From: Actinokineospora enzanensis DSM 44649
GTDB taxonomy: Bacteria > Actinomycetota > Actinomycetes > Mycobacteriales > Pseudonocardiaceae
Length of the DNA: 64,000 nucleotides
Assembly (NCBI RefSeq): GCF_000374445.1
Contig: NZ_KB894403.1
Location: forward strand, 272,435-336,434
Direction: 5' to 3'
Numbering within the stretch: position 1 is the stretch's first letter; each line of letters starts with the position of its first letter. Positions 1 through 64,000 of this stretch are shown one piece after another. A program made the position numbers and the translations under genes. The notes under the pieces are model-generated. The model did no database searches. It was not told the DNA's origin and worked only from the letters and a program-made list of their open reading frames with translations.

Positions 1-803
1 CCGACCTCGCCGCCGCCGGGGCCGCGCCCGCCACCTGCGACAAGATGCTCGGCGCCGTGCGCGCCCTCTACGACCACCTGGTCACCGAGGACATCGCCGA
101 GCACAACCCGGCCGCCCTCAACCGCAGACGGCTCGGCGTCGTCGCCCCGCGCGGCACCGCCACCCGCACCGTGACCCTGACCGCGGCCCAGGTCGAGGCC
201 CTCTACCACCACGCCGGTCGCCTGCCCCGGCAACGCGAGCTCGACCGGCTGCGCGCGCGGGCGGTCATCGCGGTGTTCCTCGCGGGTCTGCGCGTGGGTG
301 AACTCTGCGGGCTCGACCGGGTCGACCTGCACCACAACCGCGGCGCGCGCGCCCTGCGCGTGCACGGCAAGGGCGCCAAGGACCGTGTTGTCTACCTGGA
401 CCCGCGCACCGCGGCCGCCGTCGACGACTACCTCACCGCCCAGGACGGCGCGGGGATCGTCCCGACCGGGCGCGCGGCGGGCGCGCACACCCCGTTGCTG
501 CGCAACCGCAACGGGCACCGCTGCACCCGCCAGGCCGTGTGGTCGCTGCTGCGCCGCGTCGCCGCCGCGGCCGACCCGGGACTGGCCGACGGCATGCACC
601 CGCACGCCCTGCGCCACTTCTACGTCACCACCGCCGTCGAGCGCGGCCACGCCCTGGCCGACATCGCCGCCGACGTCGGCCACGCCAGCGTCGACACCAC
701 CCGCACCACCTACAACTCCGCCGCCCCCGACCCGCGGCGCAGTGCCGCGGGCCGGGTCGCCGACGCCGTCTTCGGCGCCCGCGAGGACACCGAGGACGGC
801 TGA
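1..803 (+). CDS. Tyrosine recombinase/integrase, 3' part (5' end outside window)
   Basis: The reading frame is open from base 3, so the gene begins upstream of the window; only the core-binding remnant and the catalytic domain are seen. Counting from the internal Met at base 45, the tyrosine-recombinase residues are present: Arg83 in GLRVGEL, Lys109 in HGKGAKDR, His187 and Arg190 in HPHALRH, His213 in DVGHAS, and the nucleophile Tyr223 in TTYNS. The catalytic set is intact, so an active phage- or XerC/D-like recombinase is possible. No tRNA or att-like repeat lies next to it in the window, so a specific integrated element cannot be named. The family call is firm; the biological role is open. 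Confidence 0.88.
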   Translation, partial: DLAAAGAAPATCDKMLGAVRALYDHLVTEDIAEHNPAALNRRRLGVVAPRGTATRTVTLTAAQVEALYHHAGRLPRQRELDRLRARAVIAVFLAGLRVGELCGLDRVDLHHNRGARALRVHGKGAKDRVVYLDPRTAAAVDDYLTAQDGAGIVPTGRAAGAHTPLLRNRNGHRCTRQAVWSLLRRVAAAADPGLADGMHPHALRHFYVTTAVERGHALADIAADVGHASVDTTRTTYNSAAPDPRRSAAGRVADAVFGAREDTEDG

Positions 804-932
804 CACCGGCTCAGCGGCCGGTTGTCTCTCCCCGGTCTTGTCGACCACATCGCACGCCGGCCTGGGGACCCGGGCTACACGCCGCTGAACATCCGATAGA
901 TCCCTTCCGGTCGGATTCGGCTCCGGCCCGGC

Positions 933-1304
933 TCAACCCAATCGGGCCCGCAGCAGACAGAACTCATTGCCCTCGGGATCGACCAGACAGTGCCAGGGCT
1001 CCTCGCCCGTCTGCCCGATCTCGGCCCGGCGCGCCCCGAGCGCGAGCAGGCGCTCCAGCTCGGCGTCCTGGTCGCGGTCGGTGGCGTTGACGTCGAAGTG
1101 CAGCGGCAGCTTGCCCGCCCTGGGCGTGGCGCTCGGGCTGAACACGAGGGTGGGCTGCAGGCCGCCGAACCCGTCCGGCGGCCCGATCTCGATCGCGCCG
1201 TCGTCGGTGTCGAGCACGATGAAGTCCAGTACCGCGCACCAGAAGTCGGCCAACCGCCGCGGGTCCCGACATTCGATGACCAACTCGGAGATTCGACATG
1301 CCAT
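933..1304 (-). CDS. VOC-family (glyoxalase-like) protein
   Basis: A protein of about 123 residues with the opening pattern ISELVIECRDPRRLADFW and the closing VDPEGNEFCLL, both typical of single-domain glyoxalase-like proteins in actinomycetes, a paired beta-alpha-beta-beta-beta fold. The substrate is unknown. The Met at 1304 opens the conserved domain; an in-frame Met six codons upstream (1322) is an alternative start. The gene stands alone on its strand between the recombinase and the membrane-protein gene at 1424. Such proteins may be lyases, dioxygenases or antibiotic-binding proteins; none of these is distinguishable here. Confidence 0.75.
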   Translation of the reverse strand: MACRISELVIECRDPRRLADFWCAVLDFIVLDTDDGAIEIGPPDGFGGLQPTLVFSPSATPRAGKLPLHFDVNATDRDQDAELERLLALGARRAEIGQTGEEPWHCLVDPEGNEFCLLRARLG

Positions 1305-1366
1305 GGCGGGCACCCTAGGCACCGGTGACGGTGGGTGGCCACTGTTTAACCGGCGGTGGACGTGGT

Positions 1367-1399
1367 CGTGCCCGGGTGCCGTGACGGCACCCGGGCACG
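1367..1399 (-). terminator. Hairpin terminator
   Basis: A perfect 15-bp stem (1367-1381 with 1385-1399) closes a 3-base loop just downstream of the stop of the membrane-protein gene at 1424. There is no U-tract, as is usual for actinomycete terminators. Confidence 0.75.
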
Positions 1400-1423
1400 G
1401 GTGGGGGTGGGAGGTCCGGAGGT

Positions 1424-1888
1424 TCAGCGGCCGGTGTCACCGTCCTGACCACGCGAGCCTCCCTGCGGGGCGGTGCCCTGCCGCGACTTGCCGTCGCCCC
1501 GGGTATCGCCCTGGCGGGAGTCGCCTTGGGAGGAGTCGCCCTGCCGGGTGTCGTTCCGGCGGGAGTCGCCGGGGGCGTCCTTGTCGCCGTGGTCCTGGTG
1601 GCGGGCCACCCCGGGGCGGCCGTCGTGCCCGGTGGCGTGGCCGATCAGGAACCCGCCCGCGCCGCCGACCACCAGCAGACCCGCCGCGATGCCCGCGAGC
1701 ACGGCCCGGCTCAGCGGCCGCCGCGGTGTCCGCGGGCTCGGCGCCTGCACGGCCGTGGCGTGGCCGAGCGGGGGCGTGGGCGGGTCGACCGGGGGGAGGG
1801 CCGAGGTGGGGATGGGGCCGTCGGTCGGGGTCGGGGTGTCCACGACCGGGGCGGTCGTGGGCTGGTTGTCGTTCTCCGGCTGCTGCAC
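1424..1888 (-). CDS. Single-pass membrane protein, Pro-rich N-terminus and charged Gln/Arg/Asp C-terminus
   Basis: About 154 residues. A Pro/Thr-rich segment (residues 1-70) is followed by one hydrophobic helix (AVLAGIAAGLLVVGGAGG) and a polar repetitive tail with recurring SRQGD/TRQGD units. The GTG at 1888 is chosen because an AAAGGGA ribosome site lies 5 bases upstream; upstream in-frame ATGs lack one. The layout suggests an intracellular disordered N-terminus and an exported tail. No enzymatic motif is seen, and low-complexity sequence makes family assignment unsafe. Confidence 0.6.
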   Translation of the reverse strand: MQQPENDNQPTTAPVVDTPTPTDGPIPTSALPPVDPPTPPLGHATAVQAPSPRTPRRPLSRAVLAGIAAGLLVVGGAGGFLIGHATGHDGRPGVARHQDHGDKDAPGDSRRNDTRQGDSSQGDSRQGDTRGDGKSRQGTAPQGGSRGQDGDTGR

Positions 1889-1986
1889 TGTGGTCCCTTT
1901 CGTTCGTCGCATCCCCACCATCGGCAGCGGGGGCGTGGCGAATCGAAGAGAGCACTGTGGGTCGGCTGTGTGTCCGCTGAGCGCGA

Positions 1987-2289
1987 TCAGCCGTGGCAGT
2001 GCGCATGGTCGGGGATGAACCGGACGATGACGCGCGCGCCGTCGTCGGGGTCGTGCGGGTAGGCGTCGTGGTCGTCGGCCTCCCAGACCCAGATGTCGGT
2101 GACCCGCGCGGAGTAGAACTCCGTGTCGTAGAAGCGGGAGCGCACGCCGCGGGCGCGGGCCTCGATCACCGACACGACCTGGGCGGTGAACGCCGCGACC
2201 CGGTCGGCCACGGTCATCGCCTGCCACTCGGGTGTGGTCTTGACCAGCATGAACGCGGTGACCGCCGCCTCGGTCCGGTCAGCGGGCAT
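1987..2289 (-). CDS. Darcynin-like small protein
   Basis: About 100 residues. The segment [14 protein letters not shown] near the N-terminus and the later [18 protein letters not shown] resemble the small darcynin family, whose function is unknown. The ATG at 2289 overlaps the last 11 bases of the upstream NmrA-type gene, implying translational coupling. The C-terminus is His/Asp-rich ([12 protein letters not shown] and DHAHCH). The family call is from memory of the motif. Confidence 0.6.
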
Positions 2290-3171
2290 CGGCGGTCCCC
2301 AGGACGGCGGGGGTGAGGATGCGCGCGCACCACTGCGCGAACGTGGTGCCCGTGCGCGGCGAGTGCTCGGCACCGGCGTCCAGGCCCTCGTCCTTGGCTC
2401 GCTTCATGTCGACCACGGCCTGCACGAACCGCGCGTCGAGGCCGTAGCCGAGCATGGTGGCGCGCATCTCGTCGAGCGTCTCGCGGTGGTAGCGGACCGG
2501 GCGACCGAGCTGCTCGGTCATGACTCGGGCGAGGTCGTCGGGCGAGAGGTCCTGCGGGCCGAGCACCGGGACGCTGTCGACGCCGGTCCAGGAACGGTCC
2601 AGCAGCAGCCCGGCCGCCGTCGCGGCGATGTCGGCCGCGGCCACCATCGGCGCCCGGCGGTCCGGGGCGGCGGCGTCGGTGAAGACGCCGTGCTCGCGGA
2701 TGGAGTCGGCCTCCTCCAGCAGGTTCTCGAAGAAGGACGGGTTGGCCAGGGCGCGGTAGGCGACGCCGGAGCCCGCGATCAGGTCGTCCATGGCCAGGGA
2801 GGCGGTGACCAGCCCGGCGTGCGCGGCCTGCGGGGTGCCGCGGCCCAGCGCCGAGACGCCGACGACGTGGCCGACCCCGTGCGCGGCGAACGCGTGGGCG
2901 GCCGGGCGGGTGAAGCCGGACCACGCCTGCTCGGGGGTGCGCGAGCCGTCCGGCGGGACCAGCCAGAACACGGCGTCGGCCCCGGCGAAGGCGCGGTCGA
3001 CGGTGTCGGCGTCGCCGTGCGAGCCGGTGATCACCTCGACCCGGTCGCGCACCGCGTCGGGGAGGCGGGCCGGGTCGCCACGACGCGCAACCGCTCGCCG
3101 GGCGCGGTGTCGAGCAGCAGGGACAGCAGCTCGCGGCCGATGTTCCCGGTGGGGGCGGTGATGACGATCAT
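2279..3171 (-). pseudogene. NmrA/SDR-type NAD(P)H-binding reductase, frameshifted
   Basis: The ATG at 3171 has a GAGG site five bases upstream and opens with MIVITAPTGNIGRELL, the glycine-rich dinucleotide motif of NmrA-like atypical SDRs. After LRVVA the frame must shift at about 3074-3078 to continue as DPARLPDAVRDRVEVITG and run through PSFFENLLEEA to the stop at 2279. One missing G, giving GTGGCGACC where GTGGCGGACC is expected, would explain the break. It is either a real disrupting mutation or a single-base assembly error. The intact protein would be about 297 residues, normal for the family. It is divergent from the LysR gene at 3278, its probable regulator, and overlaps the darcynin-like gene. 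Confidence 0.75.
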
Positions 3172-3277
3172 GAGTCCTCGCGGTCTGTGTGCGGATCGGT
3201 GGTGCCCTGCCATCGTGCGGAGCCGCGCCGTATTGCCACAATGGGAACTTCGGCATCCGATCATTGCCCGGAACGGA

Positions 3278-4213
3278 ATGACGCTGGTGAACCTGGACGC
3301 CAACCTCGCCGTCGCGCTCGACGCCCTGCTGACCGAGCAGAGCGTCACCCGCGCCGCCGAGCGGCTGCGCACCTCCCCCGCCGCGATGAGTCGCACCCTG
3401 GCCCGGCTGCGCCGCGTGCTCCAGGACCCGCTGCTGGTGCGGGCCGGGCAGACGATGGTGCCCACGCCCCGTGCCGAGGCGCTGCGGGACGAGGCCGCCG
3501 CGGTGGTGCGCGCGCTGGCGGCGTTGCTCACCCCGAGCGGCGGGGTCGACCCCGCGGCGCTGCGGCGCACCTTCACCGTGCAGACCTCGGACCTGGTCGG
3601 CGCCGCCTTGGCGCCCGGTCTGCTCGCGCTGGCCCGTCGGCAGGCGCCGGGGGTGTCGCTGCGGGTGCTGGCCGAGGAGTGGGAGGCGGGTCCCGCGTTG
3701 CGCGAGGGCCGCGTGGACCTGGAGATCGGGGCGATCGACCACGTCGACCCGGAGACGCGGGTGGAGGAGCTGGTCACGCTGCGGATGGCGGCGGGGGTGC
3801 GGGCCGGGCACCCGCTCGCCGAGGGGACGGTGACGCCCGCCCGGCTGGCCGCGGCCGAGCATGTCGCGGTCAGCCGCCGGGGGCGATTCACCGGGCCGGT
3901 CGACGCGGCGCTGGCCGACCGGGGACTCGGTCGTCGGGTGAACGCCGTCCTGCCGGGACACCTGGCCGCGATGGCCCTGGCCGCGGCGGGCGACATGGTC
4001 TGCCTGGTCCCGACCTCGCTGCCGGGCGAGCCCCCATCACCTCTCGGCGACGCGGCCCGGGCGTTGGGGCTGTGGCTGCTGGAGATCCCGTTGCCGTTGC
4101 CGCCGTTGACGATCGGCATGGCCTGGCACCCCCGCCACACCGCCGACGGGGCGCATCAGTGGCTGCGGGACGCCGTGCGCCAGGTGCTTCGCCCGGCCGG
4201 ACAGCCCGTCTAG
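3278..4213 (+). CDS. LysR-family transcriptional regulator
   Basis: About 311 residues. The N-terminal winged helix-turn-helix (LDALLTEQSVTRAAERLRTSPAAMSRTLARLRR, split across residues 12-45) is followed by PTPRAEAL and a type-2 periplasmic-binding-like effector domain to the C-terminus. It is transcribed away from the frameshifted NmrA-type gene with 106 bp between them, the usual layout for a LysR protein controlling its divergent neighbour. The ATG at 3278 has only a weak GGAA site; the GTG at 3287 is an alternative. Its 3' end faces the DUF4267 gene, with both stop codons inside a small CTAGTG/CACTAG palindrome. Confidence 0.85.
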   Translation: MTLVNLDANLAVALDALLTEQSVTRAAERLRTSPAAMSRTLARLRRVLQDPLLVRAGQTMVPTPRAEALRDEAAAVVRALAALLTPSGGVDPAALRRTFTVQTSDLVGAALAPGLLALARRQAPGVSLRVLAEEWEAGPALREGRVDLEIGAIDHVDPETRVEELVTLRMAAGVRAGHPLAEGTVTPARLAAAEHVAVSRRGRFTGPVDAALADRGLGRRVNAVLPGHLAAMALAAAGDMVCLVPTSLPGEPPSPLGDAARALGLWLLEIPLPLPPLTIGMAWHPRHTADGAHQWLRDAVRQVLRPAGQPV

Positions 4214-4220
4214 TGGTGCA

Positions 4221-4598
4221 CTAGGCGACGAGCAGCAGCACGCCGATCACCAGCATCACCGCGGCGGTGGCGGCGTGCACGCCGTAGGCGACCGACCTGG
4301 GCCCCTTGCTGCGCAGCACGATGAGCGCGTCACCGACGGGGATGCCCGCGGCGGCGAGCATGAACCAGCCCAGCACCTGCGGTGTCGCCGCGATCATCAG
4401 GACGAACAGGAAGACCCCCGACGCGATGTCCCGCACGGCCTTGACCGACAACCAGGCCCGGAAGGCGGGATCCTCGGTCGGCGTGCCGGGGATGCCGAAC
4501 CCGGCCGCGGCCCGCGGCGCCCACAAGGCTCGCGCGCCGATGACGATGATGCCCGCGCCGATCAGCCCGGCGAGCACGTCGGCGATGGTGATGAGCAC
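4221..4598 (-). CDS. DUF4267-type four-helix membrane protein
   Basis: A 125-residue hydrophobic protein with about four predicted membrane helices and the conserved central stretch FGIPGTPTEDPAFRAWLSVKAVRD typical of DUF4267 proteins. The start is GTG at 4598 with a strong AAGGAGGG site 7 bases upstream. It is divergent from the TetR gene at 4693, and the 94-bp gap carries three copies of one palindrome, so it is almost certainly the TetR target. Function is unknown; comparable membrane proteins are often small-molecule response genes. Confidence 0.75.
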   Translation of the reverse strand: MLITIADVLAGLIGAGIIVIGARALWAPRAAAGFGIPGTPTEDPAFRAWLSVKAVRDIASGVFLFVLMIAATPQVLGWFMLAAAGIPVGDALIVLRSKGPRSVAYGVHAATAAVMLVIGVLLLVA

Positions 4599-4620
4599 GA
4601 GTCGCCCTCCTTCTCCGGCG

Positions 4621-4683
4621 CTAGCGGCGCTAGCATCGGTAGCGACGCTAACCTGCCATCGACAGGATGTCTAGCGTTGCTAG
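4621..4683. promoter_or_regulatory. Three tandem TetR-type operators
   Basis: Three related palindromes fill the divergent promoter gap: CTAGCGgCGCTAG at 4621-4633, TAGCGaCGCTA at 4640-4650 and CTAGCgttGCTAG at 4671-4683. Their centres are 18 and 32 bases apart, and the last touches the start region of the TetR gene. The arrangement predicts autorepression and repression of the DUF4267 gene. Confidence 0.75.
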
Positions 4684-4686
4684 AAT
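4659..4686 (+). promoter_or_regulatory. Promoter of the TetR gene, probably leaderless
   Basis: TCGACA (4659-4664), 16 bases, then TAGAAT (4681-4686). The ATG lies six bases after the -10, and no ribosome site is present, so a leaderless transcript is likely. The -10 overlaps the third operator. Confidence 0.5.
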
Positions 4687-4692
4687 GCGGCC

Positions 4693-5283
4693 ATGTCCGC
4701 CACCGGCGAGCGCCGCGAACGCGACCGCGCACACCGCCACCAGCTGATCATCACCGCCGCGCGCGACCTCGCCGAGACCGAGGGCTGGGACGCGGTGACG
4801 ACCCGTAGGCTGGCCGAGCGCGTCGAATACAGCCAGCCGGTGCTCTACAGCCACTTCGACGGCAAGGACGCCATCGTCGGCGCCGTCGCCCTGGCCGGGT
4901 TCGACGATCTCGCCACCCACCTGCGCCACGCCCGACAGTCGGCCCCCGACCGGCCCCTGCGCGCCCTCTGCCGCGCCTACCTGGGGTTCGCGACCGAACG
5001 GCCCGCGCTATACCAGGCCATGTTCATCCTGCCCACCGACCTGAAGTTCGCGAGCACCGAGACACCGCCCCCGCTGCGCGCCGCTTTCGACGAGTTCGTC
5101 AGCTGCTTCCGTCCGGACAACGAACGCCGCGAACTGTTCGCCGAGGTTCTGTGGAGCGCGTTGCACGGCATCGCCGTCCTGTCCGACAGCGGCCGTATCC
5201 CCCTGAGCGGACAGGAGCAACGACTCGACTTCCTTGTCGACCGGCTTGCGGACACGACCCCACCGATGCAGGCGCCGACCTGA
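4693..5283 (+). CDS. TetR-family repressor
   Basis: 196 residues. Residues about 13-60 form the HTH region (IITAARDLAETEGW, TTRRLAERVEYSQPVLYSHFDGKDAI), followed by an all-helical ligand domain containing RAYLGFATERPALYQAMF, a pattern of WHG-type TetR C-terminal domains. The three palindromic operators upstream make it the likely repressor of itself and of the divergent DUF4267 gene. The start at 4693 sits right behind a good -10 hexamer, without a ribosome site. The inducer is unknown. Confidence 0.88.
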   Translation: MSATGERRERDRAHRHQLIITAARDLAETEGWDAVTTRRLAERVEYSQPVLYSHFDGKDAIVGAVALAGFDDLATHLRHARQSAPDRPLRALCRAYLGFATERPALYQAMFILPTDLKFASTETPPPLRAAFDEFVSCFRPDNERRELFAEVLWSALHGIAVLSDSGRIPLSGQEQRLDFLVDRLADTTPPMQAPT

Positions 5284-5495
5284 CCGTTGTCCCGGTGACG
5301 GACGTCCCGCCGTGCGCCCTGCTGCTCGCCTGGCCCGCACGCAGTACGTCCCCGTCCGTCGCGGCCCTCGCCCGAGCTGCCGTGCAGGTCGCGTCCGCGA
5401 ACAACACCACGTCGTCCGCGCTCACATGAGGGTCCTGCTCGCCGGAACCGGCACTCGGAGCCCATGGACACCCGGGCGCCCTCGTGCAACGCGCG

Positions 5496-5744
5496 CCTGT
5501 GGACAACTTCTCCCGCGTTGCCCCGTCTTCCGGAAGAGTAGAACTCGGGGGATCCCCAGGCGGTTGTCCACAGTACGGTCAACCATCCACAGCCCTGGGT
5601 CGCTCCTTGACACGTCCGCCTGTCGAACCCGGCACCCCGACCTGTCCCTGTGGATGGATTCCTCCACCGCGCCGCTCTCCCTGGAAGAATGGAAATCGGG
5701 GGGATCCCGGGCGGTTGTCCACAGGCTGTCGAACGATCCACAGG
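5496..5744 (+). repeat. Repeat cluster A: two composite units with DnaA-box-like 9-mers
   Basis: The gap 5284-5802 has no convincing gene. It holds two copies of a unit of about 97 bp, at 5496-5593 and 5648-5744. Each unit has a reverse box (TGTGGACAA at 5498-5506; TGTGGATGG at 5649-5657), then CCGGAAGA-type sequence and a GGGGGATCCC core, then a forward TTGTCCACA (5564-5572; 5715-5723), and 10-11 bases further a weaker box (accATCCACA near 5583-5591; CGATCCACA at 5734-5742). A TTGACA segment (5608-5613) lies between the units. The whole stretch matches cluster B (40141-40388) in inverted orientation. Confidence 0.85.
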
Positions 5745-5802
5745 CGCGGGTACGTCCTTGACCGAACGCCGGGAGCGGACGGGTCGGCGAGACCGGGCAG
5801 GG

Positions 5803-6558
5803 CTATCCCCTGTCGTGACGTCCCAGCACGATCGTGGCCTCCCGGTCAGCGCACCGTTGCAGGCGGGCGGTGAGACCGGCGGTCTCGAAGATCGACAGCG
5901 ACTCGGGTGACTGTTCGACGCTGGTCTCCACCAGCAGGTGGCCGCCCGGGGCCAGCCAGTCCGGTGCCTCGGCGGCGACCCGGCGTTGGAAGTCGAGGCC
6001 GTCGGGGCCGCCGTCGAGGGCGGAGTGGGGTTCGTGGGCGCGGGCCTCGGGGGGCATCATCGCGATCCGGTCGGTCGGGACGTAGGGGACGTTCGACACG
6101 AGCACGTCCACCCGCCCTCGCAACGACGGCGGGAGTGCCGCGTACAGGTCTCCTTGGTGGACGTGACCGTCGGGCAGGTTGCGGCGCGCGCACGCCACCG
6201 CCGCGGGTTCGATGTCGGCGGCGTGGACCTCCACGTCGATCTCGGCCGCGATGGAAGCGCCGACCGCCCCGCAGCCGCAGCACAGATCCACCACGATCTG
6301 CCCCGGCCGCGTCAGCGCGATGGCCTGTTCGGCGAGGAACTCGGTCCGGCGCCGCGGGACGAAGACACCGGGTGCGACCGCCATCCGGGCGCCCCGGAAC
6401 TCCGCCCAACCGAGCAGGTGCTCCAGCGGGATGCCCTCGACGCGCCGCGCGACCAACACGTCCAGCTCCGCCGACGTGGTCGCCGCGTCGGTCAGCAACC
6501 GCGCCTCATCCTCGGCGAACACACATCCCGCGGCACGCAGCCGGGCAATCACATCCAC
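5803..6558 (-). CDS. PrmC/HemK-like protein N5-glutamine methyltransferase
   Basis: 251 residues. The SAM-binding motif I is DLCCGCGAVG (91-100) and the catalytic tetrad is NVPY (156-159), the N-P-P-Y-type signature of glutamine N5-methyltransferases with Val in place of the first Pro. The N-terminal helices carry GIPLEHLLGWAEF (42-54), as in PrmC release-factor methyltransferases. The divergence and the lack of neighbouring prfA suggest a paralog of the housekeeping enzyme. Substrate assignment (release factor or other) is inferred from the family only. It is divergent from the sirtuin gene at 6706. Confidence 0.82.
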   Translation of the reverse strand: MDVIARLRAAGCVFAEDEARLLTDAATTSAELDVLVARRVEGIPLEHLLGWAEFRGARMAVAPGVFVPRRRTEFLAEQAIALTRPGQIVVDLCCGCGAVGASIAAEIDVEVHAADIEPAAVACARRNLPDGHVHQGDLYAALPPSLRGRVDVLVSNVPYVPTDRIAMMPPEARAHEPHSALDGGPDGLDFQRRVAAEAPDWLAPGGHLLVETSVEQSPESLSIFETAGLTARLQRCADREATIVLGRHDRG

Positions 6559-6705
6559 GCTGTCCCATCCTCCCGGGTAGAGCCTCGCACAGCCACAAGA
6601 TCGACAATCGCCCGCTCCGGCGACACGACCCCAACAACGCCTGCCACCTCACCGACCCCAGCGAGAGTGCCGGGTACGGCGAGGCGCGCACGTAGACTCG
6701 GCGGC

Positions 6706-7581
6706 ATGCGGACCCGGCCGACCCTCTCCTGGACGGCCACCACCGCCCCCCTGCCACGCACGACCAGCCTCGACGAGGTGGTCCCCGTCCTGGCCGGGGG
6801 CGGGGTGGTGGTGCTCAGCGGCGCGGGCCTGTCCACCGAGTCCGGCATCCCCGACTACCGCGGCACCGACGGCAGCCTGCGCAGGCACACCCCCATGACC
6901 TACGACGAGTTCGTCGGCACCCCCGACGCCCGCCGCCGGTACTGGGCGCGCAGCCACGTCGGCTGGCGCACGATCGCTCGCGCGCGGCCCAATGCCGGGC
7001 ACCGGGCCGTGACCGCCCTGCACGAGGCCGGGCTGTTGGCGGGTGTCATCACCCAGAACGTCGACGGCCTGCACACCACAGCCGGGACACCCGCCGTCGT
7101 GGAGCTGCACGGCAGTCTCGACCGCGTGATCTGCCTGGGCTGCCGCACCACCAGCGCCCGCGAGGAGCTCGACCGACGGCTGCGCGCGGCCAACCCCGAC
7201 TTCGGCGCCGTCACCGGCCGGATCAACCCCGACGGCGACGTCGACCTGCCCGAGGACGCGGTCGGCTCCTTCCACCTCGTCGACTGCGCCGCCTGCCCGG
7301 CGGGGACGCTCAAACCCGATGTCGTGTTCTTCGGCGAGAACGTGCCCCGCGACCGGGTCGATCACTGCAACGACCTGGTCGACGCCGCGGCCGCGCTGCT
7401 CGTCCTCGGTTCCTCGCTGACGGTCATGTCCGGCCTGCGGTTCGTGCGCCGTGCCGCCGCAGCGGGCATCCCGGTGCACATCATCAACCGCGGCCGCACC
7501 CGCGGGGACGAGCACGCCGCCGTGCGGGTGGACCTGCCGCTGGGGCGGGCGCTGGCCGAGCTGGTCGACCGCGTCGCCTGA
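6706..7581 (+). CDS. Sirtuin, NAD-dependent protein deacylase
   Basis: 291 residues. Visible motifs: GAGLSTESGIPDYRG (39-53), TQNVDGLH (116-123), catalytic His135 in ELHGS, and two Cys pairs, CLGC (143-146) and CAAC further on, that bind the structural zinc. It removes acyl groups from lysine using NAD. The typical TQNID is TQNVD here, a conservative change. The ATG at 6706 lies seven bases after TAGACT (6693-6698) without a ribosome site, consistent with leaderless expression. Neighbours give no hint of a target. Confidence 0.9.
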   Translation: MRTRPTLSWTATTAPLPRTTSLDEVVPVLAGGGVVVLSGAGLSTESGIPDYRGTDGSLRRHTPMTYDEFVGTPDARRRYWARSHVGWRTIARARPNAGHRAVTALHEAGLLAGVITQNVDGLHTTAGTPAVVELHGSLDRVICLGCRTTSAREELDRRLRAANPDFGAVTGRINPDGDVDLPEDAVGSFHLVDCAACPAGTLKPDVVFFGENVPRDRVDHCNDLVDAAAALLVLGSSLTVMSGLRFVRRAAAAGIPVHIINRGRTRGDEHAAVRVDLPLGRALAELVDRVA

Positions 7582-7669
7582 CCGTCCCGAGTGGACGGAT
7601 GATCCACCTTGTGGGACAACGGATCCGCGTGAGTACCGTGGTCGAGGGGATCCACACAGGGAGGTCAGG

Positions 7670-8599
7670 GTGTCAAACACACATCGGGCGGTGCGGTTCG
7701 CGGAGTACGGCGGGCCGGAGGTGCTGGGCGTCGAGGAGGTGACCTCGCCCGACCCGGGGCCGGGCGAGGTGCTCGTGCGCGTGCACGCCGCCGGGATCAA
7801 CCCGATCGACTGGAAGCTGCGCGAGGGGCTGGTGCGGTCGATCCTGCCGGTCGAGCTGCCCGCCGTGCCCGGCGCCGACATCGCGGGCGTGGTGGTCGCC
7901 GTCGGGGCGGATGTGACCGGGTTCGCCGCCGGTGACGAGGTGTTCGGGTCCATCGGCACCGGCGGCTACGCCGAGCTCGCGATCGCCCGTGCCGACCAGC
8001 TCGCGGTCAAGCCCGCCGGGCTGGCCTGGGATACCGCGGCCGCGATGCCGGTCGTGGTCAACACCGCCTACGCCGTGCTGGCCGAGCTCGACGTCCGCGC
8101 CGGGCAGACGCTGCTCGTCGACGGCGCGGCCGGCGGTGTCGGCGCGGTCGCGGTGCAGCTGGCCCGGCACCTCGGGGCCCGGGTGATCGGCACCGCGGGC
8201 GAGCGCAACCACGACTACCTGCGCGGTCTCGGCGCCGAACCGACCACCTACGGCGACGGCCTGGTCGACCGGGTCCGCGCGCTCGCGCCCGACGGCGTGG
8301 ACGCGGCGTTCGACACCGCCGGGCAGGGCTCGGTGCCCGCGCTCATCGAGCTGACCGGGAAACCGGACCGGGTGGCCACCATCGCCGACTTCACCGCGGG
8401 CGGGCTCGGCGCGCGCGTGGTGTCCGCGGCGGGCCCGGAGCTGCCCGACCGGCTGGCCAAGGCCGCCGCGCTGGTGCTCGACGGAACCCTGGCGATCACC
8501 GTGGCGCGGGTGTTCCCGCTCGCCGAGGCGGCCGCCGCGCAGGAGGAGAGCCGGGGCGGGCACGTGCGCGGGAAACTGGTGCTGTCGATCACCGGATAA
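7670..8599 (+). CDS. NADP-dependent quinone/zinc-type alcohol oxidoreductase (MDR family)
   Basis: 309 residues. The GroES-like N-terminal part carries AAGINPIDWKLREG and PGADIAGVVVAVG, followed by a Rossmann domain with DGAAGGVGAVAVQLA. The zinc-ligand residues of true alcohol dehydrogenases are absent, so it belongs with zinc-independent quinone or enone reductases. GTG at 7670 follows GGGAGGTC. It is monocistronic, with its own gap of about 90 bp from the sirtuin gene. The physiological substrate is unknown. Confidence 0.85.
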   Translation: MSNTHRAVRFAEYGGPEVLGVEEVTSPDPGPGEVLVRVHAAGINPIDWKLREGLVRSILPVELPAVPGADIAGVVVAVGADVTGFAAGDEVFGSIGTGGYAELAIARADQLAVKPAGLAWDTAAAMPVVVNTAYAVLAELDVRAGQTLLVDGAAGGVGAVAVQLARHLGARVIGTAGERNHDYLRGLGAEPTTYGDGLVDRVRALAPDGVDAAFDTAGQGSVPALIELTGKPDRVATIADFTAGGLGARVVSAAGPELPDRLAKAAALVLDGTLAITVARVFPLAEAAAAQEESRGGHVRGKLVLSITG

Positions 8600-8770
8600 G
8601 CCGCCCGAAACGGGTCTGTCCGACGGTCGATGGCACGCCCCCTGATCCGACAAGATGACCGGGAGGGCTATTCATACAGGTCACCGATCACGTCGGTAGA
8701 ACTCGATCGTTGCGATGGTCCGGACGGCGACCCTCCGCCCGCTTGTGACCTGCGCCACCCTTCGGAGATG

Positions 8771-8799
8771 TTGTCGACAATCGACAATCGACCTACGGT
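8771..8799 (+). promoter_or_regulatory. Promoter with overlapping palindrome, candidate GntR operator
   Basis: TTGTCG (8771-8776), 17 bases, then TACGGT (8794-8799), ahead of the gene at 8825. The -35 lies in a perfect palindrome TTGTCGACAA (8771-8780), and TCGACAATCGAC repeats follow directly. FadR-type GntR proteins bind short palindromes of this kind; the GntR gene is the last gene of the operon starting here (14315). Confidence 0.6.
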
Positions 8800-8824
8800 G
8801 GGCGCAGCGAGCGGAGGAGAACGG

Positions 8825-9946
8825 ATGGACGGGCTTCGGGTTGCGGTGATCGGGGCCGGGCGGTGGGCGCAGTGGGCTCACCTGCCCGGCTGGGCGCGGG
8901 ACGACCGGGTCGAGGTGGTGGCGCTGGTCGACACCGACCCGCGGGTGCTCGGCGAGGTGGCGGAGCGGTTCGGGGTGCGGCGGACCTCGACCGACTATCG
9001 GGAGGTGGTGGACGATCCCTCGGTCGACGTCGTCGACGTCGCCACGGCCAACTCCGCGCACTACGAGGTGGCCGCGGCGGCGATCGAGGCGGGGAAGCAC
9101 GTGTTGTGCGAGAAGCCGGTGCACCGGGACTTCCGACGGACACGGGCGCTCGCCGAGGCGGCCAAGACCCGGGGGCTCAAGACGAAACTCGGGTTCACCT
9201 TCCGGTACGCCCCCGCGGTGCGGTACGCGAAGAGCCTCATCGACGCCGGGTTCATCGGCACGCCGTACGTGTTCAACGGCTTCGAGCAGAACAGCCAGTG
9301 GATCGACCCGGCCACGCCGATGCGGCAGGTCGATCCCGACGCCGACCCCACCGTGATCGCCACCTCGTCCATCGAGGGCTACGGGGCGCCGATCATCGAC
9401 ATCATGCACTGGTGGGCGGGTGGGCGGCTGACCTCCGTCGTCGGGACGATGCGCAACTTCGTGCCAGAGCGGGTGGTCTGGGCCACGGGGCGCAGGCAGC
9501 GGCTCAACATCGACGACGGCGACATGTGGATCTGCGAGTTCGACAACGATCTGATCGCGTCCATCCAGTCCTCCTACGTCACGGTCGGCAACCTGCCCGG
9601 GATCGAGGCCCGCGTCTACGGCTCCGAGGGTGCGCTGATCGTGCGACTGGTGGCGGAGTCCGGTGTCTGCCAGACGATCCGCACGGCCACCAAGGACGCC
9701 GCCGAGTTCGTCGAGCGGGAGATCCCGGCCGAGTTCTTCCCCCCGGGCGGCGCGTCCACGGAGGACTGGGGTGCCCTGTTCTACGCCAACCTCTGCGCCG
9801 ACTTCGCCACCGAGGTCCTCGACGGCGGCGACACCAACCAGGGCGACTTCGAGCAGGGCGCGCTGGTGCAGGAGACGATCAACGCGTTCGAGGCGTCGTT
9901 CCACCGCCGCGCCTGGGTGGACTTCCCGCTCGGGGACGCGGCGTGA
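8825..9946 (+). CDS. Gfo/Idh/MocA-family oxidoreductase
   Basis: 373 residues. The N-terminal NAD(P)-binding fold opens with VAVIGAGRWAQWAHLPG and reaches VATANSAHYEVAAAAIEAGKHVLCEKP, the hallmark EKP region with its catalytic-area lysine. The C-terminal sheet domain contains GAPIIDIMHWW, with Asp and His in the places used in dehydrogenases acting on sugars and cyclitols. The start has a GGAGGAGA site. It is the first gene of a six-gene operon; its GTGA junction overlaps the TldD-like gene. It probably oxidises or reduces a hydroxylated intermediate of the pathway. Confidence 0.87.
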   Translation: MDGLRVAVIGAGRWAQWAHLPGWARDDRVEVVALVDTDPRVLGEVAERFGVRRTSTDYREVVDDPSVDVVDVATANSAHYEVAAAAIEAGKHVLCEKPVHRDFRRTRALAEAAKTRGLKTKLGFTFRYAPAVRYAKSLIDAGFIGTPYVFNGFEQNSQWIDPATPMRQVDPDADPTVIATSSIEGYGAPIIDIMHWWAGGRLTSVVGTMRNFVPERVVWATGRRQRLNIDDGDMWICEFDNDLIASIQSSYVTVGNLPGIEARVYGSEGALIVRLVAESGVCQTIRTATKDAAEFVEREIPAEFFPPGGASTEDWGALFYANLCADFATEVLDGGDTNQGDFEQGALVQETINAFEASFHRRAWVDFPLGDAA

Positions 9947-11409
9947 GCCCGCACGGGTGGGGTGCGCTGGCCGACGACGCCACCGCCGCGGCGCTGGTGG
10001 AGGCGGCGTTGGACGCGGTCGACGGTCGGGTCGAGCACGCCGACGTGCGGCTGGTCGAGGCCGAGGAGCTGCGGGTGTACCGCAGGCTCGGCGCGGACGT
10101 GGACGAGCGCGTCGAGCACACCCTCGGCATCGGCGTCCGCGTGCTGGTCGACGGTGTCTGGGGATTCGCCGCGTGCCCGTTGGCCGACAGCGCGGAGGCC
10201 GTCACCGCGGCGCGCCGGGCGTACGCACTGGCCGTGGCGGCGCGGGGCACGTCGAAACCGGTGCGGCTGCCGGAGCTGGAGGTCCACAGCGGACGGTACG
10301 AGACGGCCGTCGAGCAGGACCCGTTCACCGTCGCCGAGCACGCTCGTCAGGCGCTGCTGAGCGAGGCGCTGGACGCGGCGTGCGTGCCGCGGGACGTGGT
10401 GTCCGCGCAGGTGGGGGTCAACGCCAAGCGCCAGCACCGGCACTTCGGCAACTCGGCCGGGTCGCGGCAGCACCAGCACTTCCTGGAGACCGGTGTGCTG
10501 GTACTGGTGCTGGCCGCCGGGCACGGCGACGTGCAGCGGCGCAGCTACCCCAACTCCTTCCACGGCGACACGGCCGCGGCAGGCTGGGAGTTCGTGCTCG
10601 GGCGCGACCTCGTCGCCAACGCGGCGCGGGTGGGCGAGGAGGCGGTGGCGCTGCTGACCGCGCCGGTCGCGCCCTCCGGCACCGCCGACGTGGTGCTCGG
10701 CGGGCAGCAGATGTCGCTGCAGATCCACGAGTCCGCCGGGCACGCCCTGGAACTGGACCGGATCCTCGGCGACGAGGTCAACTTCGCAGGCACCTCGTTC
10801 ATCGGCGTCGACGACGTCGGCTCCCTGCGCTACGGCTCCCCCGCCGTCACCATCACCAGCGACCCGACCGTCCCGGGCACCCGAGGCAGCTTCGCGTTCG
10901 ACGACGAAGGCACGCCCGCCTGCCGCCGCACCCTGGTGGACGGGGGAATCGTGCGCGACACACTCTCCACCCTGGACTCCTCGGCGCGCGCGGGCCTGCC
11001 GCTCACCGGCGCCGCGCGCTCCGACGGCTGGGGCTACACCCCGGTGTGCTTCGCCACGCACGTCTACCTCGAACCCGGAACCGGCACGCTCGACGAACTG
11101 TGCGACCGCCTGGGTGAGGGCTTCTACGCCGAGGACAACCGGTCGTGGTCCATCGACGAGCGCCGGTGGGACTTCCAGTTCGGCACCGAGGTGGCCTACG
11201 AGGTGCGCGGCGGCAAACGCGGCAGGCTGCTGAAGAACTTCTCCTACGGCGGGACCACCCCGCGGTTCTGGGGCTCGGTCGAGGCGGTCGCCGACGACCT
11301 GCGGATCTTCGGCTACCCGTGCGGCAAGGGCGAGCCCAAGCAGTGGGGTTTCCTCAGCCACGGCGCGCCGTCCACATTGGTGCGTGGTGTGCGGATCGGG
11401 GTGGCGTGA
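9943..11409 (+). CDS. TldD-like metallopeptidase subunit
   Basis: 488 residues. The zinc site motif HESAGHALE (His262, Glu263, His267) and the C-terminal CGKGEPKQ with its conserved Cys match TldD, the catalytic subunit of the TldD/TldE protease, which degrades unfolded or modified peptides inside a closed barrel. It overlaps the preceding gene by GTGA and the following TldE-like gene by one base, so the two subunits are co-translated as expected for the heterodimer. Its place beside a peptide-type importer and deacylase suggests a nutritional peptidase rather than the housekeeping one. Confidence 0.88.
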   Translation: MSPHGWGALADDATAAALVEAALDAVDGRVEHADVRLVEAEELRVYRRLGADVDERVEHTLGIGVRVLVDGVWGFAACPLADSAEAVTAARRAYALAVAARGTSKPVRLPELEVHSGRYETAVEQDPFTVAEHARQALLSEALDAACVPRDVVSAQVGVNAKRQHRHFGNSAGSRQHQHFLETGVLVLVLAAGHGDVQRRSYPNSFHGDTAAAGWEFVLGRDLVANAARVGEEAVALLTAPVAPSGTADVVLGGQQMSLQIHESAGHALELDRILGDEVNFAGTSFIGVDDVGSLRYGSPAVTITSDPTVPGTRGSFAFDDEGTPACRRTLVDGGIVRDTLSTLDSSARAGLPLTGAARSDGWGYTPVCFATHVYLEPGTGTLDELCDRLGEGFYAEDNRSWSIDERRWDFQFGTEVAYEVRGGKRGRLLKNFSYGGTTPRFWGSVEAVADDLRIFGYPCGKGEPKQWGFLSHGAPSTLVRGVRIGVA

Positions 11410-12731
11410 TGGGCTTCGCCGCTCCTGTCGAGCCCGCCCGCGCCACCGAGTTGCTCGCCGCGGCCGTGCGCGGGGCCGCCGCCGACCACGTCGAGGCCGC
11501 GCTGCTGGCGCGGGCCGGGGAGTACACCAGGTTCGCCGTTGAGCGGGTACACCAGCCGCAGGACATCACCGAGCAGCAGGTCGTGGTGCGCGCCGTGGTC
11601 AACGGGCACGCCGCGCGAGTCGCCACCAGCGCGCTCGACCGCGTGCCCGACGCGGTCCGCCGGGCGACCGCGATCGCCCGCGACCTCGACCACGCGGCGC
11701 CCGGCCCCGGCTCGGCGTGGACGCCCGAGAACGCCACCAATGACGATCACCTGCTCTGGCACGACGACACCGCCGCCTTCGACGCGTCCGAGCGGGTGAC
11801 GATCGCCGCACACGCCATGGCGGAGGCGCGCCGGGTGGGCGCCACCGCGGCGGGCATGGTCGGCCGGGCCGTGACCCAGCTCGCCGTCGCCGCGAGCACC
11901 GGCGCGCTGCGGCACGTGGTGGCGACCGAGGCCACCGGCAGTCTCACGGTCGGCGACGGGGACGGCTCCGCGCACTGGGCGAACCTGCACCGGTCCCGCA
12001 CCGAGCTGGGTCTGACCCCGGCGACGGTGGCGGACGTGGTGGCCCGTGCCGTGCGCACCCGCGGCCGGAAGCCACTGCCCGACGGCGTCTACACCGTCGT
12101 GCTGGGTCCCGAGGCCACCGGGGAGCTGCTCGGGTTCCTTGGCGTGCTCGGTTTCGACGGCGGTCTGGCCGAGGCGGGTGTCGGCGTGGCCACCGGGCCG
12201 GGGCGGCGGGTGGCCGCCGAGCCGGTCACGGTGGCCGACGACGCGTCGCACCCGTTCGGGCTGCCCATCCCGTTCGACGTGTCGGGCACGTCCAAGGCCG
12301 TGGTGCCGCTGCTGACCGCCGGACTGGTCGGTGCCGCGGTCGACGACCGGACCGGCCATGCCCACGTGGCGCGGGAGTCGCTGCCCGCCCCGGTCGCGGC
12401 GAACGTCGTGATGGCGCCCGGCCCGGACGACGACCTGGTCGCGGGCGTGGCGGACGGGCTCTACGTCGAGCGGTTCTGGTACACCCGGCTGGTCGACCGG
12501 CGGACGAGCACGATCACCGGCGTCAGCCGGGACGCGTGCTTCCGGATCGTGGACGGCGAGCAGACCGAGCCCGTGCGGGGTGCTCGGTTCACCCAGTCCG
12601 TGTTCGACCTGTTGTCCACAGTAGATGGTGTGGGGGCCGAGCTGCGGGCGCAGCCGATCATGAACGTGTGGAACGGGTCGGTCACCGCGCCCGCGATCCG
12701 CGCGCACGGCTTCCGGTTCGGTCCACGGTGA
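11409..12731 (+). CDS. TldE/PmbA-like non-catalytic partner subunit
   Basis: 440 residues with PmbA-type features: an N-terminal alpha/beta region with QQVVVRAVVNGHAARVAT, a GVYTVVLGPEATGELLGFLG segment and a C-terminal barrel half. The HExxxH zinc motif of its partner is missing, as in TldE/PmbA. ATG at 11409 shares its A with the TGA stop of the TldD-like gene. The two proteins should form a TldD-TldE heterodimer. A single TTGTCCACA occurs inside the gene (12612-12620) and is probably incidental. Confidence 0.85.
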   Translation: MGFAAPVEPARATELLAAAVRGAAADHVEAALLARAGEYTRFAVERVHQPQDITEQQVVVRAVVNGHAARVATSALDRVPDAVRRATAIARDLDHAAPGPGSAWTPENATNDDHLLWHDDTAAFDASERVTIAAHAMAEARRVGATAAGMVGRAVTQLAVAASTGALRHVVATEATGSLTVGDGDGSAHWANLHRSRTELGLTPATVADVVARAVRTRGRKPLPDGVYTVVLGPEATGELLGFLGVLGFDGGLAEAGVGVATGPGRRVAAEPVTVADDASHPFGLPIPFDVSGTSKAVVPLLTAGLVGAAVDDRTGHAHVARESLPAPVAANVVMAPGPDDDLVAGVADGLYVERFWYTRLVDRRTSTITGVSRDACFRIVDGEQTEPVRGARFTQSVFDLLSTVDGVGAELRAQPIMNVWNGSVTAPAIRAHGFRFGPR

Positions 12732-13534
12732 TCCCGCGCAGCAACGCCGATCGGCTGCTGACCCAGATCCTGGTCGGCGAGGTCCGCCCGCCGCTCGGCG
12801 ACCGTTTCGGCTACCGCGTCGACGCCGACGGGCAGCCGTTCCTGCTGCCCGGTATGGGTGGGGTCACCCTCGGTGTGCGGGTCGGCGACCCGGCCACGGG
12901 TCACGCCGCCGACCATCTCGAACCCGGCCTGTCGGTGTGGCACCCCGATCCGGCGGCCGACCACGCGCTGCAGTACCTGACGTGCGTCGGCAACGAGGTG
13001 ACCGTGCTGATCGAGGGGCGCCCGAGGGGACGGGTCCTGGGGCAGCACGCCTCCGTGCTGGTGGACCTCGACGACGCGGCGGCGGTCGTGCCGGGCGATC
13101 GGGTGGCGATCCGGGCTCGCGGGCAGGGGCTGCGGCTGCTGGACCACCCCGAGGTCGGGGTGCGGAACCTCGACCCGGACCTGCTGCCGCGGCTGCCGGT
13201 GCAGACCGCGCCGGACGGGCGGCTGCGGGTGCGGGTCGCCGCCCGGGTGCCGTCGTCGGCGGTCGGCGCGGGGGCGGGGATGGTGTCGGAGTTCGCCAAC
13301 ACCGACCTCATGGGGGTCACCGACGTGCGGATCGGTGATCTCGTGGTGCTGCTGGACCAGGACCACCGCTTCGGCCGCGGTCACCGCGCCGGATACGTGG
13401 CGATCGGGACGATCAGCACCGGCGACTGTCGGTTGTTCGGCCACGGACCAGGACCCAGCACCCTGTTCACCGGTCCCGCCACGGCCTTCGACCTGGTCGA
13501 CGACCCCGCCGCGAACCTCGGCGCCGCCTGGTGA
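12728..13534 (+). CDS. DUF4438-type protein, copy 1
   Basis: 268 residues, resembling DUF4438 proteins of unknown function. It shares with the next gene the order GGV-LG-R-GD, a central HPDPAADHAL-CVGN segment, a GRVLG/PGD core, RIGDLVVL and the terminal HGPGP-TLFTGP motif. GTG at 12728 overlaps the TldE-like stop by four bases. Translational coupling to a TldD/TldE pair suggests it handles, sequesters or cleaves the same substrate. No signal peptide or membrane segment is seen, so it should be cytosolic. Confidence 0.65.
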   Translation: MIPRSNADRLLTQILVGEVRPPLGDRFGYRVDADGQPFLLPGMGGVTLGVRVGDPATGHAADHLEPGLSVWHPDPAADHALQYLTCVGNEVTVLIEGRPRGRVLGQHASVLVDLDDAAAVVPGDRVAIRARGQGLRLLDHPEVGVRNLDPDLLPRLPVQTAPDGRLRVRVAARVPSSAVGAGAGMVSEFANTDLMGVTDVRIGDLVVLLDQDHRFGRGHRAGYVAIGTISTGDCRLFGHGPGPSTLFTGPATAFDLVDDPAANLGAAW

Positions 13535-14322
13535 ACGCCCTGGTCCGGACCACCCTGCTCGGTGTGGTCGAGACGCCGCGACTGGGCGCCACCCCGCACC
13601 TGGTCGACCGGGACGGCGTGCCGTACGTGCCGACGGCGACCGGCGGCGTCGTGCTGGGACTGCGCCTGGGCGACGGCGTGTTCGACGTCGACGCCGACCA
13701 CGCGGCGCCCGGTGTCACGCTCGTGCACCCCGACCCGGCCGCCTGCCACGCGTTGACGGCGTTCGCCTGTCTGGGCAACACGGCGGTGGTGCGTAGCGGG
13801 GACGCGCGCGGCGCGACCGGGCGGGTGCTGGGCAAACGCGAGGGTCGGGTGATCGTGGTGTACACACAGGACGTGCTGGCGCGGATGGTGCCCGGCGACC
13901 AGGTCGCGATCCACGCGCACGGCCAGGGTGCGGCGGGTTCGCTCAACGTCGACCCCGCGCTCCTGCCCGCCCTGCGCGGCCGGTCGGTGCGTGCTCGCGT
14001 GCCGTCGCACCTGGTGGGCAACGGGTTCGGGCGCCCGGCGCACCAGTGGGACCTCGACCTGCAGGTGGGCCCGGCGGAGGCGGCGCACTGGCGGCTGGGT
14101 GATCTGGTATGCATTGACGATGTCGACGTCCGGCACAACGCCGGGAGCAGGGAAGGGTGGTCGACCGTGGCGGTCCTGGTCCACGCAGGCAGCCCGCTGC
14201 CCGGCCACGGCCCCGGCGCGATGCCGGTACTGTGCGGACCGACCGCGGGGATCGACGTGCGGGTGGACCCCGACGGTCACGTGGGCGTGACGCCGGACCT
14301 GCTGGGGTGTCCCGGTGCCTGA
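13531..14322 (+). CDS. DUF4438-type protein, copy 2
   Basis: 263 residues and a clear paralog of the preceding product: HPDPAACHAL-CLGN, GRVLGK, MVPGDQVAIHAHGQG, WRLGDLVCI and GHGPGAMPVLCGPT lie in the same order. It carries LVGNGFGRPAHQWDLDL where copy 1 has VGAGAGMVSEFANTDL. The two genes overlap by GTGA, so the products may be subunits of a heteromer that arose by tandem duplication. Its end overlaps the GntR gene by eight bases. Biochemical role unknown. Confidence 0.65.
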   Translation: MNALVRTTLLGVVETPRLGATPHLVDRDGVPYVPTATGGVVLGLRLGDGVFDVDADHAAPGVTLVHPDPAACHALTAFACLGNTAVVRSGDARGATGRVLGKREGRVIVVYTQDVLARMVPGDQVAIHAHGQGAAGSLNVDPALLPALRGRSVRARVPSHLVGNGFGRPAHQWDLDLQVGPAEAAHWRLGDLVCIDDVDVRHNAGSREGWSTVAVLVHAGSPLPGHGPGAMPVLCGPTAGIDVRVDPDGHVGVTPDLLGCPGA

Positions 14323-14950
14323 CCTGGAACACCTGTCCCTGCCCGACACGGTGCACCGGCTGCTGCGCACCCGCATCCTCAACAACGAACTGCCCTCGGG
14401 CACCCGTCTCATCGAGGCGTCGATCGCCGAGGACCTGGGCGTCAGCCGCGCGACGGTCCGCTCCGCCCTCGCCCGGCTGGCGGGTGAGGGCCTGGTCGAG
14501 ATCAGCCCGCGCCGCCACAGCGTCGTGACGCGACTGTCCCACGAGGACATCCAGGACGCCTGCTACGCCCGCTATGTGTTGGAGGAGGGCGCGGTGCGGG
14601 CCGTGCTGGCCCATGGCGCGGCCGAGTTGGTCGACCCGCTCACCGAGTTGGTCGACCGGATGGAGCATGCCGCGCGCGACCGGGATCTGGCGGTGATGGT
14701 CGACCTGGACACGGCCTTCCACGGGAGTCTGGTGGCCGCCGCCCGCAAGCCGCGGTTGGCCCGGTTGTTCGCCGGGATGGACGCTCAGATGGGCGCGGTG
14801 ATGCGGTCCTCGCTGGAGGAGCAGCACCTCGACCTCGCCGAGATGCCTCGCCTGCACCGGGACCTGGTGGACGCCCTGGCCGGTGGCGACCCGGCGATCG
14901 TCGCGTCCACGCTCTACCGGCACTACCTGCGCGAGGACTACGTGCTCTGA
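14315..14950 (+). CDS. GntR-family regulator (FadR/FCD subfamily)
   Basis: 211 residues. The winged-helix DNA-binding domain (residues about 8-70) contains LIEASIAEDLGVSRATVRSAL, and the C-terminal helical FCD ligand domain contains DLDTAFHGSLVAAARKPRL with Asp and His residues that normally bind a metal and a carboxylate effector. It is the last gene of the 8825-14950 operon, and it probably binds the TTGTCGACAA palindrome at 8771. An FCD regulator points to an organic-acid or amino-acid-derived inducer. Confidence 0.87.
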   Translation: MPDLEHLSLPDTVHRLLRTRILNNELPSGTRLIEASIAEDLGVSRATVRSALARLAGEGLVEISPRRHSVVTRLSHEDIQDACYARYVLEEGAVRAVLAHGAAELVDPLTELVDRMEHAARDRDLAVMVDLDTAFHGSLVAAARKPRLARLFAGMDAQMGAVMRSSLEEQHLDLAEMPRLHRDLVDALAGGDPAIVASTLYRHYLREDYVL

Positions 14951-15008
14951 ACTCCTCGTCTCCGCGCATCGTGGAGGTGGGTGGCCGGTTGATCGTGCCC
15001 GAGACACC

Positions 15009-15178
15009 ACTAGTGGTGCGACTCAGAACGTCGACCGCGTCTCGACCCGCCCACGACGCGCCTGACGGCACCGCCGGAAACGACCAAGTACATCCAGTAC
15101 GAGGCCGTCCCGGCGGCACCGCCAGCCACGCCGTGGACCCGCCGATACACGGCCGACGTTCTGAGTCGCACCACTAGT
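15009..15178. mobile_element. 170-bp palindromic MITE-like element with 25-bp perfect terminal inverted repeats
   Basis: The ends 15009-15033 and 15154-15178 are exact reverse complements, beginning ACTAGTGGTGCGACTCAG. The interior continues as an imperfect inverted repeat around about 15094, so the whole element can fold into one long hairpin. It encodes no protein and sits between convergent operons. Its right end supplies the stop codon of the dehydrogenase gene (15174-15176). The outer ACTAGT/CTAG may include a target duplication. Confidence 0.75.
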
Positions 15179-16196
15179 AGCCCAGGTCCGGCCGGTACAG
15201 GTTGTGCAGGGGTGTGCCGTCCAGCCAGCGGCGGAGGTTGTCGCAGAAGAGGGTGGTGATCAGGGCGTTCTCGTCGGCGGCGGTGGAGGCGGAGTGCGGG
15301 GAGATGATGACGTTGGGAAGGTTCCACAGTGGGGAGTCGGGAGGTAGCGGCTCGACGGTCGCCACGTCCAATACCGCACCGCGCAGGGCGCCCGTGGCGA
15401 GGGCGGTGGTCAAGGCCGGTTCGTCGATGACCTGGCCGCGGGCGATGTTGATCACCACCGTGTCCGGCTTCAGCGCGGCGATCTCGGCGGCACCCAGGAG
15501 GCCCTCGGTGTCGGGGGTGAGCGGGCAGGCCAGGACGACGGCGTCCACGGTGGGCAGGATCGGGCCGATCGCGTCGAAGTGGACCACCGTGGCGACGCCG
15601 GGGGCGGTGGCGGTGCCGCCCGGGCGGACCGCGCCGATCACCTCGACGCCGAGACCGGCCAGCACGGCGGCGGTGTGGCGGCCGACCGCACCCAATCCGA
15701 CCACCAGTACACGTCGGCCTGCGAGGGTCCGGCTCGTGTAGCGGGTCCAGCGGTGTTCGGCCTGCCACGCCTTGAGCCGGGGCACGTCCTTGACGAAGTG
15801 CAGCAGGCCCGTCAGCACGAACTCAGCCAACGGCACGGCGTGCACCCCGGCGGCCGTGGTCACCGCGACCTTCGACAGGTCCAGTGGGTACTGGTCGGTG
15901 AACCGCCCCAGGCCCGCGCTCGTGGCCTGGAGCCAGCGCAGGCGCGGGAAGTCCTCGTTGACCCGTGAAGGGGCGCGGCGGTCGAAATCGAACGCCACCT
16001 CGGCCGTCGAGGTGAGGGCGGACCATCGGGCCCGTTGCTCGTCGGTCAACTCCGGCAGGACACCGACGTGGTCGCCTTCGTAGCGCGGTACGGGCAGCAG
16101 ATCCGGCTCGTACAGCACGTCCACGCGCGGGTCGACCGCCGCGATGCGGTCGACCAGGTCGGGTTCCAGCGGTGAGCAGATCACGACCCTGGTCAC
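15174..16196 (-). CDS. D-isomer-specific 2-hydroxyacid dehydrogenase
   Basis: 340 residues. The NAD-binding motif is GLGAVGRHTAAVL, and the catalytic Arg (NIARGQVID), Glu (DVATVEPLP) and His (ISPHSAS) of the family are all visible. It interconverts a 2-oxo acid and a D-2-hydroxy acid, which fits a partner of the aminotransferase it overlaps by GTGA. The stop codon lies inside the inverted repeat of the palindromic element, so the C-terminus may have been altered by insertion. It is the last gene of the importer operon. Confidence 0.88.
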   Translation of the reverse strand: MTRVVICSPLEPDLVDRIAAVDPRVDVLYEPDLLPVPRYEGDHVGVLPELTDEQRARWSALTSTAEVAFDFDRRAPSRVNEDFPRLRWLQATSAGLGRFTDQYPLDLSKVAVTTAAGVHAVPLAEFVLTGLLHFVKDVPRLKAWQAEHRWTRYTSRTLAGRRVLVVGLGAVGRHTAAVLAGLGVEVIGAVRPGGTATAPGVATVVHFDAIGPILPTVDAVVLACPLTPDTEGLLGAAEIAALKPDTVVINIARGQVIDEPALTTALATGALRGAVLDVATVEPLPPDSPLWNLPNVIISPHSASTAADENALITTLFCDNLRRWLDGTPLHNLYRPDLGY

Positions 16197-17419
16197 GAGG
16201 CCACCGCCGCGTTGGTGAGTGCGTCGGCCATCCGGTCCAGGGCGGCCGCCCAGCCGGTCTCCTCGCGGGCGTAGCAGACCCGGAACCGGCCGTGGCCGGA
16301 TGGCCCGAACTGGTACCCGGGGCTCACGATCACCCCGGCCCGCTCCTGCAGCACCCGCGCCACCCGGACGTCGTCGAGGCCGAGTGCGGAGACGTCCGGC
16401 CACAGGTAGGCGGTGCCCGCGCCGGGACGCACCAGCAGGCCATCGACCCGGCGCAGCCGGGCCACGCTCAGTTCCCGCAGCGCGGCCAGTTCGGTGCGGC
16501 GGGTGCGGACGAACTCGACGTCGTCGACCAGCCAGTGGGTCAGCACGTGTTGGGAGTACGCGGGGGCGCGCAGGCACGAGATCGCCATGACCTGTTCGAT
16601 CGCGTCGACCACCGGGGACGGGCCGATCGCGACGCCCACCCGGTAGCCGCTCAGCGACTCCGTCTTCGACCCGCCGAGCAGGGTCACCGTCCGCTCCGCC
16701 ATCCCCGGTTCCGCCGCGAGATGGGTGAACGGGACGTCGTCGTAGACCAGCCTGCAGTACAGCTCGTCGACGACCACGAGGAAGTCGTGCCGCACGGCGA
16801 GCGCGGCCAGTCCGCGTACCGTCTCCGGGGTGTACACGGTGCCCGTGGGGTTGTTCGGGTTGGAGGTGAGCACCAGCTTCACGCCCTCGCGGGCCACGGT
16901 CTCCAGCGCGGCCAGGTCCAGCTGCGGTCCGGCGGGGTGCTCGACCATGCCCACGCGCACCACCCGGGCGCCCAGGAACCGCAGCATCCGTTCCACGAAC
17001 AGGTACTCCGGGTCCGCCAGCGCCACCATGTCGCCGGAGTCGACCAGGGCGCTGAGCGTGGCGAACAGGCCGCCCTGGGTGCCGGTGGTGATGATGATCT
17101 CGCGGTCCGGGTCGACGTCGACGCCGAGCAGTCCGGACACCGACCGCGCGCATGTCGCACGTACGGCCGCGTTGCCGCGGTAGCCGGTGTAGGCGAGTTC
17201 GCCGTCGCTTGCCGCGGCGGTGAACGCGGTCAGTGCCCAGGGCGGTGGGGGGAAGCGGACCGTGTCGAAGTGGGTGGTGTCCAGCAACCCGTGGCCCGCG
17301 CCGTCCAACCGCAGTCCCAGGTCCGCCTCCCGCACGGACACGCCGAGCGTGTCGGCCCGTTCCGGCAGGTGCGTCCGCAGCACCCGCCGGGATTCCACGG
17401 TGTCACGGGTTGCCGCCAT
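16193..17419 (-). CDS. PLP-dependent class I/II aminotransferase
   Basis: 408 residues. The fold-type I landmarks are SNPNNPTGTVYTP, VDELYCRLVYDD (the PLP pyridine-binding Asp) and the Schiff-base lysine region LGGSKTESLSGYRVG. Glycine-rich TTGTQGGLF marks the phosphate-binding helix. The start at 17419 has a GAGGGAGA site. It follows the ABC transporter in the same operon with a 38-bp gap and overlaps the hydroxyacid dehydrogenase. It should transaminate an imported amino acid to a keto acid for the next enzyme. Confidence 0.88.
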   Translation of the reverse strand: MAATRDTVESRRVLRTHLPERADTLGVSVREADLGLRLDGAGHGLLDTTHFDTVRFPPPPWALTAFTAAASDGELAYTGYRGNAAVRATCARSVSGLLGVDVDPDREIIITTGTQGGLFATLSALVDSGDMVALADPEYLFVERMLRFLGARVVRVGMVEHPAGPQLDLAALETVAREGVKLVLTSNPNNPTGTVYTPETVRGLAALAVRHDFLVVVDELYCRLVYDDVPFTHLAAEPGMAERTVTLLGGSKTESLSGYRVGVAIGPSPVVDAIEQVMAISCLRAPAYSQHVLTHWLVDDVEFVRTRRTELAALRELSVARLRRVDGLLVRPGAGTAYLWPDVSALGLDDVRVARVLQERAGVIVSPGYQFGPSGHGRFRVCYAREETGWAAALDRMADALTNAAVAS

Positions 17420-17457
17420 GTCGGTGTCTCCCTCTGGTGTCGAGTGGTTCAGGTGGT

Positions 17458-19482
17458 TCACGGCCGCGCCCAGTGGCAGGCCACGCCGTCCAGCAGCGCG
17501 GGCACCTCCCCGGAGCACCGGGCGCGTTGCGTGTCGGTCAACTCGCCCAGGTAGGTGGGGCACCGGGTGCGGAACCGGCAGCCCGACGGCGGGTTCACCG
17601 GGCTGGGCACGTCGCCGGTCAGCACGATCCGCTCGCGGGCCCGTTCCTTGCGCGGATCGGGCAGCGGCACCGCCGAGACGAGTGCGCGCGTGTACGGGTG
17701 GCGCGGGTGGTCGAACACCGGGTCGCGGTCCCCGGTCTCCACCACCCGGCCCAGGTAGAGCACGGCCACGCGGTCGGCGATGTGGCGCACCACCGACAGG
17801 TCGTGGGCGATGAACAGGTACGCCAGGCCCAGCGAGTCCCGCAGGTCCTCCAGCAGGTTGATCACGTCGGCCTGCACCGACACGTCGAGGGCGGACACCG
17901 GTTCGTCGAGCACCAGCACACGGGGCCGCAGGGCCAGGGCGCGGGCGATCCCGATGCGCTGGCGCTGCCCACCGGAGAACTCGTGCGGGTAGCGCTCGGA
18001 CCGCGCCCCCGACAACCCCACCGACCGCAGCAGCTCCAGCGCGCGGGCCCGCGCCTCGCGGCGGCCGGTCCCGTTGACCCGCAACGGTTCCGCGACCAGG
18101 TCGGCCGCGGTCATCCGCGGGTCCAGCGAGTTCATCGGGTCCTGGAACACGATCTGCAGGTCCCGGGCGTGCCCGCGGCGCGCCAGGGGTTCACCGTCGA
18201 GCAGCAGCCTGCCGCCGGTCGGCTGCTCCAGGGACATCAGCAGTTTCGCGATGGTCGACTTGCCCGACCCGGACTCGCCGACCAGGCCCAGCGTCTCCCC
18301 CGTCGACAGGTCGAACGACACGTCGCACACCGCGTGCAGCTCGCCCCGGTCGCGGCGGAACAGGCCTGCGCCGCGCACCCGGTAGTGCTTGACCAGTCCG
18401 GCCGCGGTGACGATCGGCGTGGCCTGTCCGGCCACCGGCGTGTCCGGCGACGGGGGCGCGGGGCGTGGCGGGAACACGTCCTGCGGGCGTTTGTCGACGA
18501 GATCGGCGCTGAAGTGGCAGGCGGCCAGGTGTTCGCCGTCGACCGGCGCCAGCGGCGGTTCCTCGGTGCGGCAGAGATCGGTGGCAAGCGGGCACCTCGG
18601 CGCGAACGCGCACCCCGTGATCGGCCGGTCCAGCGCGGGCGGGGTGCCCGCGACGGGTGTCAGCCGCACGTCCCGCGCGCCGTCGAGGCGGGGCAGGCTG
18701 CCCAGCAACCCCAGGGTGTAGGGCATGCGCGGGGCGTAGAAGACCTCCTCGACCGTGCCGGACTCCACGACCTTGCCCGCGTACATCACCACCACCCGGT
18801 CCGCCTGCCCGGCGACCACCCCGAGATCGTGGGTGATGAGCACGGTCGCCGCGCCGGTCTGCTCGCGGGCGGTGCGCAGCGCGTCGAGGACCTGGGCCTG
18901 GATGGTGACGTCCAGCGCGGTGGTCGGCTCGTCGGCGATGATCACGTCCGGGTCGTCGGCCATGGCGATGGCGATGACCACGCGCTGGCGCATCCCGCCG
19001 GAGAACTCGTGCGGGTAGTCCGCGACCCGTTCGCGCGCGTTGGGGATGCCGACCAGGTCCAGCAGCGCGATCGCGCGCTCGACGGCCTCCTCGCGGCCCA
19101 GGCCGGGGTGGTGCGCCCGAACCGCCTCGGCGACCTGGAACCCCACCGAGTAGACGGGGTTCAGCGCGGAGAGCGGGTCCTGGAACACCATCGCCACGGA
19201 GCGGCCGCGCACCGAGGCCAGCTCGTCGTCGCGCAACCCGAGCAGTTCGCGGTCACGGAACCGGACCGATCCGCCGACCCGCGCGCCGGGAGGAAGCAGC
19301 CCCATCACCGCCAGCGCGGTCGCGGACTTGCCGCAACCGGACTCGCCGACCACGCCGAGCACCTCCCCCGGGCGCAGCGACCAGGACACCCCGCGCACGG
19401 CCGTCACCCGGCCGCGCTCGTCGGGGAAGGACACGGTGAGGTCGTGCACGCCGAGCACCTCGGTCGTCGCCTGCCGGGTCAT
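17458..19482 (-). CDS. Fused oligopeptide-type ABC transporter ATPase (DppD-DppF fusion)
   Basis: 674 residues with two complete ATPase domains. The first has Walker [10 protein letters not shown], signature SGGMRQR and an oligopeptide-type C-terminal [14 protein letters not shown] cysteine motif. The second has [16 protein letters not shown] and [12 protein letters not shown]. These cysteine tails, which bind an iron-sulfur cluster in several Opp/Dpp ATPases, mark the nickel/peptide-importer family. Fusion of the D and F subunits is common in actinomycetes. It overlaps the upstream permease by ATGA. Confidence 0.92.
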
Positions 19483-20375
19483 CGCCTGCTCCGGGACCTG
19501 GTGTTGTCGAAGGCGTCGCGCAGCCCGTCGCCGATGAAGTTGACGCTCAGCGCGATGAGCACGATGAACAGGCCGGGGAAGTAGAACAGCCACGGCCGGG
19601 TGGACACCGCGGTCTGGTTCTGGCTGACCAGCAGCCCCAGCGAGGTGTCCGGCGGGCGCACCCCGAAGCCGATGAACGACAGCGCCGTCTCGGCCAGGAT
19701 CGCGACCGCGACGATGATGGTCACCGCGACGATGATCGTGCCGAGCGCGTTGGGCAGCACGTGCCGGAAGATGATCCGCCACGAGCCCGCGCCGAAGGTG
19801 CGGGCGGCGGCGATGAACTCGCGCTCGCGCAGCGACAGCACCAGACCGCGCACCAGCCGGGCGACATAGGGCCAGGTGAGGGCGGCCAGCACCAGGCCGA
19901 TCAGCAGCCAGCCCTGACTGGAGCCGCCGACGTTGTCGGCCAGCACGGCCGCCACCGCGATCGCGGGGAAGATCAACACCAGGTCGGCGACGCGCATCAT
20001 CAGCGTGTCGACCTTGCCGCCGTGCAGCCCGGCCACCGCGCCCCACACGCTGCCGAACACGCCGGACACCGCCGCCACGAACAGCGCGATCTCGACCGAC
20101 CGCTGCGTGCCGCGCAGCACCTGGGCCAGCAGGTCGTAGCCGGTGGCGTCGGTGCCGAACGGGTGCCGGGCCGACGGCGGCTGGGAGTTGTCGGGGGTGT
20201 ACACGTCGTAGGAGTAGTGCCACAGCGCGCCGCCGACGAACGCCAGCAGCACCAGCAGCACGAACACGACCAGGCTGGCGGTGGCGAGCCGGTGGCGCCG
20301 GAACCGGCGCCCCACCAGCCGCCACCGGGGCGTGGCGACCGGTACCTCGCCGCCCGCCCGCGTGATCTCAACCAA
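19479..20375 (-). CDS. Peptide-type ABC transporter permease (DppC-like)
   Basis: 298 residues with about six membrane helices and the EAA-like loop REREFIAAARTFGAGSWRIIFRHVLPNALG typical of DppC/OppC. The N-terminal TM is followed by the extracellular region with HPFGTDATGYDLLAQVLRG, the DppC signature. The start is a TTG at 20375 with an AGGAGGG site six bases upstream, overlapping the DppB-like stop by eight bases. Confidence 0.92.
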   Translation of the reverse strand: MVEITRAGGEVPVATPRWRLVGRRFRRHRLATASLVVFVLLVLLAFVGGALWHYSYDVYTPDNSQPPSARHPFGTDATGYDLLAQVLRGTQRSVEIALFVAAVSGVFGSVWGAVAGLHGGKVDTLMMRVADLVLIFPAIAVAAVLADNVGGSSQGWLLIGLVLAALTWPYVARLVRGLVLSLREREFIAAARTFGAGSWRIIFRHVLPNALGTIIVAVTIIVAVAILAETALSFIGFGVRPPDTSLGLLVSQNQTAVSTRPWLFYFPGLFIVLIALSVNFIGDGLRDAFDNTRSRSRR

Positions 20376-21345
20376 GGCGAACCCTCCTGTCCAGCACGGC
20401 GTAGAGCAGGTCGGCGACGAGGTTGAACACCACGACGATCACCGACACCAGCAGCAGCCACGCCATCACCGCGTAGATGTCCTTGTCCCGCACCGCGGAC
20501 AGCAGGAACGAGCCCATGCCGCGCCACTGGAACACGGTCTCGGTGACCACCGCGCCGGAGAACAGCACGGCCAGGTCCAGTGCCACGACCGTGGTCAGCG
20601 GCACCAGCGCGGTACGCAACGCGTGGCGCACCAGCACCTTCCGCCGCTTGATCCCCTTGGCGCGGGCCAACCGCACGTAGTCGCTGTCCTGCACCTCGAT
20701 CATCGAGGACCGCACGAACCGGCTCCACGGCGCGAACGCGGTCATCGCCAGCACGATGGTCGGGAGCACCAGGTGGCCCAGCACGTCCGACACCGTCGGC
20801 CAGAACCCGGTCGGCGGTGGGATGGCGGCCTCGCCGACCGTGTAGACCAGGGTGGACCCGGTGGCCTGGTTGAGGTCGATCGCCTGCTGCTTGAGCAGGA
20901 TCGCGAACCAGAACGCGGGCATCGACAGCAGCAGGAACCCGATGGCGGTGAACACGTAGTCCACCGCGGAGTACCGCTTGACCGCGCTGACCACGCCGAT
21001 CACCAGGGCCAGGATGAGCGCCAGCAGCACGGCGAGGGTCACCAGGCGGGCCGAGACCCACAGCCGGGGCCAGATCTCCGCGCCGATGTCGATCTTCTTG
21101 ACCGACGGGCCCCAGTCGCCGCGCACGATGCCGCTCAGCCAGTGCCAGTACCGTTCCAGCACCGGCTGGTCGAGCCGCATCCGGTGCGCCTCGGCGTCCA
21201 GGACCGCCCTGGGCACCGGCGGCTGCTTGGCCTTGAGGTCGCCGAGCGGGTCGCCGGACGCGCTGACCATGACGAACGTGATGAACGAGCCGACCAGCAC
21301 GATCGGGACCGCGTGCAGCAACCGCCGCAGCACGTAAGCCAACAT
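20368..21345 (-). CDS. Peptide-type ABC transporter permease (DppB-like)
   Basis: 325 residues opening with MLAYVLRRLLHAVPIVLVGS, the classic DppB N-terminus, followed by a large extracellular loop and helices. The EAA region SDYVRLARAKGIKRRKVLVRHALRTALVPL is intact. It pairs with the DppC-like permease to form the channel. The ATG at 21345 opens the first membrane helix; an upstream ATG would add an uncharacteristic extension. Confidence 0.92.
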   Translation of the reverse strand: MLAYVLRRLLHAVPIVLVGSFITFVMVSASGDPLGDLKAKQPPVPRAVLDAEAHRMRLDQPVLERYWHWLSGIVRGDWGPSVKKIDIGAEIWPRLWVSARLVTLAVLLALILALVIGVVSAVKRYSAVDYVFTAIGFLLLSMPAFWFAILLKQQAIDLNQATGSTLVYTVGEAAIPPPTGFWPTVSDVLGHLVLPTIVLAMTAFAPWSRFVRSSMIEVQDSDYVRLARAKGIKRRKVLVRHALRTALVPLTTVVALDLAVLFSGAVVTETVFQWRGMGSFLLSAVRDKDIYAVMAWLLLVSVIVVVFNLVADLLYAVLDRRVRLG

Positions 21346-21396
21346 CGCTGCCTGCCTTCCCCTGGGTGGCGCGGGTCCGGTGACCCGCGCCACGCG

Positions 21397-23106
21397 TCAG
21401 CCGGTGATGCCCCACTCGCCGCCGTTGTAGGGCGGCCCGAAGTAGGTGCCGTTGGCCCGGACGTTGACCAGGTTCGCCTTGTACACCAGCAGATCCGGCA
21501 CCTGGTACAGCGGCAGGATGTAGGCGTCCTCGGTCAGTTGCGCGTCCACCCCGTCGAGGTAACCGGCGACCTGGGTCTCGTCGGTGGCGCGCAGCGCCTT
21601 GGCGAGCAGGTCGTCCACGACCGGGCTGGAGTAGCCGCCGAAGTTCAGGCCTGCCTTGGTCATGAACGCCTGCGAGTACTGGGAGGCGAGGAATGTCTGC
21701 CCGATCCAGCCCATCGCGAACAGGTCGAAGTCCTTGCCCGCCTGGTGGGTCACGGTCGCGCCGACCGAGTCGGTGGTCTGCACGTCCACCGTCACGCCGA
21801 GCTTCTTGGCGGTGTCGGCGAACAGTTGGCACACCGTCTGCAGGATCTGGTTGTTCTGGATGTAGCGCATGGTCAGCGTCGGGACCGGGGTGCCCCGGGG
21901 GTCGATCAGCCTGCCCGCGTCGATCTTGTAGCCCGCGTCGGTGAGGATCGAGGTGGCCTTGGCGACGTCACCGGTGCCCAGGGTGCCCAGGTTGTCCTGG
22001 TACCCGGGCTGCTGCGGCACGTAGATCCGGTTGCGCAGCGGTTGGGCGTCGGAGGTGAGCTGGCCGACGGTCTTGCCGATGGTCTGCTTGACGTCCATCG
22101 CGGTGAACAACGCCTTGCGCAGCACGGGATCCTGCATGGCGGGGTTGTTCAGGTTGGGCAGGATCATCTGTTTGCGCAGCCCCTGCACGAGCTGGTATTT
22201 CACGCCGCTGAGCGCCTGCACGTTGCGCAGCAGGTCGACCTGCGGGTCGGGGTTGATGATCTGGACCTCGTTGTTCTGCAGCGCGGGCACCTCCTGCGAG
22301 GTGTCGGTGATGACGCGGAACACCAGGCTGTCCAGTGTGACCGGCTTGCCCCACCACTTCGGGTTGGGCACGAGCGTGGCGGCCTGGTTGGTCTCCCAGG
22401 ACTTGAACATGAACGGGCCGCCGGACCAGTCGGGGAAGGAGTCCTTGTAGCGGAACCCGTCGTTGAACGACTTCGCCAGGCCCTCGGGGGTGCCGTCGTC
22501 GCCGAGCTTGCGGGCGACGTGCGCGGGCAGGATCGGGCCGAACAGCGACTTCCAGTCGCCGAACGGCTCGCTCAGGGTCACCGTGACCGTGCGCCCGTCG
22601 TCCGTGCCGACCAGGGAGGTGATGTGGTCGTAGCCCATAGTGGAGGCGGCCTCGCACTTCGGGCACACCTTGGGGTCGGAGGCGCGTCGGACGTAGTCGA
22701 AGTCGGCCGCGGTGATCGGGGTGCCGTCGTTCCACACCGCATCGGGGTTGATCCTGTACACCAGCGTCTGCGGTGCCGTGCCGGTCTGTTCGGCGCTGAC
22801 CAGCAGGTCCTTGTTGAGCTCGACGGTCTTCAGGTCGGGCAGGGTGACGAACGGGGCCGGGTCGTAGACGTCGGCGACCAACTGGGTGGCCACGCCGATG
22901 TCGGCGCCGAGCGGGTTCCAGTCGACGATGTTGCGTTCCAGGACGTAGGTGATCGTGCCGCCCTGCCGCGCCGTACCGGTGTTGACCGTGTTGGCCGCGC
23001 CCGTGACCAGGTTGCCCGTGTCGCCGCCGCCCCCCGGGGTACCCGCGGAACAGGCGGTCACCACCGCGGCGACGGCGAGGACGGCGGAAATCTTTCGACC
23101 TTTCAT
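21397..23106 (-). CDS. Peptide-type ABC transporter substrate-binding lipoprotein
   Basis: 569 residues. A signal sequence of about 19 residues ends in the lipobox VVTACS, so the mature protein is lipid-anchored at Cys. The family-5 binding fold is seen in the segments YRINPDAVWNDGTPITAADFDYV, PFGDWKSLFGPILPAH, and YILPLYQVPDLLVY near the end. It captures the imported solute outside the membrane. The ATG at 23106 follows a GGAGC site; 23118 is an alternative. It is the first gene of the minus-strand operon and divergent from the deacylase operon. Confidence 0.92.
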   Translation of the reverse strand: MKGRKISAVLAVAAVVTACSAGTPGGGGDTGNLVTGAANTVNTGTARQGGTITYVLERNIVDWNPLGADIGVATQLVADVYDPAPFVTLPDLKTVELNKDLLVSAEQTGTAPQTLVYRINPDAVWNDGTPITAADFDYVRRASDPKVCPKCEAASTMGYDHITSLVGTDDGRTVTVTLSEPFGDWKSLFGPILPAHVARKLGDDGTPEGLAKSFNDGFRYKDSFPDWSGGPFMFKSWETNQAATLVPNPKWWGKPVTLDSLVFRVITDTSQEVPALQNNEVQIINPDPQVDLLRNVQALSGVKYQLVQGLRKQMILPNLNNPAMQDPVLRKALFTAMDVKQTIGKTVGQLTSDAQPLRNRIYVPQQPGYQDNLGTLGTGDVAKATSILTDAGYKIDAGRLIDPRGTPVPTLTMRYIQNNQILQTVCQLFADTAKKLGVTVDVQTTDSVGATVTHQAGKDFDLFAMGWIGQTFLASQYSQAFMTKAGLNFGGYSSPVVDDLLAKALRATDETQVAGYLDGVDAQLTEDAYILPLYQVPDLLVYKANLVNVRANGTYFGPPYNGGEWGITG

Positions 23107-23355
23107 GCTGCTCCACATCTCTCAACGATGGGGCGGATCGAGGTCACCAGAGTGAACAGGCGAGTTCGCGGGAATGGCAAGCAACAATCGGTGAAGCCCC
23201 CTGTTAAGACCTGCTAATCGCGGTCCGACCTGGGCATGTGCGCTTCAAGCAAACGTAACCGGCGGCGTTGTCGAACTCTGTCTTGTGCTTCGCGATCGGG
23301 TCTGCGCAGAATCCGCCCACCGAATGTTCAGCGCAATGGACGTCAGGAGGGAAAT
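23107..23355. promoter_or_regulatory. Divergent promoter region of the importer and deacylase operons
   Basis: A 249-bp gap between two divergent operons, less GC-rich than its flanks. A half-site TTGTCGAAC (23268-23276) resembles the candidate GntR palindrome at 8771. No clean -10/-35 pair was identified. Confidence 0.35.
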
Positions 23356-24285
23356 ATGCCGACACTCGCGGAGACGATCGAGTGGAGCGATCACCCGGTC
23401 GCCTCGTCACTGGCCTACGGCACCGTCGACGTGCGGATCGGGACGGTCGGGCACGGCGGTCCGGTCGGGTTGGTCGTGGCGAGCGTGCACGGCGACGAGG
23501 GACCCTGGGGCACCCTCGCGGTCAACCGGCTGCTGGCCTCCGTGCGGCGGGAGGAACTGCTCGGCACGCTGCGGGTGGTGCCCGTGGCGCACCCGTTGGC
23601 CACCGAGGCCGACGCCCGCCAGACCCACCTGGACCTGCTCGACCTCAACAGCTCCTTCCCCGGCGACCCCGGCGGCTCGCACACCCAGCGGCTGGCCGCG
23701 GTGCTGGCCGAGCACGCGGTCGACGGCGCCGACGTGGTGCTCGACGTGCACGGCGGCGGCAGCTGGAACATCAACTGCTTCACCTACCGGTTCCCCGGCA
23801 GCGAGCACGTGGCCGAGTGGATGGGCACGCCGCTGATCCTCGACGGCCCCGACCGCGCGTCCAGCCTCACCGGGCACGCCCGGGTGCGCGGCGCGGTCGC
23901 GGTGTGGATCGAGATGGGCGGGCGCGGCGAGTACGAGGAGGACAGAGCCGCCACGGTCACCCGTGGCCTGCGCCGGGCCCTGGGCAAGGCAGGCGTGCTG
24001 ACCGAGGCCGACCTGCCCGACGAGCCGGGCACGCCCGCCACCGGCAAGCTGCCCCTGTCGACCTCCCGACCGGGCATCTACCGGCCGGTGCTGCGCGAGT
24101 CGGCGCTGGGCACCGTGGTCGAGCAGGGCACGGTCGTCGGCCACCTGCTCGACCCGGTGTCCAACGAGGTGCTGGAGACCTTCCGCGCGCCGTTCCCGCG
24201 CACCGCGCTCGCCCTGCTGCGCCCCACCCTGGCCCGGATCGAGTCGCCCGGCCAGGTCGTCGCCCTCGTCGCCGAGATCGTTTAG
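23356..24285 (+). CDS. Succinylglutamate desuccinylase/aspartoacylase-like zinc hydrolase
   Basis: 309 residues. HGDEGPW (His and Glu, the zinc-ligand pair of M14-type deacylases), then LDLNSSFPGD, and a third His in DVHGGG correspond to the AstE/AspA active site. AstE/AspA enzymes split N-acyl amino acids. Start at 23356 has an AGGAGGG site. It leads the deacylase-SDR-SDR-RidA operon. The neighbouring peptidase and importer suggest an N-acylated amino acid or peptide substrate; the acyl group is unknown. Confidence 0.82.
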   Translation: MPTLAETIEWSDHPVASSLAYGTVDVRIGTVGHGGPVGLVVASVHGDEGPWGTLAVNRLLASVRREELLGTLRVVPVAHPLATEADARQTHLDLLDLNSSFPGDPGGSHTQRLAAVLAEHAVDGADVVLDVHGGGSWNINCFTYRFPGSEHVAEWMGTPLILDGPDRASSLTGHARVRGAVAVWIEMGGRGEYEEDRAATVTRGLRRALGKAGVLTEADLPDEPGTPATGKLPLSTSRPGIYRPVLRESALGTVVEQGTVVGHLLDPVSNEVLETFRAPFPRTALALLRPTLARIESPGQVVALVAEIV

Positions 24286-24295
24286 GAGAGCCAGG

Positions 24296-25033
24296 ATGAT
24301 CGACCCCACCGGCCGGTTCGCCATCGTGGCAGGCAACGCCGAGGACATCGGCCACGCCGTCGCCCGCGAGCTGGCCGCCGCGGGCATGACCGTTGCGGTG
24401 CTGTGCGACCAGGCCAACGCCGTGCGCGCGCTGGCCGAGGAAGTGCCGTCCGTGCACGCGTTCGTCACCGACTTCACCGACGCCGACGTGCTGCGCGCCG
24501 CCGCCGAGGATGCGGTGCGGCGGTTCGGCACGCCACGGCTGGTCGTGCACAACTCGGCGGTGTTCCGCGAGGTCCCCGTGCTGGAACTCGGCGTCGCGGC
24601 GTTCAAGGCCGAGTCCGACGCCATTCTGCAGAGCGCGTTCGTGCTCGCCAAGGCCGTCTGGCCGCACATGGTCGAGGCGCGCGACGGCAGCATCGCGTTC
24701 GTCTCGTCGGGCTCGGCGCTGTCCGGGTTCGCGAACGAGGCCGCATACGTCGCGGGCAAGCACGGGCAGGAGGGGCTGATGAAGGTGCTCGCCCTGGAAG
24801 GCAAGGAGCACAACGTCGCCGCCAACACCATCACCACCGGCGCGCCGATCGACGGTCCGCTCGCGTACACCTACACCGATGCCATGCGCGCGGTGATGGT
24901 GCCGCCATCGCGGCTGGCGCCCGCGTTCGCGTTCCTGGCGGGCATCGACGCGGACTTCGCCACCGGCCAGCGGTTCAACGCCTTCCAGCTCTCCGAGGCC
25001 ATCCGAGTCACCCGGGAAGGGGTGTCCGCGTGA
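24296..25033 (+). CDS. Short-chain dehydrogenase/reductase, copy 1
   Basis: 245 residues. Catalytic Ser lies in FVSSGSALSG and the YxxxK pair in AAYVAGKHGQEGL. The N-terminal dinucleotide motif is degenerate, AGNAEDIGHAVA in place of TGxxxGIG, so coenzyme binding may be weak or altered. The Asn of HNSAVF is conserved. It has an AGGAGAG site and ends in a GTGA overlap with its paralog. The terminal ~38 residues are the same as in copy 2 at nearly identical DNA level. Confidence 0.85.
   Translation: MIDPTGRFAIVAGNAEDIGHAVARELAAAGMTVAVLCDQANAVRALAEEVPSVHAFVTDFTDADVLRAAAEDAVRRFGTPRLVVHNSAVFREVPVLELGVAAFKAESDAILQSAFVLAKAVWPHMVEARDGSIAFVSSGSALSGFANEAAYVAGKHGQEGLMKVLALEGKEHNVAANTITTGAPIDGPLAYTYTDAMRAVMVPPSRLAPAFAFLAGIDADFATGQRFNAFQLSEAIRVTREGVSA
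24899..25014 (+). repeat. Gene-conversion tract, copy 1
   Basis: These 116 bp in the first SDR gene match 25648-25763 in the second with four mismatches by eye, although the rest of the two genes is much less alike. Confidence 0.9.
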
Positions 25034-25770
25034 TCGACATCAACGGCAAGGTGGCGTTCCTGACCGGCGCCGCCGAGGGGCTGGGCCGCGAGATCGCCCG
25101 TGAGCTGGTAGCGGGCGGCATGCGGGTGGCGATGATGGACGTGCAGGAGGCGAAGCTGACCGCGCTCGCCGACGAGCTGCGGTCGACCGGCGCGGACGTC
25201 CTGCCGATCACCGTGGACATGGCCGACCCGGTGGCCACCGCGGCCGCGGTCGAGACGGCGTTGGCGCACTACGGGACGCCTCGGGTGCTGATCCACAACG
25301 CCGCCGTGCTCAAGGAGGTGTCCATGGTGGACGTCACCTTCGACGACTGGCGGCGCGAGGTGGACATCATCCTCGGCGCGGCCTACGTGCTGACGAAAAC
25401 CGTGTGGCCGCACATGGTCCGGGCGCGGGACGGCAGCATCGTGTTCCTGTCGTCGGGGTCGGCGCTGTTCGGCTTCGTCAAGGAAACCGCGTACACGCCC
25501 GGCAAGCACGCGCAAGAAGGACTGATGAAGGTGTTGTCCTTGGAAGGCAAGGAACACAACATCGCGGTCAACACGACGTCCACCGGCCGTCCTATTGATA
25601 CGCCGATGTCGGACTCCCACTACACGGAGGAAATGCGGATCGGCATCGTGCCGCCATCGCGGCTGGCGCCCGCGTTCGCGTTCCTGGCGGGCATCGACGC
25701 GGACTTCGCCACCGGACAGCGGTTCAACGCCTTCCAGCTCTCCGAGGCGATCCGGGTGACCCGCGGATGA
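25030..25770 (+). CDS. Short-chain dehydrogenase/reductase, copy 2
   Basis: 246 residues. The Rossmann motif TGAAEGLGREIA is canonical here, with the acidic residue after MMDV favouring NAD. Catalytic Ser is in FLSSGSALFG and the Tyr/Lys pair in TAYTPGKHAQEGL. It is a paralog of the previous SDR and overlaps it by GTGA, so the two may form a heterodimer or act on successive hydroxyls. RidA is overlapped by ATGA at its end. Substrate unknown. Confidence 0.87.
   Translation: MIDINGKVAFLTGAAEGLGREIARELVAGGMRVAMMDVQEAKLTALADELRSTGADVLPITVDMADPVATAAAVETALAHYGTPRVLIHNAAVLKEVSMVDVTFDDWRREVDIILGAAYVLTKTVWPHMVRARDGSIVFLSSGSALFGFVKETAYTPGKHAQEGLMKVLSLEGKEHNIAVNTTSTGRPIDTPMSDSHYTEEMRIGIVPPSRLAPAFAFLAGIDADFATGQRFNAFQLSEAIRVTRG
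25648..25763 (+). repeat. Gene-conversion tract, copy 2
   Basis: Partner of 24899-25014: the same 116 bp at the 3' end of the second SDR gene. Confidence 0.9.
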
Positions 25771-26132
25771 TCCCTCCCGCGGGCCACTACCAACCGTTCG
25801 TCCGCGCGGGCGACACCGTCTACGTGTCCGGCCAGGTGCCGCGCCTGCCTGACGGGTCCTACCAGCCCGCCGACGTGGCGACCGAGACCACGCTGACCCT
25901 GGACAACCTCGCCGTCGTCGTGCGCGCGGCGGGCGGCGACCAGACCTGCGTGGTCAAGGTGACCGCCTACCTGACCGACGCGGCGGACTTCGCCGAGTTC
26001 GACCGGGCCTACGCCGCCCACTTCGGCGAGTGGAAACCGGCCCGCACGACGGTCGTGGTCGGGCTGCGGTCGGTCAAGGTCGAGGTGGACGCGGTACTGC
26101 ACCTGCCGTCGGCGGGCGATGGCGGAGCGTGA
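25767..26132 (+). CDS. RidA-family enamine/imine deaminase
   Basis: 121 residues. YVSGQVPRLPDG, the VVKVTAYLTDAADFAEFDRAYAAHF stretch and the catalytic Arg in KPARTTVVVGL are the RidA landmarks. RidA hydrolyses reactive enamines and imines released by PLP or flavin enzymes, fitting a pathway that includes an aminotransferase and dehydrogenases. It overlaps the SDR stop by ATGA and is the last tightly coupled gene of this operon. Confidence 0.88.
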   Translation: MIPPAGHYQPFVRAGDTVYVSGQVPRLPDGSYQPADVATETTLTLDNLAVVVRAAGGDQTCVVKVTAYLTDAADFAEFDRAYAAHFGEWKPARTTVVVGLRSVKVEVDAVLHLPSAGDGGA

Positions 26133-26207
26133 CAGTTGCCCGGATCGTGTCGGTGTTGTGCCAGGATGACCCCAGGCGGCGGGTACGGAGAGTGAGGTGA
26201 CGCGGGC

Positions 26208-27119
26208 GTGCTGACGGTGAGCCTGGCGGGGCTGCGCGCGATCGACGCCCTCGCCACCCACGGGTCCATGACGGCCGCCGCCAGCGCGCTGGGCTACACC
26301 CCCTCCGCGATCTCCCAGCAGATCGCCCGGCTCAGCCGGGACGTGCGCCAGCAGCTCGTCGAACACCAGGCGGGCCGCACCACGCTGACCCCGGCGGGCC
26401 GGGTCCTCGCCGAGTCGGCAGGCCGGATCGTCATCGAGCTGGAAAGCATGAACGCCGAACTCCAGGCGCAGGCCGACACCGTCACCGGCACTCTCACCAT
26501 CGCCGCCTTCCCCACCGCCGCCCGCGGCGTCCTGCCCGCCGCCCTGCGCGAGCTCGCCGACACCTGGTCCGCGCTGTCCCTGCGGCTGATCGAGGCCGAC
26601 TCGCACCGCGCCGTCGAACTCGTCGCCCGCGGCACCGCCGACCTCGCCGTCGCCCACGACTGGATGGCCATCCCACTGTCCCTGCCCGAGGGCCTGCAGG
26701 CAAGGCACATCGGCGACGACCTGTCCGATGTCCTCGCCCACCACGCCCACCCCCTGGTCGACCGCCCGTCGGTCGACCTCGACGAGCTGCGCGACGAGTC
26801 CTGGCTGCACGAACCCGGCTCGGTCGCGCACGACTTCCTGATCAACGCCTTCCACCGCACCCCCAGCCCCACCCGCTTCACCCACATCGTCAGCGAGTAC
26901 GCCAGCCAGATCCAACTCGTCGGCGAGGGCCTCGGCCTGGCCCTCGTCCCCCGCATGGGGCGCGGCAAGCTCCCCCCGACCGTCCGCCCCCTCGCCGTCC
27001 GCTCACCCCCGATCCGCCGCATCTACGGCGTCTGGCGCCTGCCCACCGGCCGTCGCCCCGCGATCACCGCCGCGCTCACCGTCCTGAACTCCGTCTGTAC
27101 CCGACTGGAACACGACTGA
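26208..27119 (+). CDS. LysR-family transcriptional regulator
   Basis: 303 residues. The HTH contains HGSMTAAASALGYTPSAISQQIARL (split), followed by LTPAGRVLAESAGRIV and the effector-binding domain. GTG at 26208 has a GAGGTGA site. It lies 75 bp after RidA on the same strand, so it may be co-transcribed and regulate the deacylase operon; the GntR protein then would be a second regulator of the island. Divergent organisation, the more usual LysR layout, is absent. Confidence 0.87.
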   Translation: MLTVSLAGLRAIDALATHGSMTAAASALGYTPSAISQQIARLSRDVRQQLVEHQAGRTTLTPAGRVLAESAGRIVIELESMNAELQAQADTVTGTLTIAAFPTAARGVLPAALRELADTWSALSLRLIEADSHRAVELVARGTADLAVAHDWMAIPLSLPEGLQARHIGDDLSDVLAHHAHPLVDRPSVDLDELRDESWLHEPGSVAHDFLINAFHRTPSPTRFTHIVSEYASQIQLVGEGLGLALVPRMGRGKLPPTVRPLAVRSPPIRRIYGVWRLPTGRRPAITAALTVLNSVCTRLEHD

Positions 27120-27249
27120 GGCCCGGTCGGGGCCGAAGTAGTCGTGCCGGGCGGTGGTCGGTTTCGGGCTCGGCCGTGATGACCGCGAAGCTGCCGGTGG
27201 CAACGCATACACTCCGCGTCGTGATCCGGATGGGCGATCGGGGGCCGCG

Positions 27250-28464
27250 GTGAGCGGGGACAGGGTGTTGGTGGCCGGGGCGAGCATCGCGGGGCCCGCG
27301 TTGGCCCATTGGCTGCGGCGGCGGGGGGCCGAGGTGACCGTGGTGGAGCGGGCTCCCGGGTTGCGTCCTGGCGGGCAGGCGGTGGACGCGCGCGGGGTGG
27401 CCAAGGAGGTCATCCGACGAATGGGGCTGGACGCGGCCGTGCGCGCGGCCTGCACGGACACCGCGGGCGCGTACACAGTGGACGTCGACGGGAACGTGCT
27501 GGAGACCTACCGCGCCGACGACGACGGCGGTGACGGGCTCATCGCGGAGATCGAGATCCTGCGCGGGGACCTGTCGCAGGTGCTCTACGACGACACCCGC
27601 GACGGCGTCGAGTACGTCTTCGACGACCGGATCGCCGAGCTCGTCCAGGACGCGGACGGGGTCGACGTGACCTTCACCAGTGGCGACCGGCGGCGGTTCG
27701 ACCTGGTGGTCGGCGCGGACGGGCTGCACTCGACGCTGCGTGCGATGGTCTTCGGGCCGCGCGAAAGGTTCGTCCGCCACCTCGGGCTCGTGTTGGCCTT
27801 CTACAGCGTGCCCAACGAGTTCGGGTTGGACCGTTGGTTCCTTGATTACCAGGACCACGAGTCCGCCCGGTCCGCGGGCCTGCGGCCGATCAAGGACGCC
27901 ACCCGGGCGATGGCGGTGTTCTCCTTCCCCGCGGCCGACTTCGACATCGACCACCGCGACGTCGACGGGCAGAAACACCTGCTGCGCGAGCGGATGGCCG
28001 GTCTGGGCTGGTCGACCCCGCGCATCCTCGCGCATCTGGACGACGCCCCGGACTTCTACCTCGACCAGGTGGCCCAGGTGGTGATGGACCGCTGGTCGGA
28101 CGGACGGGTGGCGTTGATCGGCGACGCGGCGTTCAGTCCGTCCCCGATGTCCGGGGCGGGCACCGGGCTGGCCCTGGTCGGCGCCTACCTGCTCGCAGGC
28201 GAACTGGCCGCCGCCCAGTGGGACCCCGCGGTCGGGTTCGCCGCCTACGAGGCCCGCATGCGCACGTTCGTCGAGGCCAACCAGGAGATCGGCAGGCTGC
28301 ACGCGCAGAGCCGGGCCATCCCCCGACCGGACGACGAGCCTGCCGAAGAACCCGACATGGCGGCGTTCACCGCGCTGATCGACCGCGCGCTCAACGGAGT
28401 CGACCTCCCCGACTACGCCGGACTGCCCGACTCCAGGCCCTCGGCGTCACCGACCACGCCGTAG
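27250..28464 (+). CDS. FAD-dependent monooxygenase (PHBH-like, TetX-type)
   Basis: 404 residues. The FAD motif VLVAGASIAGPALAHWL (GxGxxG-type), a DLVVGADGLHSTLR (DG-type) motif and the second FAD-binding GDAAFSPSPMSGAGTGLALVGAY are all in place, as in aromatic hydroxylases and tetracycline-modifying enzymes. Start is GTG at 27250; upstream bases lack a strong site. It stands alone at the border of the catabolic island. Substrate not predictable. Confidence 0.88.
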   Translation: MSGDRVLVAGASIAGPALAHWLRRRGAEVTVVERAPGLRPGGQAVDARGVAKEVIRRMGLDAAVRAACTDTAGAYTVDVDGNVLETYRADDDGGDGLIAEIEILRGDLSQVLYDDTRDGVEYVFDDRIAELVQDADGVDVTFTSGDRRRFDLVVGADGLHSTLRAMVFGPRERFVRHLGLVLAFYSVPNEFGLDRWFLDYQDHESARSAGLRPIKDATRAMAVFSFPAADFDIDHRDVDGQKHLLRERMAGLGWSTPRILAHLDDAPDFYLDQVAQVVMDRWSDGRVALIGDAAFSPSPMSGAGTGLALVGAYLLAGELAAAQWDPAVGFAAYEARMRTFVEANQEIGRLHAQSRAIPRPDDEPAEEPDMAAFTALIDRALNGVDLPDYAGLPDSRPSASPTTP

Positions 28465-28631
28465 GGTCACCACGTTCGCGCCGACCGCACACGCGGATCC
28501 GGAGACCGACCATCGTTCGCCCAGGGATGGACCGAGGAGTCTTTTGCCTGCCTTCCTGAACGAGCTGACTTCGTGGTGGTCAACGACCCGTCGTCCGGGA
28601 GCGTCATGGTCCGGCGGCCGCGGAATCCGGG

Positions 28632-28925
28632 TGACATGTCCCGGTGCAGCTTGCCCTGCAGGTACACCTGCGCGCCGCCGATCGCCCTGACCAGCACGCC
28701 TGCCGCGACGAGCACCGCGATGCCCGCCGCCGGGGTCGAGGGCGCGCGCCCGGCGACCAGTTCGTCGAGCAGGAGACTGACCGCCCATGCCGCCGCCACG
28801 GGCGCGGCACCGTCCACCATGGTCAACAGCAGCACGACGCACAGCGTTCGCGGCGACGCCGACCACGCCGGCCGGACGGCCGACCGGGCCCGCCGCAGGG
28901 TCCAGGGGGATGAGCACCGGCGTCA
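28632..28925 (-). pseudogene. Remnant of an ABC exporter membrane domain
   Basis: Read on the minus strand from about 28925, the frame gives LRRARSAVRPAW, TLCVVLLLTMVDGAAPVAAAWAV and SLLLDELVAG, then GAQVYLQGKLHRDMS. These match the start of an ABC exporter transmembrane domain. After about 28632 similarity stops, and no ATPase domain follows. The gap 28465-28995 thus holds only this decayed fragment. The remnant is inferred from pattern, not alignment. Confidence 0.5.
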
Positions 28926-28995
28926 CATCACCCGACCGGGTCGTGATAGCCGCCTCCGGGGCAGGCAAGGGAGCGGTCGTGGATCAGGCGGACCG

Positions 28996-29436
28996 CTAGC
29001 TCGCCTTGCCGAAGGCGGTGATCACCGCGTCGCCGACGGAGCCCGGTGAGGAGTCGGCCGGTGCGCGGGTCTCGTCCGGGACCGGGGTGAAGCCCTTGCG
29101 GCCGCCCTCGTTGCGCTGGGGGGTCACCTCGATCCCGCCCGGGCCGCGGAAGACCTCGACCGACCTCGTGCCCTTGGTGTAGGCGGCGTAGGTGGTGACG
29201 CCGAACGCGTCGAGCAGGGGTTGGCTGGGTTTGCTGCCCCGGACCGGGTCGTCGAGGCCGGTTCGGGAACGGTCCAGGGCGTCGGTGACGGAGGCGCCGA
29301 GCCGCTCGAAATCGGCGGTGGCGGGCAGGCGGACCGGTTGCCCGTCCAGGACCCACATCCCGGAACGGGACTGCGAGTAGGTGATGACGACGTACTCCCC
29401 CTGCCGGAGGTCGACCCCCACCAGTTGCTCGCTCAC
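28996..29436 (-). CDS. Probable immunity protein of the WXG100-linked nuclease toxin
   Basis: 146 residues, acidic-to-neutral, with no signal peptide. It contains YVVITYSQSRSGMWVLDGQPVRLP and TYAAYTKGTRSVEVFRG. Its start (GTG 29436) overlaps the toxin stop by GTGA, the usual position for the immunity gene. It also resembles CdiI-type immunity proteins in size, with a GFTPVPDETR tail. Assignment rests on position; the sequence alone gives no known fold. Confidence 0.6.
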   Translation of the reverse strand: MSEQLVGVDLRQGEYVVITYSQSRSGMWVLDGQPVRLPATADFERLGASVTDALDRSRTGLDDPVRGSKPSQPLLDAFGVTTYAAYTKGTRSVEVFRGPGGIEVTPQRNEGGRKGFTPVPDETRAPADSSPGSVGDAVITAFGKAS

Positions 29437-30857
29437 GGGACCTCCGAGATGATCACTCGCACGTTCTTCGCCGCCGCGTACTGGCGCAGCTGGGTGAGGA
29501 TCGCGCGCTGGGCGGGCGAGGCGACACCCGGTTGGATGGCGACCTGCAGGACTCGGTCGGTGACCTGGCTGGACCGGATCACTGTACCGTCGAAGGTGGC
29601 ACCGTTGAATCCGGCGACCTTGTCCACGTACCCCTCCAGCCTGGACGCCAGCGCGCCGGTGTTCTGGTAGGTGGCCGCGGTGAGGTCGACGCTCTTGATG
29701 CTGGTGGCCACGCCGTGCTCGAACTTGTCGATGGTGGGGAAGCTGCGCGGCAGGTTGCCGCCCAGCCGGGCCTCGATCTCCAGACCCCGCTCGGACCAGC
29801 GCAGGGTCCACGCGCTGAGCCCTTCGAATGCGTCGTCGACGGCGGTCCTGCCGACGCCGGGGATCTTGCTCACGACCGCGGCGACGGCCTTGCTGAGCCG
29901 GGCGCCCAGGATGACCTTGAGCCGCTGCGCGGCCTCGGCGACCCGACCGAGCACCGTGCCGACCGTGCGGGCGATGGTCCCGCCGATCTCGACGAGCGTC
30001 TCGATGATCTTGCCGATCCGGGTGGCGGTGGCCGCGATCCTGGCCGCCTCGGCCGCCTGCGCGGCACCCTCGGCGATGCCCGCGGTGAACAGTCCGGCTA
30101 CCGCGCCCGCCGCCTCGATGCCGACCGTCCACTCGGCGAGGCTGACCAGCTCGTCCTCGATGTCGTGGTGCGCCTTCTCGATCTGCCCGGCGAGGTCGGT
30201 GCAGCTCGTTGCCAGGTCGCGGCAGGCGGCGGCGACCGTGCCCATGTTCTCGCCGAGGCCCTGGCAGACCACGGTCGCGTCGTGCACCTCCGGCGACTGC
30301 TGGCCGGAGATGGCCGAGACGGCGGCGGGGACGTGGCCTGCGGCGGCGTCGAGCGCGCCCGCGGCGGTGGTCCACGCCTGGGCGGCCCGGCGCAGCCTGC
30401 CGGGGTCGCCGTCGGGCCAGACATAGCCGACGGTGTGCTCCACCAGCCACCAGAGCGCGGGTGGACCGACCGAGCCGCCGCGCGCGGAGGGCAGGTCGGC
30501 GAGTGGTTCGGGGGTGGGGGTGTAGATGGAGTCGTCCGGGGCCGTGGCGGCGGGCTTGCCCGCGTTGGACGAGTCCTCGGCCTGACCGTGGTTGAACCCG
30601 CTCTGCTGCAGGAGCGCGGCGAGGGTCGTCGAGGCGGTGGCGAGGTCGCCGACGAGGGCGTGCACGGTCTTGGCGGCCTCGTCGTAGGAGTCGGCCCAGG
30701 TGCTGCCCGCGGGGTCGGCGCCCGCCATCCCGCCCTGTCCGGACAGGCCGGACTCCAGGTCGGCGCGAGCCTTGGACAGCGCGGCGTGGATGTCGACGCC
30801 GAACACCCTGCTGGCGGCCTCGTAGGTGTCGGTGTCGACCTTGATGGGTCCGGTCAT
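29433..30857 (-). CDS. WXG100/PE-PPE-like polymorphic toxin with C-terminal nuclease domain
   Basis: 474 residues. The N-terminal two-thirds are helical and Ala-rich with no signal peptide (ESAT-6/WXG-like, residues about 1-150, and a second helical region 200-330), typical of effectors exported by type VII secretion. The last ~110 residues form a distinct toxin domain: GNLPRSFPTIDKFEHGVATS, IKSVDLTAATYQ, YVDKVAGFNGA and the NVRVIISEVP end. This pattern resembles CdiA-type endonuclease toxin domains. The gene follows two small WXG100 genes and precedes an immunity-like gene. The exact nuclease activity is inferred. Confidence 0.7.
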   Translation of the reverse strand: MTGPIKVDTDTYEAASRVFGVDIHAALSKARADLESGLSGQGGMAGADPAGSTWADSYDEAAKTVHALVGDLATASTTLAALLQQSGFNHGQAEDSSNAGKPAATAPDDSIYTPTPEPLADLPSARGGSVGPPALWWLVEHTVGYVWPDGDPGRLRRAAQAWTTAAGALDAAAGHVPAAVSAISGQQSPEVHDATVVCQGLGENMGTVAAACRDLATSCTDLAGQIEKAHHDIEDELVSLAEWTVGIEAAGAVAGLFTAGIAEGAAQAAEAARIAATATRIGKIIETLVEIGGTIARTVGTVLGRVAEAAQRLKVILGARLSKAVAAVVSKIPGVGRTAVDDAFEGLSAWTLRWSERGLEIEARLGGNLPRSFPTIDKFEHGVATSIKSVDLTAATYQNTGALASRLEGYVDKVAGFNGATFDGTVIRSSQVTDRVLQVAIQPGVASPAQRAILTQLRQYAAAKNVRVIISEVP

Positions 30858-31150
30858 CGCAGCTGTTCCCACATCCTGGCGTTCGCGGTGGCCGCGTCGG
30901 TGTAGTTGCCGCTCGCGGTCCTGGCGATCTCGCGCATGGCGGTCAACGCCTCGCGCATCTTCCCGGCGCCGCGTTTCCATTCCTCGTGCGCGAGGCGGTG
31001 TCGGTCGGCGGCGTCGCCGGACCAGGTGGCGTGCAGCTGGTCGACCCGCTTGTCCGCGTCGTCGAGCGCGGCCTGCAGGTGGGTGTCGAACCGGCTCACC
31101 TCGTCGACGACGTGGTCGAGGTGGGCGGGGTCCACGCGGAACTCGACCAT
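30854..31150 (-). CDS. WXG100-family small helical protein
   Basis: 98 residues, all helical, with the signature ATWSGDAADRHRLAHEEW between two amphipathic helices. WXG100 proteins dimerise and travel through the ESX/type VII system, often as secretion partners of a linked toxin. Its start abuts the stop of the gene at 31151, and its stop overlaps the toxin start (ATGA). Confidence 0.82.
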   Translation of the reverse strand: MVEFRVDPAHLDHVVDEVSRFDTHLQAALDDADKRVDQLHATWSGDAADRHRLAHEEWKRGAGKMREALTAMREIARTASGNYTDAATANARMWEQLR

Positions 31151-31462
31151 CTACAGACCCGCCCCGGAGCCGGTGATCCGGTCGGCCGCGTCCTGCTCGT
31201 TCGCGGTGTACGCCCGCTCGGTCGCCGACAACAGTCGTGACATGTCCTTCAGACCGTCGACGACCTCGTCCGCGCCGTCCCGCCAGTCCTGCCAGGCATC
31301 GGCGAACGCCGCGGCCGCGGGGCCCTGCCAGCCGCCGGAGAACAGTTCATCCACTTCGGACTGCAGGGTGCCCAGCGCGGTCCGCACCTCGTCGTCGACC
31401 TGCGCCAGCATGGCCGCGCAGTAGCGCAGCTCCTCCGGTGTCGCGTCGTATCCCGCCGTCAT
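31151..31462 (-). CDS. WXG100-family small helical protein, first gene of the toxin operon
   Basis: 103 residues with GGWQGPAAAAFADAW as the W-x-G turn. ATG at 31462 has a GGAGGGG ribosome site. It is likely the heterodimeric partner of the 98-residue protein. No ESX core genes (EccC, EccD, MycP) lie in the window, so export would rely on a system encoded elsewhere. Confidence 0.82.
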   Translation of the reverse strand: MTAGYDATPEELRYCAAMLAQVDDEVRTALGTLQSEVDELFSGGWQGPAAAAFADAWQDWRDGADEVVDGLKDMSRLLSATERAYTANEQDAADRITGSGAGL

Positions 31463-31779
31463 CGCACACCCCTCCGGACAGCTCCGCCGTTCCTCGACCG
31501 GCAGCGACGAACATTAGCAACCCGCGCCCAGGCCGTGACCATTTTTGCTCGATTTCGAAAAGCAAACCGAGGTAAATTCGGTCGAAGCGGAAAATTGGAT
31601 CCGCTGCCCGAGGAGTGAGTCGGAGCTATTGGCGGGCTCGATTGTCGTAATGATTACCGGAAACAGCCACGGTCCGTCACGGATATTGCGCCAGATGGTG
31701 TACGTGCGTGCGCGGCCGAACGCGAGGCCGGAACACCGCTCGGACGCGCCACCGCACACCGGTGGCGCGTCCGAGGAGG
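31463..31779. other. AT-rich upstream region of the toxin operon
   Basis: No supported gene. Bases about 31530-31680 are visibly poorer in GC than the flanks. They probably hold the promoter of the WXG100-toxin operon; no clear -10/-35 pair was picked. The hairpin 31739-31775 closes the opposite side. Confidence 0.4.
31739..31775 (-). terminator. Hairpin terminator
   Basis: A 15-bp perfect stem (31739-31753 with 31761-31775) and a 7-base loop lie five bases beyond the stop of the AraC-type HTH gene. Confidence 0.8.
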
Positions 31780-32109
31780 TCAGTGCACGGCGCGGCGGTA
31801 GTCGCGCGGGCAACGGCCGTAGGTCTGGCGGAACACCCTGCTGAAGTAGGACGAGTCGGGGATGCCCCAGCGGGCACCCACCGCGCTGACGCCCGACATG
31901 TCCGTGGTGAGCAGGTCGTGGCGGCAGCGTTCCAGGCGGCGGTCGCGGATCCAGCGCGCCACCGTGGTGCCCTCCCGCTCGAACAGGCGGTAGAGCTGCC
32001 GGGTGGAGACGTGGTTGGCGGCGGCGACGCGGGCCGGGGTGAGCTCCGGGTCGGCGAGCCGGGCGTCGATGAAGGCGTGGATCCGGTCCAGCAGGATCGT
32101 GTCCGTCAC
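31780..32109 (-). CDS. AraC-type HTH protein lacking a sensor domain
   Basis: 109 residues, consisting essentially only of the C-terminal AraC/XylS double HTH: TPARVAAANHVSTRQLYRLF and SAVGARWGIPDSSYFSRVFRQTYG, ending YRRAVH. Normal AraC regulators have another ~150-180 residues of sensor domain. GTG at 32109 overlaps the cupin gene by GTGA, so the sensing part may be supplied by that separate protein. Confidence 0.8.
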   Translation of the reverse strand: MTDTILLDRIHAFIDARLADPELTPARVAAANHVSTRQLYRLFEREGTTVARWIRDRRLERCRHDLLTTDMSGVSAVGARWGIPDSSYFSRVFRQTYGRCPRDYRRAVH

Positions 32110-32543
32110 GACTTGTATTCGGGGTGCAACGACAGCGCGATGAACTGGAACGGCCGGTCCACGCTCTGGTAGCCGAGCGGGCAGTGCGGCACCCCCGCCG
32201 GGATGTAGACCGAGGCGCTGGTGGAGATCTCGTAGACCTCGCCGTCGATGGTCAGCTCCGCCACCGCGCCCAGGTCGTTGATGTCGTCGGGGTTGGAGCC
32301 CATCCAGAGCAGCACCTCGTCGTAGTCGTGGGTGTGCTCCAGCACGTACGGGTTGGGGGTGGGGACCTGGTAGATCCAGCTGTAGGCGATGTGGACCTTG
32401 CAGCCCTCCACCTGCCAGCCGCTGACGAGCGCGTGCGCGCCGCTGGTACCGCCCTCGATCTCGCCGTAGGCCAGCACACCCTCGTTGGGGAGCTCCTCGC
32501 GGACCATGTGCCGGACGATGTTCTTCTCGTACTTCCCTGCCAT
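32106..32543 (-). CDS. Cupin-domain protein
   Basis: 145 residues with a cupin core: LEHTHDYDEVLLWMG (His/Asp/Glu metal-ligand motif 1) and SVYIPAGVPHCPLG (motif 2). It probably binds a metal and a small ligand. Start ATG at 32543 has an AAGGAGA site. It lies 64 bp after the AraC regulator gene and overlaps the HTH-only gene; together the two small products add up to one AraC-like regulator. Confidence 0.72.
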   Translation of the reverse strand: MAGKYEKNIVRHMVREELPNEGVLAYGEIEGGTSGAHALVSGWQVEGCKVHIAYSWIYQVPTPNPYVLEHTHDYDEVLLWMGSNPDDINDLGAVAELTIDGEVYEISTSASVYIPAGVPHCPLGYQSVDRPFQFIALSLHPEYKS

Positions 32544-32607
32544 GACTGGGGTTCTCCTTCGCTTCGGGCCTGTTCCGAAGGTACGAACCCGGCCTCGGGG
32601 CAGACAG

Positions 32608-33480
32608 TCAACCGCCTCGGGCGATCTGGTACTTTTCGCGGATCTCCCGCCGAAAGTCACCCGGGCTGGCGCCGGTCTCGCGTTTGAAGAACCGGCCGAA
32701 GTAGGACGGGTCCTCGAACGCCAGCCGGTGCGCGATCTGCACGACGCTCAGCTCCGTCTGCGCGAGCAGCCGCTTGGCCTCCAACGCCAGCGCGGCCCGG
32801 ATCACCGCCCCGGGGGTGGTGCCCAGGGCGGCGCGCACGAGGTCGGTGAGGTGCCCGGCGGTGACGCCGACGCGGTCGGCGTAGGCGCTCACCGAGCGTT
32901 CGGCGAGCACGTGCTTGCTCACCAGGCGGGTGAACTGCCAGACGATCGACGAGGACGCGGGCACCTGCGGCCGGTCCTGCCGCAGCCGCTGGATCAGCAC
33001 CAGCAGGATGTGCAGGTGCGCCTGCAGCATCGTGGCGTAGCCGGGCGCGCGCGTGTGGTATTCGCGGTCCAGGTCGTCCAGGACGCGCTCGATCAGCCCG
33101 ACCTGCTCCCCCGTCAGCCGCAGCAGCGGGCTGCCGCCGGGCGCGGGCAGCAGCCCGCCGGGGTGCACGAGAAGGAACTCCTCGGCGAAGACCAGCACGC
33201 GGCCGCCGATGAGCGAGGTGTCCTTCCAGAAGTGCACCTGGCCCGGTGCCAGGACGTAGAGGGAGTTCGGCTCGATCTCGTACGGCTCGAAGTCGACGAT
33301 GTGCAGGCCGCTGCCGCCGGTGAGGTAGAGGATCTCGTAGAAGTCGTGCCGGTGCGGGAACCGGGCGCGGGTGAACGAGCCGATCTCGTCGAAGGTCCCG
33401 ATGGCGAACGGCGACAGGCCGGACGGCACCGGGACCTCGATCTCGTGCAGCGGAATGGGCGGCGATACCGGACGAACCAC
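32608..33480 (-). CDS. AraC-family transcriptional regulator
   Basis: 290 residues. The N-terminal cupin-like sensor includes FPHRHDFYEILYLTGGSG and VLAPGQVHFW; the C-terminal HTH pair includes YADRVGVTAGHLTDLVRAALG and QIAHRLAFEDPSYFGRFFKRETG. GTG at 33480 has a GGGGAGG site. It lies 16 bp downstream of the amino-acid binding-protein gene on the same strand, so it likely regulates that ABC operon. Confidence 0.87.
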   Translation of the reverse strand: MVRPVSPPIPLHEIEVPVPSGLSPFAIGTFDEIGSFTRARFPHRHDFYEILYLTGGSGLHIVDFEPYEIEPNSLYVLAPGQVHFWKDTSLIGGRVLVFAEEFLLVHPGGLLPAPGGSPLLRLTGEQVGLIERVLDDLDREYHTRAPGYATMLQAHLHILLVLIQRLRQDRPQVPASSSIVWQFTRLVSKHVLAERSVSAYADRVGVTAGHLTDLVRAALGTTPGAVIRAALALEAKRLLAQTELSVVQIAHRLAFEDPSYFGRFFKRETGASPGDFRREIREKYQIARGG

Positions 33481-33496
33481 GAACGCCTCCCCGCTC

Positions 33497-34411
33497 CTAT
33501 CCCTTCGCCGTGGCCAGGTTCAGGCCAGGCTCCGGGATCGACTTGAGTCCATAGTGGCCGATGACCCGGTCCAGTGTGCCGTCCGCCTTGAGCGCCTTCA
33601 ACGCCGCGAGCAGCGCATCGGCCAGCTGCTGGTCGTCCTTGCGCAGGTACATGCCCACGTAGCTGAGGCCGAAGTCGTCGGAGACGATCACGATCGGGGC
33701 GTGCTGGGCCTCGATCGCGTACTTGGCCTGCTCGGTCACCGCGACCTGGAAGTCGGCCTGCCCGGAGCGCAGCGCCAGGTCCGCGTCCTGCGCGGTCGGG
33801 TACTGGCGGGCCTCCGCGGCCGGTTTGCCCTTGCCGACGCAGGCCTGCGAGATCTCCTCGGCGTGCTGCACGTCGGTGGTGCCGCGGATGGTGGCGATCC
33901 GCTTGCCGCAGGCGTCGTCGACGCTCTTGTACTTGCCCTCGTTGCTCTTGGCGGTCACCAGCACGCTGGCGGACTGCATGTAGTCGACGAAGATCCCGAC
34001 GCGTTGGCGCTCCTCGGTGTCGGACAGGCCGTCGTCGGCCATGTCGAAGCGGCCAGCGGTCACCCCGGGCAGCAGCGCCTCCCAGGCGATGTTCTCGATC
34101 TTGTAGTCCAGGCCCAGCTTCGCCGCCACGGCGCGGCCGACCTCCGGGGTGATACCGCCGGTGATGTTGTTGCTGTCGTCGGTGAGCAGGTAGGGCAGGT
34201 TCGGCAGGGTGGTGCCCACGTGCAGCACACCCGCGTCCTTGATCCGCTGCGGGAGCATGTCGTGCAGCGCCTGGTCCTTGGCGGGCAGCGCCGAGTTCGC
34301 TGGCGCGGGCGCCGGTTGCTGCTGCGCGCCCGGGTCGCCGCAGGCGGCGAGGACGGCGGCGCAGGCCAGCACGGCGGCCATGCGGCGGCTAGGACTGCTG
34401 GTTCTGGGCAT
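33497..34411 (-). CDS. Polar amino-acid ABC transporter substrate-binding lipoprotein
   Basis: 304 residues. Lipobox VLAACG near residue 24 gives an N-terminal lipid anchor. The family-3 binding fold is visible in [33 protein letters not shown] and [16 protein letters not shown]. The periplasmic-type domain captures an amino acid or close analogue. It overlaps the ATPase gene by 23 bases and belongs to the operon of 35195-36004. Confidence 0.88.
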
Positions 34412-35198
34412 GGTCGGTCTCCTTCTCGGGGTGTCGGCGGACGTGCGCCAGGAACGCGGCGGTGCGCGCGGACGAGGGGTCGGTGAGCACGCGCTCGGCG
34501 GGGCCGGACTCGACGACCACGCCGTCGTCCATGAACACCACGGTGTCGGCCACGTCCCGGGCGAACCCGATCTCGTGGGTGACCACCACCATGGTCATGC
34601 CCTGCGCGGCCAGCCCGCGCATCACCGCGAGCACCTCGCCGACCAGCTCCGGGTCCAAGGCGCTGGTGGGCTCGTCGAACAGCATCACCGACGGCCGCAT
34701 GGCCATCGCCCGCGCGATCGCCACCCGCTGCTGCTGCCCGCCGGACAGCTGCGCGGGCAGCTTGTCCGCGTGCGCGGCCAGCCCGACCCGGTCGAGCAGC
34801 GCGCGGGCCTCGCGCTCCACCTCGGCCGGGTCGCGGCGCAGCACCTTGACCGGGCCGAGGGTGACGTTGCGCAGCGCGGTCAGGTGGCTGAACAGGTTGA
34901 ACTGCTGGAACACCATGCCCATGCGCAGCCGGGCGCGGGCGACCTCCCGCTCGGTGCTCTCGTGGAGCTTGCCCTCGCGCGGCTCGTAGCCCACCAGCAC
35001 GTCGTCGACCTGCACGAACCCGCCGTCGAGCACCTCCAGGTGGTTGACACAGCGCAGCAGGGTGCTCTTGCCGCTGCCCGACGGGCCGATCACGCACACC
35101 ACCTCGCCAGGCGCCACGTCCAGGTCGACCCCGCGCAGCACCGGCATCCCGCCGTAGGACTTGCGCAGCCCGCGCAGCCGCAGCCCGCCCGCGCTCAC
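34389..35198 (-). CDS. Polar amino-acid ABC transporter ATPase
   Basis: 269 residues. Walker [10 protein letters not shown], signature LSGGQQQR and Walker [14 protein letters not shown] mark a typical HisP/GlnQ-type importer ATPase. GTG at 35198 overlaps the permease stop by GTGA. It drives uptake through the permease at 35195. Confidence 0.93.
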
Positions 35199-36004
35199 CG
35201 CGCCGCCCACCGTTCGAGGAACCGCTGGCCCACCCCGGCGACCGTGACCAGGATCAGGTACCAGCCGGTCGCGACCAGCAGCAGCGCGATAACCTGGTAG
35301 TTCTGCCCGTAGATCTGCTGGGCGCGGGTCATCAGGTCCCCGCCGCCGATCACCGACACCAACGACGTGCCCTTCAGGATGAGGATGAACTGGTTGCCCA
35401 GCGCGGGCAGGATGACCCGGATCGACTGGGGCAGCACGATCGCGCGGGTGGCCGCGGCGCGGGTCATGCCGATGGTCAGCGCCGCGTCCACCTGCCCGCG
35501 CGGCACCGCCAGGAACCCGCCGCGGATGATCTCGGCCAGGTAGGCGGCCTCGTGCAGGCCAAGGCCGAGCATGGCGGCCAGGAACGGGGTGATCACCTCG
35601 TTGGTGGGGGCGAAGCCGAGCGTCGGGAACAGCAGCGCCAGGTTGAACCAGAACACGATCTGAACCACCAGCGGCACACCCCGGAAGAACCAGATGTAGC
35701 CCGCGGCCGCCGCGACCGCGACCGGGTTGCGCGACTGCCGCATCAACGCCAGCACCGCACCCAGCACCAGGCCGACGCCGAGCGTGGTGAAGGTCAGCAC
35801 GAGCGTGACGCCCACGCCCTCCATCACCGGGGTGGCCAGGAAGTACTTCCCGATCACCGTCCACTCCAGATTCGGGCTGACCGCCACCGTGTAGACCAGC
35901 CAGCCCAGCACGGCCACCAGCACCGCGCCCACGCCCCAGCGCGCCGCGAACCGTCGGCGCCGCACCACTTCCAGGGTGTCGAGCCCGTCCAGGGTGTCGA
36001 GCAT
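35195..36004 (-). CDS. Polar amino-acid ABC transporter permease
   Basis: 269 residues, five or more helices. The His/Glu/Gln transport-type motif is seen in [19 protein letters not shown] and [22 protein letters not shown], with [27 protein letters not shown] at 36004 has a GGGAGAGG site. It is the first gene of the importer operon and is divergent from the histidine kinase gene. Confidence 0.92.
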
Positions 36005-36067
36005 CTCCGCCTCCCCTCTCCCGGGTGCGAAGGACGGTAGGCCCGGCCGGAGCACGGAATCTTGACT

Positions 36068-36119
36068 CTGCGTGCCAACCTCCCGCCCACCCGCCCGCTG
36101 CGTGCCAACCTCCCGCCCA
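36068..36119. repeat. 22-bp direct repeat in the divergent promoter region
   Basis: CTGCGTGCCAACCTCCCGCC plus two more bases occurs at 36068-36089 and 36098-36119, a period of 30, between the importer operon and the histidine kinase gene. Spacing of three helical turns suits a protein-binding pair. Confidence 0.6.
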
Positions 36120-36220
36120 GGTCAGAGCGGTGACCGACTGTGTGCCGAGGGTGCGCGGGTGAGGGCCGTCTCGGTCGTGGGGATGAGGTTCCGGTCCGGA
36201 TCGCCCGACATACTGGGCCG

Positions 36221-37252
36221 GTGCGGATACGACCGGTGGACTGGCTGGTCACCGGGGTCGCCGTGGTCGCGACCGTGGTGCCGGTGGCGCTGACCGAGCC
36301 CCTCGCCTGGTGGGCCGTCGCGCTGGTGGTGCTGGCCTCGGCGCCGGTGCTGTGGCTGCGGCGGTGGCCGGTGCCGGTGGGTGCGCTCGTCGGGATCGCG
36401 GTGTCGGTGCTGGCGATCCTGCACCTGCCGCCGCTGGTCCCGGCCGGGCCGCTGGTGGCCGTCTACGAGATCGCCGCCAACGGCACCCGGCTGGTGCGGC
36501 TGGTGTCGGTCGCGGTCACGCTGGTCGGCACGCTCACCTCGCTGGTGCTGCCCGGCGAGCACGACACCGAGACCTACCGCTACCTGGCCGCCGCCTATGT
36601 CGCCGCCTACGCCCTGGGCACGAGCACCCGGGCTCGGCGCGCGCAGGCCGTCGTGGTCGAGGAGCGTGCTCGCGCCGCCGCGGCCGCCGAACGCGCGCGG
36701 ATCGCCCGCGAGCTGCACGACATCGTCACCCACTCGGTCGGCATGATGATCGTGCAGGCCGAGGCCGGGCCGCTGCTGGTGCGCGCCGAACCGGGCCGGG
36801 CCGAGGCGGTGTTCGACACCATCGCCGACACCGGGCGCGCGGCGGTGGTGCAGCTGCGGCAGTCGGTCGGCGCGTTGCGCTCGGCCGGGGTCGCCGACAT
36901 CCCGGCGCTGGTGGACGGGACCGGTCTGGTCGTGGACCTGGCCTGCGACGGCGCGCCGCGGCCGGTGCCGCCGGAGGTGGACGTGACCGCCTACCGGGTG
37001 GTGCAGGAGTCGTTGACCAACACCGTGCGGCACGCGGGCGCCACGGCGGTGCGGGTGCGGCTGGGCTGGACGGAGCACGCCCTGGACATCGACGTCATCG
37101 ACAACGGGCGCGGTCCGGCGGGCACCCGGCCCGGGTTCGGGCTGATCGGCATGCGGGAGCGGGTCACCGCGTGCGGCGGCACGCTGGCGACCGGGCCGGG
37201 GCCGGAGGGCGGGTTCGCGGTGCGGGCGTCGTTGCCGCTGGGGCGGCCGTGA
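36221..37252 (+). CDS. Sensor histidine kinase (HisKA_3/NarX-like, DesK-type)
   Basis: 343 residues. Four to five N-terminal membrane helices (about residues 8-135) are followed by the phosphoacceptor His166 in [13 protein letters not shown], and the C-terminal ATPase with [14 protein letters not shown] and [11 protein letters not shown] at 36221 is preceded by TACTGG without a ribosome site, so it may be leaderless. It overlaps the response-regulator gene by GTGA, a clear partner pair. Confidence 0.9.
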
Positions 37253-37902
37253 TCCGGGTGCTGGTGGCCGACGACCAGGACCTGTTCCGCGGCGGGTTCA
37301 CCATGATCCTGGCCGCGCAGCCGGACATCGAGGTGGTCGGGGAGGCCGCCGACGGGGCTGCGGCGGTGGAGGCGGCGGAGCGGCTGCGTCCGGACGTGGT
37401 GCTCATGGACGTGCGGATGCCGGTCCTGGACGGGGTGGCGGCGACCGCGCGGGTGTGCGCGCGGACCGACGCGCGGGTGATCGTGTTGACCATGTTCGAC
37501 CTCGACGAGTACGTCTATGCCGCGCTGCGCGCCGGGGCGAGTGGGTTCCTGCTCAAGGACATCCGCCGGGACGACCTGGTCGGCGCGGTCCGGCTGGTCG
37601 CGGGCGGCGAGGCGCTGTTGGCGCCGACGGTGACGCGGCGGCTGATCGGCGAGCTGCTGCGGCGCGGGCACGCGGTGCCGCGGCTGGCCGCGCGGCTCGG
37701 GGAGCTGACCGAGCGGGAGACCGCGACGCTGCGGCAGGTGGCGCGGGGGTTGTCGAACGCGGAGATCGCCGCGGAGCTGTTCGTCACCGAGCACACCGTG
37801 AAGACGCACGTGAGCAACGTGCTGGCGAAGCTGGGGCTGCGGGACCGGGCGCAGGCGGTGGTGTTCGCCTACGAAAGCGGACTGGTGGTCGCCGGGGAGT
37901 GA
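37249..37902 (+). CDS. NarL/LuxR-family response regulator
   Basis: 217 residues. The receiver has Asp9/Asp10 and phosphoacceptor Asp54 in VVLMDVRMPVLDG, plus Lys in LLKDI. The C-terminal HTH reads LTERETATLRQVARGLSNAEIA and TVKTHVSNVLAKL. It is coupled to its kinase. The target genes are not evident; the esterase gene follows 59 bp downstream. Confidence 0.93.
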   Translation: MIRVLVADDQDLFRGGFTMILAAQPDIEVVGEAADGAAAVEAAERLRPDVVLMDVRMPVLDGVAATARVCARTDARVIVLTMFDLDEYVYAALRAGASGFLLKDIRRDDLVGAVRLVAGGEALLAPTVTRRLIGELLRRGHAVPRLAARLGELTERETATLRQVARGLSNAEIAAELFVTEHTVKTHVSNVLAKLGLRDRAQAVVFAYESGLVVAGE

Positions 37903-37961
37903 GGCCGGGTTCGGTCCCGTCGGCGATGCGGTCGCGGTGGTCCGGTCGAAACCATGGGGGC

Positions 37962-39530
37962 ATGCGAAAAGCACTGGGGTTGGTGGTGGCGGTGATCGTC
38001 GCCCTGGGTGTGCCCGTCCCCGCGTCGGCGGCTCCCGGGGGTTGCGCGACGACGGTCGGTTCCGGCGCTGTTGCGGGACGTTCCGCGGGTGGCGTGTGCG
38101 TGTTCCGGGGAATCCCATACGCGGCGTCGCCGACCGGCGAGTTGCGGTTCCGGCCGCCGCAACCGGCACGGGCGTGGTCCGGGACGTTGCAGGCCGTGGA
38201 CGGCGGCGCGGTGTGTCCGCAGTTTCGGGACCGGTTGACCGAGGACTATCCGGACGACCGGCAGGTCTACCTCGACGAGGACTGTCTCCGGGTGAACGTG
38301 TGGACGCCCGCGGCCGATCGCGGTCGGCGGCCGGTGATCGTGTTCGTGCACGGCGGCGCGGCACAGTTCGGGACCGGGAACGAGCCGCGCTACGACGGCA
38401 CGAACCTCGCCGCGCGCGGTGACGCCGTGGTGGTGACGGTGAACTACCGGCTGGGCGCGTTGGGCTGGCTGGAGCTCGGCGACCTCGACCCGGCCTACCG
38501 GGGGTCGGGCAACAACGGGCTGCGTGACCAGATCGCGGCGTTGACGTGGGTGCGGCAGAACATCGCGGCGTTCGGCGGCGATCCGGACAACGTCACGGCG
38601 GTCGCGCAGTCGGAGGGGGCGTTCTGCCTCAGCGCGATCCTGGCGACCGAGCAGCCGCAGAAGCTGTTGCGGCGGGCGGTGTTGCAGAGTGGCAGCGGGT
38701 ACATGGTCCATTCGCGACGCATGCAGCAGACCGTGGACCGGCAGTTCCGGGACGCCAACGGGATCACCAGCGCCGGTCAGGTGCTGAGCATGTCCACTGT
38801 GGAGTTGTTAGCGGCGCAGGAGAAGGCGATGCCCGCGCACGCAACCGGGTTCGCTGTCTACTTCGGACCCAGGATCGACGGCGAGCTGGTGCAGGGGCCG
38901 TTGATCGACCGTGTGAACGCCGGGAACACCCGGGGAATCGACCTGCTGATCGGCACCACGCGGGACGAGGTGCGGTTCTTCACACAGATCGACCCCGGCA
39001 TGGTGGCGATGACGCAGGCGGACTACGACCCGCTCTTCCCGGCACCGCTGGCCGACCGCCGTGCTCGGATCACTCGGGCATACGGGGACGACATCCTGGC
39101 CTCGCTGACCGACCAGTTCATGCGCGTGCCCGCGACGCGGTTGGCGGCGGCGCAGAACAAGTGGGGACGCGCGTACCTGTACCGGTTCGACTGGGCGCCG
39201 GTGCCGCAGGGCGCCGTGCACACCGGTGAGCTGCCGTTCGTGTTCGGCACGCTGCGGTTCGCAGGCATCCCGGGCGGCGAGGAGGCGTTGGCGCGGGACC
39301 GGGCCCGGATGACGTCGCTGTCGAACGAGATGATGGGTTCGTGGACGTCGTTCGCGCGGCGTGGCGATCCCGGGTGGCCGCGCTATGCCGTGTTCTGGCG
39401 GTTCACCAGGATCTGGGACACCCCGTCCTGGCTGGCCATCGCCCCCGACGACACCCGCCGGGCGGTGTGGGACGCGTATCCGTTCGCCGCCCTGGACGTC
39501 GCCCCGGAGGCAACCGCCGCGCACCCGTGA
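37962..39530 (+). CDS. Secreted type-B carboxylesterase
   Basis: 522 residues. A signal peptide of about 27 residues ends ASAAPGG. The family fold shows FRGIPYAASPTGELRFRPPQPA, VYLDEDCLRVNVWTP, oxyanion FVHGGA, and a nucleophile loop AQSEGA. The usual first Gly of GxSxG is Ala here, unusual for the family, although Ser remains. The acid (GTTRDEVRF) and His region (VHTGELPFVFG) are present. It is likely an exported esterase of unknown substrate. Confidence 0.85.
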   Translation: MRKALGLVVAVIVALGVPVPASAAPGGCATTVGSGAVAGRSAGGVCVFRGIPYAASPTGELRFRPPQPARAWSGTLQAVDGGAVCPQFRDRLTEDYPDDRQVYLDEDCLRVNVWTPAADRGRRPVIVFVHGGAAQFGTGNEPRYDGTNLAARGDAVVVTVNYRLGALGWLELGDLDPAYRGSGNNGLRDQIAALTWVRQNIAAFGGDPDNVTAVAQSEGAFCLSAILATEQPQKLLRRAVLQSGSGYMVHSRRMQQTVDRQFRDANGITSAGQVLSMSTVELLAAQEKAMPAHATGFAVYFGPRIDGELVQGPLIDRVNAGNTRGIDLLIGTTRDEVRFFTQIDPGMVAMTQADYDPLFPAPLADRRARITRAYGDDILASLTDQFMRVPATRLAAAQNKWGRAYLYRFDWAPVPQGAVHTGELPFVFGTLRFAGIPGGEEALARDRARMTSLSNEMMGSWTSFARRGDPGWPRYAVFWRFTRIWDTPSWLAIAPDDTRRAVWDAYPFAALDVAPEATAAHP

Positions 39531-39724
39531 CGCGCACGGTGGCCATCGACCGTCCCGTTCGGTCCAGTCGATCTCCCCCACGGTGTCCCGCAGGCTTTTC
39601 GGGACCACCCCGGGTCACGGCCGACGTCGATAGGGTGGTCGTGGCCGGTTCCGCGTCACCGAACCGCACCCGAGACATCCCCTACCCGCAACCACCGAGT
39701 GCCCGCAGCCGAAGGGGAAGTCTC

Positions 39725-40048
39725 ATGTCACGTGCCCTGGCCACCCTCGTCACCGCCGTCACCCTCACCCTGACCGTCATCACCGGTGCCGCCACCACCG
39801 CCTCCGCCGCCCCCGCCACGACCACCACCCTCGACCGCACCCCGTCCACGCGCACCCTCGCCCTGGCCCGCCTCGTCGGCCTGCGCCCCGTCCTGGTCAC
39901 CACCATCGACCGCCACGGCCACATCCACCTGTCCATCCGCTTCGTCCCGCGCACCCAGCCCACCGCACCCGCCGACGACGAGGTCGGCCAGCTCGGCGAG
40001 GGCGACGCCCAGATGGCAGGCGACGCCGTGAGCCCCGCCTACGACTAG
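39725..40048 (+). CDS. Small secreted hypothetical protein
   Basis: 107 residues. A long Thr/Ala-rich signal peptide ends at about residue 28 (TTASAAPAT). The mature part has VLVTTIDRHGHIHLSIRFVPRT and an acidic C-terminus. ATG at 39725 has a GAAGGGGAAG site. No homologous family is recognised. It stands alone before a strong terminator. Confidence 0.65.
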   Translation: MSRALATLVTAVTLTLTVITGAATTASAAPATTTTLDRTPSTRTLALARLVGLRPVLVTTIDRHGHIHLSIRFVPRTQPTAPADDEVGQLGEGDAQMAGDAVSPAYD

Positions 40049-40060
40049 ACCCTTCCGACC

Positions 40061-40104
40061 TGTGTCCGGTGTCGACGCCCCCGTCCCCGTCGACACCGGA
40101 CACA
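40061..40104 (+). terminator. Hairpin terminator
   Basis: A 17-bp perfect stem (40061-40077 with 40088-40104) and a 10-base loop, 12 bases after the stop of the small secreted protein gene. Confidence 0.85.
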
Positions 40105-40140
40105 CCCTCGTCCGGTGCTCGGTCAAGGGAGTGGCCGGGC

Positions 40141-40745
40141 CTGTGGATCGTTCGGCAGCCTGTGGACAACCGGCTGGGGATCCCCCGAGTTCCATTATTC
40201 CGGAGGGGGCGACGCGGCGGAGGAATCTATCCACAAGGACAGCTTGGGGTACTGGGTTCGACAGGCCAGCGTGTCAAGGGGCGACCCGGGGGCGGTGGAT
40301 TGTTCGACGGTCTGTGGATAACCCTCGGGGGACCCCCGAGTCCTATTCTTCCGGACGACGGGGCCAGGCGGGATGAGTTGTCCACAGGTCAGCGGAATCC
40401 GACCCGGTCGTCTCCGCCGGTGGACCGCGATGGACGAAGGCGAGTCGAGGCGTGATCGGCGCCTGTGGACCGTTCGACCAGATTGTGGACAACCGCTCGG
40501 GACCCCCGGTTTCCATTCTGCCTGCGGGCGCGGGCCGGGTGCAGTGAGTTGTCCACGGCGGTGAGCTTGGCGGCTCGGCCCGCGCTGGTCGGATAGTGTC
40601 CATTGTGGAAGGCAGGCCGAGCTGTCACGTCCCTCGCCGCTTCTCCTGCCTGTGGACAACTTCACCCGCTCCTGCACCCACGCCGGCAGAATGGAAACCG
40701 GGGGTCCCCGAGCGGTTGTCCACAGCCCCGTCGAATCATCCACAG
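40141..40745. repeat. Repeat cluster B: four composite units with DnaA-box-like 9-mers
   Basis: The non-coding gap 40049-40878 holds four composite units: minus orientation at 40141-40237, 40293-40387 and 40462-40558, and plus orientation at 40649-40745. Strong boxes (TTGTCCACA or its complement) are at 40161-40169, 40378-40386, 40484-40492, 40651-40659 and 40716-40724; the perfect E. coli-type TTATCCACA complement is at 40313-40321. Weaker boxes are at 40142-40150, 40227-40235, 40464-40472, 40549-40557 and 40736-40744. The first two units match cluster A in inverted orientation, including the inter-unit TTGACAC segment. Nothing else was seen at 40746-40878. Confidence 0.85.
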
Positions 40746-40878
40746 GCCCCCGCCGCCCCCTCTTGACAAGCCGCGAGATCGACTAGGCTGAAATCGGGGC
40801 CAGCCCCCTGGGTGGGCGGGGTCTGTGATGGGGCCGTCCCGACAGGCGCGTGGGTGGTGGCGAAGGTGAGGGGAAGCG

Positions 40879-42414
40879 TCAAGGGGTGTCGGGACGGGGC
40901 GGGAACCAGCGATGTGCGGCCGTTCGGAGGGCGGCGCGTTCCTTGTCGTCGGGGATCTGGGATGTGGAGGCCCAGGCGAGGTAGGTGTCCGGGCGGAGAA
41001 GGGCGGCGGTCAGGTCGGTATCGGTGGCGGCTTGGGCGGTGATCGTCTCGATGCCCAGTTCGGCCGCCAGGTCGGCGAGGGACGAGCCCTCGGTCAGGTC
41101 CAGCAGCAGCGGCCGGGTTTCGTGGGTCAGCTCGGCCAACCGCATCCGTCCGGCAGGTGTCCGCAGGTCCAGGTCTGGAGCGAACGTACCGACAAGTGGG
41201 TGTCCGGGGCCGAAGTCGTAGCGGACATCGGTTCCGGAGATCAGGTCCGCCAAGCGCTGCACGACCGACTTCTCCGCCAGCAGCTCCCCGACCACCGCGC
41301 GTAAACCCGTGATGTCCTCGCCCGGTGCCACCAATGCCGACTGGGCCTGGGCAGACAGGACCATGCGGTCGGCGGCGACGCGGCGTTCGGGGTCGTAGGT
41401 GTCGAGCAGGTCGGGCGGGGCGGTGCCGTGGATCTCGGCGGCCAGTTTCCAGCCCAGGTTGATCGCGTCCTGCAGCCCCACGGTCAGCGCGCCGCCGAGG
41501 GCGAAGATGTGCGCCGCGTCGCCTGCCAGGAAGACTCGGCCGCAGCGGAAGCGGTCGGCGACGCGGGTGTTGCTGCCGCGCAACCGGCGCAGGACATGCG
41601 GGCCCGGGCCGGTGGGGGCCACCAGCGGGATGTCCACGCCGAGGACGCGGTGGATGCTGGCGCGGAGTTCGTCGAGGGTCATCGGGCCCGGGGGTTCGGG
41701 TTGGTCCCATTCGGAGGTGTTGACCAGCGGCGGGTGGCCCGGCAGCGGCGCGTAGGAGAACGTACCGGTTGCGGTGCGCAGCGGCAGGAACGGGCGGATG
41801 ACACCGTGGCCGGGAACGGTCAAACCGCCCGTGCCCGGGTCGAGCCACTCGGGGGCGACGGTCGCGTGCGCGGAACGGGACGTGGTGCGGTCCCGGGTGA
41901 TGCCCGGGAAGTCGATGCCCGACAGCTTGCGGGTGACGCTGTGCGCGCCGTCGGCGCCGACGACGTAACGGGCGCGCAGGTCGGGCCGCCCCACCACGGT
42001 CAGGGTGACGCCGTCCTCGTCCTGGGCCAGGCCTGTCACCTCGTGGTCGCGGCGGATCTCGATGCCGAGCTCGGTCGCGTACTCGGTGAACACCTCGACC
42101 ATGCGGGCCTGCGGGATGGGCAGGGCGTACAGGGGGCTCTGGTCGAGCAGGGACAGGTCCAACGGCATCGCTGCGAACATGAAGTACGCGGAGTTCGCGA
42201 CCGGCGGGGTCGTGCTCCCGGTGAGCCTGCCGTACAGGCCGCGTCGATCGAGCGCGCGGACGACCTGGCCGAACACGCCGTTGGCCTTCGGTTCTCGGGT
42301 CGGTTCCGGTAGGGCCTCCAGCACCAGCGGGTCCACCCCGGCGCGTTTGAGTTCGCAGGCCAGCATCAACCCGGTCGGGCCGCCGCCGACTATCACCACG
42401 TCGTGCACGGTCAT
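40879..42414 (-). CDS. FAD-dependent aromatic monooxygenase
   Basis: 511 residues. FAD motifs IVGGGPTGLMLACEL, ARYVVGADGAHSVTRKL and VFLAGDAAHIFALGGALTVGLQDAINLGWKL are complete, as in PgaE/RdmE- or pentachlorophenol-hydroxylase-like enzymes, and the C-terminal thioredoxin-like extension is shortened but present. ATG at 42414 overlaps the TetR stop by ATGA, so this is a TetR-controlled detoxification or tailoring enzyme. The substrate is probably an aromatic polyketide-like compound, by family. Confidence 0.88.
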   Translation of the reverse strand: MTVHDVVIVGGGPTGLMLACELKRAGVDPLVLEALPEPTREPKANGVFGQVVRALDRRGLYGRLTGSTTPPVANSAYFMFAAMPLDLSLLDQSPLYALPIPQARMVEVFTEYATELGIEIRRDHEVTGLAQDEDGVTLTVVGRPDLRARYVVGADGAHSVTRKLSGIDFPGITRDRTTSRSAHATVAPEWLDPGTGGLTVPGHGVIRPFLPLRTATGTFSYAPLPGHPPLVNTSEWDQPEPPGPMTLDELRASIHRVLGVDIPLVAPTGPGPHVLRRLRGSNTRVADRFRCGRVFLAGDAAHIFALGGALTVGLQDAINLGWKLAAEIHGTAPPDLLDTYDPERRVAADRMVLSAQAQSALVAPGEDITGLRAVVGELLAEKSVVQRLADLISGTDVRYDFGPGHPLVGTFAPDLDLRTPAGRMRLAELTHETRPLLLDLTEGSSLADLAAELGIETITAQAATDTDLTAALLRPDTYLAWASTSQIPDDKERAALRTAAHRWFPPRPDTP

Positions 42415-43028
42415 CGCCGCCTTCCCGGTTCCGGGAGTCCCGCGACCAGTTGCGCGAACGCGTCCCGCAACGTCGGTCCCAATGGGACGGGCGGTTCCGC
42501 GCCGAGACAGTGGTCCACGGCCTGGCCGCTGATCGCGAGCACGATGGCGGCCACCAGTTTCGGGTACAGGTCGGTGCCCACGTCCGTCCCGGTTCGTTCC
42601 GCGACGGCCTCCGCCAGTTCCGTCTGGGCGACCGCGCCTGCCTTCACGACCTCCCCATGCAGGGCGGGCTCGCTCAACACCAACCGCACGGCCTCGGTCC
42701 AGCGTTGGTCCTTCGGCCGCTCGGTGCCTGCGGCGAACTGCCGCACCACCGAGTCCACGATCGCCTCCCACAGCGGCGCGTCCCGGTCCTGCTCCCGCAG
42801 GTCCTCGGCGATGCAACGCATCCGCTCGATGTGGCTGGCCGCGATCGCCTCCGCCTTGCTGCCGAAGTAGTTGCGGAACGTCCGCACGGACACGTCCGCC
42901 TCGCCCGCGATGTCCTCGATCGTCACGTTCGCCCACCCGCGCTGCACGCACAGCCGGATCGCGGCCCGGCTCAACGCCACCCGCGTCTCCCGTTTCTTGC
43001 GCTCCCGCAGTCCCTCGTCCTCGGTCAT
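42411..43028 (-). CDS. TetR-family repressor of the monooxygenase gene
   Basis: 205 residues. The HTH contains TIEDIAGEADVSVRTFRNYFGSKAEA. An initial Lys/Arg-rich LRERKKRETR precedes the HTH, as in the actinomycete MftR/AcrR-type subgroup. ATG at 43028 follows a palindromic region at 43055-43086. It is co-transcribed with the monooxygenase. Confidence 0.88.
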   Translation of the reverse strand: MTEDEGLRERKKRETRVALSRAAIRLCVQRGWANVTIEDIAGEADVSVRTFRNYFGSKAEAIAASHIERMRCIAEDLREQDRDAPLWEAIVDSVVRQFAAGTERPKDQRWTEAVRLVLSEPALHGEVVKAGAVAQTELAEAVAERTGTDVGTDLYPKLVAAIVLAISGQAVDHCLGAEPPVPLGPTLRDAFAQLVAGLPEPGRRR

Positions 43029-43054
43029 GACACCGACCGTAGGAGAAACTTGCC

Positions 43055-43086
43055 GAAAGTGCAACTATGCCTAATGGGCAACTTTC
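43055..43086. promoter_or_regulatory. Imperfect inverted repeat, candidate TetR operator
   Basis: GAAAGTGCAAC (43055-43065) and GGGCAACTTTC (43076-43086) form an imperfect inverted repeat with a perfect GAAAGT/ACTTTC outer pair, just upstream of the TetR gene start. Confidence 0.5.
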
Positions 43087-43103
43087 TGCCCTGGGTGAAC
43101 CCC

Positions 43104-43139
43104 GCCCGGCCCCGCCGCCTGGTCGCGGCGGGGCCGGGC
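43104..43139 (-). terminator. Hairpin terminator
   Basis: A 15-bp perfect stem (43104-43118 with 43125-43139) with a 6-base loop, just beyond the stop of the dienelactone hydrolase gene at 43146. Confidence 0.85.
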
Positions 43140-43145
43140 TCGGGA

Positions 43146-43895
43146 TCAGCGCGCGACGAGCGTGTGGTCCAGCAGGGACAGCAGACGGTCCCAGTGCCGC
43201 TGGAACGCGGCGGGATCGAACGCGGCCGTGTCGGCCATGGTGAAACCGTGCACGGTGTCGGGATAGATCTCGGTCGTGTACCCGACCCCGGCCGCGTCGA
43301 ACGCCCGGTTCAGCTCGCCCAGCGGCTCGGCCGTGATGTCGTTGGGCGAGAAACCGAGGTGGACCCGCGCGCGCATCCCGGACAACAGCCGGTGCGGACT
43401 GTCCGCTTCATCCGTGACCACCGGACCGGGATGGAATCCCGCAACAGCCGCAACACGATCGGGACACGCCGCCGCCGCGCGCAACGCCAGCACCGCCCCC
43501 ATGCAGTAACCGGTGGCGGCGACCGGCCCCGGACGCACCTCGGGCTGATCCGCCAGGAACCCCAGGTATGCCTCGGCGTCGGTCCGCGCGTGGTCGGTGG
43601 TGTGCGCCGCGACGATCGGCATCAGTTTACCGAAGACCGTCTGCCGGTCCGCCACGCCGATGTGGTCGGGAAGCTCGACCACCGGGGCCGGGCCGTGCCG
43701 GTAGAACAGGTTCGGGACGAGCACGTAGTACCCGTGCGCGGCCAACGTCGCGGCCATGTCCCGCAACACCGGCCGCAGGCCGATGGCGTCCATGTACATC
43801 AGCACCGCCGGATGCGGGCCGTCGCCGTCTGGGAAGGCGGCGAACGCGTCGGCCTGGCCGTCCGGGGTGGGGATCCGCAGCGTCTTGGTGGGCAA
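43146..43895 (-). CDS. Dienelactone hydrolase-family alpha/beta hydrolase
   Basis: 249 residues. The nucleophile is Cys131 in TGYCMGA, with the acid and His in FSPND and DTVHGFTM; the cysteine nucleophile is characteristic of dienelactone hydrolases. Start is TTG at 43895 with an AGGAGAG site. It lies alone on its strand next to the TetR/FAD-monooxygenase pair; a functional link with aromatic-ring oxidation is plausible but unproven. Confidence 0.88.
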   Translation of the reverse strand: MPTKTLRIPTPDGQADAFAAFPDGDGPHPAVLMYMDAIGLRPVLRDMAATLAAHGYYVLVPNLFYRHGPAPVVELPDHIGVADRQTVFGKLMPIVAAHTTDHARTDAEAYLGFLADQPEVRPGPVAATGYCMGAVLALRAAAACPDRVAAVAGFHPGPVVTDEADSPHRLLSGMRARVHLGFSPNDITAEPLGELNRAFDAAGVGYTTEIYPDTVHGFTMADTAAFDPAAFQRHWDRLLSLLDHTLVAR

Positions 43896-44250
43896 AGTGA
43901 ACTCTCCTGTCGTGGTTGACGTTTCCAGCCTGTCATCAACCCGACCGAAGGCGGTGCCCGCGGCGCGCTCAGCCGCTCACCGGGTCGCCGATCCGTGTGT
44001 GGCCAGTGGCCGTCCCGGTGTTCATCACCGCCAGCATAGCCCGCGCGAAGCGGCCGTGTCGCCCGGATCAACCCGTCGACGGTCGGAGAGAGTTTCAGGT
44101 TTTCCCGGAATTTTCCCGGGAAAACGCGGAATTCGGACGTGGTCCGAACCATTCGCGTCACAACGGCGGGCGGCGCGTGGATCAAGGCTTTCCGCGGGCG
44201 GTCGGCACTGGTAGTGGTTGTTCCTCACAGCACGGGAGGAGCGATCTGGC
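43896..44250. other. Intergenic region with a 14-bp palindrome
   Basis: No supported gene. The perfect palindrome TTTTCCCGGGAAAA (44111-44124) follows a related TTTTCCCGGAA (44100-44110). It lies 127 bp upstream of the subtilase start and could be an operator or a transcription-stop hairpin. A ribosome site GGGAGGA precedes the next gene. Confidence 0.45.
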
Positions 44251-47200
44251 ATGGGGTGGAGGAACCGGTTGCGGGTGGTGGTCGCCGCGGCGGTCGTCGG
44301 CGGCACACTCGTCGCACCGGACGTCGGCGCGGTGGCACAGCCCGGGACGGGACAGCCTGTTGCGGGACAGACCGGAACGGAACTCACGTTGGTCACCGGG
44401 GACCGGCTGCGCGTGTGGTCGACCCCGGGCGGCGGCCGTGCGGTCTCGGTGCTCCCGACCCCAGGACGGGAACACATCGGGTTCCTGCGCGACGGGGACC
44501 GGGTCGTGCCCTCGGACGCGCTGCCGCTCATCGACTCGGGCAGGCTGGACCCGAGGCTGTTCGACCTCGGCCTGATCCCGCGCGACAAACCCGCCCCGGT
44601 GATCGTCACCGACCTGGGCCAGTCTCTGCGCGCCGCCGCCCCGGGCACCGGCGTGCGCGCGCTGCCGAGCGTCAACGGTGCCGCGATGACCCCTGCCGCC
44701 GGGTTCTGGGGCTGGTTCGCCGCCTCGACCGCGAAAGTGTGGCTCGACGGCGTCGCCAAGCCCACACTGGACGTGAGCGTCCCGCAGATCGGCGCGCCCG
44801 CGGTGTGGCAGAGCGGTTACACCGGCGCGGGCGTCACCGTCGGCCTGCTCGACACCGGCGTCGACGGCGATCACCCCGACCTCAAGGGCAAACTGGTCGA
44901 CCAGGCCGACTTCACCGGGACCGGCACCGCCGACCAGCTCGGCCACGGCACCCACGTCGCGGGCATCATCGCGGGCACCGGCGCCGCCTCGGGCGGCAGG
45001 TACCGCGGTGTCGCGCCGGACGCGAAACTGGTCAGCGGCAAGGTGTGCGCGGCGATGGGCTGCCCCGACTCGGCCGTGATCGCGGGTCTGGAGTGGATCG
45101 CGCCCAAGGCCAAGGTCGTCAACCTGAGCCTGGGCGGCGCCTACAGCGACGGCACCGACCCGGTCTCCCGCGCGGTCAACGACCTCACCGCCCGCTACGG
45201 CACCCTGTTCGTCGTCGCCGCGGGCAACGACCGCGCGCTCGACACACCCGACCCGTTCGCCTCCGTCACCTCCCCCGCCGCCGCGGACAGCGCGCTCGCG
45301 GTGGGCAGCGTGACCAAACAGGACACCACCAGCCCGTTCTCGCCGCGCCAGCCCCGGTTGCGGGACTACGCGGTCAAACCGGACATCGCCGCCCCCGGCA
45401 GCGACATCGTGTCCCTGCGCGTGCCAGGCACCCCGGCAGGCGACACCGCCCCGGTCGACGAGCACTACGCGGCCCTGTCCGGCACCTCCATGGCCGCCCC
45501 GCACGTCGCGGGCACCGCCGCGCTGCTGGTGCAGAAGCAGCCGACGTGGACGGTCGAGCAGCTCAAGCCCACGCTGGTGAGCACGGCCAAGCCCACCGCC
45601 GACCCGTTCGAGCAGGGCGCCGGTCGGGTCGACGCGGCCCGCGCCGCGAGCCAGCGGGTCACCGCCCTCGGCGGCGGCCTCGGGTTCGGCTACCTGCCCT
45701 GGCCGCACAACACGCGTCTGGCCAAGACCGTGACCTACCGCAACGACGGCGCCCAGCCCGTCACCCTGCGGCTGGCCACCGACTCGCCGCTGTTCACCCC
45801 GTCCGCCCCGCAGGTCGTGGTGCCCGCGCACGGCACCGCCCAGGCAGGCGTCACCCTCGACCCGACCGGCAAGTCCGGCAGGCAGAGCGGCAGGCTCACC
45901 GCCACCGCCGACGGTGTCGTGGTCCAGACCGCGCTCACCTCGGTGCTGCAGGAGCAGACCGTCGGGCTGACGGTGAACGTCAAGGGCCGCACCGGCAAGA
46001 CCGCGTCCGTGGTGGCCAAGGCTGTCAACGCCGACACCGGCGCCGCGATGGGCGTGCGGGTCGTCAACGGCGTCGGTACCGCGCGGCTGCCCGCGGGCCG
46101 CTACGACGTGGAGGCGCTGGAGGTGTCCGACACCAACGATGTCACACTCCTCGCCCGGCCCGGCGTGACCGTGGACCGCGACACCGCCGTCACCCTCGAC
46201 GCGACCGCCGGGAAACCGGTCACCACCGCCGTCGACGGCACCGCGACCACGTTCACCACCGGCGAGCTGACCCTGGCCTCGGGCACCGCGTCCGGCGACC
46301 GCGTCTCCTCGCTGGGCTGGTTCTCCCAGCCCGACCAGCACATCTACCTGGCGCCCACGGCGGGCAAGGTCACCGACCACACGTTCGCGTTCGCCTACCG
46401 GGCCACCCTGGCCGGGCCGCAGAACTCCGTCTACCACCTGGTGTTCACCCGCGTCGGGGCGATTCCCGACGGCCGGTTCACCGCCAAACCCGGCGACCTG
46501 GCCCGGGTGGACGCCCGCTACTACGCCCAGGGCGCGCCCACCCAGGCCCTGCGCGCCGACTACGCGACCGTTCCCCTGCCCGGCCTCAACAGCGGCGCGT
46601 TCTTCACCCACCAGCTGCCCATCCCCCGGGCCCGCACCGAGTACTACAGCGCGGGCCCGGACGTCCACTGGCAGCACCTGACCGGCATGTACGCGGCCGA
46701 CACCTCGGACGCGGAGACCTCGGTGTCGCTGCGTACGCACAAACCGGGACGGGAAAGCACGCACTGGTTCCGCGCGCCGGTCGGACCGGCGGTCGGCGAC
46801 CCCAGCGGCGGGTTCGGTGTGCAGCGGGTCGACGGGGTGCTCAACGTGCTGGTGGGGCCGCTCTCCGGCGGTGACCCCGACCAGTTCACGGTGCTGCCCG
46901 CGGCCGCGACCGGCAGCACCACGCTCAGCCGCGACGGCGCCGTGCTCGGCACCAGCGAGGTCCCGGGCGCGGGCTCGTTCCCGATCCCGGACACCGCGGG
47001 CGTCTACACGCTACGCACCGTCCTGGACCGGACCGTGCCGTGGTCGCTCCTCGGCACTCACGCGGACGTGTCCTGGACCTTCACCGAGGGCGGCGCGTCC
47101 GCGACCACCCCGCCGCCGCTGCTGGAGGTCCGCGCCACCGGCGACGTCGACGACCAGGGCCGGGCGCCGCGCGGGCCGTTCCCGCTGCTGTTGACCGCAC

Positions 47201-47430
47201 AGCACCAGGCGGGGGCGCCGAACGCGCGGGTCACCTCGACCCGGGTCGAGTACTCGACCGACGACGGCGCCACCTGGCTGCCCGCCGTCACGATCCACAG
47301 CGGATCCGGCGGGATTGCGGTGGTGTGCAACGGGAACAAGCCCGGGTTCACCTCGCTGCGGATCACCGCCAAGGACGCCGACGGGAACTCGGTGACCCAG
47401 ACGGTCATCCGGGCGTTGCAGGTCAAGTAG
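44251..47430 (+). CDS. Large secreted subtilisin-like serine protease (S8)
   Basis: 1059 residues. Signal peptide (residues 1-30) and a propeptide of about 150 precede the catalytic domain with Asp201 (LLDTGVDG), His232 (GHGTHVAGI) and Ser413 (GTSMAAPH). The remaining ~600 residues hold repeated beta-rich regions: a first Fn3-like part, a part with LYHLVFTR-type sequence, and a C-terminal domain ending in TVIRALQVK. This architecture matches large secreted S8 peptidases of actinomycetes. ATG at 44251 follows a GGGAGGA site. Confidence 0.93.
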   Translation: MGWRNRLRVVVAAAVVGGTLVAPDVGAVAQPGTGQPVAGQTGTELTLVTGDRLRVWSTPGGGRAVSVLPTPGREHIGFLRDGDRVVPSDALPLIDSGRLDPRLFDLGLIPRDKPAPVIVTDLGQSLRAAAPGTGVRALPSVNGAAMTPAAGFWGWFAASTAKVWLDGVAKPTLDVSVPQIGAPAVWQSGYTGAGVTVGLLDTGVDGDHPDLKGKLVDQADFTGTGTADQLGHGTHVAGIIAGTGAASGGRYRGVAPDAKLVSGKVCAAMGCPDSAVIAGLEWIAPKAKVVNLSLGGAYSDGTDPVSRAVNDLTARYGTLFVVAAGNDRALDTPDPFASVTSPAAADSALAVGSVTKQDTTSPFSPRQPRLRDYAVKPDIAAPGSDIVSLRVPGTPAGDTAPVDEHYAALSGTSMAAPHVAGTAALLVQKQPTWTVEQLKPTLVSTAKPTADPFEQGAGRVDAARAASQRVTALGGGLGFGYLPWPHNTRLAKTVTYRNDGAQPVTLRLATDSPLFTPSAPQVVVPAHGTAQAGVTLDPTGKSGRQSGRLTATADGVVVQTALTSVLQEQTVGLTVNVKGRTGKTASVVAKAVNADTGAAMGVRVVNGVGTARLPAGRYDVEALEVSDTNDVTLLARPGVTVDRDTAVTLDATAGKPVTTAVDGTATTFTTGELTLASGTASGDRVSSLGWFSQPDQHIYLAPTAGKVTDHTFAFAYRATLAGPQNSVYHLVFTRVGAIPDGRFTAKPGDLARVDARYYAQGAPTQALRADYATVPLPGLNSGAFFTHQLPIPRARTEYYSAGPDVHWQHLTGMYAADTSDAETSVSLRTHKPGRESTHWFRAPVGPAVGDPSGGFGVQRVDGVLNVLVGPLSGGDPDQFTVLPAAATGSTTLSRDGAVLGTSEVPGAGSFPIPDTAGVYTLRTVLDRTVPWSLLGTHADVSWTFTEGGASATTPPPLLEVRATGDVDDQGRAPRGPFPLLLTAQHQAGAPNARVTSTRVEYSTDDGATWLPAVTIHSGSGGIAVVCNGNKPGFTSLRITAKDADGNSVTQTVIRALQVK

Positions 47431-47440
47431 GTTGGTTCCG

Positions 47441-47479
47441 CGGTTGTCGCACCACCTCGCCGAGGTGGTGCGACAACCG
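47441..47479 (+). terminator. Strong hairpin terminator
   Basis: A perfect 39-base palindrome with a 19-bp arm on each side of one central C, beginning 11 bases after the protease stop. Confidence 0.85.
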
Positions 47480-47499
47480 TCGGGGGCTCCGGATCAGGG

Positions 47500-47742
47500 T
47501 CGTGGTTCCACACTGTCCCGGGACAAGGGCCGTGTTCCACCTGGTTCCACAATGAAGGCCGCGTTCCGCTGAGGTCGCGTCCCAGCTGGTTCCGCTGCCT
47601 GACCCGCGTTCCATCCTGTTCCACAACGGATACCGTGTTCCAGGGAGTCGGTGTTTCATCCGGTTCTGCAACAAGGGCCGGATGTTCCGGGAAGGTTCTG
47701 TCCCGAGACTGCTTTGTCCCGAGACTGCTTTGTCCCGGGACA
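47500..47742. repeat. Degenerate tandem repeats bounded by TGTCCCGGGACA palindromes
   Basis: The non-coding gap between the protease and 47751 holds repeats of variable length with units like CTGGTTCCACAA and GCGTTCC. Identical palindromes TGTCCCGGGACA occur at 47514-47525 and 47731-47742. Two exact 16-bp units TGTCCCGAGACTGCTT are at 47699-47714 and 47715-47730, directly before the second palindrome. Confidence 0.7.
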
Positions 47743-47750
47743 GGCTCCGG

Positions 47751-48302
47751 TCAGCCCGAGAACACCGGCCAGGCCGCGCCCAGCAGTGAGGCCAGGAAGC
47801 CCGCCGCCATCAGCAGGGCCAGCCGGGTCCGGAAGCGGGTCCAGCGCTCGTGCCAGTCACCGGGGAAGCTCAGGCTCGCCGTGGTCATCAGCGCCCGACC
47901 CAGGCCGAACCCTATCCCCGCCCATACCGCGCCCGTCCATGGCGCGGTCAGCAGCACCGACATCGCCGCCACGTAGGGCAGACCGCTGGGCAGGTAGGTG
48001 CGCACCCCGGTGCCCATCTCCACACCGAACTGGAACGGACCCAGCAGCCGCCCGAGACGGAACACGCTCTCCGGGACCAGCCGCCGGTTCTCCGGCAGCG
48101 TGAACCGGAGCACGCCCGTCTCCTTGAGCGCCACCGTCACCAGCGTGAGCGCGACGACCGCCCAGCGGGCCGGTTCCGGGATCGGGGCGCGCAACAGCGA
48201 ACCCACCACGAGCAGGACGGCGGCGGTGATCGTGCCACCGACGAGAAGACCGGCGCGGAACGCCAGCGCGGGGGAACCTCGCCAGACCGGCGAGCTCAGC
48301 AC
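47751..48302 (-). CDS. Polytopic membrane protein of the redox-like cluster
   Basis: 183 residues with about five hydrophobic helices (for example LLVGGTITAAVLLVVGSLL and LALLMAAGFLASLLG) and no Cys. The start is ATG at 48302; no clear ribosome site is seen. It follows the tiny membrane gene at 48321 in the same five-gene minus-strand cluster. No family is recognised. Confidence 0.65.
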   Translation of the reverse strand: MLSSPVWRGSPALAFRAGLLVGGTITAAVLLVVGSLLRAPIPEPARWAVVALTLVTVALKETGVLRFTLPENRRLVPESVFRLGRLLGPFQFGVEMGTGVRTYLPSGLPYVAAMSVLLTAPWTGAVWAGIGFGLGRALMTTASLSFPGDWHERWTRFRTRLALLMAAGFLASLLGAAWPVFSG

Positions 48303-48320
48303 ATCGGCCGAGTTCCGGCT

Positions 48321-48443
48321 TCAAGTGGAGCCGGAGGTGGCGAACCCCGCGGTGGCGCCCAGGAACAGCCACGGCACGAACGCCGCGCCGCCCAGGGCCG
48401 CCGTCGCGAGCAGGCTCGCCAGTACGAGCGGGTGCCAGAACAT
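48321..48443 (-). CDS. 40-residue membrane protein
   Basis: A single hydrophobic protein starting MFWHPLVLASLLATAAL. Its ATG at 48443 shares its A with the stop of the Cys-rich protein gene (TGATG). It ends 18 bp before the next gene. One to two helices and Trp near each end suit a small membrane subunit. Confidence 0.5.
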   Translation of the reverse strand: MFWHPLVLASLLATAALGGAAFVPWLFLGATAGFATSGST

Positions 48444-48997
48444 CAGACGCGGGCCCGACAGATCGTCAGGTAGGTGTAGCCGTTGTTGCCGCCGCCCCAG
48501 TAGGTGCTGAACCCGTCGGAGCAGCGGTAGACCTTGCCGTCCGGGGTGGTCCACCGCCACGAGTTCTTCGTCGAGGTGGTGCCGCACGCGGTGGCGATCG
48601 GCTGGTGGTCCACCTGGACGTCGCCCTCGACGTAGGTGCCGTACTTGTGCCAGCCCGCCTCGCAGAAGTCGCTGCCGCGCCAGGCGCCGCCGATGCAGGT
48701 GGCGTAGGCGTTGACGAACTCGCCGCTGGTGTCGGGCTCCTCGGGGTAGCCGATGGGGTAGGCGTCGTGGCAGTCGGTGCGGTCCCAGCCGGTGAGCGCG
48801 TTGGGGCCGGTCTCGGCGCGGGCGCGGCGCGGGAAGGCGAGCACCGTGGAGCCGAGCGTCACCGCGCCGAGCGCGATGGCCTTGAGCACGGTCCGGCGGC
48901 GCCCCGTCGAGCCCAGACCGGTCAGGGCCTGGGTCCGTTCGACCGTGCCCCCGGCCGGGCTTTCGTGGTCAGGAATCCGATCCAACGCGAGAGCCAC
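48443..48997 (-). CDS. Tat-exported Cys- and Trp-rich protein
   Basis: 184 residues. RRRTVLKAIALGAVTLGSTV after about 30 residues fits a twin-arginine leader (RRxxLK), cleaved near RARA. The mature domain of ~120 residues has six Cys and six Trp, including GGAWRGSDFC, SWRWTTPDGKVYRC and TYWGGGN. Pairing with a membrane thioredoxin-like protein recalls MauA (the TTQ-bearing light chain of methylamine dehydrogenase) and MauD. Sequence resemblance to MauA is weak, so this is inference. GTG at 48997. Confidence 0.6.
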   Translation of the reverse strand: MALALDRIPDHESPAGGTVERTQALTGLGSTGRRRTVLKAIALGAVTLGSTVLAFPRRARAETGPNALTGWDRTDCHDAYPIGYPEEPDTSGEFVNAYATCIGGAWRGSDFCEAGWHKYGTYVEGDVQVDHQPIATACGTTSTKNSWRWTTPDGKVYRCSDGFSTYWGGGNNGYTYLTICRARV

Positions 48998-49439
48998 CGC
49001 GCACCCCCCATTCCGCCAACGCCTCGTCCACCTGTTCCTCCCGCACCGGCAGCAGCAGCCGGGTCACCCGGCCGTCCGCGCCGACCAGCATCAACACCGG
49101 CGGCGACAGGTGTGAGACCACCCGCCACGCCTCGCGGTCGCTGACCACGTCCAACCCGCTCTCCCACACCTCGGGCGACTCGTGCGTCAACACCACCGCC
49201 TCCTTCGCGCGCCTGGCCACCGCGACGCACAGCGGGCAGCCGGAGTCGCCCGCGAGCACCACGCGTCCGGCGAACCGGGCGCCGAGAAGGAGATCGGGGG
49301 CGGCCGCGCTGAACCCGCCGGAGTCGCGGGCCAGCTGGGCGCGCAGCATCCGCACCTCGCGCAGCACCGCCGCCAGCCCCAGGAACAGCAGGATGATCGC
49401 CGCCCAGGTGATGACCAGGAACGCGGTCGACGGGCTCAC
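48969..49439 (-). CDS. Membrane-anchored thioredoxin-like protein (CPLC, MauD-like)
   Basis: 156 residues. One N-terminal helix (FLVITWAAIILLFLGLAAV), then a thioredoxin-like domain with active-site Cys68-Pro-Leu-Cys71 in AGDSGCPLC and a cis-Pro-like SHLSPPVLMLVG. The topology places the active site outside. MauD-type proteins form or shuffle disulfides in exported partners. It overlaps the Cys-rich protein gene by 29 bases and follows the 49436 gene by GTGA. Confidence 0.75.
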   Translation of the reverse strand: MSPSTAFLVITWAAIILLFLGLAAVLREVRMLRAQLARDSGGFSAAAPDLLLGARFAGRVVLAGDSGCPLCVAVARRAKEAVVLTHESPEVWESGLDVVSDREAWRVVSHLSPPVLMLVGADGRVTRLLLPVREEQVDEALAEWGVRGGSRVGSDS

Positions 49440-50140
49440 CCGGCGCTCCAGGCGACGTCGATGCCGTCGAGCCAGTCGAACCGCTCCTGCTCGCCACGCT
49501 CGGCGGTGTCGGCGAACTGGATCTCGGCGACCCCGGCGGCACAGCCGAGCACGAAGGTGTGCGCGGACAACCGGTTCGACTCCGGCAGCGCGATCTTCCA
49601 CACCTCGCCGTGCGTGGTGCGGGCGCCCGCGTGGGCCGGGATGTGGTTGCGGGCCTGACGCGGACCGGGGATGGAGATCGAGCCGAAGTGCCGCACGGTC
49701 ACGATCAGGTGCTCGCTCATGGTGTCCAGCAGCGTCGCGCCGCGCGGGACGGCGGTCATGCCCTCGACCCGGTCGGTGACGCGCAACGACGAGAACAGGG
49801 CGACCACACGCTCGCGTTTCGGCGCGGGACCGGCGTAGACGGTCATGAGCTCGTGGTACTCGCCGATGAGGGTGGCGATCGAGGACTGCCCGTCGTGCGC
49901 CTCGGCGACCACCACCTCCCGGCCGTGCACCGTGAACCGGTCCCGGGCCGCCGCCGGGGCGACGTGCGTGCAGGCGAAGTCGTGGTAGCCGCGCGAGCCG
50001 ATCTGGAACCCGGTGCCGTGCGAGCCGCCCGCGAACCGGACGGCCGCCGCGACGCCGGAAACCGGTGCGTCGCCGGGGAGGGTGAGCGCGACCCGGGCCC
50101 CACTGGGCGCCACGAGGTCCAACCGTTGTGCCGTGGTCAC
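49436..50140 (-). CDS. Hypothetical protein, first gene of the redox-like cluster
   Basis: 234 residues, no signal peptide or membrane helix, beta-rich. Features seen are GARVALTLPGDAPVSG, GGSHGTGFQIGSRGYHDFACTHV and HTFVLGCAAGVAEIQF. GTG at 50140 is preferred for its CAGGGCGC site, though weak. It heads the operon whose other products are the CPLC protein, the Cys-rich protein and two membrane proteins. No family recognised. Confidence 0.6.
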   Translation of the reverse strand: MTTAQRLDLVAPSGARVALTLPGDAPVSGVAAAVRFAGGSHGTGFQIGSRGYHDFACTHVAPAAARDRFTVHGREVVVAEAHDGQSSIATLIGEYHELMTVYAGPAPKRERVVALFSSLRVTDRVEGMTAVPRGATLLDTMSEHLIVTVRHFGSISIPGPRQARNHIPAHAGARTTHGEVWKIALPESNRLSAHTFVLGCAAGVAEIQFADTAERGEQERFDWLDGIDVAWSAG

Positions 50141-50174
50141 GCGCCCTGACGCTAGAGCACACCGGGGAATGTGA

Positions 50175-51785
50175 TCAACCTCCGTCGGGGTTCCGGAGTC
50201 TCCGGGTGTTGTCGGGAAGCCGTTCGGTGACGCCGTCACGGTCCAATATGTCCAATACGGCCAACGCGACCTGACGGCTGGTGTCGAGTGCCTGCCGGGC
50301 TTGGCTCGTGGTGAAGGGCTGCGGGATTCCGTGCAGCAGCGGGATCGCACGGGCGGGTGCGTCCGGGAGGAGTACGATGCCTTCGGCCACCTTGCGCAAC
50401 CGTCCCACCCGGACGGCGGCCGCGAGTTCCCGTTTTCCCAGACCGAGTTCTCGCAATCTCTCCGCGGTGGGAGCGTGAAACGGGTTCATGTCCAGGTCTT
50501 TCGCGAGGGCGTCGACCGACGTGGTGACGGATGTGGGGAGTTCTCGGATTTTCCCAGTTTTGGTCGCGGAAATCAGTGGAGGGACCAGAGCGGGGTCGGG
50601 GAGGCGCAGGGCGCGTCGGATCGTCTCGGTGGGCGGGGCTGTTCCGAGGGGGTTTCGGGTTTCGTTTTGTGCCAACAGTTCCGCTGTTCGAGCGACGAGC
50701 CCACGCCAGGTGTCGGGGTCCGTGTGCCAGCCGTTGACGATGTGGTTCTCGTTGCGTCCCAGGGCTTTGCGTTGGGCGGTGGTGTGAAAGGGGGCGCGGT
50801 CGAGACGGTCGAGGTCGGTGATGGTGGCGCCCTGGATGTGGTGGTCGCCGGGGTCTCTGAGCAGGACCCGGTCACCGACGCGCAACGGGAGGGGACGGGC
50901 GAGGACCAGCCGGGCGTTCGTCCCGAGTGGATGGACGCGGACCGGGACGGCGGCGGCGCCGATGTGCAGGACGGCCTGGCGGTGCCGGGGCCGGGTGTCG
51001 ATGTCCACCACGGTCGCCTGGTGGGCGGCGCCGGGGGTGGTGAGGGCGTCGCCTCGGTTGACGCGGTCGCGGGGGAGGTTGCGGAGGTTGACGGCCACTC
51101 GGGCGGTGGCGGTGACCTCGGTGCGGGGGTGGCCGAGGGTGTGCAGGCCACGGACGCGCACGGGGGTCCCGTCGAGATCGAGGTCGTCGCCGACGCGGAG
51201 GGTGCCTGCCTGAAGGGTGCCGGTGACGACGGTTCCGGCGCCTTGCACGGTGAACGAGCGGTCGATCCAGAGGCGGACGTCACTCTCGGTGTCCGGTCGC
51301 GGCAGGGCGTTGACCATGCGGGCGATGGCTTGCCTGACCTGGTCGATGTCGTCGGCGATGACGGTGGGGATCCGGCCCAGGGTCGTTTCGGCGATCCTGT
51401 CCTGGGCGGCTTTCGTGATCGGCGCGGGGTCGGCGAGGTCGGCTCTGGTAACGACCAGCAGGCCGTGTCGGACGCCGAGGGCGTCGAGGGCCAGGAGGTG
51501 CTCCTCGGCCTGCGCCATCCAGGGGGCGTCGGCGGCCACGACGAAGATCACCGCCGGGACGGGGCCGACGCCCGCGAGCATCGTGGGGACGAACCGCTCG
51601 TGCCCCGGCACATCCACGAACGCGACCTGGCCCGCACCGGGCAGATCCGTCCAGGCGAACCCGAGCTCGATCGTCACCCCCCGCGCCTTCTCCACCGCGA
51701 GACGATCCGGATCCATCCCCGTCAACCGCCACACCAACGTCGACTTCCCATGATCGACATGCCCCGCCGTGGCGACCACCCGCAT
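50175..51785 (-). CDS. selB: Selenocysteine-specific elongation factor SelB
   Basis: 536 residues. G1 GHVDHGKS (8-15), G3 DVPGHE (58-63) and the translational GTPase core are followed by EF-Tu-like barrel domains and a C-terminal winged-helix region that binds the SECIS element of selenoprotein mRNA. ATG at 51785 has a GGGAGGGGG site; an upstream ATG adds an unlikely extension. It delivers Sec-tRNA to UGA codons. It is downstream of selA on the same strand with a gap of 144 bp. Confidence 0.93.
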   Translation of the reverse strand: MRVVATAGHVDHGKSTLVWRLTGMDPDRLAVEKARGVTIELGFAWTDLPGAGQVAFVDVPGHERFVPTMLAGVGPVPAVIFVVAADAPWMAQAEEHLLALDALGVRHGLLVVTRADLADPAPITKAAQDRIAETTLGRIPTVIADDIDQVRQAIARMVNALPRPDTESDVRLWIDRSFTVQGAGTVVTGTLQAGTLRVGDDLDLDGTPVRVRGLHTLGHPRTEVTATARVAVNLRNLPRDRVNRGDALTTPGAAHQATVVDIDTRPRHRQAVLHIGAAAVPVRVHPLGTNARLVLARPLPLRVGDRVLLRDPGDHHIQGATITDLDRLDRAPFHTTAQRKALGRNENHIVNGWHTDPDTWRGLVARTAELLAQNETRNPLGTAPPTETIRRALRLPDPALVPPLISATKTGKIRELPTSVTTSVDALAKDLDMNPFHAPTAERLRELGLGKRELAAAVRVGRLRKVAEGIVLLPDAPARAIPLLHGIPQPFTTSQARQALDTSRQVALAVLDILDRDGVTERLPDNTRRLRNPDGG

Positions 51786-51929
51786 CGCCGCCCCCTCCCC
51801 CGTGTGCACGCCCCGAACCCTGCCACCCCGGCCCACCGCGCCGCCGACCCGGATCCGCGTCGAACCGGAGCCGGTTGTCGCGCGCACCAAGGCCATCTGC
51901 CCAACCACCCGATCGGCTGGTGGGATGGA

Positions 51930-53201
51930 TCATGTGCAGTGCAGTACCGCTTCCATCAGGAGCGGGTGCTCGGCGGCGGCGACGGTGCGCAGGTCGAGTA
52001 GGCAGCGGCCGTGTTCCAGGCGGCCGACGACCGGGGTCGGGGCCGTTCGGAGGCGGGCGGCGTAATGGGCGGGGAGGCTGATCGCGGCGCTGGGGAGGGT
52101 GGTGTCGGGGGCACCGCCGCCGCCGATGACGGCTGTGGTGGGGGTGGCGTGGGCGTCGACGCCTGCGGCGATCAGGTTCCGGACGAGGGTGTGGGCCTGG
52201 GCGAGGAGGGTGGCCGGGTCGGCTTCCAGGAAGACGGTCACCGGCGGTGGGGGGCCGGTGAGGGTGGCTTCGAGGGCGGCGAGGGTGAGTTTGTCGACGC
52301 GGACGGCGCGGGCGGCGGGGTGGCGGCGGAGGTGTTCGATCATGGTGGCGTCGCCGAGGAGGAGGCCCGCCTGGGGGCCGCCGAGGAGTTTGTCGGCGCT
52401 GGCGGTGACCAGGGTGGCGCCCGCGCGCAGCACGGTGGCGGCGTCGGGTTCGTCGGGGAGCAGCGGGTGGGGGCGTAGCAGGCCGGAGCCGATGTCCACC
52501 ACGAGTGGCACACCCAGGTCGGTGAGGGCGGCGACGTCGGGCGTGGCGGTGAAGCCGGTGATGTGGAAGTTCGACGGGTGCACCTTCAGCACGAACCCGG
52601 TGTCCGGCCCGACCGCGTCCACATAGTCCGCGACGCTGGTGCGGTTCGTGGTGCCGACCTCGCGGAGCCGGGCGCCGGTGGAGGTCAGCAGGTCGGGGAT
52701 GCGGAAGCCGTCGCCGATCTCGACCAGTTCGCCGCGGCTGATCACGATCTCCCGGCCCGCGGCGAGGGCGAGCGCGCACAGCAGGAGCGCGGCGGCGTTG
52801 TTGTTCACCACGTGCACGTCGCCCGCGTCCGGGACGGCCGCGCGCAGGGCGTCCACTGTGGTCTGGCCGCGGCGACGGCGGGTGCCGGTGGCCAGGTCGA
52901 ACTCGACGTCGGTGGTGCCCGCGGCCTGCTGGATGGCGGACTTCGCCGCGCCCGAGAGGGGTGCCCGGCCGAGATTGGTGTGGACGAGCACGCCGGTCGC
53001 GTTGATCACCGAGCGGCGGGTGGCGAGCCGGGCCAGGACGGCGTCGTGGATGTCCTGTGGTGACCGGGTTCCGGAGCGGACTTCCTGCTGGGCGGCGCGG
53101 ACGGCGGTCTTCACCGCGTCGCGGCCGTGTGCGGTGATCTCGGCGGCGAGTCCGGACAGGACTGTGTCGGTGTGCGGAACCGACCGGCGTGGGTCGGTCA
53201 T
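51930..53201 (-). CDS. selA: L-seryl-tRNA(Sec) selenium transferase SelA
   Basis: 423 residues. NATGVLVHTNLGRAPLS, VNNNAAALLLCALAL, and the PLP-lysine region TASADKLLGGPQAG are conserved SelA features. It converts Ser-tRNA(Sec) to Sec-tRNA(Sec) with selenophosphate. Its start is six bases from the tRNA-Sec gene, giving the compact selC-selA-selB minus-strand order. Confidence 0.95.
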   Translation of the reverse strand: MTDPRRSVPHTDTVLSGLAAEITAHGRDAVKTAVRAAQQEVRSGTRSPQDIHDAVLARLATRRSVINATGVLVHTNLGRAPLSGAAKSAIQQAAGTTDVEFDLATGTRRRRGQTTVDALRAAVPDAGDVHVVNNNAAALLLCALALAAGREIVISRGELVEIGDGFRIPDLLTSTGARLREVGTTNRTSVADYVDAVGPDTGFVLKVHPSNFHITGFTATPDVAALTDLGVPLVVDIGSGLLRPHPLLPDEPDAATVLRAGATLVTASADKLLGGPQAGLLLGDATMIEHLRRHPAARAVRVDKLTLAALEATLTGPPPPVTVFLEADPATLLAQAHTLVRNLIAAGVDAHATPTTAVIGGGGAPDTTLPSAAISLPAHYAARLRTAPTPVVGRLEHGRCLLDLRTVAAAEHPLLMEAVLHCT

Positions 53202-53207
53202 CGCAGA

Positions 53208-53299
53208 CGGAGGCGGACGGGAATCGAACCCGCCAGCGGCAGCACCTGCCGCTCGACGGTGTTGAAGACCGGGCCGGCCACCAGGCCGGAGACGCCTCC
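53208..53299 (-). tRNA. selC: tRNA-Sec (anticodon TCA, UGA codons)
   Basis: 92 bases on the minus strand, 5' at 53299. Acceptor arms GGAGGCG (plus bases 53293-53299) and the matching 53209-53215 pair perfectly, with discriminator at 53208. The long D arm (CCGGCC/GGCCGG), anticodon loop with TCA at plus 53263-53265, a 7-bp variable arm (GCGGCAG/CTGCCGC) and a T loop TTCGATT are all typical of bacterial tRNA-Sec. CCA is not encoded. Confidence 0.95.
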
Positions 53300-53334
53300 T
53301 CGCGACACCGCGTGATCATGCCACACTCGTCCGG

Positions 53335-54369
53335 GTGACCTATCGCCTGACCCAGTACGCCCACGGCGGCGGCTGCGCCTGCAAGATCCCGCCGGGCGAG
53401 CTGGAGTCCATCGTCGCCGCCCTCAGCACGCCCAGGGCACCGGTCGACGCGCCGACCGAACAGTCCGGTCGCGATCACTCCCCCACCGCAGACCTCGACG
53501 CCGCACCGAGGCTGCTCGTCGGCCTGGACACCGGTGATGACGCGGCCGTGGTGGACATCGGTGGTCCGTCCGCGTTGGTGATGACCACCGACTTCTTCGC
53601 CCCGGTCGTCGACGACGCCTACGACTGGGGCCGGATCGCCGCCGCCAACGCGCTCTCCGATGTCTACGCGATGGGTGGCCGACCGGTCATCGCCCTGAAT
53701 CTCCTGGGCTGGCCGCGCGGCGTCCTGCCCATGGAGCTGGCCGCCGAGGTTCTTCGCGGCGGCGCCGACATCACCGCCCAGGCCTGCTGTCACCTCGCGG
53801 GCGGGCACAGTGTCGACGATCCCGAACCCAAGTACGGCCTCGCCGTCACCGGCCTCGTCGACCCGGCGCACCTGATGCGCAACGACACCGGCCGCGCGGG
53901 CTTCCCGCTCACCCTCACCAAACCCCTGGGTGTCGGCGTGCTCAACAACCGGCACAAGGCCACCGCCGAGGTCTTCCCCGCGGCCATCGCGTCCATGACC
54001 ACCCTCAACCGCGACGCCGCCACGGCCGCCATCGCCGCCGGGGTCCGCTGCGCCACCGATGTCACCGGTTTCGGGCTGCTCGGCCACCTGCACAAACTCG
54101 CCCGCGCCAGCGGCGTCACCGCCATCATCGATCCCGCCGCCGTCCCCTACCTCGACGGTGTGCGCGACTCCGCCGCCGCCGGGTACGTCAGCGGCGGCAC
54201 CCACCGCAACCTCGACTGGGTCGCCCCGCACGTCGACATCTCCCGCGACGCCGAGCTTCTCGCCGACCCGCAGACCTCAGGCGGTCTGCTCCTGGTCGGC
54301 GAGGTTCCCGGGCACCCGGTGATCGGCGAGCTGGTACCCCGGCGCGAGCACACCGTCGTCGTCAGATGA
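53335..54369 (+). CDS. selD: Selenide, water dikinase SelD
   Basis: 344 residues. The active-site GGGCACK (Cys in place of the Sec used by some SelDs, with Lys) leads the protein, then DTGDDAAVVD, the Rossmann-like AIRS-fold ANALSDVYAMGG, and CHLAGGHSVDDPEPKYGLAVTG. It makes selenophosphate from selenide and ATP. GTG at 53335 is divergent from the selC-selA-selB unit. It overlaps the convergent DUF3883 gene by eight bases. Confidence 0.95.
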   Translation: MTYRLTQYAHGGGCACKIPPGELESIVAALSTPRAPVDAPTEQSGRDHSPTADLDAAPRLLVGLDTGDDAAVVDIGGPSALVMTTDFFAPVVDDAYDWGRIAAANALSDVYAMGGRPVIALNLLGWPRGVLPMELAAEVLRGGADITAQACCHLAGGHSVDDPEPKYGLAVTGLVDPAHLMRNDTGRAGFPLTLTKPLGVGVLNNRHKATAEVFPAAIASMTTLNRDAATAAIAAGVRCATDVTGFGLLGHLHKLARASGVTAIIDPAAVPYLDGVRDSAAAGYVSGGTHRNLDWVAPHVDISRDAELLADPQTSGGLLLVGEVPGHPVIGELVPRREHTVVVR

Positions 54370-55225
54370 CGTAGCCGTAGGCCAAGGGGCTCAGCCGGTC
54401 CTCGGCGACCACCCACGGGTGGATCACCCGCACGGTCCCGCCCACCGCCCGCGGTGCCGGGGCCGCGTGGTCGATCTCGATCCCGCCGACCACGACCAGC
54501 ATCGCGTCCAGCCGGGCGAGCGCGACCTCCTCGGCGGTCAGCACGACCTGCGCGCCCGCCGACGTCGTCCCCTTCACCAGCACGACCACCTGCTCGTCGC
54601 CCCGGGTCGCGTCGAAGTCGTAGGGCTGCACCGCGCCGACATCGGCCACCGCGTAGCCCTGGGCGGTCAGGTGCTCGGCCGCCGCCCGCAACGCCCGCCG
54701 GTCGATCGCGCGCCGTTCGCCGGAGCTGAGGCCGAAGGCGGGTCGCCTGCGCCTGCCCGCCGCCAGGTCGACGAGCCTGCGGGCGTCGGCGACGTCGGGA
54801 TGTTCCGGTGGCTCGGCCGACTCGACGCCGTCGAGACCGGTCATGGCCAGGGCCTCGGCGGCGTCCCCCGCGGGGAAGAAGCGGCGCAGCAGCGCGCCGA
54901 CCACCTGGGCGCGGGCCTCCGGGTCGGTGGCCATCCGGGTGTGGACGCGGTCGACCAGCCCGCCGAGCGGGTCGGGGTCGGCGGAGGTCTCCTCCCACCA
55001 GGCGGTCTGTGCCAACGCGACGAACGGGACGTCCTCGTGGTCGCCGGACGGGTCCAGGGCGGCCACCAGGTCCCGCAGGCAGGACCGCGCCTGCGACCAC
55101 CGCACCAGGCGGGGTTCGTCGCGGGCGGCGCGGCCGATCGCCCAGAGCAGGAGGATGGCCTGGTGGCGGGCCGGGCGGTCGGGGGGACCGTCCGCGCGGA
55201 GGGTGTTCACCATCTCCAACAGCAC
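54362..55225 (-). CDS. DUF3883-domain protein, possible nuclease
   Basis: 287 residues. The N-terminal half is helical with RPARHQAILLLWAIGRAA, resembling the head domain of McrA-like restriction proteins. The C-terminal DUF3883 domain reads FDATRGDEQVVVLVKGTTSAG and VVVGGIEIDHA; this domain has a restriction-endonuclease-like D-...-E-x-K core. GTG at 55225 with a GAGGGGAG site is chosen over the ATG at 55213. A standalone modification-dependent or defence-like nuclease is inferred. Confidence 0.6.
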   Translation of the reverse strand: MLLEMVNTLRADGPPDRPARHQAILLLWAIGRAARDEPRLVRWSQARSCLRDLVAALDPSGDHEDVPFVALAQTAWWEETSADPDPLGGLVDRVHTRMATDPEARAQVVGALLRRFFPAGDAAEALAMTGLDGVESAEPPEHPDVADARRLVDLAAGRRRRPAFGLSSGERRAIDRRALRAAAEHLTAQGYAVADVGAVQPYDFDATRGDEQVVVLVKGTTSAGAQVVLTAEEVALARLDAMLVVVGGIEIDHAAPAPRAVGGTVRVIHPWVVAEDRLSPLAYGYVI

Positions 55226-55289
55226 CGGACCACTCCCCTCGTCGCACCCGGGTCGGGCAGCAGCATAGGGGGTGCGCGGGAATCGGCTG

Positions 55290-56162
55290 TCAGATTTCCA
55301 GGCGGGTGCCGTCGAGCGGGACCGTGGCGCCCGCCGCGGATACGGCGGTGTGTTCCGGGGAGGCACGGTCGGCGACCGGGTTGGTGTTGTTCAGGTGCGT
55401 GTAGTGCCAGCGGATCCCGCCGTCGGGCAGCAGGGGCAGCGACTCGGTGATCGGCAGGTGGCCCATGCGGCGCTGGTCGGTGGTGCCGCCCGCGGTGGCG
55501 GTGGACATCTCGCCCGCGGTGTGGAAGGTGCCGTCGAGCAGGACGTGGTCGGCGTCGGCGACGAAGTCGGCGAAGCCGGGCGGCAGCTCGGCCACGCACG
55601 GCGCGTAGACGAGGGTCCCGCCGGTCGCGGGGTCGTGCACACGGTAGGCGACCACCCAGTCCGGCGCGGTCGGCGCGGCCTGGGCGTAGCGGGGGCGTTT
55701 GCCCGACAGCGGGAGGACGGTGCATTCCAGGCCGTCCCCGATGGCGAACGGCTCGGTCGCGGGCAGCCACGACCAGTCCCGGTAGTGGGCCAGGACCGGG
55801 CGCAATGGCAGGTGATCCAGCACCGGCGGCGGCGCCCACACGGTCAGCTCCGCGCCCTCGCGCAGGAACGTCAGGCCCAGTGTGTGGTCGAGTTCGGCGT
55901 CGGTCAGCAGCACCCCGCGCAGCGGTGTCTCGCGGCGGCCGGGGCCGGGGGCGAGCTCCGGGGTCGCGGTGAGCTGGGCGCGCAGGTCCGGGGAGGCGTT
56001 GAGCAGGTACCAGTCGCGGCCGGTCGCGCTGACGACCACGCAGTCCTGGGTCCGGCCGGGCACCGACGGGTCACCGGCGCGGGCGCGCACGCACAGGTCG
56101 CAGGCACAGTTCCACTGGGGCAGGCCGCCTCCGGCGGCGGTGCCCAGGATGATGACCTTCAC
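55290..56162 (-). CDS. pqqB: PQQ biosynthesis protein PqqB
   Basis: 290 residues, metallo-hydrolase fold. GTAAGGGLPQWNCACDLCVRA, the TDAELDHTLGL metal site, and THLNNTNP near the end are hallmarks. PqqB acts late in PQQ formation. Its GTG overlaps pqqE by GTGA. It is the last gene of the pqqACDEB operon. Confidence 0.95.
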   Translation of the reverse strand: MKVIILGTAAGGGLPQWNCACDLCVRARAGDPSVPGRTQDCVVVSATGRDWYLLNASPDLRAQLTATPELAPGPGRRETPLRGVLLTDAELDHTLGLTFLREGAELTVWAPPPVLDHLPLRPVLAHYRDWSWLPATEPFAIGDGLECTVLPLSGKRPRYAQAAPTAPDWVVAYRVHDPATGGTLVYAPCVAELPPGFADFVADADHVLLDGTFHTAGEMSTATAGGTTDQRRMGHLPITESLPLLPDGGIRWHYTHLNNTNPVADRASPEHTAVSAAGATVPLDGTRLEI

Positions 56163-57241
56163 CGCACCACCGGCAGGGCACGCATGCGGAACGGCACCTC
56201 CACGCTCGTCTCCGGCACGGCCTGCCGCACCACGTCGTGGTGCGGGGACAGCGAGCACACCGGGTCGGTGTTCTCGGCCGCGCCGGTCAGCAGGTAAGCC
56301 TGGCAGCGGCAGCCGCCGAAGTCCACCGCGCGCCGGGGGCAGGACCGGCACGGGTCGCGCATCCAGTCCTCGCCGCGGTAGGCGGTGAACGCCTCGGACT
56401 CGTACCAGATGTCGGCGAGCGGGCGGTCGGTGACGGTGTCGAAGGTCAGGTTCTCGATCACGTGCGCGGACGGGCAGGGCAGCACGGCGCCGTCCGGGGC
56501 GACGGTCAGCTGGCGGGCGCCCCAGCCGTGCATGCACGGTTTCGGGTATTCCTCGTGGTAGTCGGCGATCACGTGGATCACCTCCATGCGCCCGGCGAGC
56601 CGGTCGCGGGCCGCGCGCACCACGGGTTCGGCGGCGGCGAGCTGCGCGCGGGTGGGCATGAGCGCGTCGCGGTTGCGCAGGGCCCAGCCGTAGTACTGGG
56701 TGTTGGCCAGCTCCAGCCGTTGCGCGCCGAGCTCCTCGGCCAGCGCGATGATCTCGGCGACCTGGTCGAGGTTTCGCCGGTGCAGCACCACGTTCACCGT
56801 CAGCGGCAGGCCCACGGCGTGCACGGCGGCCGCGGCGGCGCGTTTGTGCGCGGTGACGCGGGTCCCGGCGATCTCGTCGGCGCGGGCGGGGTCGGCGGCC
56901 TGCACCGACAGCTGCACGTGTTCGACGCCGCAACCCGCGAGCTCGGCCATCCGTTGCTCGGTGAGGCCGACGCCGCTGGTCACCAGGTTCACGTAGCAGC
57001 CGAGGCCGGAGGCGTGCTCGACCAGGTCCGGCAGGTCGCGGCGGGCCAGCGGCTCGCCGCCGGACATGTGCACCTGCAGCACACCCAGCTCGCGGGCCTG
57101 GGTGAACACCGACCGCCACTGCGCGGTGTCCAGCTCGCGGGCGCGGCCGACCAGTTCCAGCGGGTTGGAGCAGTACGGGCAGTGCAGCGGGCAGCGGTGG
57201 GTCAGCTCGGCCAGCAGGCCGAACGGCGCGGCCGCGGTCAT
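56159..57241 (-). CDS. pqqE: PqqA peptide radical-SAM enzyme PqqE
   Basis: 360 residues. The SAM cluster is Cys17, Cys21, Cys24 in RCPLHCPYC, followed by SGGEPLARRDL; the SPASM Cys residues are seen in CMHGWGARQL, CPSAH, and CRSCPRRAVDFGGCRCQA. PqqE joins Glu and Tyr carbons of PqqA. It overlaps pqqD (ATGA) and pqqB. Confidence 0.96.
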   Translation of the reverse strand: MTAAAPFGLLAELTHRCPLHCPYCSNPLELVGRARELDTAQWRSVFTQARELGVLQVHMSGGEPLARRDLPDLVEHASGLGCYVNLVTSGVGLTEQRMAELAGCGVEHVQLSVQAADPARADEIAGTRVTAHKRAAAAAVHAVGLPLTVNVVLHRRNLDQVAEIIALAEELGAQRLELANTQYYGWALRNRDALMPTRAQLAAAEPVVRAARDRLAGRMEVIHVIADYHEEYPKPCMHGWGARQLTVAPDGAVLPCPSAHVIENLTFDTVTDRPLADIWYESEAFTAYRGEDWMRDPCRSCPRRAVDFGGCRCQAYLLTGAAENTDPVCSLSPHHDVVRQAVPETSVEVPFRMRALPVVR

Positions 57242-57510
57242 GTCGTCTCCCGTTCCACGATGTCGCGTTCGGCGAGGCCGCGCAGCACGGCCACGACGTC
57301 CTCGACGCGCACGCCCGCGTAGTGCTCGCCCAGCCGGTCGACGATCCGGGCGACCGTGCGGGTGCCGTCGCAGGCGCGCAGCACGGCCTCGGCGGTGGGG
57401 TTGAGCAGCAGCACGCCCTCCGGGAACAGCGCGACCGCGGAGCGGCGCACCGCGTCGAAGTCCAGCCGCACGCCGCGGCGCAGCCGGGGCACCCACTCGG
57501 TGGCGTTCAC
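57238..57510 (-). CDS. pqqD: PqqD peptide-chaperone
   Basis: 90 residues with winged-helix RRE fold: RRGVRLDFDAV, LLNPTAEAVLRACDGTRTV and VVAVLRGLAERDIVE. PqqD binds PqqA and presents it to PqqE. It overlaps pqqC by GTGA. Confidence 0.92.
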   Translation of the reverse strand: MNATEWVPRLRRGVRLDFDAVRRSAVALFPEGVLLLNPTAEAVLRACDGTRTVARIVDRLGEHYAGVRVEDVVAVLRGLAERDIVERETT

Positions 57511-58217
57511 CGCTCGGCCGCCGCGTGCTCGATGGCGTCCAGCAGCGACCACAGCACGTCGCACTTGAAGGCCAGCGCGGCGATCGCGGCGTCCTGCGAC
57601 TCGCGGGTGCGGCAGTGCGCGAGCACCAGGTCGACGGCGACCTTGCCCTCGTCGGACACGGCATCGACGCGGGTGGTGAAGTAGGCGAGGTCGTCGCGGC
57701 TGATCCACGGGTAGTGCGCGAGCACGTCGGTGACGCGGCGGCGCATGAGGTGCCCGGAGAACATCTCGGTGAGCCCGGAGGCGATGCCGATGATCCACGG
57801 CTGGGTGCGGGCGAAGCGCACGTAGGCGTCCACGGCGAAGCGCGCGCCCGGCACGACGTGCTGCTCGTCGAGCACCTCCGCGCGGGACAGGCCGAGCGCC
57901 TCGCACAGCCGCAGCCAGTGCTCGCGGCCGCCCTCGCCCTCCACGGCGCCGTCGTGGTAGACGATGCGTTCCAGCCAGGCGCGGCGGACCTCGGGCAGCG
58001 GGCAGTTGCTGATGATCGCCGCGTCCTTGCACGGCAGCACGCTCTGGTAGTACCAGCGGTTGGCCGCCCAGCTGCGCAGCTCGGCGCGGCTCAGCTCGCC
58101 CGCGTGCATCCGCAGGTGGAACGGATGCGTGCTCCAATAGCGCTCGGAAAGCGCGCGCAGCTCGCCCAGGAACTCATCCGGTGAGCGCGGGACCGCGTGC
58201 ACCGACTCGACAGACAC
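57507..58217 (-). CDS. pqqC: PQQ synthase PqqC
   Basis: 236 residues, TenA-like helical fold. It closes the rings and performs the final oxidation to PQQ. Landmarks are RSWAANRWYYQSVLPCKDAA, HDGAVEGEGGREHWLRL and a SGLTEMFSGHLM active-site region. The GTG at 58217 has a GGGAGGAT site. Follows pqqA by 66 bp. Confidence 0.95.
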   Translation of the reverse strand: MSVESVHAVPRSPDEFLGELRALSERYWSTHPFHLRMHAGELSRAELRSWAANRWYYQSVLPCKDAAIISNCPLPEVRRAWLERIVYHDGAVEGEGGREHWLRLCEALGLSRAEVLDEQHVVPGARFAVDAYVRFARTQPWIIGIASGLTEMFSGHLMRRRVTDVLAHYPWISRDDLAYFTTRVDAVSDEGKVAVDLVLAHCRTRESQDAAIAALAFKCDVLWSLLDAIEHAAAER

Positions 58218-58283
58218 CCCGAATCCTCCCGACAGCACGGGCCGGTGGCGGCCCATTCCCGGCCGCCACCGACGCACCCGGTC

Positions 58284-58382
58284 TCAGTCCTGCCGCGCGA
58301 CGTACGCGGTGATCTCCATCGGGGTGTCGTACTCGGTGTACTCCGGCGTGGTCCAGGGCATGAGCTCGGTGTTCTCGGTCAT
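58284..58382 (-). CDS. pqqA: PqqA precursor peptide
   Basis: A 32-residue peptide. The invariant Glu and Tyr of MEITAYVARQD (separated by three residues) are the atoms of the final PQQ. ATG at 58382 has an AAGGGAC site five bases upstream. Short for automated calling but unequivocal from its neighbours. Confidence 0.95.
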   Translation of the reverse strand: MTENTELMPWTTPEYTEYDTPMEITAYVARQD

Positions 58383-58947
58383 CTGCGTCCCTTCACTCGG
58401 TGCTGGTCGCCGCCCGGCGGGCGGCGACGGGCCGGTGGCCTGCGGGCGTGGCCGGGAATGCCCGAAACGCTGTCGTTTTCCGACCGCGTCGATCACCATA
58501 CCCCGGATCTCGGTTCGGCCACCATTTCCGAGCGGCGATGTGATGCCATCGGCGAAACCTTTCCGAGTGGACAACACCACGGTCGAGCAACATTTGTGAA
58601 ATATTCGCAGGTGGCGCGCATTCCCATATCCCGATATCCGGGACGGCCGCACGTTGCCGCACGCGGGCCCGGTCGTGGGCGGTGCTGGGATGAGCGGACG
58701 GTCCGCGATCGCCTGGGGCGACGGTCGAATCCGACCCACAATGCGTCGTTTTCCCGCTGGACACAATCGGTTCCCGCATTTCTGCGAATTCCGGACCGGG
58801 GGTTTATCCCGGGTCTTGCGGGAATCTTTACCCGGTGTACGCTCGGCTCGCTCGCGGCGGTGGCGGGAATCGGCGCGACGGCGATCCAAGGCGCCCGACG
58901 CCTGTTCGGGGCGCGCGTCGGGTGGCACTGCGACGGGTTTGGGAGAA
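58383..58947. other. Divergent control region between pqq operon and collagen-like gene
   Basis: Some 565 bp with no supported gene, less GC-rich than its flanks (notably 58590-58660). It includes a near-palindromic ATATCCCGATATCCGGG (58625-58641). It must hold promoters of both operons; none was resolved. Confidence 0.4.
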
Positions 58948-60966
58948 ATGCAGACAAACCATCGACGGGATGATTTCCTCATTCAACTGCGGCTCGATCT
59001 GGTGCGCGACCTACAGGCCCGCGCACTGCGGCGCGCGGTGTCCGACGACCCCGGGAAACCGGGCCGGGTGCACCGCGTGGTCACCCGCCGGGTGCCGCTG
59101 CTGCGCATGCGCGCGGGCTGGCACGAACCGGGACTGGAGTTCGCCGGGGACGGGCTGCGCCTGTCCGCGACCGTGCGCGGCGGCGCGCGGCTGGCCTGGC
59201 GGGCCCGCAACCTCGGCGCGAGCGGCACGGTCGGGGCCGACTGCGCCCTGGTCGTCGACGATCTCGTGCGGGCCCGGCTGACCCGGCCGCACCGCGACGA
59301 GGTCGACACCGCGGGCCTCACGGTCGAGTACCGGGGCGACGACAGCAGCCCGTCGCGCCCGGCGGAGGCGTTCGTGCGGCGGGTGACGCGCACCGGGCTG
59401 CACCGGCAGCTGTTCGGACCGCTCGCCGACCTGCCGCTGACCTGCCTGCCCGAGTCGCTCCCGGCCCGGCTGGCCCCGGCACCCGAGGGCGTCGCCACCG
59501 CGGCGCGGGTGTCCACCGACCCGCCCCGCGGCACGCTCACCCTCGCGCTGTCGTCGGTCGAGCGGGCCCCCGACCCCGACCGGCCGGTGGACCTGCTGTT
59601 CGCCCCGGCGGCCAACGCGGCCGTCGCGATGACCGAACCCGGCCTGGACGCGCTGCTGGCCTGGCACTGCCTGCGGGGTGTGGCCGTGGGCGAGCGGTGC
59701 CGCTGGTCCGGCGCGACCGCCAGGTTCGTGGGGCAGCGGGACATCCGCGTGATCGGCACGCTGCACCACGCCGACGGCGACATCGCCGTGGACCACACCA
59801 CCGCCCTGACCCTCGACCCGGCGCGCACCGCCGTGCCCACCGCGGCGACCCGCGGGCAGCTGGTCGCCGCCGCGGTCGGGACACTCCTGCACCAGGTCTT
59901 CGCGTCGGTCGCGGTCACCACCAGGACCAAGTCCGGGCGGCCCGTCGGCACCGCGACCCGGGTCCGGCACCGGTTCGTGGTGCCCGGCACGGACATCACC
60001 GTCAACGCCGAGATCCTGGACCTGTTCGTCCAGGACGGTTATGTCGTCGCGCACTACCGCGTGCCCACCGGCACGGCCGTGCCGTTGCCCCTGCCGGAGA
60101 ACGCCCCGACGCCGACGATCACCGCCGAACCCGGGGCCCTGGGCGCGGGATTCTCCGACTACCGCCTCACCGCCGACCTGGCCGACCACGGCACGGGCCC
60201 GTTCGACTACGCCTGGCGCGTCGGCGACACCGACGACCTGGAACCCGGCCACCGCCCGACGTTGACCGTGCGCGGGCTGCCGCTCGGCACACCCACCCGG
60301 ATCGCGCTGCGGGTGATCGACCTGTCCGGCCAGACCGGCGACACCCACATCGATCTCGACCTCCCCGAGCGACCCGACGAACAGACCCAGGACATCGAAC
60401 CCGCCACGAACGGCCGAGGCCCATCCGGTGCGAAGCCGCTCCGGGACCGGTCGTCAGCCCGGAACTCGGCCCGGCAGGCGGCGCCGCGCGGGGTACCGCT
60501 CGCGGCGGTCCTCGGCCTGGCGGGCGGCCTGGTCGGCGGTGCCGCCGCGGGCACGGTCACCACGATGCTGGTGGGCGACTCGACGCCCTCGGTCCACCAG
60601 ATCGGCCCGACGGGCCTGCCGGGAACGGCGGGCGAACCCGGCGTGCCCGGCGAGACGGGCCCTGGCGGAGCCGCCGGACCGGCCGGAGCCCCCGGGGTCG
60701 CCGGGAGCCAGGGCGAGCAGGGCCGGGTCGGCCCAGCCGGACGCGCGGGCACCAACGGTCCCGCGGGACCGAACGGGATCCCGGGACAGAACGGGACCCC
60801 GGGCGTGGCAGGCGCGACAGGTGCGACGGGTCCCATCGGACCCATGGGACCCATGGGCCCTCCGGGACCGCCCGGACCTCCGGGGCCGCCCGGACCCCCT
60901 GGAACACCGATACCCACCGGGGAAACCGTTCCCACCGGCTATGCCGGTGCGGGACCCGGCCGATGA
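58948..60966 (+). CDS. Collagen-like membrane protein with N-terminal globular domains
   Basis: 672 residues. There is no signal peptide. Residues about 60-400 are beta-rich, with a TULIP/DUF2993-like look ([20 protein letters not shown]); about 400-490 is PKD-like ([28 protein letters not shown]). A Lys/Arg-rich stretch then precedes one membrane helix at about 516-542 ([13 protein letters not shown]), followed by some 100 residues of Gly-X-Y collagen repeats (60602-60905). Positive charges before the helix predict N-in, collagen-out. ATG at 58948 follows GGGAGA. Confidence 0.8.
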
Positions 60967-61018
60967 CCTGGGCGGGGCGCCCTCGCTGAACACGCTGCCC
61001 GACCAGGCATCGCCGGAT

Positions 61019-61060
61019 ACCGGGAGCCGACGGGACGACGACGTCCCGTCGGCTCCCGGT
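61019..61060 (+). terminator. Hairpin terminator
   Basis: A perfect 19-bp stem (61019-61037 with 61042-61060) and 4-base loop, 53 bp after the collagen-like gene. The gap 60967-61355 has no gene; besides this and the next hairpin it holds TGTTCC-rich sequence near 61210-61280. Confidence 0.85.
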
Positions 61061-61307
61061 TCTCGCATGTGCGGAACGGCCCGACACGACCGGGGACCCG
61101 ACCAGGACCCACGCAACGCGGGACCACCGATCCCACCTCGTCCCGCCGAGAACCTCGACGGGGAACTCGGCCGGTGCCCCATCGGAACTCCCCCTGCCGC
61201 CGGACCTGGACGCGCCTGCCTCATGGAACACGGGGGAAGCTGTGTTCCGTTCCTGTTCCGTGTTCTGTACCCGTCCCGTCCGAGGCGGAACCGGACCGGG
61301 ACACGGC

Positions 61308-61348
61308 GACGCCGGGTGTGCCCGGCGCGAAGGGGCACACCCGGCGTC
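61308..61348 (-). terminator. Hairpin terminator
   Basis: A 16-bp perfect stem (61308-61323 with 61333-61348) and a 9-base loop, eight bases beyond the amidohydrolase stop. Confidence 0.85.
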
Positions 61349-61355
61349 GGTCCGG

Positions 61356-64000
61356 TCAGCTGCCCGCGAACGGGGCGAGCAGCTCGCCCACCGTGTAGGG
61401 GCGGCCGTTCTTCACGACCGTCTGCACGTTGGTCAGGGCGCTGATGTCCTTGGTCGGGTCACCGGAGACCACGACCAGGTCGGCGATCTTGCCCTCCTCC
61501 ACGCTGCCCAGGTCCTTCTCCACGCCGAGCTGCCGGGCGGGCAGCAGGGTGGCGTTCTGCAGGGTCTGGAACGGGGTGAGGCCGAACTTGGCCATCGCCT
61601 GCAGGTTCATGTGCAGGCTGACGGCCGTGGTGTCCAGCGGCGAGTCGGTGCCCGCCAGCACGGTGCCGCCCGCGTCGATGAGCCGCTTCGCGGTGGCCAC
61701 GTCCCGCTTGGCCCCCTCCAGGTCGCCGTCGAGGAAGCCGCACGGGCCCTGCTTGAGCGCGCACAGCACCTTGGCGTGCAGGGTCTGCTGTTCGAAACCG
61801 ACGAACAGCGCCTTCACCCGGGGGTCGTTCTCGATCTCCGGGTGGTCGGCCAGCAGCGCGGCGGCGCTGAACATGGTGCTGCTGAACGGCATGCCGCCCT
61901 TGCTCTCCAGCTGCACGACGTCGTCGTACATGCCGCCGAAGGACGAGCCGCGGGCGAAGGTGAAACCCCATTTGGTCGGGCCGGACAGGTGCTCCTGCAT
62001 GTCGCCGCCGTACCCGATGGACGGGTACAGGTAGTGCGAGGTGACCTGGATGCCCAGCGAGTGCGCCTTCTCGATGGTCTGGGCCTGCCAGTCCGACCGG
62101 AACCGCATGTAGGTCTTGACCTGGTCGTAGCCCAGGTCCTGGATGCGCGAGTACTCCAGCTGCAGCTGCTGCTGGTCGCGCACCGGGCGGGCGAACTCCC
62201 AGCCCAGGCGGGTGCCTTCGAGCATCTCGCCGGTCATGAAGTACCGCGGGCCGACGCGCGCGCCGGAGGCGAGCGACTCGCGGTCCTCCAGCGCCCGGTA
62301 GACGGCGTCACCGGTGGAGCGGGTGGTGGTGATGCCGAACGAGAGCAGCAGCCTGCCCTGCCGGTCGCCGTAGGACTTGGACCGCATCTGCTGGTGGTTG
62401 TGCATGTCGGTCAGGCCGGGCGTGATGGTCTTGTCGCCTGCCTCGATGACCTTCCAGCCGGTGGTGTCCCGGTCCGCGCGGTGCGGCTCTATCTTCTGGA
62501 TGCGGTTGCCGACCACCAGGATGTCCACATCGGAGCGTGGCTCGGGGTTCTTGCCGTCCCACAGCTTGCCCGCGTGGATGACGAGCTTGGAGTCCGGCTC
62601 GTCCTGGGTGAAGGTGAGATCGTTCTTGATGTCGCGGGCGCCGCCGCCGTCGATGCAGACCGTGCGGAGTGTGCCGTTGTGCAGGTACAGCAGGGTTCGC
62701 GAGTCGCCGCTCCAGCTCGGCGCGTCGGAGGCCTCGCGGGTGACCTGCCTGGCCTTGCCGGTCGGGTTGCCCCGGGGGTCGACCGGCAGCACCCAGATGG
62801 TGCTGTTCATGGAGAACGCCAGCCAGCGCCCGTCCGGCGACCACACCGGGCCGTCGTCGCCGCGGGTGGTCACCGAGCCGAACGGGGCGGGCTCGATCAC
62901 CTTGGTGGTGTTGGTGACGGTGTCGGCGAGCAGGATCTGGTTGCGCTGCGCCACGCTGACCGTCTCCGCCAGCGTGCGGCCGTCGGCCGACCAGGTCGGC
63001 TTGCCCGGCACGTTCTGCGCGGCGATCACCCGGGTGGGGGTGCCGCCCGCGACCGGGACGGTGAAGGTCTGGTAGGTGTTGTCCTGGAAGGCGATCCTGG
63101 TGCCGTCCGGGGAGAACGCGGGCGCGTACTCGGTGGCCGGGCCGGAGGTCAGCCTGGTCTCCTTGCCGGAGGCCAGGTCTCGGACGTAGATGTCCTCGGA
63201 GCCGCCCTTGTCCGAGGCGTAGGCCAGCAGCCTGCCGTCGCGCGACCAGGCCGGGTCGATCTCGTAGTACGAGTCGTTGGTGAGCTTGGTCGGCTTGCCG
63301 CCCGCGGTGGGCAGCAGGTAGAGGTCGTTGAGCGCCTTGAACACGACCTGCTTGCCGTCCGGCGACAGCTGCGGGCCGTCGATGCCGCGGGCCTGCTGCG
63401 GCGCCTTGGTGTCGAAGTCGTACTTCTTGTGCTCGTACTTCTGCCGGTCGAGCGTGAACGTGGCCGAGAACGGCACGACGCGGCTGGTGTTGCCGACCAC
63501 GTTGGACACGACGACCTTGCCGTTGGCCCCGTAGAGGACCTCGTCGTTGGAGACCCACCGCGGCGGGAAGCCGAAGACGTCGTTGTAGGTGCCGATCTGC
63601 TTGCTCGTGCCCGCCTCGTACACCGCGAGGAACCGGCCGCCGGTCTGGCCGGAGCGCACGAATGCGACGCGCTTGCCGTCCGGCGAGTACGACGGGGCGC
63701 TGAGCAGGCCGCCTTGGCCCGCAGGCACGACCTTGGTGGTCGCGCCGGTGGCCAGGTCCACGCTCTCGACCGTGGAACCCTGCAGGTAGGCGATGTGCTT
63801 GCCGTCCGGTGCCCAGGTCGGCTGGGTCTCGGCGCCCGCCGCGGTGGTGACCCGGCGCGGCTCGCCGCCGCGGGCGTCGACGACCCAGATGTCGTTGGTG
63901 CCCGCGCGGTCGGAGTTGAACGCGATCTGCTTGCCGTCCGGGGACCAGGCCGGGTACCAGTCGTCGTACTCGCCGCGGGTCAGCTGCTTCTGGGTGCGGC
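61356..64000 (-). CDS. Beta-propeller (PD40) and amidohydrolase fusion, 5' end outside window
   Basis: At least 881 residues; the gene starts beyond the window. The N-terminal part has repeated TolB-type PD40 blades (SPDGKRVAF, SPDGKQVVF, SPDGTRIAF, SPDGRWLAF). The C-terminal part is a metal-dependent amidohydrolase: DILVVGNRIQKIEP, TPGLTDMHNH (the His-x-His site, here H-N-H), VLAGTDSPLD and GSVEEGKIADLVVVSGDP. The combination occurs in secreted prolidase-like hydrolases of actinomycetes. A signal peptide is expected upstream. Confidence 0.85.
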   Translation of the reverse strand, partial: RTQKQLTRGEYDDWYPAWSPDGKQIAFNSDRAGTNDIWVVDARGGEPRRVTTAAGAETQPTWAPDGKHIAYLQGSTVESVDLATGATTKVVPAGQGGLLSAPSYSPDGKRVAFVRSGQTGGRFLAVYEAGTSKQIGTYNDVFGFPPRWVSNDEVLYGANGKVVVSNVVGNTSRVVPFSATFTLDRQKYEHKKYDFDTKAPQQARGIDGPQLSPDGKQVVFKALNDLYLLPTAGGKPTKLTNDSYYEIDPAWSRDGRLLAYASDKGGSEDIYVRDLASGKETRLTSGPATEYAPAFSPDGTRIAFQDNTYQTFTVPVAGGTPTRVIAAQNVPGKPTWSADGRTLAETVSVAQRNQILLADTVTNTTKVIEPAPFGSVTTRGDDGPVWSPDGRWLAFSMNSTIWVLPVDPRGNPTGKARQVTREASDAPSWSGDSRTLLYLHNGTLRTVCIDGGGARDIKNDLTFTQDEPDSKLVIHAGKLWDGKNPEPRSDVDILVVGNRIQKIEPHRADRDTTGWKVIEAGDKTITPGLTDMHNHQQMRSKSYGDRQGRLLLSFGITTTRSTGDAVYRALEDRESLASGARVGPRYFMTGEMLEGTRLGWEFARPVRDQQQLQLEYSRIQDLGYDQVKTYMRFRSDWQAQTIEKAHSLGIQVTSHYLYPSIGYGGDMQEHLSGPTKWGFTFARGSSFGGMYDDVVQLESKGGMPFSSTMFSAAALLADHPEIENDPRVKALFVGFEQQTLHAKVLCALKQGPCGFLDGDLEGAKRDVATAKRLIDAGGTVLAGTDSPLDTTAVSLHMNLQAMAKFGLTPFQTLQNATLLPARQLGVEKDLGSVEEGKIADLVVVSGDPTKDISALTNVQTVVKNGRPYTVGELLAPFAGS

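Follow-up and report, generated by a model that had tools for sequence, protein, structure and literature searches.

Six units of an intergenic repeat carrying DnaA-box-like 9-mers lie in two clusters in the window, by which we mean the whole stretch of 64,000 nt from Actinokineospora enzanensis DSM 44649 that was analysed. All six had been described in the original prediction and were found at the places it gave. The second cluster ends in a full element, the parts of which are listed after the units.

5496-5614, + strand: array unit 1, with a reverse box (5498-5506), a strong box (5564-5572), a weak box and TTGACA
5647-5764, + strand: array unit 2, with a degenerate reverse box (TGTGGATGG), a strong box (5715-5723), a weak box and TTGAC
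40120-40237, - strand: array unit 3, the inverted counterpart of unit 2, with a strong box (40161-40169)
40271-40388, - strand: array unit 4, the inverted counterpart of unit 1, with boxes at 40313-40321 (TTATCCACA) and 40378-40386
40443-40556, - strand: array unit 5, with boxes at 40484-40492 and 40549-40557 (TTGTCCACG)
40649-40770, + strand: array unit 6, with boxes at 40651-40659 (reverse) and 40716-40724
40716-40744, + strand: DnaA-box pair of the terminal full element, TTGTCCACA (40716-40724) and TCATCCACA (40736-40744)
40763-40789, + strand: promoter-like part of the terminal full element, TTGACA (40763-40768), 15 bp and TAGGCT (40784-40789)
40796-40823, + strand: GC-rich inverted repeat (hairpin) of the terminal full element, directly after the presumed transcription start

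In these units the weak box follows the strong one on the same strand, 19-20 bp away from start to start, which agrees with the predicted order of a forward strong box and a weaker one. The box sequence itself is variable among the units, as the forms noted for units 2, 4 and 5 illustrate. Allowing at most one mismatch, we counted TTGTCCACA 17 times in the window; shuffles gave 7.4 +/- 2.5, and none of 100 reached 17. The pair at 5.5 kb aligns with the reverse complement of the pair at 40.1-40.4 kb, as had been proposed, with 83% identity over 254 bases of equal length; the arms of the window's inverted repeat measure 193 nt (80% identity). Duplication by assembly is ruled out, since the copies differ, units lie on many contigs and matches to a unit model (R1) were found in 15/15 congeners searched, mostly to the box-pair part. 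The only dnaA found in the genome is on another contig than the window (C19:17298) with dnaN adjoining it, both Pfam-confirmed, and an ordinary oriC is thus ruled out, in keeping with the original prediction. The description of six copies was incomplete in two respects, as it missed the many copies elsewhere in the genome and the continuation of unit 6 at 40763-40823, where TTGACA-N15-TAGGCT is followed by a GC inverted repeat.

Copy number and conserved anatomy

The genome of 8.1 Mb holds 140 units within the 735 kb that were examined, and 139 of these lie between genes called with a home-made GC3 gene caller, not taken from an annotation, which speaks against a coding origin. The exact box TTRTCCACA occurs 520 times in the genome against 35 times for the reversed pattern, and when the same DNA was resampled three times at first order, neither profile had a match. 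In 61 stretches chosen for boxes or units, 251 of 257 boxes are outside called genes and 208 are at a unit.

The gap between dnaA and dnaN of the same genome contains four TTRTCCACA boxes, each with a G directly before it, and in one case two boxes on the same strand are 20 bp apart. Among 250 dispersed boxes of the examined DNA position 3 is G in 80% and A in 20%, and G stands at -1 in 93%. The dispersed boxes therefore have the same 9-mer in the same GTTRTCCACA context as those beside dnaA, which bears out the assignment of the 9-mer to the DnaA-box type. Several boxes of the local oriC type thus lie close together in non-coding DNA, as is looked for in a titrating cluster. Same-strand TCCACA cores within 45 bp after GTTRTCCACA are at 19 or 20 bp in 139 of 172 cases, counted with redundant copies removed at loci mostly chosen for carrying such boxes, and the same loci gave six inverted cores. 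Conservation of the columns falls in blocks: box, TANNNT, GGGG and TTGAC reach mostly 1.3-2 bits, and most spacer columns stay below 0.5. AAGATC is a further recurring motif in this genome, with no known reader.

Outside the arrays a simpler element has the order strong box, weak box 19-20 bp on, a narrow distance of 17-18 bp, TTGACA, 15 bp, TANNNT and a GC hairpin. A pattern that stopped at TTGACA, and hence did not demand TANNNT or the hairpin, found 42 copies in four named Actinokineospora species; being narrow it did not match the other congeners, and records near the genome studied here may have been excluded. TANNNT stands at exactly +15 after TTGACA in 42/42 of these copies (TA at +15 and T at +20), with T, A and T unchanged throughout and variation confined to the other three positions, and 41/42 have the hairpin core. 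The single Mycolicibacterium match to the pattern has neither TANNNT nor the hairpin core. The sequence GTTGATCWTGG follows the hairpin in several copies and also has no known reader.

Distribution among relatives and along the chromosome

A model of the simpler element (R2) had matches in 110 of 200 Pseudonocardiaceae genomes and 36 of 46 genera; the counts per genome from R1 and R2 in searches of many genomes are lower bounds, with 73 and 18 candidates scored per genome, respectively. Exact boxes number 757 against 35 for the reversed control in a genome taken as A. diospyrosa, 353 against 26 in one of another genus, and 5-100 in 24 genomes of other families. The exact pattern GTTGTCCACAN{4,8}GAAYCATCCACAG was too narrow, with matches in 5/61 genomes and at 7 places in the genome of the window. 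No published report of the element was found among the matches listed, which does not prove its absence from print.

The elements are dispersed, multi-copy and intergenic, and they lie mostly 3' of genes. Gaps of at least 120 bp that hold units in the own genome are convergent in 35 cases, co-directional in 30 and divergent in 3, against 32, 97 and 70, respectively, for gaps with no units, a clear depletion in divergent gaps (Fisher p 9e-8). The loci from the family gave 10 convergent, 21 co-directional and 0 divergent of 31, too few for a test (2/31 gaps there are divergent).

In three complete congeners 108 places (63, 20 and 25 at E <= 0.001) were merged to 96 loci. These are spread over the whole chromosome, not gathered near oriC as the box clusters of B. 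subtilis and S. coelicolor are reported to be, and become sparser far from dnaA (21, 30, 19, 19 and 7 loci by quintile; KS p 0.017 pooled, no single congener below 0.1). Sixty-one of the 96 loci (31/51, 15/20 and 15/25) are co-oriented with the fork, a count in which gene orientation was not controlled and from which no interpretation is drawn.

Possible roles of the element

The best explanation, which we hold tentatively and at a little short of an even chance, is that selection keeps the units as a dispersed element to which DnaA binds, and that this element serves as a distributed reservoir of DnaA and includes a promoter-hairpin part of its own. DnaA would bind the strong and weak boxes as a pair in the same orientation, about two helical turns (19-20 bp) apart, and the many copies together could act as a chromosome-wide reservoir by which initiation at oriC is delayed or buffered. 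The promoter-hairpin half may be transcribed as a very short unit, its activity either requiring DnaA to be bound or removing the bound DnaA. In the species of the window the box part would have been amplified to tandem arrays with a third box, the arrays presumably deriving from the single element or sharing its parts. We infer binding, transcription, titration and an effect on timing. Against this reading count the spread of the loci over the chromosome, the small share of own-genome TTGAC motifs followed by TANNNT, and a hairpin with no covarying pairs and mostly no more stable than shuffles. Titrating sites had been suggested originally, and the copy number and the occurrence of the same 9-mer between dnaA and dnaN are consistent with such a role, which would however leave the promoter-like half out of account.

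In E. coli, datA, DARS1 and DARS2 are single loci and are not known to have a promoter-hairpin unit or to be dispersed. Like the element, which may also act on DnaA, they are non-coding, and PMC4585315 describes them as regions acting on DnaA. It also reports that DnaA boxes outside oriC, near it, can repress untimely initiation (Smulczyk-Krawczyszyn 2006, cited in PMC4585315). The clusters of B. subtilis and S. coelicolor, as described there, share with the element the presence of DnaA boxes outside oriC but lie close to it, whereas the copies in Actinokineospora are many and chromosome-wide, and each is linked to a promoter-like part with a hairpin.

REP/BIME, MIRU and other intergenic repeats are short, dispersed, often tandem and often at gene 3' ends, and the element shares these traits. 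It is possible, though clearly less probable than a selected DnaA-binding element, that it is a REP/MITE-like repeat spreading by duplication or by an unknown enzyme, that the DnaA boxes of its founder matter little to the host, and that its placement at 3' ends reflects tolerance. The avoidance of divergent gaps would fit this, as would the 254-base inverted duplication of the window and the versions particular to single species: A. diospyrosa holds two nearly identical copies at separate sites (L113/L140), and A. globicatena, besides copies of other types, a set whose hairpin half is almost constant. In addition, a unit 3' of the gene adjoining the 5.5-kb cluster is absent from all 15 congeners, one of which (locus L162) has an element on the other side of that gene. 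However, the block-wise conservation of motifs resembling protein sites, with DnaA boxes among them, over poorly kept spacers and the family-wide range are unlike REP/BIME and MIRU. The same pattern is seen between the orthologous copies of L124/L147, where the boxes, TTGACA, TANNNT and hairpin are kept between flanks that are hardly alignable. At two further orthologous gaps the whole element (L134/L150) and the box pair (L072/L074) are kept. Because both members of these three pairs were selected for holding an element, they give no rate of positional conservation. Inspection of L113/L140 by eye showed neither terminal repeats nor a target duplication, and a phage or plasmid origin gained no support, with no copy found by blastn in plasmids and phages or by the narrow exact pattern in viral contigs. 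The original alternative of a repeat that spread carrying boxes thus holds as regards spreading, but is too weak as the sole account, because the element is family-wide, intergenic, avoids divergent gaps and keeps its motifs at three orthologous gaps.

It is rather unlikely that the copies are a multi-copy family of tiny RNA genes, or of promoters, under DnaA control. On this view DnaA bound near -56 and -76 (taking transcription to start 7 nt beyond TANNNT) would act on the promoter with its 15-bp spacer, which would give a hairpin RNA of about 40-50 nt. The invariant T, A and T at a fixed distance from TTGACA, the narrow spacing between box and TTGACA, the hairpin directly after the presumed start and T-rich tails in some copies, e.g. 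L195, all fit such a unit, although a T-tract is not general. Among 91 TTGAC motifs of own-genome units, however, only 19 are followed by TANNNT at +15 and 72 are not, so that the promoter reading leaves the retention of TTGAC inside the arrays unexplained. A promoter joining the TTGAC of one unit to the TANNNT of the next was rejected, because ~57-80 bp separate the two in the few cases worked by hand. The hairpin was not clearly more stable than shuffles in 6 of 7 folded examples, and the RNA fold of the window's terminal hairpin (40796-40823) was likewise no more stable than its shuffles. Covariation was found in 0/9 predicted pairs of the consensus fold, four of them in the hairpin, which speaks against a conserved RNA structure. 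A known RNA family was rejected after Rfam had been scanned with 3 loci at E <= 1 and with 20 loci at E <= 5: these gave a tRNA, part of an RNase P and, below the threshold, chance matches, among them one that overlaps an element in L218.

That the units are sites of another DNA-binding protein, or a terminator or insulator between convergent genes, with a convergent likeness to DnaA boxes, is improbable: the strong bias to gaps holding a gene's 3' end, the GC hairpin and the recurring AAGATC and GTTGATCWTGG would suit it, but in the 9-mer, in the choice of G or A at position 3 and in the flank the sites equal the boxes between dnaA and dnaN in this genome.

A bolder form of the DnaA-binding reading, which we regard as doubtful, is that Pseudonocardiaceae have mini transcription units under DnaA control that form a network over the whole chromosome, in which the helically phased pair would read free active DnaA and the promoter with the 15-bp spacer would answer. 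Such a network could couple DnaA buffering and transcription at gene 3' ends to the replication cycle, and may have been amplified in Actinokineospora, several species of which have hundreds of boxes in the genome. The strictly spaced module of boxes, promoter and hairpin is a new anatomy that needs explanation, and it hints at an unrecognised genome-wide means to hold or sense DnaA. Whether titration of the initiator sets the timing of replication has long been debated, and a genus in which the load of DnaA boxes differs several-fold, much of it on one recognisable element in the genome examined, would make the model testable by comparison and by deletion. The 16 Actinokineospora genomes carry from 100 to 757 exact boxes.

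Anatomy of the array unit and of the simpler element

The intergenic repeat is a real and family-wide element. All six units of the original prediction are present in two clusters (5496-5764 and 40120-40770), and the pair at 5.5 kb and that at 40.1-40.4 kb aligned as the inverted copies they had been taken for, with 83% identity over 254 bases. The box excess also stood against chance, since TTGTCCACA at no more than one mismatch occurs 17 times in the window versus 7.4 +/- 2.5 in shuffled windows, and none of 100 shuffles reached 17. In the genome of the window (8.1 Mb, 87 contigs) a profile derived from the units gave 140 matches in 61 stretches (735 kb), selected because prior searches had matched them, and no match on three resampled copies of the same 735 kb.

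In this genome the array unit has a reverse box, CCTGTGGACAAC, or, in other copies, a forward box and then GCAAGATCATC. The first box is followed by about 30 variable bases, by GGTAGAATGGAAATCGGGGGTCCCC and by the strong box GTTGTCCACA, and then come the weak box GAACCATCCACAGG and CTTGAC. Conservation is in blocks: the box, TANNNT, GGGG and TTGAC columns mostly carry 1.3-2 bits and most spacer columns less than 0.5. Neighbouring units less than 400 bp apart lie on the same strand in 65 of 68 cases. TTGAC is present in 91 of the 107 own-genome units that extend to that column, with a -10-like hexamer at +15 in 19 of them. As this hexamer is missing at its place in the other 72, a promoter reading leaves the retention of TTGAC in the arrays unexplained.

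Single copies in relatives consist of TTGTCCACA, then CATCCACAG 19-20 bp on, TTGACA 17-18 bp past TCCACA, TANNNT, and a GC hairpin whose core resembles CCCCSGGGWGGGYGGG. The window has one such copy, its last unit (40716-40823). A pattern that stopped at TTGACA and did not demand the downstream parts was scanned over a named genome collection of 84,980 species, giving 41 stretches, 40 from Actinokineospora (A. diospyrosa, A. globicatena, A. inagensis and A. terrae) and a single one from Mycolicibacterium, the latter without the downstream parts. In all 42 Actinokineospora copies matched, TA stands at +15 and T at +20, and the hairpin core is present in 41; the background rate of TANNNT in own-genome non-coding DNA is 0.2%. 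Covariation support for the hairpin was not found and its stability is mostly not above that of shuffles. By eye, a semi-conserved motif like TTCGCGNNNGGCGAA was seen some tens of bases past GTTGATC in several elements (L113, L119, L140 and some A. globicatena copies). In another Pseudonocardiaceae genus (g8), three of the five loci examined (L203, L212 and L220, around 1372-1736) each carry a back-to-back pair of elements arranged about shared or adjoining boxes.

Range and identity of the boxes

When related genomes were searched for copies, the sequence model of the array unit matched 36 of 61 relatives, including all 16 of the genus, in congeners mostly through the box pair and TTGAC part. 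The model of the simple element matched at least 110 of 200 Pseudonocardiaceae genomes and at least 36 of 46 genera, leaving 90 genomes without a match (E <= 0.001, with scoring limited to 18 candidates in each genome). Three complete congeners gave 95, 27 and 33 matches (E <= 0.01). On one of these chromosomes 4 kb (G006:C1:634155-638139) hold six elements, three per strand.

Exact TTRTCCACA (R = A/G) occurs 520 times in the own genome versus 35 for the reversed pattern, and 353 versus 26 times in one genome of another genus (g2). Counts were 100-757 in 16 Actinokineospora genomes, 39-188 in 20 other family members and 5-100 in 24 genomes from other families. Among 257 boxes in the 61 own-genome stretches, 251 are outside called genes and 208 at a unit.

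The own dnaA-dnaN gap (L010:6196-7214, both genes confirmed) carries GTTATCCACA twice, GTTGTCCACA twice and weaker boxes, with one same-strand pair 20 bp apart. As in these boxes, G precedes 93% of the dispersed ones, and the third position shows the same G/A freedom (80/20 in the dispersed boxes). The next same-strand core is 19-20 bp away in 139 of 172 cases. At the level of sequence this makes a strong case for the dispersed boxes as putative DnaA boxes. For Kutzneria albida, also of the Pseudonocardiaceae, an oriC without classic DnaA boxes has been reported (PMC4210621), which makes DnaA-site use in this family worth examining.

Placement, selection and spread

Own-genome gaps of at least 120 bp with units are convergent in 35 cases, co-directional in 30 and divergent in 3; those without units number 32, 97 and 70, respectively. 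In the four named Actinokineospora species, 36 of 43 pattern matches are flanked by two called genes (17 convergent, 18 co-directional, 1 divergent), compared with 31 divergent among all 104 gaps. Along three complete congener chromosomes the elements are dispersed, the fifth farthest from dnaA being sparser (7 of 96 loci).

Both selection and spread appear to have acted on the element. A. diospyrosa has near-identical copies at two different places (L113 and L140), and A. globicatena has a set with a nearly constant hairpin half alongside other copy types. The methyltransferase gene beside the 5.5-kb cluster has no unit on its 3' side in the 15 congeners examined; in A. inagensis (L162) an element lies on the opposite side of that gene. 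Among orthologous gaps, found because both members carry an element, L124/L147 and L134/L150 retain boxes, TTGACA, TANNNT and hairpin, and L072/L074 retains the boxes. In L124/L147 the likeness of the flanking DNA is largely gone.

Proposed role and other features of the window

As far as sequence can say, the element works like a DnaA box cluster. Its anatomy, number, placement and conservation at the compared gaps are established, and DnaA binding, transcription and an effect on timing are the inferred steps of the mechanism that we propose. The phased box pair would be filled by DnaA, and the hundreds of boxes together would delay initiation by buffering the free protein. Where the promoter-hairpin half exists, it could give a very short DnaA-controlled transcript or aid in clearing DnaA. 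The -10-like hexamer missing from 72 of 91 units with TTGAC, the poorly supported hairpin and the spread of the elements along the chromosome weigh against this mechanism. The box clusters reported for B. subtilis and S. coelicolor are near oriC (PMC4585315), unlike the elements here, and for this reason they were not assigned to that known type. No earlier description was found in literature searches, which does not prove its absence from print, and Rfam scans of 3 and 20 loci gave no family for the element.

Elsewhere in the window, adjoining 240- and 144-nt stretches are repeated 746-749 bases downstream (24635-25763; 75% and 90%), perhaps as duplicated coding sequence. An inverted repeat at 15009-15178 has 69-nt arms, 81% complementary, and a 32-nt spacer. 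Selenocysteine genes lie at 51930-54369:

51930-53201, minus strand, selA
53208-53299, minus strand, tRNA-Sec
53335-54369, plus strand, gene with AIR-synthase-related domains

The last of these is taken for selD on the basis of those domains.
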